A DNA stretch of 64,000 nucleotides from Segetibacter koreensis DSM 18137 (lineage in GTDB: Bacteria; Bacteroidota; Bacteroidia; Chitinophagales; Chitinophagaceae), in NCBI RefSeq assembly GCF_000374045.1, contig NZ_KB893314.1, positions 62,001 through 126,000 of the forward strand. The letters are read 5' to 3'. Below the pieces are notes generated by a model. That model saw nothing but the letters and a program-made list of their open reading frames with translations. It did not search any database and had not been told where the DNA came from. The translations under genes and the position numbers were made by a program. The number at the start of each line of letters is the position of its first letter. Positions within the stretch are counted from its first letter, which is position 1. This document shows, piece after piece, positions 1-64,000 of this stretch.

Positions 1-114
1 CTCAAGCTTATTCGCTTTACGGCCAACCTTAAAAGTATATCTCCTCAGTTTATCCTGCTGAGCATTTGCTTTTTCCGTAAGTATCGGTTTTACTAAAACT
101 TCTGTGAGTTTCAT
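1..114 (-). CDS. rplW: 50S ribosomal protein L23 (N-terminal part, cut by window edge)
   Basis: The first 38 codons of L23 read leftward from an ATG at 114 and run off the window. The product begins MKLTEVLVKPILTEKA, the usual L23 opening, followed by a basic stretch. L23 binds 23S rRNA at the exit of the peptide tunnel and is a docking site for trigger factor and SRP (family knowledge). It follows rplD after a spacer of about 110 nt, in the normal S10 operon order. Confidence 0.93.
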   Translation of the reverse strand, partial: MKLTEVLVKPILTEKANAQQDKLRRYTFKVGRKANKLE

Positions 115-223
115 TTTAAATCAATTTGACAATTTGAAAATTTCTAAATTTGAAAACTTACAGCTACCGGCATTACATTTTCAAATTCTATTTTCCTTTC
201 CCCTATTTTACTGGGTCAGGCAT

Positions 224-862
224 TTATGCTTCTACAGCAGTTTCTTCTTCACTAAAAATCTTAGCTGCACCTTCTGTAAGTACCAATACTTCAGCATTCA
301 CAATATCATAAGTATTTACATCGCTAAGTAACACCGCATCGGCGTTAGGAATATTGCGGCTGCTTAAATACAATGTTTCGTTATACTCAGGAATGATAAA
401 TAAGGTTTTCTTATCAGAAACATTTAAAGTGTTCATTATTCCAATAAACTGCTTCGTTTTAGGAGCATCAAAAGCCAGATCCTCTACTACCACTATAGCG
501 TTTTCCTTAGCTTTAAAAGAAAGAGCACTGATTTTCGCAAGATCTTTAACCTTACGATTTAACTTGATGTCATAACGATGAGGTTTAGGCCCGAAGATTG
601 TACCGCCACCCTTATATAAAGGATTACGAATATTACCTTTACGGCTACCACCGGTACCTTTTTGTTTATGAAGTTTACGGCTGGCCCCTTGCACCTCTGC
701 GCGGGTCTTTACTTTGTGTGTACCCTGCCGTTGGGCAGCCAGATACTGCTTAACTGCCAGGTATACAACGTGATTGTTTGGCTCTGCACCAAATATTTCT
801 TCAGGAAGTTCAACTGACCTGCCTGTTGGCTGACCTTGTATATTTAAAACGACTGCTTGCAT
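224..862 (-). CDS. rplD: 50S ribosomal protein L4
   Basis: This 212-residue protein matches L4 in length and pattern. It has the long basic loop with RKLHKQKGTGGSRKG and GGGTIFGPKPHRYD, which in L4 reaches into the ribosome near the tunnel constriction, and a C-terminal globular part rich in VVVEDL-type strands. The tail is acidic (SEEETAVEA). It starts one base after the rplC stop, so the two are probably translationally coupled. In enterobacteria L4 also represses its own operon; nothing here proves that for this organism. Confidence 0.97.
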   Translation of the reverse strand: MQAVVLNIQGQPTGRSVELPEEIFGAEPNNHVVYLAVKQYLAAQRQGTHKVKTRAEVQGASRKLHKQKGTGGSRKGNIRNPLYKGGGTIFGPKPHRYDIKLNRKVKDLAKISALSFKAKENAIVVVEDLAFDAPKTKQFIGIMNTLNVSDKKTLFIIPEYNETLYLSSRNIPNADAVLLSDVNTYDIVNAEVLVLTEGAAKIFSEEETAVEA

Positions 863-863
863 A

Positions 864-1481
864 TTATTTCTGTATTAAAACGATGGAACCATTGTGGCCG
901 GGAACTGAACCACTAATTAATAAATAATTCTTTTCAGGAAAAATCTTAACTACTTTCAGACCCTTCACTTTTACCCTGTCAGTACCCATACGTCCTGCCA
1001 TACGCATACCTTTAAATACACGTGAAGGATAAGATGATCCACCTACAGATCCGGGAGCTCTCTGTCGATCATGCTGTCCATGAGAAGCCTCACCAACACC
1101 ATGAAAACCATGACGTTTAACAACACCCTGAAAGCCTTTACCTTTAGTAGTTCCTACTACTTCAACATTCTCACCTTCGGTAAAAATGTCACAGGTAACA
1201 GTGTCACCTAAACTTTGATTTAATGAATAGTTTCTGAATTCTTTTACTACGCGCTTAGAAGTAGTATTAGCCTTAGCGAAGTGATTAATTTCGGCCTTAG
1301 AGGAGTTTTTTTCTTTCTTTTCGCCGTAAGCGATTTGAACTGCCGCGTAACCATCAGACTCTTGAGTTTTGATCTGAGTTACTACACAGGGGCCAGCTTC
1401 TATAATGGTACAAGCTGTTTGCTTTCCATCGGAGCCGAAGATACTGGTCATTCCAATCTTTTTACCAATAATACCTTTCAT
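864..1481 (-). CDS. rplC: 50S ribosomal protein L3
   Basis: L3 is recognised by [16 protein letters not shown] at the start and by the central [15 protein letters not shown] and [17 protein letters not shown] segments, which hold the extended loop near the peptidyl transferase centre. An in-frame ATG lies 19 codons upstream at 1538, but family L3 proteins begin at the MKGIIG-type motif, so 1481 is chosen, giving 205 residues. It lies between rpsJ and rplD. The spacer back to rpsJ is unusually long (288 nt) and holds two hairpins. Confidence 0.95.
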
Positions 1482-1637
1482 TTCAGTTTGTTTGTGCCCC
1501 GAAGTTTTAAGGACATTCGCCACCATGGACGAATTCAATCCCCGTTTGCCACCGACCTTTTCCGAAATTTCTTGCCTGCATTAGGAAGAGAGGAAGTACC
1601 GATAGTAAACAAACCTCGAAGGGCTTGTTCATATGTC

Positions 1638-1658
1638 CTCAACTTGTTGAAAGTTGAG
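1638..1658 (-). promoter_or_regulatory. Hairpin in the rpsJ-rplC spacer (proximal to rplC)
   Basis: A perfect 8-bp inverted repeat (CTCAACTT ... AAGTTGAG, 5-nt loop) lies about 160 nt upstream of the rplC start in the transcribed spacer. On the transcribed strand it has no following T-run, so it is not a clear terminator for this operon. A regulatory or RNA-processing role is a guess. It shares the CTCAACTT arm with the hairpin at 1739-1764. Confidence 0.4.
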
Positions 1659-1738
1659 TGATTTTTTATCTAATCAGCGCTCTTTTTTCGTACCTGTGTA
1701 CGATTGAGAGATGATAATTTTAAGAACTTTTTATTTGC

Positions 1739-1764
1739 CTCAATCTTTATATTATAAAGTTGAG
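1739..1764 (-). promoter_or_regulatory. Hairpin just after rpsJ
   Basis: Five bases after the rpsJ stop, an 11-bp stem with one bulged base (CTCAA + CTTTAT, 3-nt loop, ATAAAG + TTGAG) can form. No T-run follows on the minus strand. It may stabilise the rpsJ 3' end or take part in control of rplC; this is inference. Confidence 0.4.
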
Positions 1765-1769
1765 TCTAT

Positions 1770-2075
1770 TTATGCCTTTATCTCTACTTCTACGCCGGAA
1801 GGCAGATCAAGCTTACTTAACGCATCTACTGTTCTGGATGATGAAGTATAAATATCAAGCAATCTTTTGTGTGTACACAATTGAAATTGCTCCCTTGCTT
1901 TTTTATTTACGTGCGGTGAACGCAATACCGTAAATATCTTTTTATGCGTAGGTAAAGGAATAGGACCAGTTACCACAGCACCGGTACTACGAACAGTTTT
2001 TACGATTTTCTCGGCAGACTTATCTACCAGGCTGTGATCGTAGGATTGTAGTTTTATTCTGATTCTTTGAGACAT
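1770..2075 (-). CDS. rpsJ: 30S ribosomal protein S10
   Basis: At 101 residues this has the full S10 length. It begins [18 protein letters not shown] and contains TGPIPLPT and [17 protein letters not shown], the typical S10 signatures. S10 is part of the 30S head and also takes part in transcription antitermination with NusB (family knowledge). In Bacteroidota it normally follows fusA directly; here fusA lies 50 kb away and the neighbour is the fcl gene of a polysaccharide locus. A good promoter of its own lies upstream at 2149-2180. Confidence 0.97.
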
Positions 2076-2432
2076 AATCTAACCCAATTTTTCTAATTAC
2101 GATGCAGAAATTCAATTTAAACAGCTTCGTGATTGTTATTTGGGAGCGCAAAGGTAAGAGCAAACATTATATCATCCAACATTTTTAAAAAAGAATTTCA
2201 ATTAAAATCAAAAAATATTTTTAAAACGCAGTTTTTATAGGTTCCATTATTTTTTTCTGTACTAAATAACGACAAATTCAAAAAAGGAGCGATCTTTTAC
2301 AGATTGGGCAGGAAATAAAAAAGCTTGCCTACTTTAAATAAGTTCACTACTGCAATTACCGCTTTAAAAAACGCCTCTACCCTTTTGGTTTATTACCTAA
2401 CGTCTTTTTACAATGAGGCAGTTAGCAGTACT
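2076..2432. other. Intergenic region between fcl and rpsJ
   Basis: These 357 bases hold the rpsJ promoter at 2149-2180. The rest is A/T-rich, and I see no convincing gene in it. No strong terminator for the fcl transcript was found, so read-through into rpsJ cannot be excluded. Confidence 0.6.
2149..2180 (-). promoter_or_regulatory. Bacteroidota-type promoter of rpsJ
   Basis: On the minus strand the -7 element TACCTTTG (2149-2156) matches TAnnTTTG fully. A GTTG at 2177-2180, 20 bp upstream, stands in for the -33 TTTG. The same -7 octamer is used at rpsL. The start codon lies about 73 nt downstream. It would make the S10 operon independent of fusA. Confidence 0.65.
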
Positions 2433-3365
2433 CTAACTCCAATTGTACTCTTTCACCTCTTCATACACCATTTTTATACCATCCGCCAGGGAGATGGAAG
2501 CTTTCCATCCTAAAGAATTAAGTTTTGAGACATCCATCAATTTTCGTGGTGTTCCGTCAGGTTTCGTTATATCCTGCTTTACTTCACCCTTGTAACCTAC
2601 AATGTCTTTTATCATCAATGCAAGCTCTCTTATTGTTATATCTTCCCCGGTTCCTATATTGATAAAGCCTGGTTGATTATAATTTTCCATCACGTAATAA
2701 CATGCTTCTGCAAGATCATCTGCATGTAAAAACTCCCTTCGTGGAGAACCTGAACCCCAAATTTCCACAAAGGGCGCATTTGATTGTTTTGCAACTACCA
2801 TTTTTCGTATCAACGCCGGCAATACATGACTGTTATTAAGGTCGTAGTTATCATTAGGACCATATAAATTGGTAGGCATTACCGAAATAAAATTACATCC
2901 ATACTGTGCGCGGTATGCCTCACACAATTTTATGCCGGTGATTTTTGCGATAGCGTATGGTTCGTTTGTTTCCTCCAAAGCCCCTGTAAGAAGATATTCT
3001 TCTTTCAAAGGCTGAGGAGCTAATTTGGGATAAATACAGGAGGACCCCAGAAACATAAGTTTATTTACACGGTATTTATAAGCAGCATGTATCACATTTG
3101 TTTCAATCATGAGGTTATCATAAATGAAGTCTGCCCTGTAAACATTATTTGCATGAATACCGCCTACTTTTGCCGCTGCTAAAAAAACATATTCAGGTTT
3201 TTCCTGGTCAAAAAATTCATTAACTGCATGTTGGTTGCGAAGGTCTAACTCCGCTGACGTCATGGTTATGAGGTTTTCAAAGCCTTCCGCTTGCAGTTTT
3301 CTCATAATAGCACTTCCTACCATTCCCCTGTGACCTGCCACATATACCCGCGACTGTTTCTCCAT
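2433..3365 (-). CDS. fcl: GDP-L-fucose synthase
   Basis: This 310-residue short-chain dehydrogenase makes GDP-L-fucose from GDP-4-keto-6-deoxymannose by 3,5-epimerisation and NADPH reduction. Seen: the nucleotide-binding [10 protein letters not shown] near the N-terminus, SSCIYP with the catalytic Ser, and the YAIAK Tyr/Lys pair. The length fits the family. It lies 67 nt after gmd, which makes its substrate, and is the last gene of the locus. GDP-fucose would feed the GT11 fucosyltransferase at 41781-42620. Confidence 0.95.
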
Positions 3366-3432
3366 TTACTTGTTCTTTTAAAAATTACCCATCGCTTTTT
3401 ACTATTAAAGCCGGTTTACCTAATGCCCTCTC

Positions 3433-4542
3433 CTATTCAAACTGGTTTTTAATCTTAAAACCGCTTTGCTTTAGTAAAACTTCACTTTTAAATAATTCAA
3501 TATCGGCTGCTACCATCTCATCTATAAGTTGTTCAAGATTACAGGATGGTACCCAACCTAATTTTTCTTTTGCTTTTGTTGCATCACCTATCAGTAAATC
3601 AACCTCTGTTGGCCTGTAATACCTTGGATCTACTTTTACGACTGTCGTTCCTATTGGAATAACATATTCACCCTTACAAGCCGTCACAATTGCAGTCTCT
3701 CCTTCATTGGAATCTTTAAACTTAAGTTCTATTCCTATATTCTCAAATGCTATTCTCACAAAATCACGAATGGAAGTAGTAGTTCCTGTAGCCAACACGT
3801 AATCGTCTGGTTTCTCCTGCTGTAAAATCCGCCACATACCTTCCACATAGTCTTTTGCATGTCCCCAATCTCTCATTGAGTTTAAGTTTCCAAGGTATAA
3901 AACATCCTGCAGGCCCAGTGCTATTTTTGCAACTGCTCTTGTTATTTTACGTGTTACAAAAGTTTCTCCTCTTAAGGGAGATTCGTGATTGAATAAAATA
4001 CCGTTGCAGGCAAACATGTCGTATGCTTCACGATAATTGACTGTTATCCAGTAGGCATATAACTTGGCAACTGCATATGGCGAGCGGGGATAAAACGGAG
4101 TAGTTTCATTTTGGGGAACTGCCTGTACCAATCCATATAATTCTGATGTAGAAGCCTGGTAAACTCTTGTTTTTTCTATAAGACCTAACAACCTTATAGC
4201 TTCCAGTATACGCAACGTACCTAAACCATCCGCATTTGCTGTATATTCAGGTTCCTCAAAACTAACCTGAACATGACTCATTGCCGCGAGGTTATAAATT
4301 TCATCAGGCTGCACTTCCTGTATTATTCTAATCAGGTTGGTTGAGTCTGTAAGATCTCCATAATGCAGAATCAGGTTTCGTTGAGAAACATGAGGATCCT
4401 GGTATAAATGATCAATTCGATCGGTATTAAATAACGAAGTTCTGCGCTTTATACCATGCACTATATAACCCTTATTTAAAAGAAGTTCCGTAAGATACGC
4501 CCCGTCCTGACCGGTTATTCCGGTAATTAAAGCCACTTTCAT
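3433..4542 (-). CDS. gmd: GDP-mannose 4,6-dehydratase
   Basis: This 369-residue enzyme converts GDP-mannose to GDP-4-keto-6-deoxymannose. Seen: the Rossmann motif [10 protein letters not shown] at the start, HYGDLTD, the YAVAK catalytic pair in [14 protein letters not shown], and [17 protein letters not shown], a hallmark of Gmd. Length and motifs are normal. It forms a pair with fcl. A terminator at 4705-4738 separates the pair from the uxs/ugd genes, so it may have its own promoter, though none is obvious. Confidence 0.96.
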
Positions 4543-4704
4543 ACTATAATCGGATATTTATATTTAGATCACCATTTACAAAATAAATGTTTACACGCCT
4601 TTTTTAATAAACAATATTACTTGATATTCTATTTTGAAAGACAGGTTTTTTGAAAATTAGCCTATCTTTTTATTGCTCGGCATTATTATAAGTTAAGTAA
4701 ATGG

Positions 4705-4738
4705 ATATAATAATAAAAGGGGGCTGTTAACCCCCTTT
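4705..4738 (-). terminator. Rho-independent terminator after the UDP-xylose synthase gene
   Basis: A perfect 8-bp stem (AAAGGGGG / CCCCCTTT, 4716-4723 with 4731-4738, 7-nt loop) is followed on the minus strand by TTATTATTATA. It lies about 75 nt after the stop at 4811 and would end the uxs transcript before gmd. Confidence 0.75.
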
Positions 4739-4810
4739 ATACCATGTTCAACTATCAACGTTTGTAAAAAACTGAAAGAATTGTAATCTTATTCCAAAAG
4801 ATTTTCTGTG

Positions 4811-5788
4811 TTATTTACTCATAAATTCTTTAGGCTGTTTATACAGTTCTTCCTGGGGCAGAGATTTAAAGTAATCGTACGTGATTTTCAATCCTTCAGA
4901 TCTTGACACTTTTGGCTCCCACCCAAGCAGCTCTTTTGCCCTTGTAATATCAGGACGTCTTTGCTTAGGGTCATCTACCGGTAAAGGTCTGTACTTGATT
5001 TTGACGTCAGAATTTGTCAGCTTTAATACCTCTTCAGCAAACTCTTTAAGTGATATCTCATCAGGGTTTCCGATGTTAACCGGACTTGCATAATCACTAA
5101 ATAATAGCCGGTAAATTCCTTCGATCAGGTCGTCTACATAACAGAAAGACCTTGTTTGTGAACCATCACCAAATACTGTAAGGTCTTCGCCTCTTAATGC
5201 CTGGCCGATAAAAGCAGGCAATGCTCGTCCGTCATTTAACCGCATTCTCGGTCCATACGAATTAAATATGCGAATGATTCTTGTTTCTACATTATGAAAT
5301 GTGTGGTAAGCCATGGTAATAGCTTCCTGGAAACGTTTCGCTTCATCGTATACACCTCTTGGACCTACCGGGTTTACATTTCCCCAGTAGTCTTCATTTT
5401 GCGGGTGTACATTAGGATCACCATATACCTCGCTCGTAGAAGCAACCAGTATTCTTGCTTTCTTATCTTTTGCAAGACCGAGGCAATTATGAGTTCCTAA
5501 TGAACCTACCTTTAATGTTTGAATAGGTATTTTCAGATAATCTATCGGACTTGCCGGGGAAGCAAAATGCAATATATAATCCAAATTCCCTGGAACATGA
5601 ATGAATTTTGATACATCGTGATGATAAAATTCAAAATCCTTAAGATGAAAAAGATGTTCAATATTTTTAAGGTCACCCGTAATAAGGTTGTCCATTGCCA
5701 TTACAGAAAAACCTTCTTTTATAAACCTGTCGCACAGGTGAGAGCCCAGGAAGCCTGCTGCACCTGTTATTAATATCCTTTTTTTCAT
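4811..5788 (-). CDS. uxs: UDP-glucuronate decarboxylase (UDP-xylose synthase)
   Basis: This 325-residue SDR enzyme would decarboxylate UDP-glucuronate to UDP-xylose. Seen: [14 protein letters not shown] for NAD binding, [11 protein letters not shown] and STSEVYGDP, the YDEAKR catalytic Tyr/Lys, and [10 protein letters not shown], all typical of the UXS clade rather than of general epimerases. It starts 6 nt after the UDP-glucose dehydrogenase stop, so the two form a two-step unit UDP-Glc to UDP-GlcA to UDP-Xyl. A terminator follows. Confidence 0.9.
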
Positions 5789-5794
5789 ATATTT

Positions 5795-7150
5795 TTAAGC
5801 TTCACTCGGTTGTAATTGACTGGTTTTTACATTGGGTTGTAAGCCTATTCCATAATATGAAAAACCTGCTTCAACAACTTCAGAAGGGCTGTAGATGTTT
5901 CTACCATCAAATACCACATCACCTTTCATTATGTTTTTAACCTTTTTCCAATCCGGCAAACGGAATTCTGACCATTCAGTTACCAATACAAGCGCATCGG
6001 CTCCTTTTACCGCATCTATTGCGCCGCGGGTAAAAATAACCTGGTCGTCTACCATATGGGCTGCTTCTTCCATTGCAACAGGATCGTATGCGTGAACCTT
6101 TGCTCCTGCATCTAACAGAGACTGTATAAGTACTAAAGCCGGTGCTTCGCGCATATCATCTGTGTTTGGTTTGAAAGACAAACCCCATAATGCAAATACT
6201 TTCCCGGTCAAATCTCCATCAAAATGATTTTGTATTTTTTTGAATATTACGTGTTTCTGATCATCGTTTACAGCATCTACGGCTTTCAGAATTCGTAAAT
6301 CGTAACCATATTCATCAGAAGTATGAAAAAGTGCCTTTACATCTTTTGGAAAGCATGAACCACCATATCCAATACCCGGATAAATGAAACGGTTGCCAAT
6401 GCGTGGGTCAGAACCTATACCTTTCCTTACTTCATTTACATTCGCACCAACCAGTTCGCATAAGTTGGCGATATCATTCATAAAAGATATTTTGGTTGCC
6501 AGCATTGCATTAGCTGCATATTTTGTCATTTCCGCAGACGGAATATCCATAAATAATACAGGATGCGAGTTTAAAAGAAACGGATGGTACAACCTTCCTA
6601 ATACTTCTTTTGCACGCTCAGACTCAACGCCTATAACTATTCTGTCCGGCTTAAGAAAATCTTCTACTGCGGCACCTTCTTTTAAAAACTCCGGATTGGA
6701 AGCAACATCAAAATCAATATTAACTGATCTCTTGGCCAATGCTGATGCAATGCCTGCCTTCACTTTTTTTGCAGTACCTACAGGCACTGTACTTTTTGTT
6801 ACTACTATGATATATTCTTCAATACAACTGCCAATGGTATCTGCTACCTGCAATACATATTTTAAATCTGCGCTTCCATCTTCTCCGGGAGGAGTACCTA
6901 CAGCTATAAAAGCAACCTGCGCATCCTTTATTGATTCTGATAAACTTGTACTGAATTGTAAGCGACCCTTGCTGTAATTGCTTGTAACAATCGCTTCAAG
7001 TCCTGGTTCAAAAATTGGAAGAATTCCTTTTTTTAGATTTTCAATCTTTTGCTTGTGTACGTCTACACATACGACTTCTACACCAACTTCTGCAAGACAT
7101 GCACCTGTTACGAGTCCGACGTAACCTGTACCAACGATGACAATTTTCAT
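5795..7150 (-). CDS. ugd: UDP-glucose 6-dehydrogenase
   Basis: This 451-residue enzyme oxidises UDP-glucose to UDP-glucuronate with two NAD+. Seen: the N-terminal GTGYVGLVTGACLAEVG Rossmann motif, NPEFLKEGAAVEDF, and the active-site Cys in GYGGSCFPKDVKAL. The C-terminal UDP-binding domain has GLSFKPNTDDMREAP. Full length for the family. It directly precedes uxs. It is distinct from the second sugar-nucleotide dehydrogenase at 12359-13654, which has the TviB-type motifs. Confidence 0.95.
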   Translation of the reverse strand: MKIVIVGTGYVGLVTGACLAEVGVEVVCVDVHKQKIENLKKGILPIFEPGLEAIVTSNYSKGRLQFSTSLSESIKDAQVAFIAVGTPPGEDGSADLKYVLQVADTIGSCIEEYIIVVTKSTVPVGTAKKVKAGIASALAKRSVNIDFDVASNPEFLKEGAAVEDFLKPDRIVIGVESERAKEVLGRLYHPFLLNSHPVLFMDIPSAEMTKYAANAMLATKISFMNDIANLCELVGANVNEVRKGIGSDPRIGNRFIYPGIGYGGSCFPKDVKALFHTSDEYGYDLRILKAVDAVNDDQKHVIFKKIQNHFDGDLTGKVFALWGLSFKPNTDDMREAPALVLIQSLLDAGAKVHAYDPVAMEEAAHMVDDQVIFTRGAIDAVKGADALVLVTEWSEFRLPDWKKVKNIMKGDVVFDGRNIYSPSEVVEAGFSYYGIGLQPNVKTSQLQPSEA

Positions 7151-7300
7151 AAAAATAAATATTAATTGATTTTAGATTAGCGCTTTTTTACTAATATGTT
7201 TAAGAAAAAAATTATTTCAATATGGCTAAACAATTAGTAGAGATGCTGTACTTAATGTAAGTATTTATAACGATAAATTTAAGGTATTAGTATTTTATCA

Positions 7301-8158
7301 TTATTTAATGCGACTGAGATATTCTCCGTAACCGCTCTTTTTATATCTTTCGGCCTGCTTATGTAACCCTTCGCTGCTTAAAAAGCCCATCCGGTAAGAC
7401 ACTTCTTCAATACAACCAATTTTTTGGCCCTGTCTTTTCTCTATAACCCTTACAAACTCAGAAGCATCACTAAGTGAGTCAAATGTACCCGTGTCTAACC
7501 AGGCTGTTCCCCTGTCCATTACCCCTACTTTTAACTTTCCCTGCTCAAGGTATATCCTGTTTATATCAGTTATTTCATATTCTCCCCTTGCTGATGGTTT
7601 TATTTTCTTTGCTAATTCCACTACAGAATTATCATAAAAATATAAACCCGGAACCGCGAACTTCGACTTAGGGTTTGCGGGTTTTTCTTCTATGCTTACT
7701 GCATTAAACTGAGAGTCAAACTCTACTACCCCATATCTCTCAGGGTCTGCTACTTCGTATGCGAAAACAGCAGCACCGTCTACGTTATAAAAAGATTGCA
7801 GCAGCTTACTCAATCCACTTCCATAGAAAATATTGTCTCCCAATATCAATGCTACTCTATCGTCCCCTATAAATTCCTCTCCTATTACGAAAGCCTGGGC
7901 GAGGCCATTGGGCACCTCCTGCACAGCGTATGTAAAATGAACTCCTATGTCTTTTCCGTCGCCGAGCAGCCTTTGAAACTGGGTACTGTCTTCAGGTGTC
8001 GTAATAATTAATATTTCCTTAATACCTGCAAGCATTAAAACAGATATTGGATAATAGATCATCGGCTTATCATAAATGGGCATTAACTGCTTGCTTATGG
8101 CTTTTGTAATCGGGTACAGTCTTGTTCCCGAACCTCCTGCTAATATTATTCCTTTCAT
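7301..8158 (-). CDS. rfbA: Glucose-1-phosphate thymidylyltransferase
   Basis: This 285-residue nucleotidyltransferase would make dTDP-glucose from glucose-1-phosphate and dTTP. Seen: the signature [38 protein letters not shown] with the metal-binding Asp, and TGTFDSL. It lies after rfbC and rfbB in the same direction, so the dTDP-sugar genes are together; spacers of about 130-150 nt flank it. No dTDP-4-keto-rhamnose reductase (rfbD) is present in the window. Confidence 0.95.
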
Positions 8159-8290
8159 TTTTTATAAAAAGATCTCTGTTTTAATAAAGAATATTGTTGC
8201 AGTTATAGCTAAATAGGTCTTTTTTGATTCAAAATATTTTTATGCCCGTTTAACACAAACTATACCAGAAATATTTTCAATACTTTTATC

Positions 8291-8842
8291 TCAAAAAAGT
8301 GTTGCATAAGAGCTTAACAGCGGTAAACTTATATCCTTAGATGAAATAATAAGATCATTTGGTTGCATGAGCCAATTAATATTAATTTCAGGATCATTAT
8401 AAATGATACCGCCTTCAGCTTCTTTGTTGTAGAAGTTATCACATTTATAAAAAAAATCTACTACATCACTTAGCACAAGAAAACCATGTCCAAATCCCCT
8501 GGGAATATAAAGCTGTGTATGTGAAGTTTCTGATAAAACCACAGCATAATGTTGGCCAAATGTAGGCGATGACCTTCTTAAGTCAACTGCGACATCTAAC
8601 ACCTCTCCTTTCAAAACCCTCACGAGTTTAGCTTGGGCAAATTCTCCTTTTTGAAAATGAATACCGCGTAAAACCCCTCTTACCGAGTGGGATTGGTTGT
8701 CCTGCACAAAAGGGGTATTGGCACCTGTTTCTCTATAAAATTTCTGTGCGTTGAAACTTTCAAAGAAATGACCTCTCTCATCGTAGTGAATGCTGTCATG
8801 TATTAAAAAACAATCTTTTAATGGTGTTTTCTCTGCTCGCAT
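8291..8842 (-). CDS. rfbC: dTDP-4-dehydrorhamnose 3,5-epimerase
   Basis: This 183-residue cupin-fold protein matches RmlC in length and motifs: SHSVRGVLRGIHFQ with the catalytic His region, GEVLDVAVDLRRSSPTFG, and YIPRGFGHGFLVLSD, then a Tyr-containing YKCDNFY segment. It epimerises dTDP-4-keto-6-deoxyglucose. It starts 3 nt after the rfbB stop. Related 3,4-ketoisomerases are also cupins, but the RGIHFQ and GFGHGF pattern favours RmlC. Confidence 0.92.
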   Translation of the reverse strand: MRAEKTPLKDCFLIHDSIHYDERGHFFESFNAQKFYRETGANTPFVQDNQSHSVRGVLRGIHFQKGEFAQAKLVRVLKGEVLDVAVDLRRSSPTFGQHYAVVLSETSHTQLYIPRGFGHGFLVLSDVVDFFYKCDNFYNKEAEGGIIYNDPEININWLMQPNDLIISSKDISLPLLSSYATLF

Positions 8843-8845
8843 ATT

Positions 8846-9898
8846 TTAGCTGTTATCGTACATTTTGTTATAGTAATCTTTATAAGAACCGGAGGTAACG
8901 TGGTTCAGCCATTCCTGGTTGTTTAAATACCAGTCAATAGTTTCGCTCAATCCCTGTTCAAACGTGACAGATGGCTTCCATCCAAGTTCCCTGTTTATTT
9001 TGGTTGCATCTATTGCATATCTCCTGTCGTGACCGGGACGGTCCTTTACAAAAGTTATTAATGCTTCGCTTGTACCAGGCTGGTTACCAAGTTTCTCATC
9101 CATCAGTTTACAAAGCAATTTTACCAGGTCAATATTCTTCCACTCATTAAAACCTCCGATATTAAATGTTTCACCAACTTTTTTTGCATGAAAAATAGTA
9201 TCAATGGCTGTAGCATGATCCTTCACATACAACCAGTCGCGTGTGTAAAGGCCATCACCATAAACAGGTAATGCTTTTTTGGAAATGATGTTATTTATTA
9301 AAAGAGGTATCAGCTTTTCGGGAAAATGATTAGGACCGTAATTGTTAGAACAATTTGAAATGACAAATGGTAACTCGTATGTTTCGCCATACGCTCTTAC
9401 AAAGTGGTCAGAAGAAGCTTTACTGGCAGAATAAGGTGAATTGGGATGGTAAGGCGTGGTTTCGGTAAAAAAACCTGTACTGCCCAACGCTCCATATACT
9501 TCGTCGGTAGAAATATGATAAAACAATTTATCACTAAAATCATCCGCCCAGTTTTTCTTAGCTGCGTTTAAAAGATTGACCGTGCCGAGTACATTGGTAA
9601 ATACAAAATCAAGTGGAGAGTGAATAGACCGGTCAACATGAGATTCTGCTGCCAGGTGAATTACGTCTGTAACCTGGTATTGCTTGAAGACCCTTTCAAC
9701 TTCCGGCACATCAAGTATATTTACTTTTTCAAAAGTGTAATTAGGCATACTGTCAATATCCGCCAGGTTTTCAAGGTTGCCTGCGTAGGTTAATGCATCC
9801 AGGTTGATAATTTTATATTGGGGATACTTTGTTACAAACAGTCTTACAACATGCGATCCTATAAAACCCGCTCCTCCGGTTATTACTATATTTTTCAT
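8846..9898 (-). CDS. rfbB: dTDP-glucose 4,6-dehydratase
   Basis: This 350-residue SDR enzyme would convert dTDP-glucose to dTDP-4-keto-6-deoxyglucose. Seen: GGAGFIGSHVVRLF, HLAAESHVDRSI, the STDEVYGALG segment with the catalytic Asp-Glu, and the YSASKA catalytic pair, followed by NCSNNYGP. Full length. It heads a run rfbB-rfbC-rfbA. A hairpin with a T-run lies upstream (9985-10025) and a weak -7 element at 9932-9939, so the run may be a separate transcript. Confidence 0.95.
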   Translation of the reverse strand: MKNIVITGGAGFIGSHVVRLFVTKYPQYKIINLDALTYAGNLENLADIDSMPNYTFEKVNILDVPEVERVFKQYQVTDVIHLAAESHVDRSIHSPLDFVFTNVLGTVNLLNAAKKNWADDFSDKLFYHISTDEVYGALGSTGFFTETTPYHPNSPYSASKASSDHFVRAYGETYELPFVISNCSNNYGPNHFPEKLIPLLINNIISKKALPVYGDGLYTRDWLYVKDHATAIDTIFHAKKVGETFNIGGFNEWKNIDLVKLLCKLMDEKLGNQPGTSEALITFVKDRPGHDRRYAIDATKINRELGWKPSVTFEQGLSETIDWYLNNQEWLNHVTSGSYKDYYNKMYDNS

Positions 9899-9931
9899 GT
9901 ATACTTAAAAGAAATATTTAACTTAATGGCG

Positions 9932-9939
9932 CGAAAATA
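9932..9939 (-). promoter_or_regulatory. Possible -7 element upstream of rfbB
   Basis: The minus strand reads TATTTTCG, one mismatch to TAnnTTTG, about 35 nt upstream of the rfbB start and just downstream of a terminator. No good -33 TTTG was found, so this is tentative. Confidence 0.3.
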
Positions 9940-9984
9940 GAATGATCCCACCCGATTTCATAAAAAAGTTTACGAGTGGTATAA

Positions 9985-10025
9985 CAATTAAAAAAACAAT
10001 GTGTTTCTTTTATAAGAAGAAACAC
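9985..10025 (-). terminator. Terminator-like hairpin after the GT4 gene at 10128-11309
   Basis: GTGTTTCTT pairs with AAGAAACAC (10001-10025, with extra unpaired bases on one side) and is followed on the minus strand by ATTGTTTTTTTAATTG. It lies about 100 nt after the stop at 10128 and before rfbB. Confidence 0.6.
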
Positions 10026-10127
10026 GGGAAAATGAAAGGGTGATTACAGCAGAACTAAATCATTGAGAACGCTTCGTTTGTAATTTATGCAACAGTGTTA
10101 GGTAAAGCGCTTCCCTTTTATCTCTGT

Positions 10128-11309
10128 TTATATTGGTACAGATGCTGCAGCAGGTTTAACAGGCAGATCGAATAAGCTTTCATACACGCTTAACATTTTG
10201 CTTCTAAAAACTTCCTCCGTAAAGTTATTCAAGGCAAACGCTTTGGCTTGTTTTATTATGTGGTCAACTTCACTTTTTTCATCCATTGCATATCTCATGG
10301 CCAATACTAATTCTTCCTTTGTCTCAAATAGCAGTCCTGTTTTGTTTGGTGTAATAAGTTCACTTGTACCTGCTTTATCGTCATAACCAATGACAAGGCA
10401 ATTAAACAACATAGCTTCTGCCGTAACACGCCCCATGCCTTCATGCTCTGAACAGACAAGAAGACCTAAAGCCTTATTCATTAAGTTTCGCGCGTCTTTT
10501 CTATATCCTAAAAAATCTATGCGATCAGATAATTTTAATTCTTCTACCAATGACAATATGTAAAAATAATATTCATTATGCCTGGTAAAACTGCCTGCTA
10601 TTTTTAGCCTGACTTTTTTATCTGTCGCGCAAATGTCGGCAAATGCCATGAGGGCTTTATGCAACCCCTTATTTCTGGTAAATGCACCGCAAAATAAAAA
10701 ATAGTTTTCTTTATCCACAGGGTCTGCTATCTCCGATTTCGGAGCCACTGCATTGTATATTATGCTTCCTTTCCCCGTTACCTTAAAGTAATTTGCTAGT
10801 GAATTTGAAACACATATGATAGCATCAGATTCATGTATTTTCTTCAAATACTGCTCTTCATCTTTAAATAAGGTTAAACCATGATCCAGTTTAATAAATT
10901 CCCTGATATGCCATACGTGTTTTATACCCGTTTTTTTTGCTACTTCAAATCCGATAGATATAACGCTGCTGTTAGAATGTATAATATTGATATTGTTTCT
11001 TTTTACTATGTCCGCTATTTTCCTTTTTGCTATAAAATTTATTAGATAATTCTTTGTATTGCTTAAGAAAAACTTTGTTTCCGAATAAAATTTATCACTT
11101 TTAAAGGCACATTCCCAACCATATCTTACTACAATATTCTTTATACTTAATTTATCCAACTCTTTATTAAACTCACCGTAGGCAGGCGTCATCACAATGT
11201 AATCCCCCGTTTTCAACTGCAGCGAACATAATAAATTCAACAAGGATCTGTTTGAACCATACAGTGAAGCATCGGCGGTAATAAATAGAATTCGGGGCGT
11301 ATCTAACAT
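10128..11309 (-). CDS. Glycosyltransferase family 4
   Basis: This 393-residue protein has a GT-B layout. The N-terminal domain begins ILFITADASLYGSNRSLLNLL, a donor/acceptor loop type seen in GT4 proteins of polysaccharide loci. The C-terminal domain has the E-x7-E pattern in SEHEGMGRVTAEAMLFN, which binds the nucleotide-sugar phosphate. It would transfer one sugar, retaining its anomeric configuration, in the cytoplasm; the sugar cannot be told. A perfect -7 element lies upstream at 11368-11375, and a terminator-like hairpin follows. Confidence 0.88.
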   Translation of the reverse strand: MLDTPRILFITADASLYGSNRSLLNLLCSLQLKTGDYIVMTPAYGEFNKELDKLSIKNIVVRYGWECAFKSDKFYSETKFFLSNTKNYLINFIAKRKIADIVKRNNINIIHSNSSVISIGFEVAKKTGIKHVWHIREFIKLDHGLTLFKDEEQYLKKIHESDAIICVSNSLANYFKVTGKGSIIYNAVAPKSEIADPVDKENYFLFCGAFTRNKGLHKALMAFADICATDKKVRLKIAGSFTRHNEYYFYILSLVEELKLSDRIDFLGYRKDARNLMNKALGLLVCSEHEGMGRVTAEAMLFNCLVIGYDDKAGTSELITPNKTGLLFETKEELVLAMRYAMDEKSEVDHIIKQAKAFALNNFTEEVFRSKMLSVYESLFDLPVKPAAASVPI

Positions 11310-11367
11310 TTCGGACTTATTCTAATAATTCTTACAAAATCATTTATAAGAGTAATTCTTTTTACGG

Positions 11368-11375
11368 CAAAAGTA
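11368..11375 (-). promoter_or_regulatory. Possible -7 element upstream of the GT4 gene
   Basis: The minus strand has TACTTTTG, a full match to TAnnTTTG, about 58 nt before the start at 11309. No TTTG is at the expected -33 distance, so confidence is moderate. Confidence 0.42.
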
Positions 11376-11440
11376 GCGACGAATTTATTTTAAAGAGATC
11401 GGGTGCAGGTAATTTGATGTCAAAAGAGGTTATTAGCCAA

Positions 11441-12346
11441 TTATAAATAAGCGGAAGGCTTTTTACATACTTTTCTTGTCTCTATAATCTTTGGCATCGA
11501 AACGAGCAATTGAATAAAGAATTTAAAATCTTTAAAAACAGAGACTATATTTCCTGTGAGAATTTTTTTGAAAAGCCGTATAATAAAGACAGAAAGAAAA
11601 CTTAGCAAAGAAAAGAAGAAAGGACGGTTAATATCTTTTAAACTACATATATAACCTAAATCAATGATAGCTCTGTCTATTTTTTCTGAAGCATGTCTTT
11701 TCTCCCTGCCGTGAAAGCCATGATACAGAGGAGAAATTCCTATTTTAAAACCATGATACCTGATCCTGTTAACATAATCGGTATCTTCACCATAGTGAGG
11801 AAAAAGAGGATCAAAAATTCCCGCTTTTACAATACACTCTCGCGAGATTAACCATAAGGCTGCATTGCAAAAACTAATAGAATAGATGTCTTTTGTTTTT
11901 TGTAATACCAGGTCTGAAACAAAACCCGGGCAATCAATTTCATTACAGGTGAGAGAAAACCGGAAATCCAAAGCAGTGCCTGAACCGTTTAGATGAATTG
12001 GACTTACAATTCCAAAATTGGTATTATTCTTATGAAGATTAATTAATCCTTCTATATATGCGGGATCTAACCATGCATCCTGGTTTAACAAGAAAAAATA
12101 ATCGGCACCTCTCTCAAAAGCCTTCTTAATACCAATATTATTTGCTTTTCCAAAACCAAGATTTGTTTTACTCTTGTATAGTTCTACTTCAGGATATTCA
12201 GAACTTAATATTTCCAAAGTATTATCAGTAGAATTATTATCAACTGCAATAATTTCAAGAGGTAATGAAGAATTTCTTAAACATCCAAAACATTTATCAA
12301 TCCACTTGCTCGCATTGTATGTAACTATAATTACAAAAACTTTCAT
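11441..12346 (-). CDS. Glycosyltransferase family 2 (rhamnosyltransferase-like)
   Basis: This 301-residue GT-A protein begins KVFVIIVTYNASKWIDKCF and has the VDNNSTDNT strand-loop, TNLGFGKANNIGIKKAF and LLNQDAW, the last in place of the DxD motif. That pattern is common in the rhamnosyltransferase-like branch of GT2, but the substrate is not proven. A hydrophobic stretch (FFFSLLSFLSVFIIRLF, around residues 245-262) suggests membrane contact. It starts 12 nt after the stop of the UDP-HexNAc dehydrogenase gene. Confidence 0.88.
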   Translation of the reverse strand: MKVFVIIVTYNASKWIDKCFGCLRNSSLPLEIIAVDNNSTDNTLEILSSEYPEVELYKSKTNLGFGKANNIGIKKAFERGADYFFLLNQDAWLDPAYIEGLINLHKNNTNFGIVSPIHLNGSGTALDFRFSLTCNEIDCPGFVSDLVLQKTKDIYSISFCNAALWLISRECIVKAGIFDPLFPHYGEDTDYVNRIRYHGFKIGISPLYHGFHGREKRHASEKIDRAIIDLGYICSLKDINRPFFFSLLSFLSVFIIRLFKKILTGNIVSVFKDFKFFIQLLVSMPKIIETRKVCKKPSAYL

Positions 12347-12358
12347 TGTTTCTTCTCG

Positions 12359-13654
12359 TTATAATCTTCCATCTACTATTGATCTGTCTAAAGCAGCTTT
12401 TGTATCAAAAATGATGGTATCTGCATTTTTTAATGAATCAAAGTCAATAGTAAGAAACTGCTTATGAGACACCGCTAAAATAATCGCCTGGTACCGATCT
12501 TCCATTTTCGCCTGCACAGGTAATGTTTCAATCAATTCAATATTATATTCAGCTTTTACCTGTTCTTTGCCTGCATAAGGATCGTACACGTCAACTGTCA
12601 ATCCAAATTGCCTCAATTCTTTATAAATATCAATTACCCTCGAATTTCTTATATCCGGACAATTCTCTTTAAATGTAATGCCGAGTATCAGCACTTTTGA
12701 TCCGTTAATAGTATGATTCTTTTTAATCAAAAGCTTAACTACTTTATTGGCAACAAACATTCCCATATTATCATTCACTCTTCTTCCCGACAAAATAACT
12801 TCTGCATGATAACCAAGGGATGCAGCTTTATAAGCAAGATAATAGGGGTCAACTCCTATACAATGCCCTCCTACCAACCCTGGTTTGTATTTTAGAAAAT
12901 TCCATTTTGTTGCTGCCGCGTCAATTACATCATTGGTGTCTATGCCAATACGGTCAAAAATAAGCGCCAGCTCATTTACAAAAGAAATATTTACATCACG
13001 CTGCGCGTTTTCTATAGCTTTAGAGGCTTCCGCAACTTTTATGCTTGGCGCTTTGTGCGTTCCCGCAACAATTATAGATGCATATAACTGATCTACAATT
13101 TCTGCAATTTCAGGCGTTGAACCCGATGTTACTTTTTTTATTTTCGTTAAAGTATTTACCTTATCTCCAGGATTTATTCTTTCCGGGGAATAGCCGCAAA
13201 AAAAATCTTTATTAAAGGTTAAGCCTGAAAACTGTTCCAGTACGGGTACACAATCTTCTTCAGTACAACCCGGGTAAACCGTAGATTCATATATCACTAT
13301 GTCGTCCTTCTTTAAAGATTTTCCAATCATTTCAGAAGCTTCCAATAAATAACTGAGGTCGGGCGATTTAAATTGGTTAATCGGGGTAGGAACCGTAACA
13401 ATAAATACATTGTATTTATTAAGATCTGCGGGATCAGAAGAGAAACAAAGGCCTTTGTCGGATTCAAGCAATGTTGCAGCTTTCAGTCCGTCCAGGTCTG
13501 CCTCATTAGTATCATCTTTACCGTTCAAAAGATTCTTTATTCTCTTTTTGTTAATATCAAAACCCAGTACCTGATATTTTTTTCCAAACTCAATGGCAAG
13601 AGGCAAGCCTACATAACCCAAACCAATTACCGCTATCTTTTGCTCCCGTTTCAT
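12359..13654 (-). CDS. UDP-N-acetylhexosamine 6-dehydrogenase (TviB/WbpA type)
   Basis: This 431-residue nucleotide-sugar dehydrogenase begins KIAVIGLGYVGLPLAIEFG. It has VTVPTPINQ, YESTVYPGCTEEDC and the active-site Cys in LVGGHCIGVDPYYLAYKA, the form seen in enzymes that oxidise UDP-GlcNAc, UDP-GalNAc or UDP-ManNAc, unlike the GGSCFPKD of UDP-glucose dehydrogenases. The C-terminal domain has GITFKENCPDIRNS. It would supply an N-acetylhexosaminuronic acid to the polymer. The exact epimer cannot be read from sequence. Confidence 0.9.
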   Translation of the reverse strand: MKREQKIAVIGLGYVGLPLAIEFGKKYQVLGFDINKKRIKNLLNGKDDTNEADLDGLKAATLLESDKGLCFSSDPADLNKYNVFIVTVPTPINQFKSPDLSYLLEASEMIGKSLKKDDIVIYESTVYPGCTEEDCVPVLEQFSGLTFNKDFFCGYSPERINPGDKVNTLTKIKKVTSGSTPEIAEIVDQLYASIIVAGTHKAPSIKVAEASKAIENAQRDVNISFVNELALIFDRIGIDTNDVIDAAATKWNFLKYKPGLVGGHCIGVDPYYLAYKAASLGYHAEVILSGRRVNDNMGMFVANKVVKLLIKKNHTINGSKVLILGITFKENCPDIRNSRVIDIYKELRQFGLTVDVYDPYAGKEQVKAEYNIELIETLPVQAKMEDRYQAIILAVSHKQFLTIDFDSLKNADTIIFDTKAALDRSIVDGRL

Positions 13655-13730
13655 TAATAATAGTTTCCTTTATAAACGTTCAAAAATACTTGTAATTTCA
13701 ATTGGAGCTACAATTGAAGATTCAGAACAT

Positions 13731-13772
13731 CGTTGTGAACTTGTTTCTAACCGTCGTTGTGAACTTGTTTCT
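13731..13772 (+). repeat. 18-bp direct repeat, two copies, 24-nt period
   Basis: CGTTGTGAACTTGTTTCT occurs at 13731-13748 and again at 13755-13772. The 24-nt period keeps the plus-strand reading frame (eight codons). It lies just before the GIY-YIG nuclease remnant. Confidence 0.85.
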
Positions 13773-13883
13773 CATCGCCAGGAAAAGCAACTAAAAAATT
13801 GGAAACGACAATGGAAGGAGAATCTAATAAACAGCCTCAACCCGGAATGGAAGGACTTACAGATAATACACAGCATGAAATAG
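13731..13883 (+). pseudogene. Remnant of a GIY-YIG endonuclease (C-terminal end only)
   Basis: On the plus strand, from about 13773 to the stop at 13881-13883, the frame reads HRQEKQLKNWKRQWK, then ENLINSLNPEWKDL. This is the usual C-terminal end of the small GIY-YIG nucleases (REKQLKxW ... NPEWKDL). The part with the GIY and YIG motifs is missing: upstream in frame is an in-frame duplication and then the start of the oppositely oriented dehydrogenase gene. It is therefore a decayed fragment, on the opposite strand to every gene of the locus. How it got there is unknown. Confidence 0.7.
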
Positions 13884-13939
13884 AAAAATGGATAAAAATT
13901 GAAGAAAGGACTTCAGCAGCAGAAAAGGCTGCAAGTAGC

Positions 13940-14764
13940 TCAAAGTTGGTTAGAAGGCTCTGTAGGAGTTAAAAACGCATTTACCAAAACTTTATTGGTC
14001 TGAGAAAGCCTGCTTACTGCCAGGTATTGTTTTACTTTACTTAGCGGTTTCATTGCTATGGTGTACCATTTGGGCGATAAACCATTTGTCTTCCAGGCGC
14101 GGTAATCTTCCATATGGGCTACCAACCTGTGTTTAAATGTTTTGTTGCTGCATCCCCCGGCTCTCATGTGTACCAGGACGCCTGGCAAATATTGAACCTT
14201 GATGTTATTTAATAGCATGAACCTGAGCAACAATTCATAATCGGAAGAACACTTAAAATCGATATTGAAACTGCCGAACTTTTCATAGATCTCTTTTTTT
14301 ACAAAAAAAGTAGGATGAGGAGGCATCCAGCCCTTGTAGAATAACTTCCGGCTGTACACACCTGCTATCCATTTTCTAAGCACTCTTTTTATATGATACG
14401 GATCTACCACTATCAGGTCTCCGTACACTGCATCGCAATCACCGCTTTCAAAAGCTTTCACCACATTTTCTATAACCCCGTTATGAGGATAAAAATCATC
14501 TGAATTTAAAATACCTACTATTTCGCCCCCGGCAATCTTTACCCCTTTATTCATAGCATCATAAATGCCTTTATCGGGTTCTGAAAGAATAGGTCCCTGG
14601 TGTCCAAAATGATTAACAAGGTGAAGCGTATTATCGGTAGACTGACCATCTACTACAATGTGTTCCACATTATGGTAAGTCTGGTTTTTAACCGACAAAA
14701 TGGTGTCTTTGATGGTAGCCGCGCTGTTATAGGTAGCTGTTATTATAGAAACTCTCATTTTCAA
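13940..14764 (-). CDS. Glycosyltransferase family 2 (WcaE-like)
   Basis: This 274-residue GT-A protein begins RVSIITATYNSAATIKDTI and has VVDGQSTDNT, SEPDKGIYDAMNKGV and LNSDDFY, the last being the metal-binding acidic motif. The EPDKGIYDAMNKG segment is typical of the GT2 branch containing colanic acid WcaE. The catalytic part ends with PTFFVKKEIYEKFG and the SDYELLLRF segment. Next upstream is a WcaF-like acetyltransferase, a pairing seen in colanic-acid-type clusters. The sugar transferred is unknown. Confidence 0.9.
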   Translation of the reverse strand: MKMRVSIITATYNSAATIKDTILSVKNQTYHNVEHIVVDGQSTDNTLHLVNHFGHQGPILSEPDKGIYDAMNKGVKIAGGEIVGILNSDDFYPHNGVIENVVKAFESGDCDAVYGDLIVVDPYHIKRVLRKWIAGVYSRKLFYKGWMPPHPTFFVKKEIYEKFGSFNIDFKCSSDYELLLRFMLLNNIKVQYLPGVLVHMRAGGCSNKTFKHRLVAHMEDYRAWKTNGLSPKWYTIAMKPLSKVKQYLAVSRLSQTNKVLVNAFLTPTEPSNQL

Positions 14765-14917
14765 ATGGCGCTATTAACGAACATTTTTTTTGAAGGTAAT
14801 CGATACCTGTTCAATTAATAATACTAGGTTATTTGCGTTAAAAATAAAACAACAATTATTACACCTTATAGACATTTAAAAAGCTAATAAGGTTGTAAGT
14901 ATTACAGAATATGATAT

Positions 14918-15493
14918 TTATTCTATAATACGTTGTTTTACTCTTTCTGCTGGATTTCCCTGGTAAATGCTATAGGATTCGAGATTTCTTGTAGCTACAG
15001 AACCTACCGTAAGTACCGCATGTGTTTTACAAATCACACCCGGACAAACAATTGAGTTCGCACCTATCCATACGCCGTCTTCCAAGACTACCGGACTGAG
15101 TTTTAAATCAAAGAATATTTTTTTATAATTGTGATTGCCTGTCAATAATACTGCTCCCTGGGAGATACAAACATTATTACCGATTGTTATTTGTGCAAGG
15201 CTATCTATCCATACTTTCTCTCCTATCCAAACGTCATCACCTATATGGAGAAACCATGGATACTTTATATTGACAGATGGTTTTATGACAACTCTACTAC
15301 CAATTTTCGCTCCAAACTTTCTTAACAACCAACACTTAAAGATAGTAAAAACCGCCAATCCGTTGTTAAAAAAAATAACATTTATTATTAGCCATAACGA
15401 TCTTTTCCACCGGGGGCCGGGATTATACCAACTATTATTATACTGTGCTAAATTTGTTCGTTTGTTTTTCTCTTCTAAGCTCAATTCCTTCAT
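14918..15493 (-). CDS. WcaF-like O-acetyltransferase (left-handed beta-helix)
   Basis: This 191-residue protein opens with TNLAQYNNSWYNPGPRWKR, the typical start of colanic acid acetyltransferase WcaF. Hexapeptide repeats follow from about residue 75 (IGSRVVIKPSVNI, IGDDVWIGEKVWI, ITIGNNVCISQGAV), then LTGNHNY with the catalytic His and YQGNPAERVKQR at the end. It would acetylate a sugar from acetyl-CoA. Its start overlaps the end of the exosortase gene by 56 nt, which implies coupled translation. Confidence 0.88.
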   Translation of the reverse strand: MKELSLEEKNKRTNLAQYNNSWYNPGPRWKRSLWLIINVIFFNNGLAVFTIFKCWLLRKFGAKIGSRVVIKPSVNIKYPWFLHIGDDVWIGEKVWIDSLAQITIGNNVCISQGAVLLTGNHNYKKIFFDLKLSPVVLEDGVWIGANSIVCPGVICKTHAVLTVGSVATRNLESYSIYQGNPAERVKQRIIE

Positions 15494-16043
15494 ATTTTTT
15501 TTGAACGCCTACATATACATACATTAAAATAAAAATACACCCGTAAGAAAAAATATTAAATGTCTGGTGATGATCTAAAGTAGTGATAGTCTTCCAATGG
15601 AGATGATTGGCAACGCAGATAAGTACAATGCGGGTTATATTTAAAATACAGATAGAAGTAATACCTGTGATCATCCATTTCAATTTGTGTTTCCAGCTTC
15701 CATTATTGGCAAAAACAAAGGCAATCCAGAAACTCATAACGCCCCAGCCAAGGCACGAAGGATTTACACTGATACCGCTGGAATAACCAATTCGTAAAGT
15801 ATGATAATTGGGTTGAGAAACTTCGTAGTGCAAGACCTGGAGAATAAGCTTAGCGCTGCCAGTAAGAAAAAGGGTAAGCCCCTTTACTATATTAATATGG
15901 TGATCAAGAAACGGAGAATACATTTTACCACCTACCCCTGTAATTCCCCTGTAAAACGGGAAGAAGAAATACAAAGCAAAAAAACACAATAGAAATTTTA
16001 TAAAAAATAAGTAAGGTGACTTTTTATCGTATATTTTTTTCAA
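15438..16043 (-). CDS. Exosortase family transpeptidase-like membrane protein
   Basis: This 201-residue multi-span membrane protein carries the three exosortase/archaeosortase landmarks: Cys97 in NPSCLGWGVMSFW, Arg138 in NITRIVLI and the His158/His159 pair in DHHQTFN. The hydrophobic segments are near residues 10-30, 52-72, 98-112, 122-145 and 162-180. Exosortases cleave C-terminal sorting signals and are thought to attach the protein to a cell-surface glycan; they occur in exopolysaccharide loci (family knowledge). Several Bacteroidota subfamilies exist and I cannot say which this is. No target protein is seen in the window. Confidence 0.85.
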   Translation of the reverse strand: MKKIYDKKSPYLFFIKFLLCFFALYFFFPFYRGITGVGGKMYSPFLDHHINIVKGLTLFLTGSAKLILQVLHYEVSQPNYHTLRIGYSSGISVNPSCLGWGVMSFWIAFVFANNGSWKHKLKWMITGITSICILNITRIVLICVANHLHWKTITTLDHHQTFNIFSYGCIFILMYVYVGVQKKYEGIELRREKQTNKFSTV

Positions 16044-16124
16044 CCCCTAAAAATTATAAATAAAAACTATTTATGAATAATGAAAAACCTTAACTCTCCC
16101 AACTTACAACAAAAAACGAAAAAG

Positions 16125-16132
16125 CAAAATTA
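16125..16132 (-). promoter_or_regulatory. Possible -7 element upstream of the exosortase gene
   Basis: TAATTTTG on the minus strand matches TAnnTTTG. A TTTC lies 22 bp upstream in place of the -33 TTTG. The spacer is very A/T-rich, so a chance match is quite possible. Confidence 0.3.
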
Positions 16133-16166
16133 AAAAATCATTAAGGAAGAAGGTGAAATTAAAAAT

Positions 16167-16208
16167 GAATAGTGAAGAATGAAGAATGAACAATTAACAA
16201 TGAAGAAT
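16167..16208. repeat. Short tandem heptamer repeat
   Basis: Six consecutive 7-mers read GAATAGT, GAAGAAT, GAAGAAT, GAACAAT, TAACAAT, GAAGAAT. The array is imperfect, lies in the 211-nt spacer between the GT4 gene and the exosortase gene, and is upstream of the latter. Confidence 0.7.
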
Positions 16209-16254
16209 TGTCAGCCAAAACTTATAACAACACTTACAACAATGCTCAATTAGT

Positions 16255-17424
16255 TTATCCGAACAGTTCCCTGTAACTTTTTTCTGCATCCAGGTTTTTG
16301 TAATACTGCACCGCTAACTGGTGTGCGCCGCTGCAATAGGTGTCGTATTCGGCCTGGTTCATATCTGCCAGATCGAGTAGTTTTGTGAGGCAATCCTGCA
16401 TATCACTTATATCCACATTCACTCCTGCCCTCTTTTGTTGCAGGTCATTCCATGGAGTAAAATAGCTTGTTATAACCGGTCTGCCAACACTCAAGCTCTC
16501 ATATAATGCATGGCCGAAATTTTCTCCCTTAGTGAGCAGAATTAGCGCATGGTATTGAGACAATACTTGTTGCACATCAGCAGGTTGTACGTCTCCTTTG
16601 TATTGTACCTTTCCAGGCATTTTTTGTATTATAGCTGTGCATTGCTGCCAATATTGTTCATCTATAACCGGACCGTACATATCTAATACAATATCTTTTT
16701 TTGTTAGTTGTATTAACTGCAACAGCAGCAATACATTTTTATGTTCGTTGATAAGTGATAAATACACCAGCGTTATGGTTCCTGGCTGTTTCTGCTGGTA
16801 AGAAATATTTTCAAATGGAACCTTGGGAATATTAGGAGCTACCACAACTCCCCTGTTGCCTGGAAAATGCTTTCTGATATCTACGGCTTCTATATTAGTA
16901 GTTGCATGCCAATGTGCTTTTTTAAGCAATCCTGTAAGCTGCAGGTATAGCAGGTATATTTTCTTTTTAAAACGCTTTCCTGAAAGTGCCCCTTTCTGTA
17001 ACATACCACGCGGACAGATAATTAGCTTATAATTGTCACGTGTCTTTTTTAAAGTTAACAACGGTAGCAGAAAAAGCTTGTAAGAAAAAATTCCATTTAA
17101 ATAAATAACATGCGGGGAGCTTTCTTTTATAAGACAATGCAGCTGTTGTTTGTTGAGACTTTTATAATCACTATAGAACACATTAATTACCTTTCCTGTT
17201 CCAGGTAATTTTACTGTATTCCATTTATTCATTTCTATACCTGCATAGGGAGTAGCTATATTAAGATCATAGGCTGTGGTGATAACATTAACATGATAAT
17301 CATTTGCTAATGCCAATGCGAGGTTGGTTAAGGATTGAATGGGACCGCCGGCTTTGTAGCCAGGATAAAAGTAATCGTAAAAAATTAATAGCTTTTTATT
17401 CTCTTTCATTACAATAACAGGCAA
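16255..17424 (-). CDS. Glycosyltransferase family 4
   Basis: This 389-residue GT-B protein begins LLIFYDYFYPGYKAGGPIQSLTNLA, typical of GT4 enzymes in exopolysaccharide clusters. It has ICPRGMLQKGALSGKRFKK in the linker and the E-x7-E motif in TKGENFGHALYESLSVGRPV. It ends 3 nt after the polymerase-like gene and precedes the exosortase, so these genes may act together. A link to a specific exosortase-associated GT subfamily is possible but unproven. ATG at 17424 or the internal ATG four codons on (VMKENKK) could be the true start. Confidence 0.88.
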   Translation of the reverse strand: MPVIVMKENKKLLIFYDYFYPGYKAGGPIQSLTNLALALANDYHVNVITTAYDLNIATPYAGIEMNKWNTVKLPGTGKVINVFYSDYKSLNKQQLHCLIKESSPHVIYLNGIFSYKLFLLPLLTLKKTRDNYKLIICPRGMLQKGALSGKRFKKKIYLLYLQLTGLLKKAHWHATTNIEAVDIRKHFPGNRGVVVAPNIPKVPFENISYQQKQPGTITLVYLSLINEHKNVLLLLQLIQLTKKDIVLDMYGPVIDEQYWQQCTAIIQKMPGKVQYKGDVQPADVQQVLSQYHALILLTKGENFGHALYESLSVGRPVITSYFTPWNDLQQKRAGVNVDISDMQDCLTKLLDLADMNQAEYDTYCSGAHQLAVQYYKNLDAEKSYRELFG

Positions 17425-17427
17425 TCT

Positions 17428-18828
17428 TTAAAAGCACACAAACCTTTCCATTCTTGGAAACAGCGTATATTTTAAAAAAGTAAAAACAACAAAAGTGGTA
17501 AACATTCGCCCAAACATAAAAGTACCATCCATTTCAAAAAAAGAAAACTGCACAAAAAAAGCAGCTACAATTGCGTAATTAATTACAATATTGCCAGTAG
17601 ATTTTAAAAGAAAAAACCTGAAAATTTTGGACCAAATAAAAGCAAGTATCGCAAGGGCAACGAACATACCCGGAATACCAAAATCAACATAACAATCAGC
17701 AAAATAACCAAGGCTAAAAGAAACGCCTTGCGCTCCGCTTAAATATCGTATACCTGTAAACCGGCTTGCCTTTATTGACGCATCATAAATGCCCTTATCA
17801 GGATCGAGTGCCCGGGGAACAGTTGTAAATGCTATCGTCTCGCGCCATACTGCTCCGTGTTGAAATGGCTCATTAGCGGGAACATTGTCCATAGCTCTAG
17901 ACAAATGATAGACATACTGAAGCCGGTAAAAAAACTGTCCTATTCCTTCGGTGAAGGTTTCTTTATTTACAATAGAAAGTAAATCAGACAATTTACCAAA
18001 AGCCTGCTTTTCTGATACAGTCACTATCTGTTGTTTACTGCCTTCGTTTAGAAAGTTACGGTAATCGCCTTTCACTACAGTCCATACAACCGCTAAAGAA
18101 AACAACAGCAACGCTATAGCAATTCCCTTTACACTTACACTAAAGTTGATTGCGGTAATATAGGTCATGACAACAATGGCAGTATAAAAAAAGACTTCTT
18201 TAAAAGATGAGAAATAACTAAAGAAACCGCTGATAAAATCGAGTACAAAAGCTATCGCAAAAAAAATGCGATACTCTTTCTTTCTAAAGCTCAAATAACC
18301 CAGCAATACAAAGCCGCCCCATTTAAGTAAGGCAATGTTTAAAAATATTTGAGTCAGGCTTGTAAAGCCAAATGCAAGCCTGCTTAAAAAGGTGGATATA
18401 ATATAAAGAACCAGGTACAGGTACAACACTTTCCTGGGATTGATTTTATTCAAAGCCTCTTCAAATTCCAAAGCTGATATGTGTATATTTTTATAAGCAA
18501 CCTTATTAAAAACAAAACACATGACGACAATACCGGCTAAAGCACTTAGGTATGCTCTTACTGAGGAATGCGTAAGAAAATCCAGATCTCCTTGCCAAGC
18601 GCTGTTCACAAACAAAACATAAGTAATTACCTGCACCCAGTGAAACACCATGACGAAGGTAAAGACGTTTGGCAGGTACTGTTTCCAGGTAAGCGCTATT
18701 ATGCCAATTAAAACGCCGTAGCCTGCTAACAGTAAACCACTGTGTTGTATAAATGCTAAAGACAGTGCTGATACAATTGCCATTAGTAGAACCAAACCAC
18801 TTATATCAACCCGCTGCATGCACTTCAT
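17428..18828 (-). CDS. Wzy-like polysaccharide polymerase (multi-span membrane protein)
   Basis: This 466-residue protein has about ten to twelve hydrophobic segments and a long hydrophilic loop around residues 265-365. Just after that loop comes GYFADCYVDFGIPGMFVALAILAF, here split as GYFADCYVDFG and IPGMFVALAI, a pattern typical of O-antigen/oligosaccharide repeat-unit polymerases. Such proteins join lipid-linked repeat units at the outer face of the inner membrane. Sequence conservation in the family is low, so this rests on topology and loop position. It overlaps the upstream GT4 gene by 23 nt. An O-antigen ligase is an alternative. Confidence 0.68.
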   Translation of the reverse strand: MKCMQRVDISGLVLLMAIVSALSLAFIQHSGLLLAGYGVLIGIIALTWKQYLPNVFTFVMVFHWVQVITYVLFVNSAWQGDLDFLTHSSVRAYLSALAGIVVMCFVFNKVAYKNIHISALEFEEALNKINPRKVLYLYLVLYIISTFLSRLAFGFTSLTQIFLNIALLKWGGFVLLGYLSFRKKEYRIFFAIAFVLDFISGFFSYFSSFKEVFFYTAIVVMTYITAINFSVSVKGIAIALLLFSLAVVWTVVKGDYRNFLNEGSKQQIVTVSEKQAFGKLSDLLSIVNKETFTEGIGQFFYRLQYVYHLSRAMDNVPANEPFQHGAVWRETIAFTTVPRALDPDKGIYDASIKASRFTGIRYLSGAQGVSFSLGYFADCYVDFGIPGMFVALAILAFIWSKIFRFFLLKSTGNIVINYAIVAAFFVQFSFFEMDGTFMFGRMFTTFVVFTFLKYTLFPRMERFVCF

Positions 18829-20023
18829 TTTTTCTAAATAACCTATTCAATTGTTGTATAATGGCAGAATAAGTGTGGTTTTGGAGAATTTGGAAAGAAT
18901 TATCGCCCAACAATTTATAATCCTTTAAAGATAAATGAAGACAGCTTTGTAAGCTATTTATATCACCGCTACCAAAAACATAACCATTTACACCTGTTTG
19001 CACCAGGTCTTGTACACAGCCGCACTTGTCACTTACAATCACGCCGCGGCTGCATGCCATTGCCTCATTTACAGCTAACCCCCAGGTTTCACCCGGTCCT
19101 TTGGAAGGTAATACAAAAATATCTCCAAGGCGATAAACTACCGGCATCCCACTTTGATTTTGAAAAGGAATAAAAAAAATATTGGCATGTAACTTATATC
19201 TTTCCTTCAGTTCCGCTTCAAGGGCTCCATTGCCAACCATTATTAAAGCCGTGTCTTTTTGATTAAGAGCTACAAAAGCCTTTATTAAAATTTCAGGATC
19301 TTTCTTGCTGGTAAGTTTGCCTGCAAACAAAAAAACACAGTCGGTTTCTTTTATTCCCAGTTCTGACCGCCAGGCTGCTGCCTTACAGTCGTACTCTTTA
19401 TCATTACCAGAAAAACGATTATTATCTATTGCATGTGGCGCAAACAACAACTGTTCTTTTTTCAGGCCATGTACCTGGTAATATTGTTTGTTTGCTTCTC
19501 CCACATACAGTGCATAGTCAACATAATGATAGACCCAGCGCAAAAACAGCCGCCTTAATAATTTTTGTATTGAAAAGCCTTGAGGTTCGTCTATTAAATT
19601 TGAATCTCCTCTAAACAGCACAGGAATTTTTCCATGAAAATACCGCAGAACCTTTAGGTGGCTTTTAAAGCTCCATCCAATTACAAGTACTGCATCAGCT
19701 TTCCATTTTTCTATTTCATCAATTAAAGTTGGATTAATAATTCCGTTAAAATGACGGGTACCAGGGTTGGAAGAAACATTCTTAACAAACGCAAATTCAT
19801 ATCCTTCAGTGAGAGGGATATCCCATGCAAAAGAAAATCCGAAATCAGGATCATGCACTTTTTCCTCTAACTGACTTTGTGTATAAAAAACCTTTATAGT
19901 AAAACTACCATTTTCCTGGTTTGTCAGCCGAAAAAGCGGAGCATTATATTGAATGGGATGAGTTGTTATCACAGCCAACCTTCGTGTTCGGTTCATATTA
20001 AAATAACTATCCTTATAAGTCAT
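18806..20023 (-). CDS. Glycosyltransferase family 4
   Basis: This 405-residue GT-B enzyme begins, after a short extension, with RLAVITTHPIQYNAPLFRLT, a well-known GT4 opening. The C-terminal domain has FLFAGKLTSKKDPEILIKAF and the E-x7-E motif in GPGETWGLAVNEAMACSRGV. The first nine residues (MTYKDSYFN) may be excess, since MNRTRRLAV is a good alternative start. It overlaps the acyltransferase gene by one base (TAATG type) and the polymerase-like gene by 23 nt. Confidence 0.9.
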   Translation of the reverse strand: MTYKDSYFNMNRTRRLAVITTHPIQYNAPLFRLTNQENGSFTIKVFYTQSQLEEKVHDPDFGFSFAWDIPLTEGYEFAFVKNVSSNPGTRHFNGIINPTLIDEIEKWKADAVLVIGWSFKSHLKVLRYFHGKIPVLFRGDSNLIDEPQGFSIQKLLRRLFLRWVYHYVDYALYVGEANKQYYQVHGLKKEQLLFAPHAIDNNRFSGNDKEYDCKAAAWRSELGIKETDCVFLFAGKLTSKKDPEILIKAFVALNQKDTALIMVGNGALEAELKERYKLHANIFFIPFQNQSGMPVVYRLGDIFVLPSKGPGETWGLAVNEAMACSRGVIVSDKCGCVQDLVQTGVNGYVFGSGDINSLQSCLHLSLKDYKLLGDNSFQILQNHTYSAIIQQLNRLFRKNEVHAAG

Positions 20024-21114
20024 TAAACTGCAATCATTCTTCTCTCTGCACTTGTTTTACTAAATCTCTCCTTTAGCGCAATAAATCTTACTTCGAATGT
20101 AAAATAGCTTACTGATGCGACGATATACGAAGAGATAAAACAACCGAGCAAATTAAATAGAAAGTATGAGCTATTAAAATACTTTAAATAAAAAGAGTAG
20201 CAAATAATATGGTAAACATAGAGTCCGTAGCTTATTTTACCTGTGAAAAGTAGTGGCTTTGTAATTAAAAAATGGTTTAGGATATTATTTCTATTAAAAT
20301 TAGTAACAATTAAAAGCAAAAAGTAATATACTGTTGCAATCAAAGTACCTTTAATGGCTTGTATAACAAATATCCCTTTGCCTCCTGCAAAAAGCCATAG
20401 TATCGTCAAAGCAACAAATATCAAAAATAACGTTATTGTATAGGCGTTGTTCCCTTTACTTGCTTTTCCTACCGTTTTTTCTTTTATAGCTAATATCGCC
20501 CCGATTGCAAGAGCGTCCATTGTTGAAAATGTGAAATAAAAAACATTAAATCCCTTGTACGTTAAAATGATCCGAACAATTATCGCAGTTATAATTAAAG
20601 CATAGATTGTTTTTAGAAGTTTAGCAGTAGACAAGTAATAAACAAGTAAAGGCCAGAAGAGATAAAAATGTTCCTCAACTGCGAGTGACCAATAATGTGG
20701 CGGACCGGTTATAGGGAGCCTGAAGGTCATGCAATAATTTTGAAGATATATCCAATAAGGCCAACTTAGTTTTAAAGAAACAGTTGTCGTATTTGCAATT
20801 AATGGAGCAACAAAAATATAAATACAAAGGCCGACGTAATATAATGGAAATATTCGTAAAGAACGTCTTATATAAAACGACTTAAAAAAATTACGATTTT
20901 CTTTACTAGCTAAAAGAATACGAGTAATAAGAAAACCCGATAAAACGAAAAATAAAATAACGCCTGTTTGACCAAAAACAGACGTTTTTACCAAAAAATT
21001 TATTAAACCATCTTTCGTAGCACGAACTCCTTCACAAAAATGAAAATACATTACCATTAGCGCAGCGATCCCTCGTACACCATCCAACTCTTTATGATAT
21101 CTTAAAGTCATCAA
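20023..21114 (-). CDS. Acyltransferase 3 family membrane protein (OafA-like)
   Basis: This 363-residue integral membrane protein begins YHKELDGVRGIAALMVMYFHF, with the RGIAALMV and His pattern of the acyltransferase-3 family, and has FFVLSGFLITRIL and SLAVEEHFYLFWPL further on. About ten membrane segments follow. Members O-acetylate sugars at the membrane. It would decorate the polysaccharide. It overlaps the preceding gene by 4 nt (ATGA), so translation is coupled. Confidence 0.92.
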   Translation of the reverse strand: MMTLRYHKELDGVRGIAALMVMYFHFCEGVRATKDGLINFLVKTSVFGQTGVILFFVLSGFLITRILLASKENRNFFKSFYIRRSLRIFPLYYVGLCIYIFVAPLIANTTTVSLKLSWPYWIYLQNYCMTFRLPITGPPHYWSLAVEEHFYLFWPLLVYYLSTAKLLKTIYALIITAIIVRIILTYKGFNVFYFTFSTMDALAIGAILAIKEKTVGKASKGNNAYTITLFLIFVALTILWLFAGGKGIFVIQAIKGTLIATVYYFLLLIVTNFNRNNILNHFLITKPLLFTGKISYGLYVYHIICYSFYLKYFNSSYFLFNLLGCFISSYIVASVSYFTFEVRFIALKERFSKTSAERRMIAV

Positions 21115-22421
21115 TTCGTGAAACCCGAAATAATTTTGTTTACTAAATCTACTAAAGTAGCTGTAACACTACTGGCTGAATATTTTTCAAACTCAATTTG
21201 ATTTATTGTGTGGCAATTGTAGTTTTCCGCGTACAATAAAAATTCATCAAAGCTTTTTGGGAAACTTTTAAAAATGTTTTCTACATCGTTTTCTCCATCA
21301 AAAGCAAGCACCACACCTGCACCTGAACCTCGAATTACTTTGCAAGCAGAACTTTCTCGGTGCAAAATTGCCCATATTGGCTTTTGAGATAAAACAGCCT
21401 GGTATACTTTAGATGGTGTATAATGTGGTTCGGTACTGCCCAAAATAAACACCCCAGTGGCAGCATTTAGATGAACCAATACATCGAGATAAGGAATTCT
21501 TGCAGGATGTTCAAAGACATTTCTTTGCCATAACCCATATTTTTCTGCTATTGGTTTTATATTGTATCCATCGGGGTTATTTGGAGAAGTGCCTGTTCCT
21601 ATGAAGTGTAATTCAAGGTCTTGATATTTCTCCTGTTGAGTATGAATAGCAGATAATACTTTTTCTAATGGTGCAAATGCTTTAGGGAGCATTGCCCCGG
21701 CATATACTACCTGTAATTTTTCACTATTTTTACTAAATAAATATGGTTTAATGTCTAATGATTTTACAGCATCATGATCCATTTTTTCACCGCCGTAGGG
21801 CATTGCCGCAAATATCGCATCCTTTACTAATCGGGGATTTCTTTCCTGCACTCCTTTATAATAACCCTCTGCAACGCCTGTTATCAAAGATGCTTTTTTA
21901 ACGGCTATAGGTTCCAACAATTTTGCTATTTGTGTACTTAACCAGTGGCGTGAAAAAATTTTATCTGAGCCGGGAAATTCATGTACCCACGGATCAATGT
22001 AATCAATACCATACTTAATGCCAGTAGAGTCATGTAACAGGCGACCTAATAAAGCAACGTAAAAGGAAGGAATAGGAATATATAAAAAATCAAAATGTTC
22101 TTCTTTGATTAATTGTTTTGCTTTTGTATATAATTGAAAAAAACCACGTAAACCAATATCTCCCACAAGCCTTGGTTTAGTGGTTTTAAATGCCTTTACT
22201 TTTTCTATCCTTAAGCTTTGAGGTAATAATCTTTCAAGATGATAATCCAGCTTTTCTTCATAAAAATCTTCAAGTACGGTTAAGATTGTAGGTCGCCAAT
22301 CATACGATGGCAGATGTTGTGCAAAAAGTCTTGAACGATGAACTGCCGCTAAGTTGGATGGTGGAAAATGCGGAGAGATTATTAGAATTTTATTGTTCAA
22401 TTTTGGACTATTTCTTTCCAC
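21111..22421 (-). CDS. GT4-like glycosyltransferase
   Basis: This 436-residue protein has the GT-B pattern: KILIISPHFPPSNLAAVHRSRLFAQ near the N-terminus, DYIDPWVHEFPG in the middle, and a C-terminal nucleotide-binding half with YAGAMLPKAFAPLEKVL and YTPSKVYQAVLSQKPI. The last takes the place of the E-x7-E stretch, so the match to GT4 is weaker than for its neighbours. It overlaps the previous gene by 25 nt and the next by 4 nt. Specificity unknown. Confidence 0.75.
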   Translation of the reverse strand: MERNSPKLNNKILIISPHFPPSNLAAVHRSRLFAQHLPSYDWRPTILTVLEDFYEEKLDYHLERLLPQSLRIEKVKAFKTTKPRLVGDIGLRGFFQLYTKAKQLIKEEHFDFLYIPIPSFYVALLGRLLHDSTGIKYGIDYIDPWVHEFPGSDKIFSRHWLSTQIAKLLEPIAVKKASLITGVAEGYYKGVQERNPRLVKDAIFAAMPYGGEKMDHDAVKSLDIKPYLFSKNSEKLQVVYAGAMLPKAFAPLEKVLSAIHTQQEKYQDLELHFIGTGTSPNNPDGYNIKPIAEKYGLWQRNVFEHPARIPYLDVLVHLNAATGVFILGSTEPHYTPSKVYQAVLSQKPIWAILHRESSACKVIRGSGAGVVLAFDGENDVENIFKSFPKSFDEFLLYAENYNCHTINQIEFEKYSASSVTATLVDLVNKIISGFTN

Positions 22422-23614
22422 TTCATTTTCAATTTTACAGATTCGATTTCCCAGCTGTAAGCTTTTCCGTTCTCAAACCTTTCTAACTTTTGTAACGATA
22501 ATTTATCCCATTGCTCGTAAACATTTATCATTTCCTTCTGTAGTTTTTCCTTATCAAACAATTCTATAATAGTTCCATGCTGGTTAAATTTATATATAAA
22601 ACTTACCTGTGCACTTGTATCAGAAGCAATTATAAAAAGTCCTGCCTGAAAATAAGACCAGATTTTATTGGTTAAACAAATATTTCTATTTTCATCTGCA
22701 CTTGCTGTATCGATTGCTAACCCTATATCAAATTCGCAAAGTTTACTATTCAAGTCTGTTTGTGATAAAGAAGAAACTATATGAATAAAGGGTTTCCCCT
22801 GCAAATGATTGTTATAAAATTCCTGTCTAATATTACCTATTAGTGTAATTTCAAACTTATCTTTTAAACTTTCAATTACAGGTAGTATCTCTTCTAATCC
22901 ACGGTCTTTGTCAATGTTCTGTGAAAACCAAACTAATTGAATTTTGCCTGACGCCGTTATTTTTGAAGGTTTGAGAAACTCACTGTCTGGGAAAACGTTA
23001 TTGATGATAAAAGTATTTGCTATTTTGTGAGGTAAAACATCAGAAGTAATTTTTTCTTTTATCAAGGGTGCAGCAAAAGAAACATAATTTGCAAATGGTA
23101 GTATTTTCTTTATCAATTGAATAGTAAGATTTGAAATAACGTTATTATTTCCCTCACCCGGATGATAATCTTCTATATCGATAGCAAAAGGAATGTTGTA
23201 CTTTTTTGAATAATAATATGCCGGATAAAAAGCTGGGGGATTGTGGACTATTACAAGATCAGGTTTTACTTTCAACTTTTTTAGGGCCCAAATTAATTGT
23301 AACGATCTCCTGCTAATAGCATAAGAGACAAGGCTTGTTGCAGAAATACATTTGTACACTTTACGAAGAAAAACTTCTAAAGATGTACTTATGACCCAAT
23401 TTATTAATTTTTCCCGACCGGCCGAAACGTAAATTTTTTCAACTCCGGCTAAATCATTTTGTATATGCTTTTCCTTTTCTTTTGTCCAATTGGGCAAATC
23501 AAAAGCGATATAAGTAACCTTGTAATTTGATGCAAGCGCTAAATTAATTTCTTTTCGACACCGTGGATTTGAGGCCAGGTTAGTACTTGTTATAAATAGA
23601 ATATGATCTTTCAA
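22397..23614 (-). CDS. GT4-like glycosyltransferase
   Basis: This 405-residue protein begins ILFITSTNLASNPRCRKEINLAL, a start found in GT4-like enzymes of capsule loci, and contains VIVHNPPAFYPAYYYSKKYN and DIEDYHPGEG. The C-terminal half has QLVWFSQNIDKDRGLEEILP and LTNKIWSYFQAGLFIIASD, a diverged nucleotide-sugar site. GT-B fold is likely; the sugar is unknown. It overlaps the next gene by 25 nt and starts 16 nt after the previous stop. Confidence 0.75.
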   Translation of the reverse strand: MKDHILFITSTNLASNPRCRKEINLALASNYKVTYIAFDLPNWTKEKEKHIQNDLAGVEKIYVSAGREKLINWVISTSLEVFLRKVYKCISATSLVSYAISRRSLQLIWALKKLKVKPDLVIVHNPPAFYPAYYYSKKYNIPFAIDIEDYHPGEGNNNVISNLTIQLIKKILPFANYVSFAAPLIKEKITSDVLPHKIANTFIINNVFPDSEFLKPSKITASGKIQLVWFSQNIDKDRGLEEILPVIESLKDKFEITLIGNIRQEFYNNHLQGKPFIHIVSSLSQTDLNSKLCEFDIGLAIDTASADENRNICLTNKIWSYFQAGLFIIASDTSAQVSFIYKFNQHGTIIELFDKEKLQKEMINVYEQWDKLSLQKLERFENGKAYSWEIESVKLKMKWKEIVQN

Positions 23615-23630
23615 TCTCTAAAAAATTATT

Positions 23631-24947
23631 CTATTTATTGTTATAAACTGACAAAGTTTGCTCAACGACAGATTCAAAATCAGGAGGAGAGGCTATGTTC
23701 CCTTTTAATTTATCAAGTACGGTTTTATCTTCTATGATACCACTAAGAACCTTTCTGAGAGATGAAGTACTATTAAAATCAAAAAGCAATCCGTTATAAC
23801 CATGTTGTACTTGTTCTGCAATACCAGCCAAATTAGCGCCTATGACGGGCACTTCCGCTGCAAACGCTTCTTGTATAACCAGGGGAGACATTTCAGCAAC
23901 AGTGGACGGAAGAACTAAAGCATCAAATTGTCGTATTGTCGGTACCACATCCGTTGGCGTCAATAAACCCTTCCAAACAATATTATTACTTGCCTTCGTT
24001 TTGCTGTGAAGATTTAATAAATAATCCTCGTCATTCGTCGCTCCGAAGATGTCTAATACAATTTTATCTTGTGGTAAACCTACTATTGCATCTATTAATA
24101 AATGAAGTCCTTTGATGGGGTCTATCCTTCCAACAAAAACCAGTTTTACAGGTTCAGGCGTTTTGAGGTCCCTGACTTTAGAAGTCTGAATATTATAAGG
24201 TATTGCCTGCTTTATTATGCACATCTTATTTTCAGGAATCCCGTTCTTTAATAGAACTTCCTTGTACCAATCAGTTAATACTATGATCTTTTCGGAAAGA
24301 CTAAATATTTCAAGCAAGTTACTCTGGAGTTGCTCTATAATAAAGGGATACGAAAAAGCTGTACCTATTGAATGATTTATCCTTCCGGTATTGATATTTA
24401 AATTATATAGAGGCATTGATGTATAGTATAATGCCTGCCGGCACATATTGCTGATTCGTTGCTTACTCAAAGCACACCTCGTACACCGTTCAATATCAAT
24501 TAAACCGGAACAAGGTTCTTTGCCTTTGTACATAAGTGTACCGCTAAAACAACTATACCTGGCAAGATGCAGGGTAAAGATTATTCTTATTGCCATCTGT
24601 TTTAAAACCCTTGCATGATAAAGACCAATTCCACTACTCCCTGCCAATTCCTGTATGTGAACAATATCCGGATTTAATTCTTGAATCAATTTTTGAAAAG
24701 CTTCAATACCGTCTGGTGGCCTTTTTCCCATTATCACCGAGCGATCTCTGTTACCCTGTTCAGCATAACGCTTAACTAAAAGACCGTCATACTTATATTC
24801 GTACAATTCAAAACTTTTATAATTAGGGGTTACAATTGTCACCTCATGTCCTTTTGCCTTTAATGATTTAGCCAGAGCCCAGGTATAAACTTCAGTACCT
24901 GCCACCTGATCTGGCATAAAATGGTTTAGGCAAAAAACAATTTTCAT
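23631..24947 (-). CDS. Glycosyltransferase family 4
   Basis: This 438-residue GT-B enzyme begins KIVFCLNHFMPDQVAGTEVYTWALA, with the GGxE-type acceptor loop variant AGTEVY. The C-terminal domain has FVGRIDPIKGLHLLIDAI and LPSTVAEMSPLVIQEAFAAEVP, the E-x7-E region. A cluster of Cys residues (around 150-175: CFSG, CSGLIDIERCTRCALSK) is unusual and is found in some GT4 enzymes, perhaps binding a metal. Specificity unknown. Confidence 0.9.
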   Translation of the reverse strand: MKIVFCLNHFMPDQVAGTEVYTWALAKSLKAKGHEVTIVTPNYKSFELYEYKYDGLLVKRYAEQGNRDRSVIMGKRPPDGIEAFQKLIQELNPDIVHIQELAGSSGIGLYHARVLKQMAIRIIFTLHLARYSCFSGTLMYKGKEPCSGLIDIERCTRCALSKQRISNMCRQALYYTSMPLYNLNINTGRINHSIGTAFSYPFIIEQLQSNLLEIFSLSEKIIVLTDWYKEVLLKNGIPENKMCIIKQAIPYNIQTSKVRDLKTPEPVKLVFVGRIDPIKGLHLLIDAIVGLPQDKIVLDIFGATNDEDYLLNLHSKTKASNNIVWKGLLTPTDVVPTIRQFDALVLPSTVAEMSPLVIQEAFAAEVPVIGANLAGIAEQVQHGYNGLLFDFNSTSSLRKVLSGIIEDKTVLDKLKGNIASPPDFESVVEQTLSVYNNK

Positions 24948-25055
24948 TTAAAAAAGAGAATTTAAAATCATAAGGAAGAATAACAAAAAACAATAAAATT
25001 ATTCTGTTTAAGAAAGTGCTTTCACAAAAAATATCATGAATCGTAAAAACAGACT

Positions 25056-26000
25056 TTACAGCTTAAAATTATTTTTTCTCCATGACTTTACTGCTGAATA
25101 ATATTCATATTTTATCCCTACAGCCGCTGAAAGATATAATAGCAGTGATTTAATATTTTTATTTAATAAAAAATTTGTTCTTAAAAGATCCTTACTATTC
25201 TCTCCATTATATTTATATACTATTAGAGCTAATAAGGCAATATTCTTAGCAATGTTTTTGTTTCCCGTTGCCGAATAGTTTATGTGTTTTAATAAAGTTT
25301 TACAATAAGTGGAATAAACCGAAGAAAAATTTTTTAAATTATTAGTAAGGGATGTAGGTACAATTCTATAAACTGAGTCATATTCATTTAAAAATATAAA
25401 TTTAAATTTTTTCGTTAGCCTTAACCATAAATCCCAATCTTCAACCCTTAGGGTTTCATCGTACATTCCAACTTCCTTTATAGCGTTCATTCTTACTAAA
25501 TGTGAAGTCGACGAAATAAAATTTTTTAATAATAATTCTTCAAAGCCTAAGGTTTCCACCGAAGAAACATCAACTTTTATAGATTGGTAATAATCCTTTT
25601 GTAGGTAGTTGCCATGAACGTCCATTCTGTAAGGTTTACCAAAAACTAAAGCATAATCCTCTGTTAGTTGTTCCAATGTTTCTACTTGTCTGCTTATTTT
25701 GTTTGGTAGAATTAAATCATCAGAACCAATCATCTGATAATACTTTCCTTCGGCAATTTTAACTGCATTATTTAAAGAATAACAAATACCCCTATTTTCT
25801 GTATTTTTTAAAAAAATCACTTTAAAAGGAGCATTTATTATTTTCTTCTCAATTACTTCAACAGAATTATCAGAAGAACAATCATCAATAATTATTACTT
25901 CAATATTCCTGTATGTTTGATTAAAAACACTATCAATAGTTTCAGTAATAAATTCGGCTTTATTGTAGTTAGGAATACATATGGAAACTAAAGGAAGCAT
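25056..26000 (-). CDS. Glycosyltransferase family 2
   Basis: This 314-residue GT-A protein begins PLVSICIPNYNKAEFITETI. It has IIDDCSSDNSVEV, GSDDLILPNKISRQ (the acidic metal site) and VEDWDLWLRLTKKF, a normal GT2 catalytic domain of about 220 residues followed by a Lys/Asn-rich tail. It lies in the A/T-rich middle of the locus with 173-nt and 108-nt spacers on either side. Sugar specificity cannot be read. Confidence 0.9.
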   Translation of the reverse strand: MLPLVSICIPNYNKAEFITETIDSVFNQTYRNIEVIIIDDCSSDNSVEVIEKKIINAPFKVIFLKNTENRGICYSLNNAVKIAEGKYYQMIGSDDLILPNKISRQVETLEQLTEDYALVFGKPYRMDVHGNYLQKDYYQSIKVDVSSVETLGFEELLLKNFISSTSHLVRMNAIKEVGMYDETLRVEDWDLWLRLTKKFKFIFLNEYDSVYRIVPTSLTNNLKNFSSVYSTYCKTLLKHINYSATGNKNIAKNIALLALIVYKYNGENSKDLLRTNFLLNKNIKSLLLYLSAAVGIKYEYYSAVKSWRKNNFKL

Positions 26001-26173
26001 TTTTTATAAAAAACTAAAAGTCTGGTATTTTTCACATTTTAAAATTTAAATGTGTTTCTCTTATTAGGAGTTAGAAGATTTCAGCTTACACATAATGGAT
26101 AAAGAGGTGTGTTCAAAAATTTAAAACATAAAAAAGGAAAAATAAAACCAATAAGACCTTTATTAATTTTCTA

Positions 26174-27148
26174 TTATGATTGATTTAAAAAACTCGTTTT
26201 ATTTCTATTTTTAAAAGTAAAATTATAATTATTCATTAACGGATTTGTACCATTTGAATTGCATTTATAAGACAAATAGATTTTTTCAGAAACTAAATTT
26301 AAATTACTAAATGGAATTTGTAGCTGTTTCATCAACTTTATGAGATCCATTAATTTCCCTTTCAGCAACGTATTCTTTATTAATAGTTTAATTACTGAAA
26401 TATTAATATTTTTTTTCGCCAGCTCAAGTTCCTCCCCTTGTAGTGGGAAATATTCAGCGTTTACAATAATGCTGTTAATAATATAATTTTCTTTTAAGTT
26501 TGTGTAATTTTTAGTAACTCGTCTACTAGCCTGATCATCAGATTGGCGCCAAAAAGTATAACCGGTTGTTGTAAGTAAGACGGGATACTGACAAGCAATT
26601 CTTTTTTTTAAAAATGTGTCCCCTATAGCAAAATCATTGCTTAGACCTCCTATTTCTTTTAGCATGCTGATTTTAAAAAGTGATTCAGCAAAACCAACAG
26701 TACTAATAGGATAATCTGAAAAGTATATTAGTTTGGTAAGTTCAATTGGTTCAAATAAATAAGGAAGAACCGCAAAATCTAAACCACCCACACCCCAAAT
26801 TGCAGCAGCGTTAGGAAATCCCTGCAAGTATTTTTGAAAACGTTCCAGGCTATCCTTATACAATATATCATCTCCATCAACAAAGATTAAGTACTCTCCC
26901 TTTGCTAATGATAAGGCCTTGTTGCGGTTAGGATACTCGCCTATGTTTACTTCATTTCGAAATGTGACTATTCGGGGATCTGAGAATTCATTGATGATTT
27001 GCCACGTATTATCAGTAGAACAATCGTCACCAATTATCAATTCAAAATTTACAAAAGATTGTGCCAGTACACTTTGAATTGTATGTCGTACCCACAATGC
27101 AGAGTTGTAGGTAATAGTAACGACTGTAAAAAGAGGATTATTTTGCAT
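26174..27148 (-). CDS. Glycosyltransferase family 2
   Basis: This 324-residue GT-A protein begins PLFTVVTITYNSALWVRHTI. It has IGDDCSTDNTWQII, VDGDDILYKDSL as the metal site, and AIGDTFLKKRIACQ in the acceptor half. It starts 4 nt after the GT4 stop. Codon and base use is A/T-rich like its neighbours. The C-terminal 90 residues show no known domain. Confidence 0.88.
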   Translation of the reverse strand: MQNNPLFTVVTITYNSALWVRHTIQSVLAQSFVNFELIIGDDCSTDNTWQIINEFSDPRIVTFRNEVNIGEYPNRNKALSLAKGEYLIFVDGDDILYKDSLERFQKYLQGFPNAAAIWGVGGLDFAVLPYLFEPIELTKLIYFSDYPISTVGFAESLFKISMLKEIGGLSNDFAIGDTFLKKRIACQYPVLLTTTGYTFWRQSDDQASRRVTKNYTNLKENYIINSIIVNAEYFPLQGEELELAKKNINISVIKLLIKNTLLKGKLMDLIKLMKQLQIPFSNLNLVSEKIYLSYKCNSNGTNPLMNNYNFTFKNRNKTSFLNQS

Positions 27149-27152
27149 AACA

Positions 27153-28280
27153 CTATCTAAACACCTCTAATAACTGTTTTCTGGTGTTTTCTTCATTATA
27201 TTTTTCCCTGGTTCTCATTGAAATTTCTTCTTTATCAAATGCATCGTAATTATGTTTTAGCAACATTATTTTATCAGCTAAATCTTTTTCATTTCCGCTT
27301 TCATATAAATACCCGTTGCATCCATTCTCGACGATCTCTATAGTTCCACCTGTGTTAGCGCCAACAACCGGCAGACCAAGTTTTAAGGCTTCGACTGTTA
27401 CTCGCCCAAACGCTTCCATCCTGCTACACATAAGTAACGCATCGTGTTGTTGCAATACTTCGGCAGGTTCTTTTATGGGTCCTAAAAATTTAACTTGTTC
27501 CTGTAAATCAAATGATTCTACTGCAGCATGTAATGACTCAAGGAACTGTAAACTCTGTTCTTTACCCACTATACTTAATTCAAAACATAAGCCATTCGCC
27601 TTACAAATCCGCAATGCCTTTATAGCTTCAATATGATTTTTCGACGCAGCTATCTGGCCTAACATAATCAACTTAATTTCACTTTCTACTGAGTTTTTCA
27701 TTACCGCGATCTGAGGTAGTACTACAGCATTTGTCACTATACTTTTTTTCTTGTCAGGCACTAACTCTTTATACTTATTTTCCACAGCTAATGAGTTGAA
27801 GACTATCTTATACGATAGCTTATTCATTCTTATTGCACCTTTCAAAAATCCACCGCCTATTGTAAATCCATGATCTTCTTCACCAAATTCATGAACAAAC
27901 CAAACATGTTTTTTATTTGATTTCTGAGCAGCTATAGCAGCAACAGGAGAAGCAATAGTATTGGTTACAATGAAATCAGGATTTGTTTGTTCAACAAGTT
28001 TCATTATTTCTTTAATAGCTAAGCGGTTTCTTACCCACTGTTTTGCCCGAAGTTTAAAAGGATGTTTGAAATTTACAGAAGGAGAAGTCCACGGATAAAA
28101 CTTTATGTGTGATGTTACAATGTTTTTTTTTGATGCTGCCCTGGCCAGCTCCATTTTATTTGAAAAAGGCACAATCAGATGGCTTTCCATTCCTTGCTCT
28201 TTAAGAATTTCGAGATATTCAAGCAAGCAAATATTAGCTCCGCTCATATTACCCTCATGAGCTAACCATAATATTTTCAT
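27153..28280 (-). CDS. Glycosyltransferase family 4
   Basis: This 375-residue GT-B enzyme begins KILWLAHEGNMSGANICLLEYLEIL, has HVWFVHEFGEEDHGF, LIMLGQIAASKNHIEAIKAL and the E-x7-E motif in MEAFGRVTVEALKLGLPVVG. It resembles the GT4 at 10128-11309 in layout (both have HVWxxxEFxxxDHG), so the two may have a common origin or similar acceptors. It overlaps the upstream GT2 gene by 4 nt. Confidence 0.92.
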   Translation of the reverse strand: MKILWLAHEGNMSGANICLLEYLEILKEQGMESHLIVPFSNKMELARAASKKNIVTSHIKFYPWTSPSVNFKHPFKLRAKQWVRNRLAIKEIMKLVEQTNPDFIVTNTIASPVAAIAAQKSNKKHVWFVHEFGEEDHGFTIGGGFLKGAIRMNKLSYKIVFNSLAVENKYKELVPDKKKSIVTNAVVLPQIAVMKNSVESEIKLIMLGQIAASKNHIEAIKALRICKANGLCFELSIVGKEQSLQFLESLHAAVESFDLQEQVKFLGPIKEPAEVLQQHDALLMCSRMEAFGRVTVEALKLGLPVVGANTGGTIEIVENGCNGYLYESGNEKDLADKIMLLKHNYDAFDKEEISMRTREKYNEENTRKQLLEVFR

Positions 28281-29200
28281 AAGTTGGCTTTGTTAGCAAA
28301 AGTGATTTGTTTAATTGCTCCCGCTGTTGCTCTCCATATTTTTATGTTGGCCAAACGAATCTGTTTTAAAATATTCAAAATGCGGCTAAGCTTACTGTTA
28401 TTTGTTTGGTTAATATTTTCTTTTAAAACTTGAAACCATTTTCTTTCTAAATCCCTGTTAATTGCAATTTTTCTAAGATTTTTATTGCTAGTCTGAATTG
28501 ATAACTTTTCAATGATTTTTAATTCTTCGTTTCGAAATCTTTCCTGCATACTTACAGTCTTTGATTGAGCATGATACCTAAAATGTATCAGCAACTTGTC
28601 AGTATAAGCGACATTAGGGAATAAACTCAGGTAACGTATATATAAATCCCAATCAAAACTATAGTGAAGGCTTTCATCAATTCCGCCACTTTTGAAAAAT
28701 AAATCTCTACGCATCCATACTCCCGGTTGAACAAACTGTACTCCTTTTAACCAATACAGTAAGCCTTTTGCTGAAAGTTTTGAATGTTGTACAAATTCGA
28801 TAGCCTTCTCCTTTTCACCTTCACCCTCAAACAATCGCACTCTACCTGCCACCATATCAGACCCTGATGAAAAAGACTTAGCTATCGTTTCTAATGCTCC
28901 GGGTTCTAAATAATCATCTGAATTAAGCCAGTTAAAGATCTCTCCAGTGCAATATTGAAGACCCTTATTTATAGCATTTGCCTGACCACAGTCTTTTTCA
29001 CTTACCCAAAACTTCAAATGCTTTTCATATTTCCTAATTATTTCCACTGTGTTGTCAGTACTGCCAGCATCTATAATAACATATTCAAGATTAGGATAAT
29101 TTTGATTAATTACTGATTGAATAGTTTGCTCAATATACTGTCCCTGGTTATATGTAGGAGTAACAATAGATATAGTTGGAAATTGATTTAAATGGCCCAT
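28277..29200 (-). CDS. Glycosyltransferase family 2
   Basis: This 307-residue GT-A protein begins PTISIVTPTYNQGQYIEQTIQSV. It has IDAGSTDNTVEII, VSEKDCGQANAINKGL, LNSDDYLEPGAL and FDWDLYIRYLSL, all standard GT2 sites. It overlaps both neighbours (13 nt with the acyltransferase, 4 nt with the GT4 gene), consistent with one transcript. Sugar unknown. Confidence 0.92.
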   Translation of the reverse strand: MGHLNQFPTISIVTPTYNQGQYIEQTIQSVINQNYPNLEYVIIDAGSTDNTVEIIRKYEKHLKFWVSEKDCGQANAINKGLQYCTGEIFNWLNSDDYLEPGALETIAKSFSSGSDMVAGRVRLFEGEGEKEKAIEFVQHSKLSAKGLLYWLKGVQFVQPGVWMRRDLFFKSGGIDESLHYSFDWDLYIRYLSLFPNVAYTDKLLIHFRYHAQSKTVSMQERFRNEELKIIEKLSIQTSNKNLRKIAINRDLERKWFQVLKENINQTNNSKLSRILNILKQIRLANIKIWRATAGAIKQITFANKANL

Positions 29201-29856
29201 TCAATATTATCTATAACTTTTTTTGCTGGCGATCCTGCCATTACACAATTTTCTTCATTGTAAAATTTGTTTATTAAAGAGTCTATTGCGATAACACATC
29301 CATTAGGAATAACAGAGCCTTTTAATATACAGCTTCGAGCCCCTACCCAAACCTTATTTCCGATTAATATTGGTTTATCTGGGTTTAATCTTATATCATC
29401 CTTGCTAATTGTATGAAAGTCAGTATCCATAATTAAGATATCCCAAGATAACAAGCACTCATCCCCTATTGAGATATTATGGAAACAAATTATTGTACTT
29501 TCAGCAGTAATATTAAATCGACTTCCTATAAGCAATTTTCCATTTTTCCCAACGCATATTTTTGAACCATGACCAATAACCGCACTCCCTTCAAATGTAA
29601 TTGATCCTTTCACTTCCCAAATTGTCCTTGATTTTGCTTTATCAAAAATGCCGACATCTCCAAATCCAATTCTTACCATTCCGAAAAATACTTCTTTTGG
29701 TAAATTAACCTTTCCTTCCACATTTTTTAATAAAACCTTTTTATGTAAAAACATAGGAAATTTAATTGCAAGTAAAAATGGAAAACATTTAAAGTTGAAA
29801 TAAATAGTTTTTAAATTTAAATACTTAAATAAAAAAGTAATCTTTTTGATACTCAC
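29188..29856 (-). CDS. Acyltransferase of the left-handed beta-helix family
   Basis: This 222-residue protein has hexapeptide repeats from about residue 75 on (ITFEGSAVIGHGSKICVG, IGSRFNITAESTIIC, IGDECLLSWDILIMD) with TDFHTISKD supplying the catalytic His, and KVWVGARSCILKGSVIP, then MAGSPAKKV at the end. This is the serine acetyltransferase/WcaF-like trimeric fold. It would acetylate a sugar. The start overlaps the previous gene by 4 nt. Confidence 0.86.
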   Translation of the reverse strand: MSIKKITFLFKYLNLKTIYFNFKCFPFLLAIKFPMFLHKKVLLKNVEGKVNLPKEVFFGMVRIGFGDVGIFDKAKSRTIWEVKGSITFEGSAVIGHGSKICVGKNGKLLIGSRFNITAESTIICFHNISIGDECLLSWDILIMDTDFHTISKDDIRLNPDKPILIGNKVWVGARSCILKGSVIPNGCVIAIDSLINKFYNEENCVMAGSPAKKVIDNIEWAI

Positions 29857-30788
29857 TTTACTAAGCTTTTTATTCGAGTTATTAGATATTTTAATATACT
29901 CATCCTTTTATGATAACACCAGACCCATTTTACAAATTTTTCTTCATAATCAAGGTTGAATCGTATTGTTGTCGGATGCACTAAAGGAAATTTTAAATCT
30001 TTTGACGGAATATTAGACGCCGGATTACTTTGTTCATAAGTATGCGTAGCATCAGCATTGAAACCTATATTAGTAACAAGATTGACTGCAGGAACTATTG
30101 ATAATTGTCTATTTTCCAACTGATGAAAAGTCCATTGCCAATCCCACGTTATTTTTTCATTGTATACAATATAATCAAACTTATGCTTCCAATACTGATA
30201 CCATTTTATATCAAAATCAAAAAAAAAGTTTTTTAGTTTACTATATAAAAAAAAGATTTTGAACTTTTTTCTCTGCCAGTTTTCTAAATTATAATCAATA
30301 GATATAGCCGCCCTTCGCCAGGTAGCCCACCCCCACATATTCATAAATTTGGAGAAAGTATAGCTATTCCCATTGTTAAGGTTATGCCCTAAATTACTGC
30401 CACTAATTGAAATAATTTTATCCTCGTCTTTGAACCTGTCTAACATTTGTTGGCAAAAAAAATAAAAGTCAGTATTTGGCAGGCAATCGTCTTCTAAAAT
30501 GATCCCCATTTCCTCTTCTTGAAAAAACCAGTTTAACGCTCCGCTTACTGCCTTGAAGCACCCAAGATTCTCATTTCTATATAATTTTTTTACTTCGCAT
30601 TTCCAATCAACTTGTCCTACTATCTCTCTGGCCTGAACGCATTTTTCTTTATCGTTTAAATTTCCTAATCTTGGACCATCAGCCGCAATATAAAGTTTGA
30701 ATGGTTTGATAATTCTTATTGATTCAAATACTTTTTTTGTTGCCTCAGGACGATTAAATATTATAAAGAGAATAGGAGTATTAAACAT
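29853..30788 (-). CDS. Putative glycosyltransferase (GT-A, capsule-locus type)
   Basis: This 311-residue protein begins TPILFIIFNRPEATKKVFESI, has LYIAADGPRLGN, GIILEDDCLPNTDFYFFCQQML with an acidic DD site, and MNMWGWATWRRA. This set is typical of nucleotide-diphospho-sugar transferase-like proteins found in polysaccharide loci (often labelled family A or HlpA-like), distantly related to GT2. Activity is inferred from fold motifs only. It overlaps the acetyltransferase gene by 4 nt. Confidence 0.75.
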   Translation of the reverse strand: MFNTPILFIIFNRPEATKKVFESIRIIKPFKLYIAADGPRLGNLNDKEKCVQAREIVGQVDWKCEVKKLYRNENLGCFKAVSGALNWFFQEEEMGIILEDDCLPNTDFYFFCQQMLDRFKDEDKIISISGSNLGHNLNNGNSYTFSKFMNMWGWATWRRAAISIDYNLENWQRKKFKIFFLYSKLKNFFFDFDIKWYQYWKHKFDYIVYNEKITWDWQWTFHQLENRQLSIVPAVNLVTNIGFNADATHTYEQSNPASNIPSKDLKFPLVHPTTIRFNLDYEEKFVKWVWCYHKRMSILKYLITRIKSLVK

Positions 30789-30817
30789 TTCTTTCTTTCA
30801 AAATTATGATGCTCATC

Positions 30818-31813
30818 TCACCAATAACATCCATCTTCTACTCTACTGGCTTGTGGGACAACTTCAGCCTCTGAAGGTCTTACCCAAGAGTCATTATAAA
30901 ATTTGGAGATAATCGGATGACTGTCCCATCTTTTACCCTTAATACCAAAAAGAAGCTGGGTTGCCCCGCCGATATGTAAAGCAATTTTCCCCTTATCTTT
31001 TACGTACGCAGATAATGGTAAGCCATAAGAACCTGCGCCAATAATGGCGACATCAAAATCAATTATATCGATTTGGTCAAACATCGATCGCAACGCTTCA
31101 AACCAATTAGAATACTTAGTTTTATTGCCTGCAATAGACTGAACCGCCTTTATTGTTTTCAGCTCGAAAGCTGGCAATATATTACTATTGGGGAATAGCT
31201 TTGCTCTTTTTTCGTATTGAGATATAATAGACGCTTCGAATGGATGGATTACCAAAACTTTTTTATTTTCTAACTTAGCCGACCAGGGAGTTGAAAAAAA
31301 ATAAGGCTCTAATGCTTCAGGCACAAATTGAATGGCATGAGGACAACATTTATTTATTAGGTAATTTTCTCCTGGAACAAATCCCCACACTCCTATAGCA
31401 TCAATCTTTTTTATTTGATCCACAAAATTTTGAGAAAACTTCCAAACCATATCATCCGAGGAAGGAAAAAAGCCTGCGTTATTTTGCAAATCTGCTTTTA
31501 TTTGCGGCTTCCAGAAATCCAAATTTCCCTGAAGAAGAGTGTGTATTTTTTTAATTCCCTTGCTTTCTGCGACTGCTTTTAATTGTAAAAAATTGAGTAT
31601 TACGTTAGACTCAACAGCCCCTAATCGACTAATCATATACGGCTTTTCTTTACCCAGAAGAGTACTAATAACATCATTCATCTCTTCTGCCGACATTAAC
31701 TTTTCAGTTCTTGCCAAATCTTCTAGTGCGTAATTCTTACTATTCAACCTTAACTTTCGATAAATGTATCGACCTGCTCTAATAATCAAATTATTCCTTT
31801 TAATTAAACTCAA
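30818..31813 (-). CDS. Hypothetical protein, possible GT-D-fold glycosyltransferase
   Basis: This 331-residue protein is not firmly recognised. It has ISRLGAVESNVILNF near residue 60, which resembles the RxGxxE site of GT-D (DUF1792-like) transferases. A Rossmann-like half follows (KKVLVIHPFEASI, FDVAIIGAGSYGLPLSAYVK), then LHIGGATQLLFGIKGKRW near the end, a segment I recall from unannotated proteins of capsule loci. No signal peptide or membrane segment. Its place among transferase genes suggests a role in polymer synthesis. Function is inferred. Confidence 0.5.
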   Translation of the reverse strand: MSLIKRNNLIIRAGRYIYRKLRLNSKNYALEDLARTEKLMSAEEMNDVISTLLGKEKPYMISRLGAVESNVILNFLQLKAVAESKGIKKIHTLLQGNLDFWKPQIKADLQNNAGFFPSSDDMVWKFSQNFVDQIKKIDAIGVWGFVPGENYLINKCCPHAIQFVPEALEPYFFSTPWSAKLENKKVLVIHPFEASIISQYEKRAKLFPNSNILPAFELKTIKAVQSIAGNKTKYSNWFEALRSMFDQIDIIDFDVAIIGAGSYGLPLSAYVKDKGKIALHIGGATQLLFGIKGKRWDSHPIISKFYNDSWVRPSEAEVVPQASRVEDGCYW

Positions 31814-31839
31814 AGCCTTTCAGTTGAATTAATTATTAA

Positions 31840-32838
31840 CTATACTCCAATTATTTTTTCCCAAGATTTAATGAAAAAAGGCTTAGAAAAATTTCCGGCC
31901 ATAATTCTAGCATTTAGATATCCCATTCTTTCTGATAGTGTCACTAAATTTTGTTTTAAATCAACTGAATTTCGTAATGAAATAAAAAAGGTGAATATAG
32001 GATTCGCAGCTTCTTTTGCAGATACTGGTTTTACAAAATGAGGTTTATTGTAAAAGACTTCGTTGTATGCTTTAATTTGCCCCGAATGGAGGCTATAAAT
32101 GAGCTTTAAAATGTATTTCAATTTTAATTTATTAGCTGTAATCACATGGGTCAATTGCAGCTTAGGAGAAGATCCTGCGTAATAATTCATCTTTAAACCC
32201 GTGTACAAAATTTGTGTATCTCCTGCACTGATTAAGCTCTGTCCTGTTCTATCACTCATAGTGTACTCATTCCTATTTACCGAACCAATGTAGCTATCTA
32301 ATATAACTCTTCGAACCAACATTCCAGTGCCGTATGGATAGCATGCATTTCCCTTTATTATATCATTATCAAATACGGTGTTATCCATTTTTCTTTCTTG
32401 AAACAATACTTTCATCTCATTCAAAAATGATGTGGCTCTCCTTTCAAAATATTCTACTGTTATGTTACCTGGTCCCCAAATCCCAACTTCCGGGTGTTTT
32501 TCAGTAATGTCTTCTGCGGCAATTAAATAATCTAATTTGGGTTCATTATCATCATCAAAAAAAATGATCCAATCGTATTTGGCTACTTTAATACCTGCTA
32601 TTCTTGCATTAGTTAGTCCTGGAGTTGCTTCTCTTATCAATTTAGCGTTTGGTACCGAGGCTAAAAATTCTACAACTGCAATATTCTGAGTTAAAGGAAT
32701 ACTACTATTATTATCAACAATTATGATTTCACATTTTGATAACGCTTCCGATCCAAATGACTGAACTGCATTTAATAACCGCTTAAAGATTTTAAATTCA
32801 GGATTATAAGTACATATTATAATGGAGAAACCTAACAT
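31840..32838 (-). CDS. Glycosyltransferase family 2
   Basis: This 332-residue GT-A protein begins GFSIIICTYNPEFKIFKRLL. It has IIVDNNSSIPLTQ, EATPGLTNARIAGIKVA and FFDDDNEPKLDYL as the acidic site, then IWGPGNITVEYF and SDRTGQSLISAGDTQIL. The EATPGLTNARIAG type is a recognisable GT2 subgroup. The C-terminal 100 residues are A/T-rich and not matched. Sugar unknown. Confidence 0.88.
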   Translation of the reverse strand: MLGFSIIICTYNPEFKIFKRLLNAVQSFGSEALSKCEIIIVDNNSSIPLTQNIAVVEFLASVPNAKLIREATPGLTNARIAGIKVAKYDWIIFFDDDNEPKLDYLIAAEDITEKHPEVGIWGPGNITVEYFERRATSFLNEMKVLFQERKMDNTVFDNDIIKGNACYPYGTGMLVRRVILDSYIGSVNRNEYTMSDRTGQSLISAGDTQILYTGLKMNYYAGSSPKLQLTHVITANKLKLKYILKLIYSLHSGQIKAYNEVFYNKPHFVKPVSAKEAANPIFTFFISLRNSVDLKQNLVTLSERMGYLNARIMAGNFSKPFFIKSWEKIIGV

Positions 32839-32909
32839 TTTAGTATTTAACTTACTTTTATTTATAAAATAACATTATATACCGTTAGACAAAACTTCTA
32901 TTTATTTTA

Positions 32910-33626
32910 TTAAGTTAGAAAATCATCTTTTATTGCAATGGTATCATATTGACCAATGAAAACAGAAAGACCGTATTGCTCCAACAGTTTGTTTGCGTCT
33001 GAAGCAGTGGAGGGAGCAAGATGCTTATGTTCGTACAGGATCAAATCAGGATCGAGTTTATCAATATCTATTAGTTTCAAAATTTCAAAATCATATCCTT
33101 CAGTATCAATGTGGATTAGGTCTACTTTACTAACATTTATTTCTCTTAGATAGTCATTAATATTTATAGTCGCAACAACCTCTTCAGTAATTTTTTTATC
33201 TATTCCGGGAAGTATATTTTTGTGCGACTCTATAACAATTTTATTGAAGGAAGCAAGTTGAGTACACCAAGAAGGTAATTGATCTAAAAACCGTTCATCA
33301 ATTTTATATATAAGCGCCTTACCATTTTGTGATGTAACCGCTGCGTTTACCACCACAACTTCGGGATAGTCCTTATAAGTTTTCTTTAATTTTTCAAAAT
33401 TTGATTTTACAGGCTCGACTGCAATTCCTTTCCATTTATTTTTTTTTACATAAACGTGAATAGGATCATTTGAGACACCATCATTTGAACCAATCTGAAG
33501 AAAAAAAATGTCTTTTTTTAAACATACATATCTCCTAAGAATCTTTAATGGATCTATGGATAAAGTTCTGCTGTTACCATTATTCCTTTTACCAAAAACA
33601 AACTCAAAAATTTTTTTTAAAAGCAT
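32910..33626 (-). CDS. FkbM family methyltransferase
   Basis: This 238-residue SAM-dependent enzyme has FLQIGSNDGVSNDPIHVYV as SAM site, GIAVEPVKSNFEKL, VVVNAAVTSQNGKALIYKI and LIHIDTEGYDFEILK, the FkbM series. It would O-methylate a sugar hydroxyl, perhaps to modify or cap the chain. It ends the methyltransferase-rich stretch, one of three FkbM proteins in the locus. It starts one base after the GT32 stop. Confidence 0.88.
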   Translation of the reverse strand: MLLKKIFEFVFGKRNNGNSRTLSIDPLKILRRYVCLKKDIFFLQIGSNDGVSNDPIHVYVKKNKWKGIAVEPVKSNFEKLKKTYKDYPEVVVVNAAVTSQNGKALIYKIDERFLDQLPSWCTQLASFNKIVIESHKNILPGIDKKITEEVVATININDYLREINVSKVDLIHIDTEGYDFEILKLIDIDKLDPDLILYEHKHLAPSTASDANKLLEQYGLSVFIGQYDTIAIKDDFLT

Positions 33627-33627
33627 T

Positions 33628-34416
33628 TCATTTAATCTTATTCATTAAATACTTAACATTAATTTTAGCAAGTTGCACGAATTTTAATTTTCCTGAAAAG
33701 ATACTTCTGATAATGTCATTCTTTTTCTTCGAGGCATCTTCGATATTTTGTAACTGAGTAATTAACTTTTTTAATTCTACATTGCTATTTTTCCAACTTA
33801 TATCCCAATAATGTATAGCGTATGTGTTTTCTTTTACAGAAGAAAAAGTAAAAACATCTGTCCAGCTATAGGGATAAAAGACTTCCCTCGTGAAAATGTG
33901 AACTCCATAAATATCTTGCTCCGCATACTTATTAAGTCCATTTTTTTGTAAAAGATTCGTTGTTAATACTGGAGAAGATAAGTACGCCTCTTCTGTACCA
34001 TTATAATCTTGTTTTATAACACCTAAACATTCATACACAAATGGATGTTCTTTTTTCGCCCCTATTATAGCATTATTGACGCTTAAAACATTACTATTGT
34101 CCGCACTTTCAAATCCCACGAAACAATCGTAATTATTAATAAAATCAAAAGATTTAATCACCTCTACATCTGTATCGAAATATATTCCACCATTATAATA
34201 AAGGGCGTGAAGTCGGGTGTAATTGGAAAGGTTTGCCCACTTTTTTTGTTCGTACGCCTTCTGTAAATAAGGTAAATGTAAAGGGGCGTTTTTTTCATTC
34301 CACAAACAAATTTCCCAACCCGGAAAATACTTTTTCCAACTTTCAATACATTTAATTGTCAACTGTGGCAACTCTTTTTCACCAAACCAGCAATAATGAA
34401 TAATTTTAGGAATCAT
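33628..34416 (-). CDS. GT32-type glycosyltransferase (DXD sugar-binding)
   Basis: This 262-residue protein begins IPKIIHYCWFGEKELPQLTIKC, the standard opening of the capsular GT32/Gly_transf_sug proteins. It has CIESWKKYFPGWEICLWNEKN, YTRLHALYYNGGIYFDTDVEV with the DxD site, and ends with HYWDISWKNS. It would add a sugar with retention. It lies 5 nt after the methyltransferase gene. Confidence 0.92.
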   Translation of the reverse strand: MIPKIIHYCWFGEKELPQLTIKCIESWKKYFPGWEICLWNEKNAPLHLPYLQKAYEQKKWANLSNYTRLHALYYNGGIYFDTDVEVIKSFDFINNYDCFVGFESADNSNVLSVNNAIIGAKKEHPFVYECLGVIKQDYNGTEEAYLSSPVLTTNLLQKNGLNKYAEQDIYGVHIFTREVFYPYSWTDVFTFSSVKENTYAIHYWDISWKNSNVELKKLITQLQNIEDASKKKNDIIRSIFSGKLKFVQLAKINVKYLMNKIK

Positions 34417-34421
34417 AATAA

Positions 34422-35348
34422 TTACGAATGTTTCAAAATGTCATCAACAATTGAAATGTCATAATGAACAATTCCCTTTTCTTTTACTTCATCAAGATAT
34501 TTTCTAGCTTTTTCTAATCCATTTGACGCTTTATAATACATAATTTTTGCAGCAATTATAGCTCCTTTTGCATTATCATCAACTAGACTTAAAGAATATT
34601 CAAAAGCCTTTTCTACTTCATCTTCTGAAAAATCAGAAAGTACATATTTATGATCTAAAACGAAATCAGGCATTTTTTTAGTTAAAAGAAAAGCAACACT
34701 TGAGCCAGAATTGGTGGCATCAACGGGACTAAAAAAATCTTTTAATCGATAAGTAAGTAAGTGTATCCAGTAAGTATAATAATGGCAAAAGTCTTGATGA
34801 AGGATAATTGATTTTTCTGGTATAAGGTAAGGATAAAAGTTTTGTTGGATAGCATTGAGAAGATCCCAAGATTTCATTGCATCTATAAGTAAAAATTCTA
34901 TTTTACCGGCTTGCCATTTAAATTTTGTCAAATCAACTTTTTGTGTAACAATATGCTTTTTGTATTTGTTGATATTTTCTTCAAAAGCTTGTATAAAGGT
35001 GTCATTTACTTTAAAATAATTTTCCCATTTTGTTTCTTTAACAAAAGGAACCATCCAGTCTTCCCATAAAAATTGATCTAACGCATATATTTTAGGTTTT
35101 GCTTTGCGAACTTTATTATTTTTAGCTAATCCAATTGCAAGTGAAATAGTGGTGGAACCAAACCAACAGCCTAAATCAACTATAGCTCCTTCCCCTTCAT
35201 AAATTCTTTCCGCATAGTTTTCGTAATAAAACCTTTCTTCAATAGATGTCATTCCTATTAAAGAAGAAATTTTATTTTTCTTTTTATACTTTCTGTAAAA
35301 CTTCACAACAGGCGCTATTTTTCTAAGCTGTTTCTTCAAAAATTGCAT
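34422..35348 (-). CDS. Class I SAM-dependent methyltransferase-like protein
   Basis: From an ATG at 35348 this gives about 308 residues; an upstream ATG at 35369 overlaps the Wzt stop by 16 nt. Seen: AIVDLGCWFGSTTISLAIGLA as the SAM-binding loop, KPKIYALDQFLWEDW after it, FLLIDAMKSWDLL, and SIILHQDFCHYYTYW. The pattern fits class I methyltransferases of the Methyltransf_24/TylF-like group, but substrate and activity are not shown. It follows the second wzt, a usual place for a chain-capping methyltransferase in ABC-exported polymers (inference). Confidence 0.7.
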   Translation of the reverse strand: MQFLKKQLRKIAPVVKFYRKYKKKNKISSLIGMTSIEERFYYENYAERIYEGEGAIVDLGCWFGSTTISLAIGLAKNNKVRKAKPKIYALDQFLWEDWMVPFVKETKWENYFKVNDTFIQAFEENINKYKKHIVTQKVDLTKFKWQAGKIEFLLIDAMKSWDLLNAIQQNFYPYLIPEKSIILHQDFCHYYTYWIHLLTYRLKDFFSPVDATNSGSSVAFLLTKKMPDFVLDHKYVLSDFSEDEVEKAFEYSLSLVDDNAKGAIIAAKIMYYKASNGLEKARKYLDEVKEKGIVHYDISIVDDILKHS

Positions 35349-35353
35349 CTTAA

Positions 35354-36619
35354 TTAAATTACCTTCCAATCAGGTGAAATAATAATACTTCCATAGCTTA
35401 TTCCCTCATATTTTGCTAATTCAGTACCAGTGTCGTGAATTATTATGGAACAGGCAGTTTCTACAAAATCAATATTTTTATTGGTAACATAATCAAATAT
35501 GGCACAATCAAAACTATAGCTGTTAGGTGCGATTAACGATGAGGGAAGTGTTAACAACAAATTTAATACTCCCTTATGCTGCGATGATAAACTATCAATT
35601 CCTTTAATAATTGTACTAATTCTCCCTTTCATTTTATCTTGTAAACCAATGCCAATATAATAATTTGAAGAAAGTCTATTCACCTTAATTTCAATGCTTA
35701 AATTAATACTTTCATGAAACGCATATTCCTTAACAAAAGCACCATCAGTCTTTACCGTTTTTATTTTTAAAAAGAAGCAATCTTTATCTGGGCAACCATC
35801 AGTCCGAAAATACCCATCCCCGTTACTATTATTTTGAGTTAAATAATTATCTAAAACTTTCTTTGTTTCATCATACATTTTCAATATTCCATTAGATATT
35901 AATAGACCTTGTCTACATAATTGAGATACAGCTCCCATTTGATGACTAACAAACAAAACGGTTCTTCCCTCCCCTTTACTTACCTCATTCATTTTGCCCA
36001 AACACTTCTTTTGAAACTCGGCATCACCTACAGCCAGTACCTCATCAACAATCAAAATTTCACTTTCAAGATGTGCAGCTACTGCAAAAGCCAGCCGTAC
36101 ATACATACCTGAAGAATACCTTTTTACCGGTGTATCAATATATCTTTCTACGCCTGCGAAATCAAGGATTTCATCAAACTTCCGCGCTATTTCTTTTTTT
36201 CGCATACCAAGAATTGCGCCGTTTAGAAATATATTGTCCCTGCCGCTAAGCTCAGGATGAAAGCCTGTGCCAACTTCTAATAAACTTGCTATCCGCCCCT
36301 TTGATTTAATTGTTCCGGTGGTAGGTGCTGTTATCCTGCTTAGTATTTTTAATAATGTGCTTTTGCCTGCACCATTGCGGCCAATGATACCTACAGCATC
36401 TCCCTGTTGTATTTCGAAATTGATATCTTTTAAGCTCCAGACGACATTACTTGTTCCTTTGGTTGCACGATCGTTCGTTTCACCAATTTTTAGAAAAGGG
36501 TCTTCCTTTCCTCTCACTTTGGCAAACCATCTTTCCAGGTCACGTGATAAGCTTCCCGTTCCTATTTCTCCTAACTGGTATGCTTTGGATAAATTTTCGA
36601 CTTTTATTGCGACCGGCAT
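35354..36619 (-). CDS. Polysaccharide ABC exporter ATPase (Wzt-like), second copy
   Basis: This 421-residue protein has an N-terminal ATPase with Walker A GRNGAGKST near residues 80-88, the signature YSSGM and Walker B ILIVDEVLAVGD. From about residue 250 a separate C-terminal domain follows that in Wzt proteins binds the chain end. The first 235 residues are about 85% identical (by eye) to the Wzt at 42753-44051, while the C-terminal parts are different in sequence and length. No second Wzm lies beside it. This suggests it shares the permease at 44264-45139. Confidence 0.92.
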   Translation of the reverse strand: MPVAIKVENLSKAYQLGEIGTGSLSRDLERWFAKVRGKEDPFLKIGETNDRATKGTSNVVWSLKDINFEIQQGDAVGIIGRNGAGKSTLLKILSRITAPTTGTIKSKGRIASLLEVGTGFHPELSGRDNIFLNGAILGMRKKEIARKFDEILDFAGVERYIDTPVKRYSSGMYVRLAFAVAAHLESEILIVDEVLAVGDAEFQKKCLGKMNEVSKGEGRTVLFVSHQMGAVSQLCRQGLLISNGILKMYDETKKVLDNYLTQNNSNGDGYFRTDGCPDKDCFFLKIKTVKTDGAFVKEYAFHESINLSIEIKVNRLSSNYYIGIGLQDKMKGRISTIIKGIDSLSSQHKGVLNLLLTLPSSLIAPNSYSFDCAIFDYVTNKNIDFVETACSIIIHDTGTELAKYEGISYGSIIISPDWKVI

Positions 36620-36712
36620 TTTTTATTTTTCGGCTTACTTACCGCTTTTGCGGTTAAAACGGTGTTTACTGCGTGTTTATTGTGAGATGCTGTTGCGATG
36701 AGGATACGATTC

Positions 36713-36757
36713 GGATGCTGAAATGAATTCAGCATGACGAATTCAGCATGACATCCC
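36713..36757. repeat. REP-like hairpin repeat in the spacer before wzt copy 2
   Basis: ATGCTGAA pairs with TTCAGCAT (36715-36722 with 36728-36735, 5-nt loop). The unit AATTCAGCATGAC occurs twice in tandem (36726-36738 and 36740-36752). It resembles the widespread Bacteroidota hairpin repeat, as does the one at 46284-46310. Confidence 0.7.
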
Positions 36758-36765
36758 TGATGAAT

Positions 36766-37551
36766 TTACCATGACGTGAGAAAACGTGGTATTTCAGAGA
36801 TTATGGTGAGAATGTTTCTTCTTCTTTTATCCTTTATTGCTGCTGTAAGTTCAGATGTAATGACTTTTAGTTTGTCAGCAAAACGCAATTGGTTTTTGAT
36901 GATCATATTGTATTTCCAATTTCTTATGGTTGCAAAGCCGGCGTCCTGGAATCTTGAGCTTAGTCCACCATCTGCAAAGTTGGTAATCGTTACATCAATA
37001 AACCGGTGCTTTACCCCCTTTGTGTAAAACCAGCGCAAGTTATGATCCCAGTCGCCCTGCGATTTATAACGGGTATTAAAAAAGCCTACTTTATCAAAAA
37101 CGTCGCGGTTAAAAAAAATAGCCTGGTGCGAGATATTCGTTTTCAATAATTTTTTTCCTGTAAATTCTCCGTCATACAATCCACCAAAGCGCGTGCTGTA
37201 TACATTACCATACACCACATCGTAACCTTCTACCAGGGGAGCAACACTGCTGAGTGTAGTATCTGCATACAATGTATCATCACTTCCCAGGAAAATAAGC
37301 CACTCGCCTGTTGACAGTTTTATCCCTTTGTTCATGGCATCATAAATGCCTTTATCTTTTTCGCTGTAAATCCTGATCCGGTCATCTTTGTATGAACGGG
37401 CAATGTTAACAGTTTCATCTGTCGAGCCGCCATCCATTACCAAAATTTCAAAATGCGGATAAGTTTGTTTAAGGATACTTTCCAAACAAAAGCGAATCGT
37501 TTTTCCTGAGTTATAGGAGGGAATAATTATAGAAAAAAGCGGGGTGTGCAT
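36766..37551 (-). CDS. Glycosyltransferase family 2 (WcaE-like)
   Basis: This 261-residue GT-A protein begins PLFSIIIPSYNSGKTIRFCLESIL. It has LVMDGGSTDETVNIA, YSEKDKGIYDAMNKGI and FLGSDDTLYADTTL, and HQAIFFNRDVFDKVGFF in the acceptor half. The KDKGIYDAMNKG segment links it to the GT2 at 13940-14764. It precedes the second wzt, from which it is separated by a REP-like repeat. Confidence 0.92.
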   Translation of the reverse strand: MHTPLFSIIIPSYNSGKTIRFCLESILKQTYPHFEILVMDGGSTDETVNIARSYKDDRIRIYSEKDKGIYDAMNKGIKLSTGEWLIFLGSDDTLYADTTLSSVAPLVEGYDVVYGNVYSTRFGGLYDGEFTGKKLLKTNISHQAIFFNRDVFDKVGFFNTRYKSQGDWDHNLRWFYTKGVKHRFIDVTITNFADGGLSSRFQDAGFATIRNWKYNMIIKNQLRFADKLKVITSELTAAIKDKRRRNILTIISEIPRFLTSW

Positions 37552-37669
37552 CGTACAATAAAAAGTAATAAAATCCTGGGGACATATTGCAGCCGTAGCT
37601 GTTTACAATGTTCCCGTTTTTTAATAGCAGTTAAGAGATAGCATTAGAAAATAAGCCATAACCGGTCTT

Positions 37670-38479
37670 TTACTTTCTTTCTGCCAAATAGTTTGTAGTT
37701 ATAAACGCTTCGTATGATTCTTTATACTTTTTAATTTCATATAACCCATCCTTTACAATACGATATATTGTGTATTTATCTTTTAAGAGGTAGTAAAAGT
37801 CTTGAAAATAAGTTCTTGAGTCTATGTTGCATCCACCAAATTCAAACTGAATAAAATCAATTTTGTTTTCACCTAACAATTCGGAAGCACCTTCCAGCAC
37901 CTTTATTTCGTGACCCTCTACATCTAATTTTAAAAAATGAATATGATCGATATTATTGTCTTTACAAAAACTGTCTAAGGTCTTAATTTCTATTTCCTCG
38001 TTCAGCTTCATGTCAATATTAAAATGCGCTAAATTCCTCTTATAGACACTCGCAAGCCCCGATGCCTCGGAATCACTGTAAAGTGGAATCCTTGTATTTT
38101 CAATTCCAAAGCCAAAATTGTGCAGTTGAATCGTAGGTTGATTTCTAATATTTGCCGTCAATTTTTCAAAAGTCTTTAGCGATGGTTCAAAGGAACGGAT
38201 ATGAGCGTTTTCACCAAAAACCTCCTTTAATAAAATTGAATATTCACCCACATTTGCACCAACATCTAACAACACAAGATTTTTTTGAGAATGCACTTTA
38301 CTGTACACATATTCAAGTGCCTTTTTCTCACCGCTATCTAAAGGGTTTGAACCGCCACCAATATTTAAACCTGTTAATGTCAATTGGTTCAAATTCTCGA
38401 AAAATTGTTGATTTTTAATTTTTCCTGCCATTTGTAGCAGCACCTTCCGAATCAATTTCCAAATAATTTTTTCAATCAT
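37670..38479 (-). CDS. FkbM family methyltransferase
   Basis: This 269-residue protein has LLDVGANVGEYSILLKEVFG as SAM-binding motif I, IRSFEPSLKTFEKLTANI, NFGFGIENTRIPLYSD, LDSFCKDNNIDHIHFLKLDVEGHEIKVLEGA and FIQFEFGGCNID, the full FkbM pattern, with each run kept short here. O-methylation of a sugar is the likely activity. Spacers of about 110-120 nt lie on each side, unlike the tight packing elsewhere. Confidence 0.9.
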   Translation of the reverse strand: MIEKIIWKLIRKVLLQMAGKIKNQQFFENLNQLTLTGLNIGGGSNPLDSGEKKALEYVYSKVHSQKNLVLLDVGANVGEYSILLKEVFGENAHIRSFEPSLKTFEKLTANIRNQPTIQLHNFGFGIENTRIPLYSDSEASGLASVYKRNLAHFNIDMKLNEEIEIKTLDSFCKDNNIDHIHFLKLDVEGHEIKVLEGASELLGENKIDFIQFEFGGCNIDSRTYFQDFYYLLKDKYTIYRIVKDGLYEIKKYKESYEAFITTNYLAERK

Positions 38480-38590
38480 AATAATGGTAAATAACTCTAT
38501 GTGATCTATTCCCCGTAAAACGAGGCTGGACCTTTCATTACGCCTGAGAAAGTTGTTTAAAAGATATTGTTGCTATCACTCCGCAAAAAT

Positions 38591-39334
38591 TTATTGCTTT
38601 TTTACGTACCAAAAACATCCGCATCCATATGAAAACTGCTGAACCATGGCAGGATCAGCATTTTCAAAAAAATTGCCGGAGTCATCGACGAGGGAAAAGT
38701 TTTTTAATTCAAAATCAGTAAAAAGATCATTGATCAATTCAAAGCTATAAATTCTGTGCGCATTGAATTGTATACGTGGCTTACCAACCGGTGTTACAAA
38801 TAAAAGGTTTCCACCAACCCTGGTTACTCTTTGCAATTCTCTTATTGCCTTCACGTCTCCTTCCGGATCGATCTGGTCTCCATACCTGCCGAGGCCAACA
38901 TGCTCAACAGTATGCATGCACGATAGAGAATCTATAGAATTACTGGGGAAAAATAAACTGGTCAGATCAGCCTTTCCTGAAATCAAACCAGACAGAGTAA
39001 GATTGGCCGGGCGATAATCGTAAAACTCCGTAGGCACATAAGCCGACAACATACTGCAAAAATGCAAGGTGGAAGATATGTCTATATGTTTCGCCGGGTT
39101 TATTTGCTTAATGATTCTTGTAGCCCATGCCGGATGATAAATGTAATGAGCATCAAAAGAGGTTTCTTTTGTTTTATCATGTATGCAGGGATAAATGTCT
39201 GCCCAGTCATTAACCAACTTTTTTTTTGTATCTAACGAATTAAACAGTTTAAATTCTTTTTCAAAATTTGCAAGAATTTTTCGCTTAAGCAATTGCCCCC
39301 CGAGCAGTCTTTTTATTTTTAAATACGAGTTCAT
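38591..39334 (-). CDS. DUF268 family protein (methyltransferase-like)
   Basis: This 247-residue protein has HIDISSTLHFCSMLSAYV in place of a SAM-binding loop, FYDYRPANL, and CMHTVEHVGLGRYGDQIDPEG followed by DVKAIRELQRVTRVGGNLLF and TPVGKPRIQFNAHRIYSF, which I recognise as the DUF268 family, a methyltransferase-like group found in polysaccharide loci. Its exact reaction is not established. It lies between two FkbM methyltransferases. Confidence 0.8.
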   Translation of the reverse strand: MNSYLKIKRLLGGQLLKRKILANFEKEFKLFNSLDTKKKLVNDWADIYPCIHDKTKETSFDAHYIYHPAWATRIIKQINPAKHIDISSTLHFCSMLSAYVPTEFYDYRPANLTLSGLISGKADLTSLFFPSNSIDSLSCMHTVEHVGLGRYGDQIDPEGDVKAIRELQRVTRVGGNLLFVTPVGKPRIQFNAHRIYSFELINDLFTDFELKNFSLVDDSGNFFENADPAMVQQFSYGCGCFWYVKKQ

Positions 39335-39351
39335 AACAGGTCAATCATTTA

Positions 39352-40035
39352 TTATTGGTTACTCCATTTATCGCTGGAGACAAAGATGCTGTTTATAAAA
39401 GTGTCGGCATATAAAAAATAGCCGTGGGTCTGTAAGAAAGCAATGATCTCGTTATTCTTAACACCTTTGCCCGTGCTGGAAAAAGATAAAGTCTCTACAC
39501 AAATAACTGCAGGTTTATTATTGTAATCGATCGATTTCAGCACCAACTCGTCTATACCTTCTGCATCTAAAGACATGAAATCGGGGAAAACGCCACCATT
39601 GTATTTGGTAAGAATATTTTGAACAGTATCAACCTTTATTTGCTTTACCTCTTTAATATGATAATTCCCTTCACTCTTGTATGTTTCCACCTGTTCTTTA
39701 GAGAAAGTATTTAATGTAGGCGCATTCATTACATAAAACTCTGAAACACCTGGTTCTTCGCCTATACCAATATTTAAGTTTATATCACCTTTTCTGAATT
39801 TTTTAAACTTTTCAAACAATGAAGGGTCTGGTTCTATATTTATTCCCCTACTACCTCTTTTATAAAATATTGATGTATTATTTAAATAGAAAGGATGATG
39901 GGCGCCAATATCGATATAGCCCGGTTTATCTATTTTTAACTGACCAAATATAAAATCTACAATTAAATCTTCGCCAGATTGGGAAAATGAAGATTTTGCA
40001 TATTTTAATTGATCTTCTTTTTTAGTTCTAAACAT
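39352..40035 (-). CDS. FkbM family methyltransferase
   Basis: This 227-residue protein has SFSQSGEDLIVDFIFGQL near the start, GYIDIGAHHPFYLNNTSIFY as SAM site, GINIEPDPSLFEKFKKFR, NIGIGEEPGVSEFYVMN and PDFMSLDAEGIDELVLK. The SQSGEDLI and NTSIFY features mark one of the FkbM subgroups common in polysaccharide loci. It lies 17 nt upstream of DUF268. Likely O-methylates a sugar. Confidence 0.9.
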   Translation of the reverse strand: MFRTKKEDQLKYAKSSFSQSGEDLIVDFIFGQLKIDKPGYIDIGAHHPFYLNNTSIFYKRGSRGINIEPDPSLFEKFKKFRKGDINLNIGIGEEPGVSEFYVMNAPTLNTFSKEQVETYKSEGNYHIKEVKQIKVDTVQNILTKYNGGVFPDFMSLDAEGIDELVLKSIDYNNKPAVICVETLSFSSTGKGVKNNEIIAFLQTHGYFLYADTFINSIFVSSDKWSNQ

Positions 40036-40081
40036 ATTTTTAACGCTTTATAGTACTCATTTTCACGGGTGTATTACACTC

Positions 40082-40831
40082 CTATTTTGTGCCTGCTTTC
40101 AGTTTGCCAACCATTCTTTTAAACAAACTATAACCCCTGTTTATAAAATTTTTATCCGCATAAAATTTCTTAATTTTCTCCGCATCGTTTCCGACCGGCT
40201 GGTCATTCTCATCTATCCGTTCACCAATAAACCTGTAACCATGTCTTTTTATAGGAAACGGAGCGTTAGAAAAGAACTCATCGTGCACTTTACAGTCATT
40301 TACAAACCTTGTTTGTATCTCCTTTAAAAAAGCCTGGTCAATTCCATAATCTAAAACCCTGCCTTCTGAAAACTTCTCTATCAATTCTTTCATTTGTACC
40401 AGGTTACCTTTTATTCCCCACATTCCTCCCAACATCGATATGCTATCCGACCCAAAAGGTATTTTATGAGAAGGGTGATCACGCATGATGTGTATTGATC
40501 TGCCGCTTTCAATCCATTCATCTACAGCCATCTTTTCTCTTACGGACAATCTCGAATCACTATCACGAAATATTACATGATCGCAATCGGGTAGATCCGC
40601 TGCAAAAAAACGCCAAAACATTCCATAACTGATGCCAGTCATATTCACAACATCACCACCCTCTTTTTTTATGTTTTCTATAGTTGCTGCCGGTACTGTA
40701 TCATCGTAGTAAACGATCACTTTCCACCCCGGGTATATTTCTTTTGCCTGTTGAATATTTTTTATGATACCAAAGTTATAAATGGGTTTATCGCCCCATA
40801 GACTATATGCTATATAATTATATTTTTTCAA
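40082..40831 (-). CDS. Putative GT-A-type glycosyltransferase, family unassigned
   Basis: This 249-residue protein begins KYNYIAYSLWGDKPIYNFGIIK and contains YPGWKVIVYYDDTVP, ISYGMFWRFFAADLPDCDHVI, FRDSDSRLSVREKMAVDEW with an acidic DSD site, and IHIMRDHPSHKIPFG. The pattern suits a GT-A transferase using a metal-bound nucleotide sugar, but I cannot place it in a named family. It lies 20 nt after a GT2 gene, in line with a sugar-transfer role. Confidence 0.62.
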   Translation of the reverse strand: MKKYNYIAYSLWGDKPIYNFGIIKNIQQAKEIYPGWKVIVYYDDTVPAATIENIKKEGGDVVNMTGISYGMFWRFFAADLPDCDHVIFRDSDSRLSVREKMAVDEWIESGRSIHIMRDHPSHKIPFGSDSISMLGGMWGIKGNLVQMKELIEKFSEGRVLDYGIDQAFLKEIQTRFVNDCKVHDEFFSNAPFPIKRHGYRFIGERIDENDQPVGNDAEKIKKFYADKNFINRGYSLFKRMVGKLKAGTK

Positions 40832-40851
40832 TGTTGCCAGGTATTATCAAA

Positions 40852-41796
40852 CTAATGGTACAGGATATAATTGATGAAGCGTTTACTTTTATGCTTTAAT
40901 ATTTTTATCAGTATATATGCTACAGTGTACTTAACCCTGTTTGAACTTAGCTCACGCAAAAGGTGGAAATAGTATGAAACCTTATCTTTTTCACCTTTAC
41001 TAGTTAGTTCGTTTATTATAAATATTACCTTATCAGTAAATTTTACTTTCGCTTTTTTGCGTTCAGCTCCCGCTAGGAATTTTTCGTCATAATTTTTGAA
41101 TAATACATAACACTCGGCCATGTGCATCAATAACTTGTTGCCAGAGGTACCAGTGCTGTTGAACCTATATTGAAACAACCTTTGCTCCATTCCAAAAAAG
41201 ACTGCATCGTGCCGACAGCAGCGCAGCCAGTAATCCCAATCTTCACAACCGTAGGCCTGCAATGATTCGTCCTGCAGACCGACCTGCTCAACCAATGATT
41301 TTTTGAGCATTACTGATAAAATAGCGATATAGTTATGCTGGAATAATCGAGGGTATAACTCTATTCCTGAAAACTTTCCTTTCGGACTATCATAGGGCAG
41401 TAGTTCTTTGCTCCCGGTTAAGTAATAACCACTGCTGAAAATAACATCAGCATTGCTTTCTGCTGCGGCATCCAGTTGTTGTTGCAGCTTTGCGGCCACC
41501 CATACATCGTCTGCATCTAAAAAAGCAAGCCATTGTCCACTTGCATTGCTGATGCCCGTATTGCGTGCCGCGGCCTGCTTTTTATTGGACTGGTAATAGT
41601 ATTTGATTCGGTTATCAGTTTCCTGCAGTTTTTTTACTACGACAGCGGTACTATCTTTGGAACCATCGTCTACTACAATCAATTCCCAATTGGTAAACGT
41701 TTGCTTTTGTACCGACTCTATGGAATCGTTGATGTATTTCGCTGCATTGTAGGCAGGCATTATTACACTAACCAGTGGTTTTACATCTTTATCCAT
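40852..41796 (-). CDS. Glycosyltransferase family 2
   Basis: This 314-residue GT-A protein begins PLVSVIMPAYNAAKYINDSIESV. It has VVDDGSKDSTAVVVKKL, AAARNTGISNASGQWLAFLDADD and YGCEDWDYWLRCCRHDA, all normal GT2 sites, and a Lys-rich C-terminus. It overlaps the fucosyltransferase gene by 16 nt. Sugar unknown. Confidence 0.94.
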   Translation of the reverse strand: MDKDVKPLVSVIMPAYNAAKYINDSIESVQKQTFTNWELIVVDDGSKDSTAVVVKKLQETDNRIKYYYQSNKKQAAARNTGISNASGQWLAFLDADDVWVAAKLQQQLDAAAESNADVIFSSGYYLTGSKELLPYDSPKGKFSGIELYPRLFQHNYIAILSVMLKKSLVEQVGLQDESLQAYGCEDWDYWLRCCRHDAVFFGMEQRLFQYRFNSTGTSGNKLLMHMAECYVLFKNYDEKFLAGAERKKAKVKFTDKVIFIINELTSKGEKDKVSYYFHLLRELSSNRVKYTVAYILIKILKHKSKRFINYILYH

Positions 41797-42620
41797 GAGG
41801 GAGGCACAATATCAGTATGTACTGCCCTGAACCACTTCTCAGGTGCAATCACCATCTTTTCGGGATTTTTATTAAGCCAGCCGGCCCACCAGCTAAAACT
41901 ACTATTTGCCAGTATATTGTGTCGACAGGCTGCCATGAGGCGCAAATCTTCAAAACTATTTTTGCCTGTATTGCCATCTACAAATGTATGTTCTTCGGTA
42001 AAGGGCATGTTTTGTTTTACCCAGTGTATATCATCAGAAAAAACAAACAAATGTGGTGCGGGTATGGCTTCTTTTATTTTTGCAATTGCCTTTTGATAAT
42101 ATGTGTCGGAACAAACCCCGTGGAATTGATTAGCCTCGGTAAGCGTAATGTAATCGCCCCTTCTTACATGCAGGGAAACAGAATTTGTTGCTGCTATTTG
42201 CTGTAAAATAGATTCAATTTTTTCGTTGGCAGGTGTTTTAAAAGTAAAATCCTGGCGAATGATTTCTTCAATTTCCTTAAAATAATTCTCATTTTGCCAA
42301 TAACCATTCAGATGGATATTGCCCTGGACGTTAAGGATGTGAGGATGAAAAGTAAAATCAGGTTCTTTTATTCGCTGCACCGAAAAAAGCTTATGATACA
42401 CTTTCGCAACAAACCTGTTTGATTGTAGAAAAGGGTTTTTTTGATACTGAACGTTAAAAATATCCAGCTCATAATTTCTTGGCGTGTTAGCAGTGTTTTT
42501 ATTTTCCAGTTCTATATGATCAAAGTATAGCGGACATTTATTTTTGATTGCTAAATGACGTCCTATAGCATATTGAAACATTTGATTACCCATGCCGCCT
42601 ATCAGCTTAACTACAACCAT
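41781..42620 (-). CDS. Alpha-1,2-fucosyltransferase (GT11)
   Basis: This 279-residue protein begins VVVKLIGGMGNQMFQYAIGRHLA, the GT11 opening. It has the HVRRGDYI donor-binding motif near residue 150, FVFSDDIHWVK, and LMAACRHNILANSSFSWWAGWL close to the end, the third conserved GT11 block. It would move L-fucose from GDP-fucose to an O-2 position. The donor is made by gmd and fcl at the far end of the same locus. Confidence 0.93.
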   Translation of the reverse strand: MVVVKLIGGMGNQMFQYAIGRHLAIKNKCPLYFDHIELENKNTANTPRNYELDIFNVQYQKNPFLQSNRFVAKVYHKLFSVQRIKEPDFTFHPHILNVQGNIHLNGYWQNENYFKEIEEIIRQDFTFKTPANEKIESILQQIAATNSVSLHVRRGDYITLTEANQFHGVCSDTYYQKAIAKIKEAIPAPHLFVFSDDIHWVKQNMPFTEEHTFVDGNTGKNSFEDLRLMAACRHNILANSSFSWWAGWLNKNPEKMVIAPEKWFRAVHTDIVPPSWIKM

Positions 42621-42752
42621 TTATTTATTTTTCCAGGCCCTGTTTTTTGCATTAAAAAGGAACCTGACTTTTATCTGCTTTTAGAATGAATGATTTTCAA
42701 ATATTTTCTTCAGTTACCGCTTTTTCGCCGACAAATATTTCTTTGTAATTTT

Positions 42753-44051
42753 TTAATCTATAAGATTTTGTCGCTTTTGCTGCAACAGCGAGATATCAAT
42801 ATTCATTGGATTTAAAAGTACTCCTACACCTGAAGTTCTTACAATACTTGGGTCTAATGTTGAATCAGCCGCATCAGAAATGTTTATAGCTGCTACATTC
42901 TCTACATAATGAATGGCGCGTTCATAAGATGACAATCCTAAGGTAAGATGATAAGTGTCGGCAGCAAATAACAATTGGTCTTCTTTAAATACTGCTTCAT
43001 AATTACCGGCTTCCAGATCAGCTTTATTACTCCAGGTAGTTCTAAGGTTAACACCTGCTGAATTAACTATGCCTAATGCTATAATAAAATGCTTTACAGG
43101 TTTATTTAGCGTAAATTCTACCCTCACTTGCCATGTCTTGCCAACAGGGATTTCATTAATTAAGTTGCCATTAGTATCTTCTATTTTTAAACGGTAAGCA
43201 AAACCAGCAATATCGGGCGTATCAGGTTTTGGTATTTCATATACTGAATGAGTCACCGATGAACCGGCTTCAAGATATTTACCAATAATTTTATCAATAT
43301 CTCCATCAAGGGCAATCTGCCCGTTATGTAAAAAAATGCCTGTATTGCATAATTTTTGAATGGCGGCCATATTGTGGCTTACAAATAACACCGTTCTACC
43401 CTGCCCTTGCCTCACTTCGCCCATTTTAGCCAAACACTTTTTTTGGAACTCTACATCACCTACCGCTAATACTTCATCTACAATCAATATTTCAGATTCT
43501 AAATAAGCGGCAACTGCAAAAGCAAGACGAACATACATACCTGAGGAATACCTTTTTACGGGCGTATCAATGTATCTTTCAACACCCGAAAAGTCTACTA
43601 TCTCATCAAACCTGTTTTTTATCTCATATTTGCGCATACCCATGATAGCACCGTTTAAAAAAATGTTTTCACGTCCTGTTAACTCAGGGTGAAAACCGGT
43701 TCCGACTTCGAGTAAACTGGCAATGCGACCTTTTACTTTAATTTTTCCTGTAGTAGGGGCTGTTACCCGGCTTAATATTTTTAATAAAGTGCTTTTACCT
43801 GCCCCATTGCGGCCAACAATGCCGACTGCATCTCCCTGCTGTATTGCAAAGTTGATATCTTTCAGGCTCCATACAACGTCAGAGGTTCCTTTTACTACAC
43901 GATCATTTGCTTCACCGATTTTTAAAAAAGGGTCTTCCTTTCCCCTCACTTTTGCAATCCATCTCTCCAGGTCGCGCGAAATGGTTCCTGTTCCAATTTC
44001 TCCTAACTGGTATGCTTTCGATAAATTTTCAACCTTTATTGCTACAGACAT
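42753..44051 (-). CDS. Polysaccharide ABC exporter ATPase (Wzt-like), first copy
   Basis: This 432-residue protein has Walker A GRNGAGKST at residues 80-88, the signature YSSGM at 168-172, Walker B ILIVDE at 188-193 and the H-loop His226. Past residue 245 comes a beta-rich C-terminal domain (VRVEFTLNKPVKHFIIALGI, DTYHLTLGLSSYERAIHY) like the Wzt substrate-binding domain. It lies 212 nt downstream of the Wzm permease gene; the spacer has degenerate REP-like repeats. Energises export of the finished chain across the inner membrane. Confidence 0.94.
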   Translation of the reverse strand: MSVAIKVENLSKAYQLGEIGTGTISRDLERWIAKVRGKEDPFLKIGEANDRVVKGTSDVVWSLKDINFAIQQGDAVGIVGRNGAGKSTLLKILSRVTAPTTGKIKVKGRIASLLEVGTGFHPELTGRENIFLNGAIMGMRKYEIKNRFDEIVDFSGVERYIDTPVKRYSSGMYVRLAFAVAAYLESEILIVDEVLAVGDVEFQKKCLAKMGEVRQGQGRTVLFVSHNMAAIQKLCNTGIFLHNGQIALDGDIDKIIGKYLEAGSSVTHSVYEIPKPDTPDIAGFAYRLKIEDTNGNLINEIPVGKTWQVRVEFTLNKPVKHFIIALGIVNSAGVNLRTTWSNKADLEAGNYEAVFKEDQLLFAADTYHLTLGLSSYERAIHYVENVAAINISDAADSTLDPSIVRTSGVGVLLNPMNIDISLLQQKRQNLID

Positions 44052-44112
44052 TCTTATTTACTACGTTCGCTTTTTTGTGATTTTCTAATTCTCATTCTGT
44101 CCTTCTTTATTC

Positions 44113-44160
44113 GTCATCCTGACTTTCTTATTCGTTATCCTGAACTAGTTTCAGTATCAA
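44113..44160. repeat. Degenerate REP-like hairpin repeat between wzm and wzt
   Basis: GTCATCCTGA at 44113-44122 and GTTATCCTGAACTAG, then TTTCAGTATC (44134-44158), match the unit at 46284-46310 with several changes. A further partial copy may lie near 44222-44245. Confidence 0.55.
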
Positions 44161-44263
44161 CCATCCGTTGTTATAAATGTTGAAATAAATTCCGGATGAC
44201 GGATAAGGTGGTCAAACGTGAGATGCGGAAACAAATTCAGTGGTCGTTTCCGGTTCAACTGTT

Positions 44264-45139
44264 TTATACCGTATCTACAAAATTCTTTTCAACCTTATTA
44301 AATATAATAATTCCTACAATCATTAATACAAATGTTACCCCGCAGGAGTATCCTAAAGACACCCATGAGAAACTTCCTCTTCCCAAAAATCCATACCGGA
44401 ACGTTTCAATTAACGCCGTCATGGGATTTAATACCAGCAGCCATTTGTATTTGGCAGGGGCAGCAGACAGCGGATAAATAACAGTAGTAGCATACATTAG
44501 CAACTGGATACCAAATGTGATCAGAAAAGCAAGATCCCGGTATTTGGTGGTCATGGCAGAGATAATCATTCCCGCACCTAAACCTAGTGTCGCCATTAAT
44601 ATTACCACTATTGGAAACAAAGCTATTGCCCAAGTGGGGTGAAATGGAGTACCCTTAACCCCATAATATAACATCACCACAAGAAATAAAAGAAATTGAA
44701 CTCCGAAACGTACGAGGTTACTTACTACAATACTTAAAGGCATTATAAGCCGGGGAAAGTAAACCTTGCCGAATATATTGGCGTTGTCTTTAAAAACAGT
44801 GGATGTTTTTGTAAGGCAATCCGCAAAATAATTCCATGCTGTAATACCAGCCATATAAAAAAGTGCCGGTGGAAGACCGTCGGTAGAAATACCGGCGAGC
44901 CTGCCAAAAACAAATGTAAACATGATGGTGGTAAGAAGCGGCTGAATAAAGAACCATAAAGGACCGAGAATGGTCTGTTTATAAAACGAAACAAAATCGC
45001 GTCTTACCAATAACCACAACAGGTCACGATACTGCCAGACGTCTTTTAGCTTAAGATCAAAAATGTTGTTATATGGTTCAATTACCATATCCCATTGCTC
45101 GTCTTCGGGGTACTTTTTTACTTGCTGTTTAATTACCAT
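44264..45139 (-). CDS. Polysaccharide ABC exporter permease (Wzm-like)
   Basis: This 291-residue ABC-2 type permease has six hydrophobic segments. Seen: VWQYRDLLWLLVRRDFVSFYKQ, PLWFFIQPLLTTIMFTFVFG, FYMAGITAWNYFADCL and YPLSAAPAKYKWLLVLNPMT, all typical of O-antigen/teichoic-acid exporters. It overlaps the GT4 gene by 11 nt. It is the only such permease in the window and the presumed partner of both Wzt proteins. Confidence 0.94.
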   Translation of the reverse strand: MVIKQQVKKYPEDEQWDMVIEPYNNIFDLKLKDVWQYRDLLWLLVRRDFVSFYKQTILGPLWFFIQPLLTTIMFTFVFGRLAGISTDGLPPALFYMAGITAWNYFADCLTKTSTVFKDNANIFGKVYFPRLIMPLSIVVSNLVRFGVQFLLFLVVMLYYGVKGTPFHPTWAIALFPIVVILMATLGLGAGMIISAMTTKYRDLAFLITFGIQLLMYATTVIYPLSAAPAKYKWLLVLNPMTALIETFRYGFLGRGSFSWVSLGYSCGVTFVLMIVGIIIFNKVEKNFVDTV

Positions 45140-46265
45140 TATTGAATGCTAGTACTTTTTTTAAATTTTGTTTATACGTCTCAAATCCAAAAGCCTGAAG
45201 GACTCTTTGCTGAAGTTCTTTTTTGGCTCGCCCGTTAATAACGTCGTTTCTTCCAGCCAAACACTTTTCAAGGGCCTGTAATATGGCTGTTTCGTCCCCC
45301 GGATCAACCAACTGGCCTAATTCCCCCTGTTGCAATGCGTCTACGCTGCCATCTTTGTTGCCTGCTATAACCGGCAATCCGCAAGCCATCGCCTCTATAA
45401 ATACAATACCAAAACCTTCTTTTCGACTCGGCATTATAAAAACATCGGCCAACAGAAAATGATCGACAATTTCTTTTTCTTCTATAAATCCCGTCAACAG
45501 TAGATTTTGATGCAATTGATTCTCCTCTTTCAAAGCTTCTAACCGTTGTTTTTCAACTGTATCGTACTTGCCGGATAAGATATATTTCACTTCCGGAAAA
45601 TGCTGTTTTAGCCGGGGTATTACTTTCATTATCAAATCATACCCTTTATGTTTTTCAGAATGAGACAGCCTGGTTAAAGTAAATATAACAGGTTCATTTG
45701 GTTGTATCCCGTACCGCTCCACCAGGTACAGAGGCTTTTCGAACACTGCGGGATAAGCAAAGTACGGATCGATGGTATTGGAAAAAATACAAATTTTATC
45801 AGGGTGTATTCCATGAACGTCTACTATTTTTTGCTTTGTAAAAGTGCTTACCGCCAGTATTGTATCCGCCTTTTGCAGTAAACTCTTCTGCACCGTGCTC
45901 AACTTTCCCCAGACCTCAATTCCATGTGCAACCAATATAATCCTTTTTGTAGGAAAAAGCTTTTTTGCTATCCATGCAATTGAGCTTAAATGAATGTGGG
46001 ATAGTACAACAGTATCATACTTATATACATTTAATAATACGTACAGCGCAAAGCGAAATCGCTGCCCATTAAATCCTTTATAATTATCCGGCTGAAAAAA
46101 TTTCGTGTCTGCTTTACTGTCAAAAGCGGAACATGCATCTGCTGTTAACAAGCCTTCCCCTGCAAGGTCTGACAGCGCTTTTAAAAAAGCCCGGCTAAAT
46201 TTTTCAATTCCCCCTGTTAAAGAAAACGCCGTTAGGTTTAAGAATAAGATTTTTTTTACAGGCAT
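45129..46265 (-). CDS. Glycosyltransferase family 4
   Basis: From the ATG at 46265 this has about 378 residues and begins MPVKKILFLNLTAFSLTGGIEK; an ATG four codons upstream at 46277 is possible. The GGIEKFSRAF segment is the GT4 acceptor loop. The C-terminal domain has TLTRLSHSEKHKGYDLIMKV and the E-x7-E motif in RKEGFGIVFIEAMACGLPVIA. It directly precedes the export permease. Sugar unknown. Confidence 0.93.
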   Translation of the reverse strand: MPVKKILFLNLTAFSLTGGIEKFSRAFLKALSDLAGEGLLTADACSAFDSKADTKFFQPDNYKGFNGQRFRFALYVLLNVYKYDTVVLSHIHLSSIAWIAKKLFPTKRIILVAHGIEVWGKLSTVQKSLLQKADTILAVSTFTKQKIVDVHGIHPDKICIFSNTIDPYFAYPAVFEKPLYLVERYGIQPNEPVIFTLTRLSHSEKHKGYDLIMKVIPRLKQHFPEVKYILSGKYDTVEKQRLEALKEENQLHQNLLLTGFIEEKEIVDHFLLADVFIMPSRKEGFGIVFIEAMACGLPVIAGNKDGSVDALQQGELGQLVDPGDETAILQALEKCLAGRNDVINGRAKKELQQRVLQAFGFETYKQNLKKVLAFNNGN

Positions 46266-46283
46266 GTATAAGGGCATTTTACA

Positions 46284-46310
46284 GTCATCCTGAAACTAGT
46301 TCAGGATGAC
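46284..46310. repeat. REP-like hairpin repeat upstream of the GT4 gene
   Basis: A perfect 11-bp inverted repeat GTCATCCTGAA / TTCAGGATGAC with a 5-nt loop (ACTAG). Relatives occur at 44113-44160 and 36713-36757. It lies between the Wzc-like kinase gene and the next gene on the minus strand. Confidence 0.85.
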
Positions 46311-46370
46311 TTGTGTCAAACCGGTTCCGGAAGACGTGGCGAAAGGGAAGTCCGGTTCTGCTGAAACTGC

Positions 46371-48752
46371 TTATGTAAAAAATTGAAACAGCCTCTTTAA
46401 CAATGGTTCTTTTTCATTTTCACCATATGAATAATTATACGACATGCTGTTACCATATCCGTAGCTATTACCATAACCGTAATAAGAATTTATACCGGTT
46501 AACTTAACATCGTTGACCAACAAAGACATATTGGGAAATGCTTTTTTCGCATATAAATCATCAATAAAATTGAGCTGCTTTTTAGGCGTATAGCGTTGTC
46601 GTACTATAAAAAGCACTACATCAGCGTAGCGACTTAAAATCTTAGCATCACTTACGAGGCCGAGAGGGGCGGAATCAATAATTATGATATCGAAATTCGC
46701 TTTAAGATAAGAAAATAACTCGCCTATTTTCTCATCCAGCATCAGTTCAGACGGGTTGGGAGGAATAGGTCCTGCCGGAACTACATACAAGTTGCTGGTA
46801 TTTTTAACAGCAACCGGTAAGTCTTCTTTTCGGGCATCGCCAATGATATAATTGCTGATCCCTTTTCTATCAAGCAGATCCAAAGCTTTGGAGATCTTCG
46901 GTTTACGAAGGTCCAGCTCAAGTATAACAGTTTTTTTATTGGTTAAAGCCCATACCGCTCCCAGGTTCATAGAAGTAAACGTTTTCCCTTCCCCGGCTAT
47001 CGAAGAAGTAATAAGAATGACAGGGCTTTTCTTATCTGTAATAAAGAATTGCAGGTTTGTCCGTGCCACTCTGAATTGCTCGGCAATAACACTTCTGTCT
47101 TTTTCACCTACAACCAGTTTCCTGTCCCTGATCTTAAGATGGCCGATTTCTCCCGCTACAGGTATTTCTGTCGCCCTTGTAATGTCTGCTTTGTCGGTTA
47201 CTTTATCATTTAATAACTCAAGCAGGTAAATAAAACCAGCCGGTATCAGAAGACCTGCAATAAGAGCTAACCGGTATGTTCCGCTGCGATCAGGGCTTAC
47301 GGGACTGCCGGAGTACGTAGCTGGATCAATAGAAGATGCATTAGAAATACTTGAGGCGACTGTAATAGCTGACTCTTCGCGCTTTTGCAATAAAAACAGG
47401 TATAGCTTTTCCTTTATACCTTGCTGGCGTTCGATTTCAAGCAATTCTCTTTCTTTTGACGGAACTTGCCTTATCCGGCTTCTCAGATTATTATATTCTG
47501 CCAGGAGATTATTTCGTAAAGACTGCGCGGCCCTATTTATATTAGAAAGGTTCTCAAGTAAACTTACCCTTACCTTTTCTATCTGGTTATCCATTACCTG
47601 TATTACCGGGTTAGCTTCGGGCATTGTTTTTAACTTTTCTTCCCTCTCAAGCTGTAACTGGTTGTAATTAGTAACCAAGGCGAGTAATGTAGGATCTTCT
47701 ATACCAAGCGAAGAAGGAACAAGGCTGTATTTTTTACCGGGACTGCTGATATATTGCTGCAGCATCTCAATCACTTGCAATCTTATTTCCTGCTCTCCCA
47801 GTTTTTCATTGGTACTTTTTAATTCGTCAGACTGCAGTTCACCCTGTTTCTGTATATCGATGATCTCATTTTTCTGGCGAAATTCCTGGAGGCCCTGTTC
47901 CACTTTACCTAATTCTGATGTCAGCAATATCAATCTGCCATCAATGAATTTTACCGTATTTTCAATTACCTTGTTCTTGTTTTCAATAATAGTATTATTG
48001 TAAGCTTTAACTAGTTCATTTAAAATATCAACTCCTTTTTGTTGAATTTCTGTAACTACATTAATGCTTAAAATAGTAGCATCCCTGTTTAATTGGCGAA
48101 TGCTTAAACCAGAAGCGATTGCCCCTGCCGCCTGGAAAGGAGGAAGCCACTGAATAATGTATTTATATTCAGGATTAACTCCCTGCTTACTGATATTTGT
48201 TATTCTGAAATCCCCCTGGTGGCCATGCACAATATCTCCCTGCCGGTACCATTGACCGGCCAACCCCTGCACCTGGAAATGTCCTTTTTTATTAAAATTA
48301 AGTACAAGCGTGTACCCCGAATTAGTGTCTTTTTGAGAGATCGATTCATAACTAAAAGGCAGGCTTCCATAGACTTCACTTCTCTTTACATTACCCTCAA
48401 CCCAATATTGCGTATTTAAATGGATAGCTTTTACAACTTTCGTCATCAGGCTCGCCGATCTTAAAATTTCTATTTCATTGGCAAGGTTTGTTTTGGGCTT
48501 AAACAACACAATTTCATTTAACGCATCAGAGGGCTGCGAATTTCTGTCATCTTTTATAAGAACAGACACAGAGGAATTGTAGTAAGGCACCTGGTACCGT
48601 AAGTATAAATAAGCTATAGTAACTGATATAGCCAGCGATATTATGAATAACGGCAGATAGACGAGGTACTTAAAAAGGAACTCTTTTGGAGTAATTTTAT
48701 GTTTGTCTTTGTGTATTTGCAAACCAGAGAGGGAGTTTTCGGCGATGTGCAA
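46371..48752 (-). CDS. Polysaccharide co-polymerase with tyrosine autokinase (Wzc-like)
   Basis: This 793-residue inner-membrane protein has a Wzz-type domain between membrane segments near residues 31-50 and 494-512, with a long coiled-coil periplasmic part (about 240-460). The cytoplasmic BY-kinase has Walker A SSIAGEGKT (583-591), Walker A' VILELD (609-614) and Walker B IIIIDSAP (689-696). A Tyr-rich tail (residues 757-776, eight Tyr) is the usual autophosphorylation cluster. It controls chain length and export with the Wza-like protein, whose gene ends 5 nt before its start. Confidence 0.96.
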   Translation of the reverse strand: MHIAENSLSGLQIHKDKHKITPKEFLFKYLVYLPLFIISLAISVTIAYLYLRYQVPYYNSSVSVLIKDDRNSQPSDALNEIVLFKPKTNLANEIEILRSASLMTKVVKAIHLNTQYWVEGNVKRSEVYGSLPFSYESISQKDTNSGYTLVLNFNKKGHFQVQGLAGQWYRQGDIVHGHQGDFRITNISKQGVNPEYKYIIQWLPPFQAAGAIASGLSIRQLNRDATILSINVVTEIQQKGVDILNELVKAYNNTIIENKNKVIENTVKFIDGRLILLTSELGKVEQGLQEFRQKNEIIDIQKQGELQSDELKSTNEKLGEQEIRLQVIEMLQQYISSPGKKYSLVPSSLGIEDPTLLALVTNYNQLQLEREEKLKTMPEANPVIQVMDNQIEKVRVSLLENLSNINRAAQSLRNNLLAEYNNLRSRIRQVPSKERELLEIERQQGIKEKLYLFLLQKREESAITVASSISNASSIDPATYSGSPVSPDRSGTYRLALIAGLLIPAGFIYLLELLNDKVTDKADITRATEIPVAGEIGHLKIRDRKLVVGEKDRSVIAEQFRVARTNLQFFITDKKSPVILITSSIAGEGKTFTSMNLGAVWALTNKKTVILELDLRKPKISKALDLLDRKGISNYIIGDARKEDLPVAVKNTSNLYVVPAGPIPPNPSELMLDEKIGELFSYLKANFDIIIIDSAPLGLVSDAKILSRYADVVLFIVRQRYTPKKQLNFIDDLYAKKAFPNMSLLVNDVKLTGINSYYGYGNSYGYGNSMSYNYSYGENEKEPLLKRLFQFFT

Positions 48753-48757
48753 TCTGC

Positions 48758-49606
48758 TTATTTTCTAAAATTAACTATTAAAATCAGTATCGTACTAACA
48801 ACGGAAATTCCTGCGGTTATAAGAGAAATATTACTTCTTAGTATGGAAGAAGACTGGTCAGTTGCCGCGACTTTCTCTTTTGTAAGTTCAACATACACCA
48901 CATCATTTTGCTTTAAAACAAAATAAGGTGAACTAAATACATTTTTAGAAAGCATATTTACACGACCAAATTCTCTTTCCCCGTTTTTTTCGCGGATCAC
49001 AAGTATATTATCGCGTCGCGCAGTAATGGGAAGATCTCCTGCTAAACCTATTGCTTCTACCAGCGTCACTTTCCCATCAGGAATACTTAAGGTTCCGGGC
49101 TTTGCAACTTCTCCTAATACGGTAATTTTAAAGTTTAAAAATTGAACCGTTACAATAGGGTCAGTCAAATATCTTATAAGTTTTTGGGACAGTGTATCGA
49201 CGAGTTGCTTTCTTAGCATTCCCGCAACGCGAATTTTGCCAAGCTGAGGAAAATGGATTGTGCCATCAGATTCTACAATGTAACCGTTATTGCCTGTGCC
49301 GGAAGAGGTCGAACCCAGAGAGGAAGATGACCCTGACATTGTACCTGCAGATGAAATAGTGGCTGACGAACCTAAATTATAAGGTGCAGCAGAGGCCGGA
49401 TCCAATGCATTTACGATTATGCTTAGCCGGTCCCCAGGCTGGATGAGAGGCTCATAATTCTGAATCGATTTGGCCAGTGTGGTATCGCCCTGCTCATTAA
49501 AATACACCAGTGAACTTAATTTTTTTTGAGGGTTGCAAGCCAGAAGAAAAATGGTACTATAAAAAAAGAATATTAAACAAATACATACCAGATTTCTGCT
49601 TCTCAT
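48758..49606 (-). CDS. Polysaccharide export outer-membrane lipoprotein (Wza-like, OPX)
   Basis: The start at 49606 (MRSRNLVCICLIFFFYS) gives a lipoprotein signal with lipobox LLAC, Cys24; an ATG 16 codons upstream would put extra residues before it. The body has LIQPGDRLSIIVNAL, the Poly_export motif, a Ser/Gly-rich linker, then ITVLGEVAKPGTLSIPDGKVT of an SLBB domain. A C-terminal hydrophobic stretch (ISLITAGISVVSTILILIV) may be a membrane segment. It forms the channel for the polymer with the kinase encoded next. Confidence 0.94.
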   Translation of the reverse strand: MRSRNLVCICLIFFFYSTIFLLACNPQKKLSSLVYFNEQGDTTLAKSIQNYEPLIQPGDRLSIIVNALDPASAAPYNLGSSATISSAGTMSGSSSSLGSTSSGTGNNGYIVESDGTIHFPQLGKIRVAGMLRKQLVDTLSQKLIRYLTDPIVTVQFLNFKITVLGEVAKPGTLSIPDGKVTLVEAIGLAGDLPITARRDNILVIREKNGEREFGRVNMLSKNVFSSPYFVLKQNDVVYVELTKEKVAATDQSSSILRSNISLITAGISVVSTILILIVNFRK

Positions 49607-49977
49607 AATTGGATTTATCGTACGACTGCTTACGGCTTCGCCTCCCTCAGTCACATTAAAACGTCTGAGTCTTTAAGTTATTGCAATAAATTTAAACACG
49701 GTCTTTATATCCCGTGTCTTTTACAAACCATTTTAATAAAGGAATAACTTTCATATTTGCAGGAAAGTCATTGTACATATTAAAGAGTGGGTTTCAGTCA
49801 AAGTAAAGCAAAACAGACCTTACATTGCAAATATTTTAGCGGTAAATTTATAGGAATAAAGAGTAATTGAACAAAAAATTTAGTAGGCGGCGGTTCATTT
49901 TTACAACCTTTTGACTTTATTACTGCATCCTTTTTCATGAGCGTTTGTACTGCAAAAAGCATGAAGTCCGAACATTA
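49607..49977. other. Spacer between WecA-like and Wza-like genes
   Basis: These 371 bases hold the hairpin at 49696-49717 and A/T-rich sequence. No coding gene is convincing. The spacer is far longer than the others in the front part of the locus, so a promoter for the export genes is likely, but no good TTTG / TAnnTTTG pair was found. Confidence 0.5.
49696..49717 (-). promoter_or_regulatory. Hairpin in the leader upstream of the export lipoprotein gene
   Basis: ACACGG pairs with CCGTGT (10-nt loop), followed on the minus strand by TTAAATTTATT. It lies 90 nt before the start at 49606 and 261 nt after the WecA-like stop. It could end the upstream transcript or act as an attenuator; this is inference. 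Confidence 0.4.
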
Positions 49978-51090
49978 TCAATTCGTTCGTCGGGATGGCA
50001 ACTGTTCCTCTTCCGACTTTAAATTGATTTTATTCTCATTTTTTACAACTCTCATCGGAACTTTTACTGGTAGTCTTTTTATGCTAAAAATAATAACAAA
50101 AAAACAGGAAATAAGACCTGCAATCAGCCATGTGGTGCCAGCACTTTGTAATAAAAATGCCGCTACAATAAACAATATACTTATCGCCGAACAAGTAAAT
50201 GTTATGTTCCTATGAGTAAATCCCCTGTCAAGGAGCAAATGATGAATGTGATTTCTGTCTGCAGTAAAGGGTGACAATCCGTGGAAGATCCGAATTCCAA
50301 AAACGCGTAAAGTATCCATTAGCGGCAGTAGCAGCACTGAAAAACCTATAGCAGGTACCGCAGTCACGGAAAATAAATGGTAATTAGTACCGCTTTGAAT
50401 AAATTTGATCACCAATATACTGTTTACCACCCCCATTAACAGCGATCCTGTATCACCCATAAAAATTTTGGCCGGCTGAAAATTGTATATTAAAAAAGCA
50501 ACAAGACTTCCGGCAAAACCGAAACCTAACAAGGCGTAAGGTATATTACCGTTTACGAGAAAAAATGTTCCGAATACAAGGGAGCTTATTAAACCAAGAC
50601 TTCCGGCAAGACCATCTACACCATCAATAAGATTAAAGGCATTAATTATAACAATAATTGTAAAAAAGGTAAGAAAAACACTAAAAGAAAAATAAATGTG
50701 TGTTATTCCTAAAAAGCCGGCCATATTGGTTATAAGAAGGTGAGCTTTAAACATAAGGACACATGCTACTAAAGCCTGGCCGATAAATTTTTTAATTGCA
50801 GATATTTCTACAAGGTCGTCTTTGATACCCACAAAAAAGATCAATATAAAACAGGCGACGTAATATTGAAATTCATAAAGCTGAAAGAAATTGCCCATCA
50901 ATAAAATAGAAATAATAAACCCAAGAAAAATACCTAAACCTCCTAAAGACGATATAGGTTGCTTATGAAGTTTTCTTACAGAGTCAGGATTATCAAACAA
51001 GTTTTTCTTCTCTGAAACATATATAATTCTTGGAATGGCAAATAAAGTAGTAAGAAAAGCGAGAATACTTACAAATAAAATTTGTTCCAT
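49978..51090 (-). CDS. Undecaprenyl-phosphate sugar-1-phosphate transferase (WecA/MraY family)
   Basis: This 370-residue protein has about ten membrane segments. It carries the family sites: SSLGGLGIFLGF, NLIDGVDGLAGSLG with the catalytic Asp pair, KIFMGDTGSLLMG and the His motif ADRNHIHHLLLDRGF. It would move a sugar-1-phosphate (often GlcNAc-1-P) to undecaprenyl phosphate, the first step of chain building. It is the first gene of the polysaccharide locus. Confidence 0.93.
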   Translation of the reverse strand: MEQILFVSILAFLTTLFAIPRIIYVSEKKNLFDNPDSVRKLHKQPISSLGGLGIFLGFIISILLMGNFFQLYEFQYYVACFILIFFVGIKDDLVEISAIKKFIGQALVACVLMFKAHLLITNMAGFLGITHIYFSFSVFLTFFTIIVIINAFNLIDGVDGLAGSLGLISSLVFGTFFLVNGNIPYALLGFGFAGSLVAFLIYNFQPAKIFMGDTGSLLMGVVNSILVIKFIQSGTNYHLFSVTAVPAIGFSVLLLPLMDTLRVFGIRIFHGLSPFTADRNHIHHLLLDRGFTHRNITFTCSAISILFIVAAFLLQSAGTTWLIAGLISCFFVIIFSIKRLPVKVPMRVVKNENKINLKSEEEQLPSRRTN

Positions 51091-51458
51091 TGGGACGGTT
51101 TATTAATGAAGTACGTTGTGGCTTTTCTAAGATAATTTTATAAGAAGACGCGAAATTAGAGCGCTTTAAAACTTATTCTTATAACGCATTTGAATAAAGG
51201 TTTATTTTAACTTTTAACCGGACAATATCAACTAAATCAATCAGATAACATAAACTCAGGAAAAAACATTCACAATAACGTTCCGTCACATATTTATTTC
51301 TTTTTTCAATCGGATTGTAGCAACTCCATAAAAAAGCATTAAAAAATTCAATAAAAAATTAACGATCCCGTTTAAATTATAACGGCATGCAAAGCTTACT
51401 TTGCAATTTCTATTCCATTGCCTGCCACTTTAATTAATTAATTTTTTAAAAAATACAG
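51091..51458. other. Divergent intergenic region upstream of the polysaccharide locus
   Basis: These 368 bases lie between the first gene of the locus (minus) and the DUF4184 gene (plus). They hold a short palindrome GCAAAG-CTTA-CTTTGC at 51389-51404, a hairpin CCGTT/AACGG at 51369-51386, and a weak -7 (TAATTTCG) at 51151-51158 on the minus strand. A promoter for the whole locus is expected here but not identified for sure. Confidence 0.5.
51371..51403 (+). promoter_or_regulatory. Possible promoter of the DUF4184 gene
   Basis: TTACTTTG (51396-51403) is one base off TAnnTTTG, with TTTA at 51371-51374 in the -33 position, 21 bp upstream. The -7 box forms one arm of the palindrome at 51389-51404; the other arm gives a similar box on the minus strand. 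Confidence 0.35.
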
Positions 51459-52154
51459 GTGCCCTTTACATTTTCACATCCCGCTGCGGTTTTACCCCTT
51501 TCTCTTATTCCTAAAAAATGGATTTCTGTTACGGGCCTTGTCATCGGCAGCATTACGCCTGATTTTGAATATTTTTTCAGGATGCAGCACGACAGCGTTT
51601 ACAGTCATACTTGGGCTGGCATTTTTTGGTTTGATCTGCCACTTGGGTTGCTACTTGTTTATCTGTTTAATTACCTTATTCGAAAGGAATTCATTGAAAA
51701 CCTGCCCGTTTTCTTAAACCGGAGATTTTCAAAATTCACGTCATTTACAAGAAATCTAAACAGCGGCAAGGAATTTCTGTTTCTGACAAGCTCCCTTGTT
51801 ATCGGTATCTTATCGCATCTTATCTGGGATAAGCTGACACATAAAACCGTTCACATAATTGACCAGCAGGAACATTATTCTGTTTTTTGGGAGGCTAATA
51901 GCCTGGTAGGAGCGGCGGTAATAGCGTTGTTAGTTCTAAACATGCCAAAGGGAAAGAATACACAAAAGAGTTACTATTTATTCTTTTGGTTGCCAGTTTT
52001 CGTAATCACCCTCGCTGCAATGTATTTTACCTATTTATCAACCTCGGACTTGCAGGAACTTGGAATAGCTGCTATTGTAGGTTTCTTTATAGGATCAATT
52101 GTTACCTGTATTTTTCAAAAAGTGAAGAATAAAAGGTTTATAAGAATAGCTTAA
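51459..52154 (+). CDS. DUF4184 family membrane protein
   Basis: This 231-residue protein starts with GTG at 51459 and begins PFTFSHPAAVLPL, the DUF4184 signature, followed by ITPDFEYFFRM and LSHLIWDKLTHKTVHII. These His/Asp residues resemble those of the YdjM-like membrane hydrolases. Four to six membrane segments are seen. The function is unknown. It is the only plus-strand gene between the locus and fusA and may be independent of both. Confidence 0.8.
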   Translation: MPFTFSHPAAVLPLSLIPKKWISVTGLVIGSITPDFEYFFRMQHDSVYSHTWAGIFWFDLPLGLLLVYLFNYLIRKEFIENLPVFLNRRFSKFTSFTRNLNSGKEFLFLTSSLVIGILSHLIWDKLTHKTVHIIDQQEHYSVFWEANSLVGAAVIALLVLNMPKGKNTQKSYYLFFWLPVFVITLAAMYFTYLSTSDLQELGIAAIVGFFIGSIVTCIFQKVKNKRFIRIA

Positions 52155-52357
52155 TAAATTTCGCCTCCTTTGCTCTTTGGGTTTTAAGCACTGCATTGGG
52201 AAGGATTTAGTATCCGGCTATATTACTTTCACTACTTTCTATTAAACGAAATATAATTTGATTGTTGGTAAATGGACTTTTACCATAATTTATTCTACTC
52301 GCTTATAAAAAAGTTATAGAGGAAAATTGCAGGTTGTTCCCAAAACATGGAGATACA

Positions 52358-52390
52358 TAAAAACAAAAACCCCGCTTTTAACAAGCGGGG
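52358..52390 (-). terminator. Rho-independent terminator of fusA
   Basis: CCCCGCTT (52370-52377) pairs with AAGCGGGG (52383-52390), an 8-bp G/C-rich stem with a 5-nt loop. On the minus strand it is followed by TTTTTGTTTTTATG. It lies 37 nt after the fusA stop, so fusA transcription ends here and does not run on toward rpsJ. Confidence 0.9.
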
Positions 52391-52426
52391 CTATCTTATT
52401 TAAAGATCCGGAAGGATTTCCAGATG

Positions 52427-54574
52427 TTAATCTTCTACTTTCAATTTACCTTTCTGCTTAGCCATAACTTCTTCAGAAACGTTATTTGGCGCAGGATTGT
52501 AATGGCTGAACTCCATGGTAGAGGTTGCACGGCCTGAAGACAATGAACGAAGTTGTGTTACATACCCGAACATTTCACTCAATGGCACTTTAGCCTTTAT
52601 CACCTGGAGACCGCCACGGCTATCCATCCCTTCTAACATACCACGACGACGGTTAAGGTCACCTGTTACATCACCCATGTATTGGTCAGGTGTAGTAACC
52701 TCAACTTTCATGATAGGTTCTAAAAGAACAGGCTTAGCTTTTCTTCCAGCGGCACGGAAACCACCTCTTGCACAAAGCTCAAAACTCATAGCATCGGAGT
52801 CAACAGCGTGGAAGCTACCATCAAATACACGCACTTTCATGCTTTCTACGGGGTAAGCAGCCAGTACACCAGTATTCATTGATTGTTCAAAACCTTTTTG
52901 AATGGCAGGAACAAACTCACGAGGAATTGATCCACCAAAAATATCATTTACAAACTGGAAGTTTCCTTTTCCTTCTTTGATAAAATCTTCATCAGCAGGC
53001 CCAATTTCGAAAACGATATCAGCAAACTTACCACGACCACCTGTTTGCTTTTTCAAAGTCTCTCTGTGTTCAACCTTGGTAGTGAACGCTTCTTTATAGG
53101 CAACCTGGGGTGCACCCTGGTTAATTTCAACTTTAAACTCACGACGCATGCGGTCAATAATGATCTCAAGATGCAATTCACCCATTCCGCTTAGGATCGT
53201 CTGGCCGGTTTCTTCATCGGTTTTAACTCTTAGCGTAGGATCTTCTTCAACCAGTTTAGCTATCGCCATACCCATTTTATCAACGTCCGCTTGTGTTTTA
53301 GGCTCAATGGCAACAGAAATAACGGGTTCAGGAAAGGTCATACTTTCTAACGTGATAGGATGTTTCTCATCACAAAGTGTATCTCCTGTTTTAATATCTT
53401 TAAATCCAACTGCAGCTCCAATATCACCCGCTTCGATAAAATCTACCGGGTTTTGCTTGTTTGCATGCATTTGCATGATACGGCTGATACGCTCGTTCTT
53501 ACCTGTGCGCACGTTCAATACATATGAACCTGAGTTTAAACGACCAGAATAAGCCCGGAAGAACGCGAGACGACCTACAAAAGGGTCAGTCATTATCTTA
53601 AATGCAAGCGCACTAAATGGTTCTTTAGGATCAGCGTGACGAATAACTTCTTCACCTGTCTCTGGATTTGTACCTTTTATAGCTTCAATATCCAAAGGAC
53701 CAGGTAAGTAGCGTACAATCGCATCCAATGCGGTCTGAACACCTTTGTTTTTAAAAGATGATCCACACATCATAGGGATGATAGAAAGGTCGATGGTTGC
53801 TTTACGGATAGCTTCATGAACTTCATCCTCTGTAATCGTATTAGGATCTTCAAAGAATTTTTCCAATAGTTTATCATCGTATTCAGCTACAGCTTCTATC
53901 AATTCCTGCCTGTACTGCTCTACTTCTTCCTGCATGTCAGTAGGAATAGGTATTTCTTTAAATGTCATGCCCCTTGTTTCCTCATCCCATATAATACCTT
54001 TCATGGTAATAAGGTCAACAACACCTTTAAAGTTGTCTTCTGCACCAATAGGCAATTGCAAAGGCACCGCTTTAGCGCCTAGCATTTCCCTTACTTGTTT
54101 AACAACATTTAAAAAGTCAGCACCGCTGCGGTCCATTTTATTTACGAAACCAATTCTTGGTACTTTATAACGGTTAGCCTGGCGCCAAACGGTTTCAGAC
54201 TGAGGTTCAACACCGCTCACCGCACAAAATAATGCAAGTAATCCATCAAGCACACGAAGGGAACGTTCAACCTCTACGGTAAAGTCCACGTGGCCCGGAG
54301 TATCAATAATGTTAAATTTATATTGCTTGGTGTTAGCGTTTTTCTGTCCCTGGGTGGTAGGAAAATTCCAGAAACAGGTAGTGGCAGCCGAAGTGATGGT
54401 AATACCTCTCTCCTGTTCCTGCGCCATCCAGTCCATTGTTGCAGCGCCATCATGCACCTCACCAATTTTATGGTTCACACCAGTATAATACAGAATACGC
54501 TCTGTAGTAGTTGTCTTGCCCGCATCAATGTGCGCCGCAATACCGAAGTTCCTTTGATATCTTAAGTCCGACAT
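52427..54574 (-). CDS. fusA: Elongation factor G
   Basis: This 715-residue GTPase moves tRNA and mRNA through the ribosome. Seen: G1 [51 protein letters not shown], and the domain II-V sequence with [18 protein letters not shown] and the domain IV loop region. Full length and the usual EF-G rather than LepA or TetM. It is upstream of the polysaccharide locus; its usual neighbour rpsJ lies 50 kb away. Confidence 0.97.
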
Positions 54575-54747
54575 GACTTTTATTTGTAATTGTTATTTGA
54601 CTTTGTTTATTTGTGACTAACCAGCATTTAATCGACGATTAAACATCGTTGTGTCACTCACTTGTACCATAAACCACCGATAAGCTTCTAAAAGCGGTAT
54701 AATCAACAGCCTTTTTCTTCCTTTAAAGGGGGTAGGGTTTGGAGGCG

Positions 54748-54755
54748 CAAAGTTA
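54748..54755 (-). promoter_or_regulatory. Probable -7 element of the fusA promoter
   Basis: TAACTTTG on the minus strand fits TAnnTTTG, 174 nt upstream of the fusA start. The -33 position reads TTCCGT and is not a good match. Because a terminator separates fusA from rpsG, a promoter in this spacer is expected. Confidence 0.5.
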
Positions 54756-54979
54756 AGGAATTACCACGTAAAAAACGGAAGAGATCGTTAATAATTGTCG
54801 AAAGTTAGCTGCGATCCAATCATTTACAGTCCAAAAACTTTTAAACTTTATATCATTATCCGGCTGCCAGCGGCAAATTGTTATACCGAAGTTACTTTAA
54901 GGAGGATGCAAAAGCATCGATAGGTTATCCTGTATCAGCTATAAAATTGGCTAGCCGCAAAAACTCGGTTATTACGTCA

Positions 54980-55012
54980 AAATAAAAAACCACCTTTTTA
55001 AAAAAAGGCGGC
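54980..55012 (-). terminator. Terminator after rpsG
   Basis: CCACCTTTTT pairs with AAAAAGGCGG (with one G-T wobble; 54990-54999 and 55002-55011), followed on the minus strand by TTTTTTATTTTG. It lies 27 nt after the rpsG stop. The plus strand also has a T-run, so it may work both ways. Confidence 0.75.
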
Positions 55013-55038
55013 TTTTATATCATTTATAATAATTCTAC

Positions 55039-55506
55039 TTAAACTTTAAAATGAGAGAAAGCTTTATTTGCTTCTGCCATACGATGCGTATCTTCTTTCT
55101 TTTTAAAGGCTCCGCCTTCACCTTTGCTTGCTGCAATTATTTCATTTGCAAGCTTTTCAGCCATACTACGTCCATTTCTTTCGCGGCTAAAACGAACCAA
55201 CCACTTTATACTTAAAGAAATTTTTCTGTCCTGGCGAACCTCAGAAGGTATCTGGAAAGTTGCACCACCAATACGACGGCTTCTTACCTCTACACCCGGA
55301 GTTACATTTGACAAAGCTCTTTTCCAAATCTCATAACCATCTTCATTGGTTTGCTTTGCAACTCTGTCTAACGCATCATAGAAAATGGTCAGGGCAATGC
55401 TTTTTTTACCTTGCCACATCAGGTTGTTAACAAAACGGGTAACCAGTTTATCATTAAACTTAGGATCCGGTGCTAAAGGTATTTTTTTGGGTTGCGTCTT
55501 ACGCAT
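55039..55506 (-). CDS. rpsG: 30S ribosomal protein S7
   Basis: This 155-residue protein begins [17 protein letters not shown], has [39 protein letters not shown] and ends in the [20 protein letters not shown] segment, all typical of S7. S7 nucleates assembly of the 30S head (family knowledge). It lies 118 nt after rpsL in the same transcript and is followed by a terminator. Confidence 0.98.
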
Positions 55507-55624
55507 AGTTCTTATTATTTGCGCAGCTCAAGCTGCTTCAGTTTATTTAATTATTTCAAATTTCAATATTCTTCGGTATAATCTTTCTATTAAAGACTTA
55601 CTCGCTGTTACTAAAATCTTACTA

Positions 55625-56005
55625 CTATTTCTTAGCTTTTACTTTCTTTGTACCGTATTTAGAACGGCTTTGTTTACGATCTTTAACACCAGCGGTATCA
55701 AGACTGCCACGAACAATATGATAACGTACACCCGGTAAATCCTTCACACGACCGCCACGAATCAGTACGATAGAGTGTTCCTGCAAATTATGTCCTTCAC
55801 CAGGTATATATGCAATCACCTCAATTTTATTTGTTAAACGCACCTTTGCAACTTTACGTAAAGCTGAGTTTGGTTTTTTAGGAGTGGTAGTATAAACCCT
55901 TGTGCACACACCACGACGCTGAGGACAAGCATCAAGCGCTCTTGATTTGCTCTTAGCTTTTATGATTTCTCGACCTTTTCTAACTAACTGCTGTATTGTA
56001 GGCAT
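55625..56005 (-). CDS. rpsL: 30S ribosomal protein S12
   Basis: This 126-residue protein begins [15 protein letters not shown], has [25 protein letters not shown] and the functional loop [15 protein letters not shown] in the form [18 protein letters not shown]. Lys residues of KKPNSA and KDLPG are wild-type, so there is no sign of streptomycin resistance. First gene of the str transcript, with a well-formed promoter upstream. Confidence 0.98.
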
Positions 56006-56034
56006 TTGTTACCTTTTGATTTTTTTTCGGACGG

Positions 56035-56066
56035 CAAAGGTAATTACATGATTATTAAATTCCAAA
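56035..56066 (-). promoter_or_regulatory. Bacteroidota-type promoter of rpsL
   Basis: On the minus strand TTTG (56063-56066), a 20-bp spacer and TACCTTTG (56035-56042) match the TTTG / TAnnTTTG consensus completely. The start codon is 30 nt downstream. Confidence 0.8.
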
Positions 56067-56179
56067 ATTTATATCAGGTAAATATTCATTTAACACAAAT
56101 TCGTTTGTTTGTGCTCCTTATAGCCTCCTATTATTTATAAATTAATGTTTCAATTACTCCTTAACTTTTTCTTATAAAA

Positions 56180-57244
56180 TCAGATTTTATACATCCAACC
56201 ATGCGTATCGGCCGCCTCACAGCTGCGAATCGCATCGAGCCGTTCTTTAATCTCCGGTGATACTTTCCATTTATCAGTATCAAATTTTATTACATAATCC
56301 TCATACCTCAACTCACAAATAGGAGAAATGGTTGCCGCAGTACCGGTGCCAAATACCTCTCGTAAATTACCTGCACGATGAGCATCGATTATTTCGTCTA
56401 TGCTTATTGATTTCTCTATCACTTCAATTCCCATATCCTGTAAAATAGTTATAACGCTGTCGCGTGTTACACCCGCCAGTATCGTTCCACTCTCTAATTC
56501 GGGGGTATACGCCTTGTCTCCTATTACAAAGAAAACGTTCATCGTACCTATCTCCTGCACATATTTATGCTCAGCAGCATCGGTCCATAACACCTGGTCG
56601 TATCCCTTTTTTTTCGCCTCTTCTGTCGGCAACAGGCTTGCCCCATAGTTAGCAGCAGCCTTGGTAAATCCTATTCCACCAGGAGCAGCGCGCGTATATT
56701 TCTCTTCTACGTAGATCCGCATTGGCTTACTGTAGTAAGGACCAGTAGGACTTAAAATGATCATAAACTTATACGTGTCTGACGGTTTTACACCAAGAAA
56801 GGGATCGGTGGAAAACATAAACGGACGAATATATAATGAATGGTCTGCCTGGTCGGGTATCCAGTTCTTATCTATATTAATTAACTGGCGCAGCCCTTCC
56901 ATAAAAATATCTTCAGGTATCGCTGGCATTTGCATTCTTTCAGCAGAAATATTAAACCGCTTAAGATTATCCAAAGGCCGGAAAATATAGCAATTCCCTT
57001 TTTTGTCTTTATAAGCTTTTATTCCCTCAAAAATTGCCTGGCCATAATGAATAGCGGCAACTGAGGGCTCAAGCAGCAATGGCTGATAAGGCTTGATTTC
57101 AATATTTTTCCATTCCCCATCTTCATAATCAGCCTCTAACATATGGTCAGTAAAATATTTACCAAAAGGAAGATTTGCTAAAGAAAGAGAGTGAAGCTTA
57201 CTGGTCTCAACTTTTTGAATATTTATATTTGGTGCTGCAACCAT
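56180..57244 (-). CDS. ilvE: Branched-chain amino acid aminotransferase
   Basis: From the ATG at 57244 (MVAAPNINIQ) this gives 354 residues; nine more codons upstream are likely not used. Seen: LEPSVAAIHYGQAIFEGIKAY, GPYYSKPMRIYVEEKYTRA, the PLP Lys in GGIGFTKAAANYGASL, and GTGTAATISP. This is a fold-type IV transaminase of the larger BCAT form. It moves amino groups to the keto acids of Leu, Ile and Val. Confidence 0.93.
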   Translation of the reverse strand: MVAAPNINIQKVETSKLHSLSLANLPFGKYFTDHMLEADYEDGEWKNIEIKPYQPLLLEPSVAAIHYGQAIFEGIKAYKDKKGNCYIFRPLDNLKRFNISAERMQMPAIPEDIFMEGLRQLINIDKNWIPDQADHSLYIRPFMFSTDPFLGVKPSDTYKFMIILSPTGPYYSKPMRIYVEEKYTRAAPGGIGFTKAAANYGASLLPTEEAKKKGYDQVLWTDAAEHKYVQEIGTMNVFFVIGDKAYTPELESGTILAGVTRDSVITILQDMGIEVIEKSISIDEIIDAHRAGNLREVFGTGTAATISPICELRYEDYVIKFDTDKWKVSPEIKERLDAIRSCEAADTHGWMYKI

Positions 57245-57301
57245 AGTATTAATTTTACCGCAAAGAAACAAAAAAAAGGCGTGCCAATCGCCAAATTATT
57301 A

Positions 57302-57859
57302 ATGCTTATGAGTGAGGACAAAATTATATTACCAGGTTTTATAATAGCAGATCTATATAAAAGTTCTCTTGTTGATATAAATCATTTTTCAACTGAATTA
57401 CAAACGTCGCAAGGAGAACCGTTATCAACAGAAAATGATATAGCAGATGCTTCTGCTGAAAAAATAAAGTACGACGGAGAAAACCTAAAAAATATTACTG
57501 TTGTTATTAATCTTCCCCGTGCAGGTCATCTAAATAAAGAAGACCTATCTTTTTTATCAAACATTTTAAAAGCTTGTCAATTAAGTATTGCAGATATTGC
57601 TATTGTAAATGCTTCTGATAAAAATGTAAACTATGCAGCAATAGAAGAACAACTAAGTGCCCGGCAAATTATTTTATTTGATGTAGAGCCTGACGTCATT
57701 CAATTGCCCTTTAGAATACCGCCTTTTCAACTACAGAAATATGCAGACTGCACCATCTTATTCGCTCCGGCGCTTTCAGCTCTTAACAAACAAACCCAGG
57801 AAGGAAAATTATTAAAAACCAAACTTTGGAATAGTTTAAAACAGCTATTTGGTATTTGA
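57302..57859 (+). CDS. Hypothetical cytosolic protein
   Basis: Starting at ATG 57302 (or 57308) this gives about 186 residues. I do not recognise the family. Seen: an acidic middle part, ITVVINLPRAGHLNKEDLSF, QIILFDVEPDVIQLP and a C-terminus ending LKTKLWNSLKQLFGI. No signal peptide or membrane segment. A LKTKLWNSL-type tail is seen in some DNA polymerase III psi-like proteins of this phylum, a weak hint only. It is divergent from ilvE. Confidence 0.55.
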   Translation: MLMSEDKIILPGFIIADLYKSSLVDINHFSTELQTSQGEPLSTENDIADASAEKIKYDGENLKNITVVINLPRAGHLNKEDLSFLSNILKACQLSIADIAIVNASDKNVNYAAIEEQLSARQIILFDVEPDVIQLPFRIPPFQLQKYADCTILFAPALSALNKQTQEGKLLKTKLWNSLKQLFGI

Positions 57860-58061
57860 CGAAAGGTTGTAAAGCAATATTGTAAAGGAATTTTTATCTC
57901 TTCTTAGGGCATTGCTTGTTTTCAACACAATTAAGAAAAAAAGGATTAGCAAGAATGTAAAACAGCAATTGCTATTGCAATTAAAAGTACATGTAGAAAG
58001 CATAAAAATTGCATAAGTAATTGTAATTCAATTTTTAATAATGATACCTTTACCAACTAAT

Positions 58062-58658
58062 ATGAATAAATTAATTTTTGCCACAAATAACGAAAATAAG
58101 GTTGCAGAAATAAAAAGCATTATTGGCGATTTGTTCAATGTGGTTTCTTTGAAAGACTCCGGTATAGAAAAAGATATTCCGGAGCCGCATGAGACTTTAG
58201 AGGAAAATGCAAGTGAAAAATCGTGGACTATTTATAATCTGACCGGTGAAAATTGTTTTAGCGAAGACACAGGCCTTGAAACAGAAGCGCTTAATGGAGA
58301 GCCGGGTGTTAAAAGTGCAAGGTATGCAGGTGAAGGAAGAAGCTTTACAGACAATATACAAAAACTGCTGACACTGTTAAACGGAGTTGAAAACCGCAAA
58401 GCACGTTTTCGCACTGTTATTTCACTGATTATTGATGGTCAGGAACATCTGTTTTCAGGGAGTTGTGAGGGTCATATAGGGTTAGAGCCTAAAGGCGAAA
58501 AAGGATTTGGATATGATCCTGTATTTATACCTGTTGGTGACACCCGCACCTTTGCAGAAATGAGCCTTGAAGATAAAAATATTTATAGCCATAGAAAGAA
58601 AGCGACCGCCCAGTTACTGTCATTTTTGTCCCAGTACGGGAAGAAAATGTACCAATAA
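58062..58658 (+). CDS. rdgB: Non-canonical purine NTP pyrophosphatase (ITPase/HAM1)
   Basis: From the ATG at 58062 (MNKLIFATNNENKVAEI) this gives 198 residues; the seven extra codons upstream are not typical. Seen: the N-terminal TNNENK nucleotide site, SEDTGLETEALNGEPGVKSA and GFGYDPVFIP, all RdgB hallmarks. It removes ITP, dITP and XTP from the nucleotide pool. Confidence 0.95.
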   Translation: MNKLIFATNNENKVAEIKSIIGDLFNVVSLKDSGIEKDIPEPHETLEENASEKSWTIYNLTGENCFSEDTGLETEALNGEPGVKSARYAGEGRSFTDNIQKLLTLLNGVENRKARFRTVISLIIDGQEHLFSGSCEGHIGLEPKGEKGFGYDPVFIPVGDTRTFAEMSLEDKNIYSHRKKATAQLLSFLSQYGKKMYQ

Positions 58659-58789
58659 GAGATTTTTTTTAACAAATTTGCAACTATGTAAACAATCTTA
58701 TCGTCTTTAGCAACAAGTGCAGCAGTGCCTATTTTCAATACTCAACTTCTATTGGAGTTAAGTATCAATTTCTGATAAACAAAACTACT

Positions 58790-59014
58790 ATGACCAGACA
58801 GTGTATTATACCTCCTCCCCACGTATGGGGCAAAATTGAAGAAATTTTGGATAAGCAGGATGCAGCAAGAAAACATACTGAAAAATTAATTTCAGATACT
58901 TTTCTAAAATCACGAAATGCACGTCGTCTAAACTTTTTCTTTACCGTGTTTTTTAGTGCAGGTTTAGTTGCGTTAGTAATTTTAAAATATTCAGGTCATA
59001 TAAAAGAGAGTTAA
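58790..59014 (+). CDS. Small hypothetical protein with one membrane segment
   Basis: This 74-residue protein has a polar N-terminal part (KIEEILDKQDAARKHTEKLI, probably helical) and one hydrophobic segment near residues 49-67 (FFFTVFFSAGLVALVIL). I do not recognise it. It lies between rdgB and a thioesterase gene, 15 nt before the latter, so it may belong to the same transcript. Confidence 0.5.
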   Translation: MTRQCIIPPPHVWGKIEEILDKQDAARKHTEKLISDTFLKSRNARRLNFFFTVFFSAGLVALVILKYSGHIKES

Positions 59015-59029
59015 CTGATACTATTTTCA

Positions 59030-59479
59030 ATGGAAAGAATAAAGGTGTCCCTTTCCGGTAATTACGCTTTTTCCACAATCATTGCAATACGTATTACCGA
59101 CGTTAATTACGGGGGACATGTGGGCAACGATGTGTTTTTATCGTTAGTACACGAGGCACGACTACAATTTTTACAACATTACGGATACACGGAATTGAAC
59201 TTTGGCGGTACAGGTTTAATAATGGCTGATGCCGGAATAGAATTTAAACGTGAGCTTGTATACAAGGATGAAGTAAAAATATCAGTAACCGCAACAGGTT
59301 TTGATAAGTTAGGTTTTGATATTTTATATCTAATGGAAGTAAAAGAAGGTGATAAATGGATAACGGCAGGAAAAGTAAAAACAGGAATGGCCTGCTATGA
59401 TTATGCGGCCAAAAAGAGAGTACCTGTGCCAAAAGAAGCTATCGAGAAATTAACTGCTAACATGGAGACGAAAATATAA
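59030..59479 (+). CDS. Hotdog-fold acyl-CoA thioesterase (YbgC/FadM-like)
   Basis: This 149-residue protein has IRITDVNYGGHVGNDVFLSL with the Asp/Asn-Gly-His site of 4-hydroxybenzoyl-CoA thioesterase-type enzymes, FLQHYGYTELNFGG and MADAGIEFKRELVYKDEV. It would hydrolyse acyl-CoA thioesters; the acyl chain is not known. It lies next to a small membrane-protein gene. Confidence 0.85.
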   Translation: MERIKVSLSGNYAFSTIIAIRITDVNYGGHVGNDVFLSLVHEARLQFLQHYGYTELNFGGTGLIMADAGIEFKRELVYKDEVKISVTATGFDKLGFDILYLMEVKEGDKWITAGKVKTGMACYDYAAKKRVPVPKEAIEKLTANMETKI

Positions 59480-59563
59480 ATATATAGAGGACAAACTTCA
59501 ATAATCAGAAAATACCGTAAAAATCCTTAATCCTATTTCATCGTTATCTTTTACAGATTCAAA

Positions 59564-59577
59564 TACTTTGCAAAGTA
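59564..59577. other. 14-bp perfect palindrome between convergent genes
   Basis: TACTTTGCAAAGTA lies between the ends of the thioesterase gene (plus) and aroE (minus). It has no loop, so it is not an obvious terminator. Each half resembles a -7 element (TACTTTG). Could be a binding site or a chance event. Confidence 0.4.
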
Positions 59578-59606
59578 CAATTTTCAAACAGAATACCACT
59601 TCCAGT

Positions 59607-60356
59607 TCAGGGCGTAGTATCTTCATTCCAGATCTTCCAGCTTTCTTCGGCCTGGATAATCAACATATCTGATCCGTTTTTTGTAATAGCTCCTTTTTCG
59701 GCTCCCTTTTTTAGAAACAAAGTTTGTTCGGGATTATATACAAGATCGTACAAGTAATGTTCTTTACCAAGATGTTCATAAGGAATACCAGGACAACTAT
59801 TTACAACAGGATACATTCCTAAAGGAGTTGTATTTATTATCAGTTTATACTTATTAACTATTTCCCTGGTTACTTCATCATAAGTAAGACAACTACTACC
59901 CGGTTTGCTAATTCTCGAAACAAATAAAAATTGTATCCCTAATTTCTTAAGAACAAATTCCACGGCAGCAGCGGCACCTCCCGTTCCTAATATAAGCGCG
60001 TGAGTATGGGCAGTAGTGAGATTTGGCAGCAGCGATTTTTCAAAACCAATAACATCAGTATTATAGCCGGTAAGTTTTCCTTCTTTTATTTTAATACAAT
60101 TACATGCGCCTGTCTTCTCAACTGCTTCTGTAAAATTTTGCAAAAACGGAAAAACGTCTTTTTTGTATGGTATTGTTACATTAAGTCCTTCCAGCTCAGG
60201 ATTGTTTGTTAGAAGTGATTGAAATTCGTCAATAGATTTTATAGGAAAAGCCTCATAAACACAATCAGAATGTCCCTCTCTTTTAAATTTTTCAGCGAAA
60301 AAGGCAGGAGAAAACGAGTGAGACAAAGGATAACCAATTAATCCGAATTTTCTCAT
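59607..60356 (-). CDS. aroE: Shikimate dehydrogenase
   Basis: This 249-residue enzyme reduces 3-dehydroshikimate to shikimate with NADPH. Seen: GLIGYPLSHSFSPAFFAEKF, the catalytic Lys in NVTIPYKKDVFPF, the catalytic Asp in YNTDVIGFEKSL, GTGGAAAAVEFVL as the nucleotide loop, and NTTPLGMYP. Slightly shorter than the E. coli enzyme (272), as is usual in this phylum. It overlaps the upstream ComA-like gene by 4 nt. Confidence 0.94.
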   Translation of the reverse strand: MRKFGLIGYPLSHSFSPAFFAEKFKREGHSDCVYEAFPIKSIDEFQSLLTNNPELEGLNVTIPYKKDVFPFLQNFTEAVEKTGACNCIKIKEGKLTGYNTDVIGFEKSLLPNLTTAHTHALILGTGGAAAAVEFVLKKLGIQFLFVSRISKPGSSCLTYDEVTREIVNKYKLIINTTPLGMYPVVNSCPGIPYEHLGKEHYLYDLVYNPEQTLFLKKGAEKGAITKNGSDMLIIQAEESWKIWNEDTTP

Positions 60357-61126
60357 ACAATTTCCGGCTTGTCAAGGTAAAGATTAAAAGTATCTCCCCT
60401 TAAACCGATTCTCATCGCTTCTAAAGGAATAATTTCTGAAGGTGCAATATTTCCAAGATTTACATTACAACCTACCAACTCAAGAAAATATAATTGCTGA
60501 TCTTTTTGTGGGGCTTCCCATAAAATTCTTTCGGCAGGTATTTGCGTCAGTATTTCCTGTACAAGTCCTTCCCTGACCTCCCCGGTACCGCGGTAAATAC
60601 CTACCGTTCCGGCTTCCCTTGCCTCGGCAATTACATACGAAGATCCCGCTTCCAGTTCAGCCTTCATCAGTTCTATCCATTTATAAGGAGGTATAATATG
60701 GGCGGCATCTTTACTGCCAACCTCACTTAATACGGTTCCGAATTTTGTCAGTTTTTCTATATAACCGCATTTTTCTGCATGAGGAATTGTTATAGAACCA
60801 TCACTGACTTCTACGTATGTGATACCAAAATCACGCATCATTTTAATATACGCTTCAAATTGATTTCTGATTAAAAAAGCTTCAAACAAAGTACCTCCAA
60901 AATAAACAGCAATACCCGCCTTTTGATACACTTCAATCTTCTGTTGTAAATTAGGTGTAACGAATGCGGTACCAAAACCAAGCTTAATAATATCGATATG
61001 AGGCGATCCTACACTTACCAGGTTCTCGGCTTCCACTACACTTAGACCCTTATCCATAATCATTGTAATACCGTATTTTCTGGGTTTAGGTGTTCTTACA
61101 GGTATCTGGCTTAAATTAAAATTCAT
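60353..61126 (-). CDS. Phosphosulfolactate synthase-like protein (ComA family)
   Basis: Starting at the ATG at 61126 (MNFNLSQIPVRTPKPRKYG) this has about 257 residues, the usual size; an ATG 25 codons earlier gives an unlikely Cys-rich extension. Seen: GITMIMDKGLSVVEAENL, IDIIKLGFGTAFVTPN, EVSDGSITIPHAEK and PPYKWIELMKAELEAG. The ComA family joins sulfite to phosphoenolpyruvate. In Bacteroidota its physiological use is not well settled. It overlaps aroE by 4 nt. Confidence 0.85.
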   Translation of the reverse strand: MNFNLSQIPVRTPKPRKYGITMIMDKGLSVVEAENLVSVGSPHIDIIKLGFGTAFVTPNLQQKIEVYQKAGIAVYFGGTLFEAFLIRNQFEAYIKMMRDFGITYVEVSDGSITIPHAEKCGYIEKLTKFGTVLSEVGSKDAAHIIPPYKWIELMKAELEAGSSYVIAEAREAGTVGIYRGTGEVREGLVQEILTQIPAERILWEAPQKDQQLYFLELVGCNVNLGNIAPSEIIPLEAMRIGLRGDTFNLYLDKPEIV

Positions 61127-61160
61127 TTCTGCGTTACTAATTTTAGTTTTGGTAGGAACG

Positions 61161-61168
61161 CAAAAATA
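61161..61168 (-). promoter_or_regulatory. Probable -7 element of the ComA-like gene
   Basis: TATTTTTG on the minus strand, 35 nt upstream of the start at 61126, matches TAnnTTTG. No TTTG lies at the proper -33 spacing. It supports the start at 61126 rather than at 61201, which lies upstream of it. Confidence 0.45.
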
Positions 61169-61213
61169 GGGATTGCAGCTGAAACTATAATTTAACGCCA
61201 CGTATTCATATTG

Positions 61214-61247
61214 TTTGTACTGCTGAATATTCTATTCTTTATTTTTG
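61214..61247 (+). promoter_or_regulatory. Probable promoter of the thioredoxin-like gene
   Basis: TTTG (61214-61217) and TATTTTTG (61240-61247) are separated by 22 bp, slightly more than the usual 19-21. The start codon lies 35 nt downstream. Confidence 0.55.
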
Positions 61248-61281
61248 GCGAAATATTCAAAACAATTAATAATAAAAATTT

Positions 61282-61794
61282 ATGAGAATGATATTGTTTC
61301 TTCTGTCAACAATATTAATATCAATCTGTGCAAACGCCCAAACTAATAAAAACACAGCTCCTGCCGATACTTTAGCGCCATACCAGAGAGATCATTCTAT
61401 TCCTTCGTTTAAAATTCAAATGCCAGATGGTAAGTGGTTTAGTAAAACAAACCTTCAGCCTAACAGACCGACTTTAATTTTGTATTTCAGTCCTGATTGT
61501 GGTCATTGCCAACTGGAGACAGAAGAATTATTAAGTAAAATGAAGGAATTTAACAACCTGCAAATTGTAATGATAACCAGCAGGCCGTTTGAAGATATGA
61601 AGAGTTTTGCGGAGCGTTATATGATTAAGCGCTTTCCTTCCATCAAAATAGGAGCTGACCCCGCAAGATTGGTCACCACGTTTTATGATGTTAAGTTTAC
61701 TCCTTTCTCTGCTTTGTATGATAAAAAGGGAAAGCTTGTGAAAGTGTACGAGAAAGGAATTGACATGGAAGAGATGGCGAGTATAGTCAAATAA
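61282..61794 (+). CDS. TlpA-like secreted thioredoxin-family protein
   Basis: This 170-residue protein begins with a signal peptide (MRMILFLLSTILISICANAQ, cleavage after the Ala-Gln stretch). The thioredoxin fold follows with the redox motif CGHC in YFSPDCGHCQLE near residue 72 and a cis-Pro in FTPFS. It would act on disulfides outside the inner membrane. A terminator follows at 61883. Confidence 0.88.
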   Translation: MRMILFLLSTILISICANAQTNKNTAPADTLAPYQRDHSIPSFKIQMPDGKWFSKTNLQPNRPTLILYFSPDCGHCQLETEELLSKMKEFNNLQIVMITSRPFEDMKSFAERYMIKRFPSIKIGADPARLVTTFYDVKFTPFSALYDKKGKLVKVYEKGIDMEEMASIVK

Positions 61795-61882
61795 TACGCT
61801 TTCTATTCTAAATTAAAAAGTTCTTTATATAGCAATCTAATTTCCCGAGGTTCTTCACTCTGTTGGCACAACCGGCAGTAAT

Positions 61883-61930
61883 AATACTCCTATTGATCGT
61901 CACAATCAACAGGAGTATTTTTTTCTTTTT
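61883..61930 (+). terminator. Terminator after the thioredoxin-like gene
   Basis: AATACTCCTATTGAT pairs with ATCAACAGGAGTATT (one A-C mismatch), with a loop of about 6 nt, then TTTTTTCTTTTT. It lies about 90 nt after the stop. Confidence 0.8.
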
Positions 61931-62087
61931 AGTATAAATAATTTTATATCCAATTTTCTATATTGAACCGTTACCTAAAATCTTTATTGTAACAGTTCGC
62001 CAATAATTGCTGCAGTTCATTCAATAAATTATACAGGCGATAATATTTATGATACAAATAATTTTATTTCTGTAATATTTTGCTTCT

Positions 62088-63740
62088 ATGATAAAATATT
62101 TGCCAGCACTGATTTTACTTTTTTGTTTCAACCAGGTCAAATCGCAGCCACTCATTTCATTTGATACTGTAGTAAGCGGATTGTCGAAACCGGTAGATAT
62201 AAAAGAAGTAAATGATAGCTCGCACCGTCTTTTTATAGTGGAGCAAACAGGTAAAATACGAATATGGAATGGCACATCTCTTTTACCCTCTCCCTACCTC
62301 GATGTTGCATCAAAGATAACTACCTCGGGAGGCGAACAAGGACTGCTTAGCCTTGCTTTTCATCCTAACTATAGCAGCAACGGTTACTTTTATATTTACT
62401 ATACAAATATATCGGGTGACATTACTATTGCACGTTATACCCGCTCTTCTGCCGATGTAGCAGACTCTTCTTCTGGGGTAATTCTCATGACCATTCCAAA
62501 GCCCTTTGCAAATCATAATGGTGGAAATCTTGTTTTTGGGGCTGACGGGTATTTGTATTTCGGAACCGGGGATGGAGGTTCGGCCGGAGACCCCAACAAT
62601 AATGCACAAAATGTCTCTTCTTTATTGGGCAAAATGCTTCGAATTGATGTAAATAACGCTAACCCACCATACTACCGCATACCTGCTACCAATCCTTTTG
62701 CTGGAAGTACAACAAAACGGCCAGAAATAATTGCATCAGGTCTCAGAAATCCGTGGCGTTGGAGCTTTGACAAACAAAGTGGAGATATGTGGATTGGAGA
62801 TGTAGGACAAAACGCCTGGGAGGAAGTTGACTGTGTAAAGGCAGACAGTATTCTTAATAAAAATTATGGTTGGCACTGTTATGAAGGAACACATCCATAC
62901 AATTCAAATTGCTCTGCACAATCAAACAATGTTTTTCCAATTTTTGAATACTCACATAATAATGCTACAGGAGGACTATCTATAACCGGCGGTTACGTGT
63001 ACAGGGGAAGCGAATTTCCTTCCCTGCAAGGCTTTTATATTTGTACCGATTACTTAAGCAGTAATGGTTGGTTAATAAAGCCTGGTGACAATGGCGGGTG
63101 GAACAGTACTATGCAAACCAACTGGCCGGCGGGTATCAGCTCTTTTGGTGAAAGAGCCGATGGTACTCTATATGCTACCACTTTAAGCGGCACTTTGTAT
63201 AAAGTTGTTGCAAGTAACGCATTACCGGTACGCCTCGCATCTCTTACAGGAAGGGAAACAGGAACGAAATATGAAATAAACTGGCAGGTACAGAATGAAG
63301 AAAAAGGAGACATTTACATAATAGAAAAGAGAATTGGACCATCTGATCTCTTCACCGAGGTTAGCAGAATAACTGCAGAAAGTGAAAAGGCTTCAAATAA
63401 CTACTCTTTAAAAGTACCCCTGACCTCAGGACAAACCTTTTACCGCCTCAAAATTATTTCTGTCACAGGCCAGGTTAGTTATTCTAACATCATTAGTGCA
63501 AATGGTATTAACCGGCAAATGCTAAGAGCCTTTATCACAGGAACAATTCTTATGCTCAAACTTCCGTCGAAAACTACTACCATTGAATTATATGATGCTG
63601 CCGGAAAATCTGTGCTAAAGCAGGAAACAGACCCTACCTCTTCCCAAACAAATATCCCTCTTACAACTATAGCAAAAGGGATAATAACAATAAGAGCGCT
63701 GGCAGATAACGAGTGGCAGGTTACAAGAGTACTCTATTAA
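62088..63740 (+). CDS. Secreted PQQ-type sugar dehydrogenase with T9SS sorting tail
   Basis: This 550-residue protein has a signal peptide (MIKYLPALILLFCFNQVKSQ), then a beta-propeller of the glucose/sorbosone dehydrogenase family (about 25-375) with GEQGLLSLAFHPNY, the catalytic-type His in FANHNGGNLVFGADGYLYFG, and GLRNPWRWSFD. A domain near 380-480 begins LPVRLASLTGRE, and the last 70 residues (ELYDAAGKSVLKQ ... IAKGIITIRAL) are a type-A T9SS C-terminal sorting domain. It would be exported by T9SS and act at the cell surface; the sugar substrate is not known. Confidence 0.9.
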   Translation: MIKYLPALILLFCFNQVKSQPLISFDTVVSGLSKPVDIKEVNDSSHRLFIVEQTGKIRIWNGTSLLPSPYLDVASKITTSGGEQGLLSLAFHPNYSSNGYFYIYYTNISGDITIARYTRSSADVADSSSGVILMTIPKPFANHNGGNLVFGADGYLYFGTGDGGSAGDPNNNAQNVSSLLGKMLRIDVNNANPPYYRIPATNPFAGSTTKRPEIIASGLRNPWRWSFDKQSGDMWIGDVGQNAWEEVDCVKADSILNKNYGWHCYEGTHPYNSNCSAQSNNVFPIFEYSHNNATGGLSITGGYVYRGSEFPSLQGFYICTDYLSSNGWLIKPGDNGGWNSTMQTNWPAGISSFGERADGTLYATTLSGTLYKVVASNALPVRLASLTGRETGTKYEINWQVQNEEKGDIYIIEKRIGPSDLFTEVSRITAESEKASNNYSLKVPLTSGQTFYRLKIISVTGQVSYSNIISANGINRQMLRAFITGTILMLKLPSKTTTIELYDAAGKSVLKQETDPTSSQTNIPLTTIAKGIITIRALADNEWQVTRVLY

Positions 63741-64000
63741 AAGCTATGTTGTATGTATCGTTAATAAAGCAACCTTTGGTGATGGTTGTACGGTAAAATG
63801 AAGGCACGTGGCAGGAAATTTAGAAACTCGTGTACGATCTGTTTCCATATTCTTTTCTGGTAAATAAAAAATCAATTTGTTATTATTTTGCAGAATCGCA
63901 TATACGGCTTGCGCAGCCGTTATGTTTCTTTATTTTTACTATTCAAACTTTAACTTTCTGAAGAGATTTATTTCCATAACTGGCAGAATAGTATTAAGCA

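Follow-up and report, generated by a model that had tools for sequence, protein, structure and literature searches.

The window analyzed here, a 64,000-nucleotide stretch of the Segetibacter koreensis DSM 18137 genome, carries two groups of ribosomal genes on the minus strand and in the usual order, with fusA and rpsJ 50,351 bp apart (interval 2076-52426). At one end lies the start of the S10 operon, namely rpsJ (S10, the first gene; 1770-2075; NCBIfam TIGR01049, 141.4 bits), rplC (864-1538) and rplD (224-862). At the other end lies the str group, composed of fusA (EF-G; 52427-54574; TIGR00484, 1063.8 bits with the cut-off at 659.4) together with rpsG (55039-55506) and rpsL (55625-56005), which match TIGR01029 and TIGR00981. 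All six names come from NCBIfam; rplW would extend beyond the window start. The interval contains 45 minus-strand polysaccharide genes (2433-51090) and a single plus-strand DUF4184 gene (51459-52154; PF13803, 8e-52), so that NCBIfam and Pfam bear out the earlier note's account of what separates fusA from rpsJ.

Both ribosomal groups appear to be delimited by transcription signals of their own. A terminator at 52358-52390 and an rpsJ promoter at 2149-2180 had been proposed before, and our scans recover both on the minus strand, the terminator 3′ of fusA at 52392-52368 and the promoter motif TTG-N20-TTACCTTTG at 2179-2149. The same motif precedes rpsL (56035-56065, minus strand). In addition, the 464-bp gap between rpsG and fusA holds a minus-strand terminator-like hairpin (54985-55016), which means that the str group itself is split. 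Our scan found no minus-strand terminator in the fcl-rpsJ stretch, leaving room for read-through, and transcription from the polysaccharide genes may thus run into the S10 operon.

At E≤1e-3, Pfam matches were obtained for 37 of the 45 polysaccharide-locus proteins, one of them (30818-31813) falling under its curated cut-off, and the other eight had no match. The locus, all of it on the minus strand, can be divided into three parts. The rpsJ-side sugar-nucleotide module (2433-9898) includes fcl (starts at 2433; above its NCBIfam cut-off) followed by genes named from Pfam matches: gmd (3433), an NAD-dependent epimerase (4811), ugd (5795), rmlA (7301), rmlC (8291) and rmlB (8846). The centre (10128-41796; Pfam, NCBIfam) is made up of glycosyltransferases, FkbM methyltransferases and acyl/acetyltransferases, together with a UDP-sugar dehydrogenase (starts at 12359) and the first of two Wzt-like ATPases (35354). 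The fusA-side export module (41781-51090; Pfam, NCBIfam) encodes GT11 (starts at 41781), Wzt with a Wzt_C domain (42753-44051; PF00005 and PF14524), the ABC permease Wzm (44264-45139; PF01061), a further glycosyltransferase (45129), Wzc-like (46371) and Wza-like (48758) proteins and a WecA-like initiating transferase (49978-51090; PF00953). The locus had been described as complete; rmlA, rmlB and rmlC are indeed present, but RmlD is the best match of no locus protein, making the term a loose one.

Surface-polysaccharide loci dependent on the Wzm/Wzt ABC transporter typically combine an initiating transferase, Wzm, Wzt with Wzt_C, many glycosyltransferases and sugar-nucleotide genes. The window locus shares this make-up, including many glycosyltransferase families in Pfam besides the initiating sugar-phosphate transferase. 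It differs in having Wza- and Wzc-like genes beside the ABC exporter, two Wzt-like ATPases and ribosomal operons as flanks. None of the Pfam-scanned locus proteins matched a Wzx or Wzy family, but one protein (17428-18828, minus strand) has 11 transmembrane-like segments by hydropathy and no Pfam or NCBIfam match. Judging from family names, this ABC-exporter-type locus probably makes a lipid-linked glycan. Its synthesis would be begun by the WecA-like enzyme, with GDP-fucose, UDP-glucuronate and dTDP-sugars as predicted building blocks, and export would proceed via Wzm/Wzt together with Wza/Wzc-type proteins.

Since the genome is a 73-contig draft, one might ask whether a polysaccharide contig was mis-assembled onto a ribosomal one. 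This is very unlikely, because the independently assembled congener G005 has matching genes in matching order at both junctions; moreover, the window is internal to a 559,288-bp contig, away from its ends. The fusA junction of G005 reads fusA-wecA-wza-wzc-GT-wzm-wzt and its rpsJ junction rpsJ-fcl-gmd-epimerase-ugd-rml. The two are on different contigs, so the locus in G005 may not be continuous. Between the two genomes the order from wecA to wzm plus a Wzt-like gene is conserved, and the ends of the locus are common to both while the centre is mostly different.

Within the genus, the polysaccharide locus was found at the fusA-rpsJ site in S. koreensis and G005. Two other members retain a locus fragment adjoining rpsJ, unrelated genes occupy the site in G003 (9.1 kb) and G004 (4.7 kb), and in the remaining members the interval could be read only in part. 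As genus history is weakly resolved by the fusA protein alone, we used a combined tree of rpoB, fusA and S10 DNA (G001 and G008 left out; G002 and G007 lacking S10, G006 lacking rpoB). G007, the sister of the window's species, has no locus beside rpsJ, and a single gain would therefore require a loss there. This distribution suggests that the locus was placed or assembled at the boundary in one Segetibacter sub-clade, retained in the window's species and G005, but fragmented in both G006 and S. aerophilus. Thus, of the insertion or rearrangement that had been proposed, one part stands: the locus came to this site during the evolution of the genus, as the unrelated genes of G003 and G004 indicate. 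The other part does not, as no conserved family joint was broken.

The latter point follows from the spacing of fusA and rpsJ in 110 Chitinophagaceae genomes, 64 of which have both genes on one contig; in the other 46 the genes are on separate contigs, some perhaps owing to assembly breaks. (Counts leave out second matches to fusA in G040 and G077, to rpsJ in G144 and to ilvE in G118.) A tight joint (≤94 bp) occurs in none of the 64, the minimum gap being 156 bp. Seven genomes have gaps of 156-207 bp and no gene between, gaps of 1.2-7.8 kb are found in 36 of the 56 same-contig, same-strand genomes, four genomes show full disconnection on the same strand (253-729 kb), and in eight the genes are on opposite strands at distances of 33.5 kb to 3.9 Mb. 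By contrast, the gap is ≤84 bp in 17 of 21 genomes from other families of the order and ≤94 bp in 10 of 10 from other orders of the class. These other class members share gene order and strand with the window and differ in their mostly tight gaps; the two examined in sequence have neither a terminator nor the promoter motif. The statement that elsewhere fusA is followed directly by rpsJ accordingly holds for most of the other class genomes sampled. Interval contents vary by lineage within the family: in the 52 interval loci read, different lineages hold different genes. The outcome named beforehand as refuting, the same split with the same locus throughout the family, was therefore found in one half only: the whole family has the split, but not the locus.

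The transcription signals, too, occur across the family. Of 75 family loci, 69 have the TTG-TANNTTTG promoter motif 5′ of rpsJ, regardless of interval content, where dinucleotide shuffles would give 1.95; a TAnnTTTG box is named in a figure legend of PMC5682007. For the terminator after fusA the count is 71 of 73 family loci. The negative control for the terminator scan was two joined outgroup genomes, both of which lack the terminator after fusA as well as the promoter motif 5′ of rpsJ. Even the seven genomes with gene-free 156-207-bp gaps have the terminator (7/7) and mostly the full promoter motif (6/7), and both signals are common to short-gap, filled-interval and fully separated genomes. 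Judged by these sequence matches, then, a terminator-like hairpin closes the str group behind fusA across the family, and a TTG/TANNTTTG promoter motif of its own precedes the S10 group. Instead of the conserved operon joint envisaged earlier, we find an old family-wide boundary.

These results bear directly on the idea that a mobile polysaccharide island recently inserted into an intact fusA-rpsJ operon joint and then forced the appearance of new transcription signals. The direct joining of the two genes in most genomes outside the family, and the lack of the locus at the site in G003 and G004, would fit such a scenario. Yet it is already contradicted by the family-wide split, with terminator and promoter accompanying quite different contents. 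Furthermore, the rpsJ promoter core TTACCTTTGCGCTCCCAA is invariant in all eight aligned genus members (the window and seven others), with no change between those with and without the locus. We also set aside a mobile-element origin, given that no tRNA was found in the window and that none of the 37 Pfam-matched polysaccharide proteins was identified as an integrase or a transposase (8 of the 45 having no match). Altogether, a recent insertion of this kind is very improbable. No part of the window reached the gathering score of an Rfam family, and among repeats of ≥22 nt no pair flanks both interval ends. A weak AT-rich repeat pair, D4 (76%), has one copy beside rpsJ (2182-2214) and the other at 23753-23785.

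A different possibility is that cargo enters this interval more frequently than it does other boundaries, which would make it a special hotspot of integration. On the fusA tree the interval state changes at least 20 times, and unrelated contents are many. The comparison with the other flank, based on 66 hand-picked genomes in which a single contig carries both ilvE and fusA (a span that includes rpsL and rpsG), is mixed. At tight cut-offs, chosen afterwards, the interval is more often filled (fusA-rpsJ ≤2 kb in 15/64 versus ilvE ≤3 kb from fusA in 27/66; Fisher p = 0.04), but at 25 kb the two flanks are alike (50/64 versus 50/66; p = 0.84), and the scanned interval proteins show no shared integrase or target. 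We consider a hotspot unlikely.

The reading we favor with considerable confidence is that an ABC-exporter-type surface-polysaccharide locus occupies an inter-operon boundary already present in the family. The earlier interpretation is thus partly supported and the observation behind it confirmed, but the separation of fusA from rpsJ is no recent disruption of a working operon; what looks like a breach of highly conserved bacterial gene order is an old, family-wide event. Independent transcription of both ribosomal groups would let genes enter or leave the space between them with ribosome synthesis unharmed.

The closest precedent is the str-S10 disconnection. According to Brandis 2021 (PMC8046335), the str and S10 operons, normally in series, have separated in Gammaproteobacteria and Bacilli, first by a few genes (bfd-bfr and ilv-leu genes, respectively) and in many species fully (>10 kb). 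The Chitinophagaceae and their outgroups show the same range of states: the operons are joined in outgroups (17/21 and 10/10, all ≤94 bp), small gene insertions occur within the clade (36/56 same-contig, same-strand genomes), and some members exceed 10 kb (four same-strand and eight opposite-strand). Compared with those cases, the differences are the host, Bacteroidota, the lineage-specific spacers and the presence of signals even at gene-free gaps. The literature listings searched contained no description of this fusA-rpsJ split in Bacteroidota; the present case comes from that phylum and has transcription signals throughout a family.

It is conceivable, and we offer this tentatively, that the signals came first: rpsG and fusA would have gained terminators behind them, and fusA and rpsJ TANNTTTG promoters in front, cutting the supercluster into units transcribed on their own, and only then could large cargo such as the 49-kb locus settle. 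If true, this would be the opposite of the order described in other phyla, where insertion came first. The family and its outgroups form a graded natural series (joined genes, 156-bp gaps, small inserts, a 50-kb insert, full separation), which could serve to test whether transcriptional uncoupling or gene insertion came first. In the family tree, which is built from fusA alone and has modest supports, equal-cost parsimony gives a "not short" gap at the family root (9 changes), though the ancestral gap may nevertheless have been short. Of the 52 interval loci read, 10 contain a gene for an S9 (DPP-IV type) peptidase. We do not claim it as the ancestral occupant, the same method reconstructing its absence at the root (6 changes). 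A further two genomes, G018 and G127, have the gene directly 3′ of fusA, and its carriers fall on either side of the deepest fork in the family's fusA tree.

In the window, rpsL-rpsG-fusA and rpsJ-rplC-rplD lie on the minus strand throughout and in the usual order, and 50,351 bp separate fusA from rpsJ. The contig (559 kb, the window occupying positions 62,001–126,000) belongs to a genome of 6.1 Mb in 73 contigs. The tight joint, with fusA directly adjoining rpsJ, was found in none of the 64 Chitinophagaceae genomes having both genes on one contig. We drew 117 family genomes and placed both genes in 110, seven being without one of them; the two genes shared contig and strand in 56, lay on opposite strands in eight and on different contigs in 46. 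Among the 56, the gap was 156–207 bp in seven, 299–580 bp in four, 1.2–7.8 kb in 36, 19.1–21.6 kb in three and 253–729 kb in four; the window, at 50.35 kb, stands by itself, and in one genome (G060) rpsJ is on the opposite side of fusA.

Outside the family, both genes could be placed in 21 of the 23 genomes searched from other families of the order, and the gap was −2 to 84 bp in 17 of them, the genes being on different contigs in three. The gap was 2.28 kb in the remaining one (G037, family f3, locus L148), a split outside the window's family that comes with a terminator and a promoter motif. This split is apparently independent of that in Chitinophagaceae, because G050, which the fusA tree places as the sister of this family, has the two genes joined. 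Our phylum sample of 60 genomes comprised ten from other orders of the class, four from the family (the window's own included), one from the order and 45 from other classes. The gap was at most 94 bp in all ten genomes from other orders, and often about 1.3 kb in the other classes, a size that would presumably fit a tuf gene.

The split is accompanied by separate predicted transcription signals. In the 200 bp before rpsJ, scanned in 75 family loci (75 genomes), TANNTTTG occurs in 73 and TTG-N16-22-TANNTTTG in 69, compared with 10.85 and 1.95 in dinucleotide shuffles; the box is usually near −38, and at −81 in the window. A strong hairpin with a T-run follows fusA in 71 of 73 family loci. The split outgroup G037 carries both the rpsJ promoter motif and this hairpin, and neither was found in the two joined outgroups tested (G050 and G043). 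Even the seven family genomes with the shortest gaps have the terminator (7/7) and, in six cases, the full promoter motif, the seventh (L112) having the TANNTTTG box alone, at −75. The core TTACCTTTGCGCTCCCAA before rpsJ is identical in all eight genus members aligned, despite their differing upstream contents. In the window, no minus-strand terminator was found from fcl to rpsJ, and transcription of the polysaccharide genes may therefore run on to some extent into the S10 operon. Since the ribosomal units carry their own signals, the site would tolerate insertions. Brandis 2021 (PMC8046335) reports that the str and S10 operons became disconnected in Gammaproteobacteria and Bacilli, at first by a small insertion and later in full; the window's split belongs to this kind, in another phylum, Bacteroidota.

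What stands in the gap varies by lineage. Among the 52 intervals read, many genes were found only once; an S9 peptidase recurs in ten and a beta-helix/PA14 protein in nine. The peptidase is of the DPP-IV type (L021:3100–5301 and nine other loci, cluster c0), lies just 3′ of fusA in two further genomes (G018 and G127), and occurs on either side of the deepest fork in the family. The interval state changed at least 20 times on the fusA tree (68 rows, 63 given a state). The gene ilvE, which lies upstream of rpsL in the window, served as a control flank: of the 66 genomes with ilvE and fusA on one contig, 50 have them within 25 kb of each other and on the same strand, and the corresponding figure for fusA-rpsJ is 50 of 64 (p = 0.84). 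For tight linkage, the figures are 27/66 (ilvE within 3 kb) versus 15/64 (fusA-rpsJ gap up to 2 kb), with p = 0.04 at cut-offs chosen afterwards.

In the window the interval is filled by 45 genes (2433–51090), all on the minus strand, 37 of them with a Pfam match at E ≤ 1e-3, and judging by these domains we read them as a surface-polysaccharide locus. The set includes a WecA-like starter, Wza-like and Wzc-like proteins, a Wzm/Wzt exporter, glycosyltransferases, methyl- and acyltransferases, and sugar-nucleotide genes for GDP-fucose and UDP-glucuronate together with rml genes, rmlD not being identified among the 45. The DUF4184 gene (51459–52154, plus strand) may travel with the export module at the fusA end, because its homologue in the congener G008 (L204:4634–5329, 48% identical) also adjoins Wza/Wzc genes. 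Two Wzt-like ATPase genes (35354–36619 and 42753–44051) are 72% identical over 300 nt, only the latter having a Wzt_C match. The Wzm and glycosyltransferase genes are flanked by a 24-nt inverted repeat pair (44134–44157/46287–46310, 92%), which may be a dispersed palindromic repeat.

The genus set comprised ten genomes, and a tree from rpoB, fusA and S10 DNA was built for eight, G002 and G007 having less than half of the columns. G004 branches first and the pair of G002 and G003 next, followed by a group at 100/100 that unites the window's genome (G000) plus G007 with G005 plus the pair of G006 and S. aerophilus (G009). The G004 interval (4.7 kb) holds a DUF5723 gene and an EF-G paralogue (L010:3436–5574) that is 33% identical to fusA; that of G003 (9.1 kb) holds a TonB-plug and a DUF4302 protein. 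G005 has both ends of the locus, on two contigs: wecA (74%), wzc (70%) and wzm (84%) at the fusA end, and fcl (83%), gmd (85%), epimerase (90%), ugd (91%) and rml genes (74–84%) at the rpsJ end. Beyond its rpsJ-side module lies a second polysaccharide cluster (L198:10898–14061) with its own Wza/Wzc, 36–40% identical. In both G006 and G009, epimerase and ugd (89–91%) are retained before rpsJ, and fusA lies on a different contig. The export module of G009 is some 300 kb away from rpsJ, with gmd-fcl-rmlC-rmlA on a different contig. In G007, the sister of the window's species, rpsJ is preceded by other genes and fusA stands at the end of a contig. Other genes also stand before rpsJ in G001 (no fusA match) and after fusA in G002 (no rpsJ match); G008 gave neither match. 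Two separate gains of the locus in the genus are possible; on the simplest reading, it would have arisen at this site in an ancestor shared by G000, G007, G005, G006 and G009, and later been lost or dispersed in three of them.

The str group itself is broken. In the window, rpsG and fusA are 464 bp apart (54575–55038), with a terminator-like hairpin between them (54985–55016), and in S. aerophilus a SusC/SusD pair (L210:4613–9627) separates the two genes. The last 100 bp before fusA contain TANNTTTG in 41 of 63 family genomes (mononucleotide-shuffle mean 2.9 over 67 loci, four of them repeating a genome), and in none of the six genus members tested. The nearest TANNTTTG box before fusA in the window is at −181.
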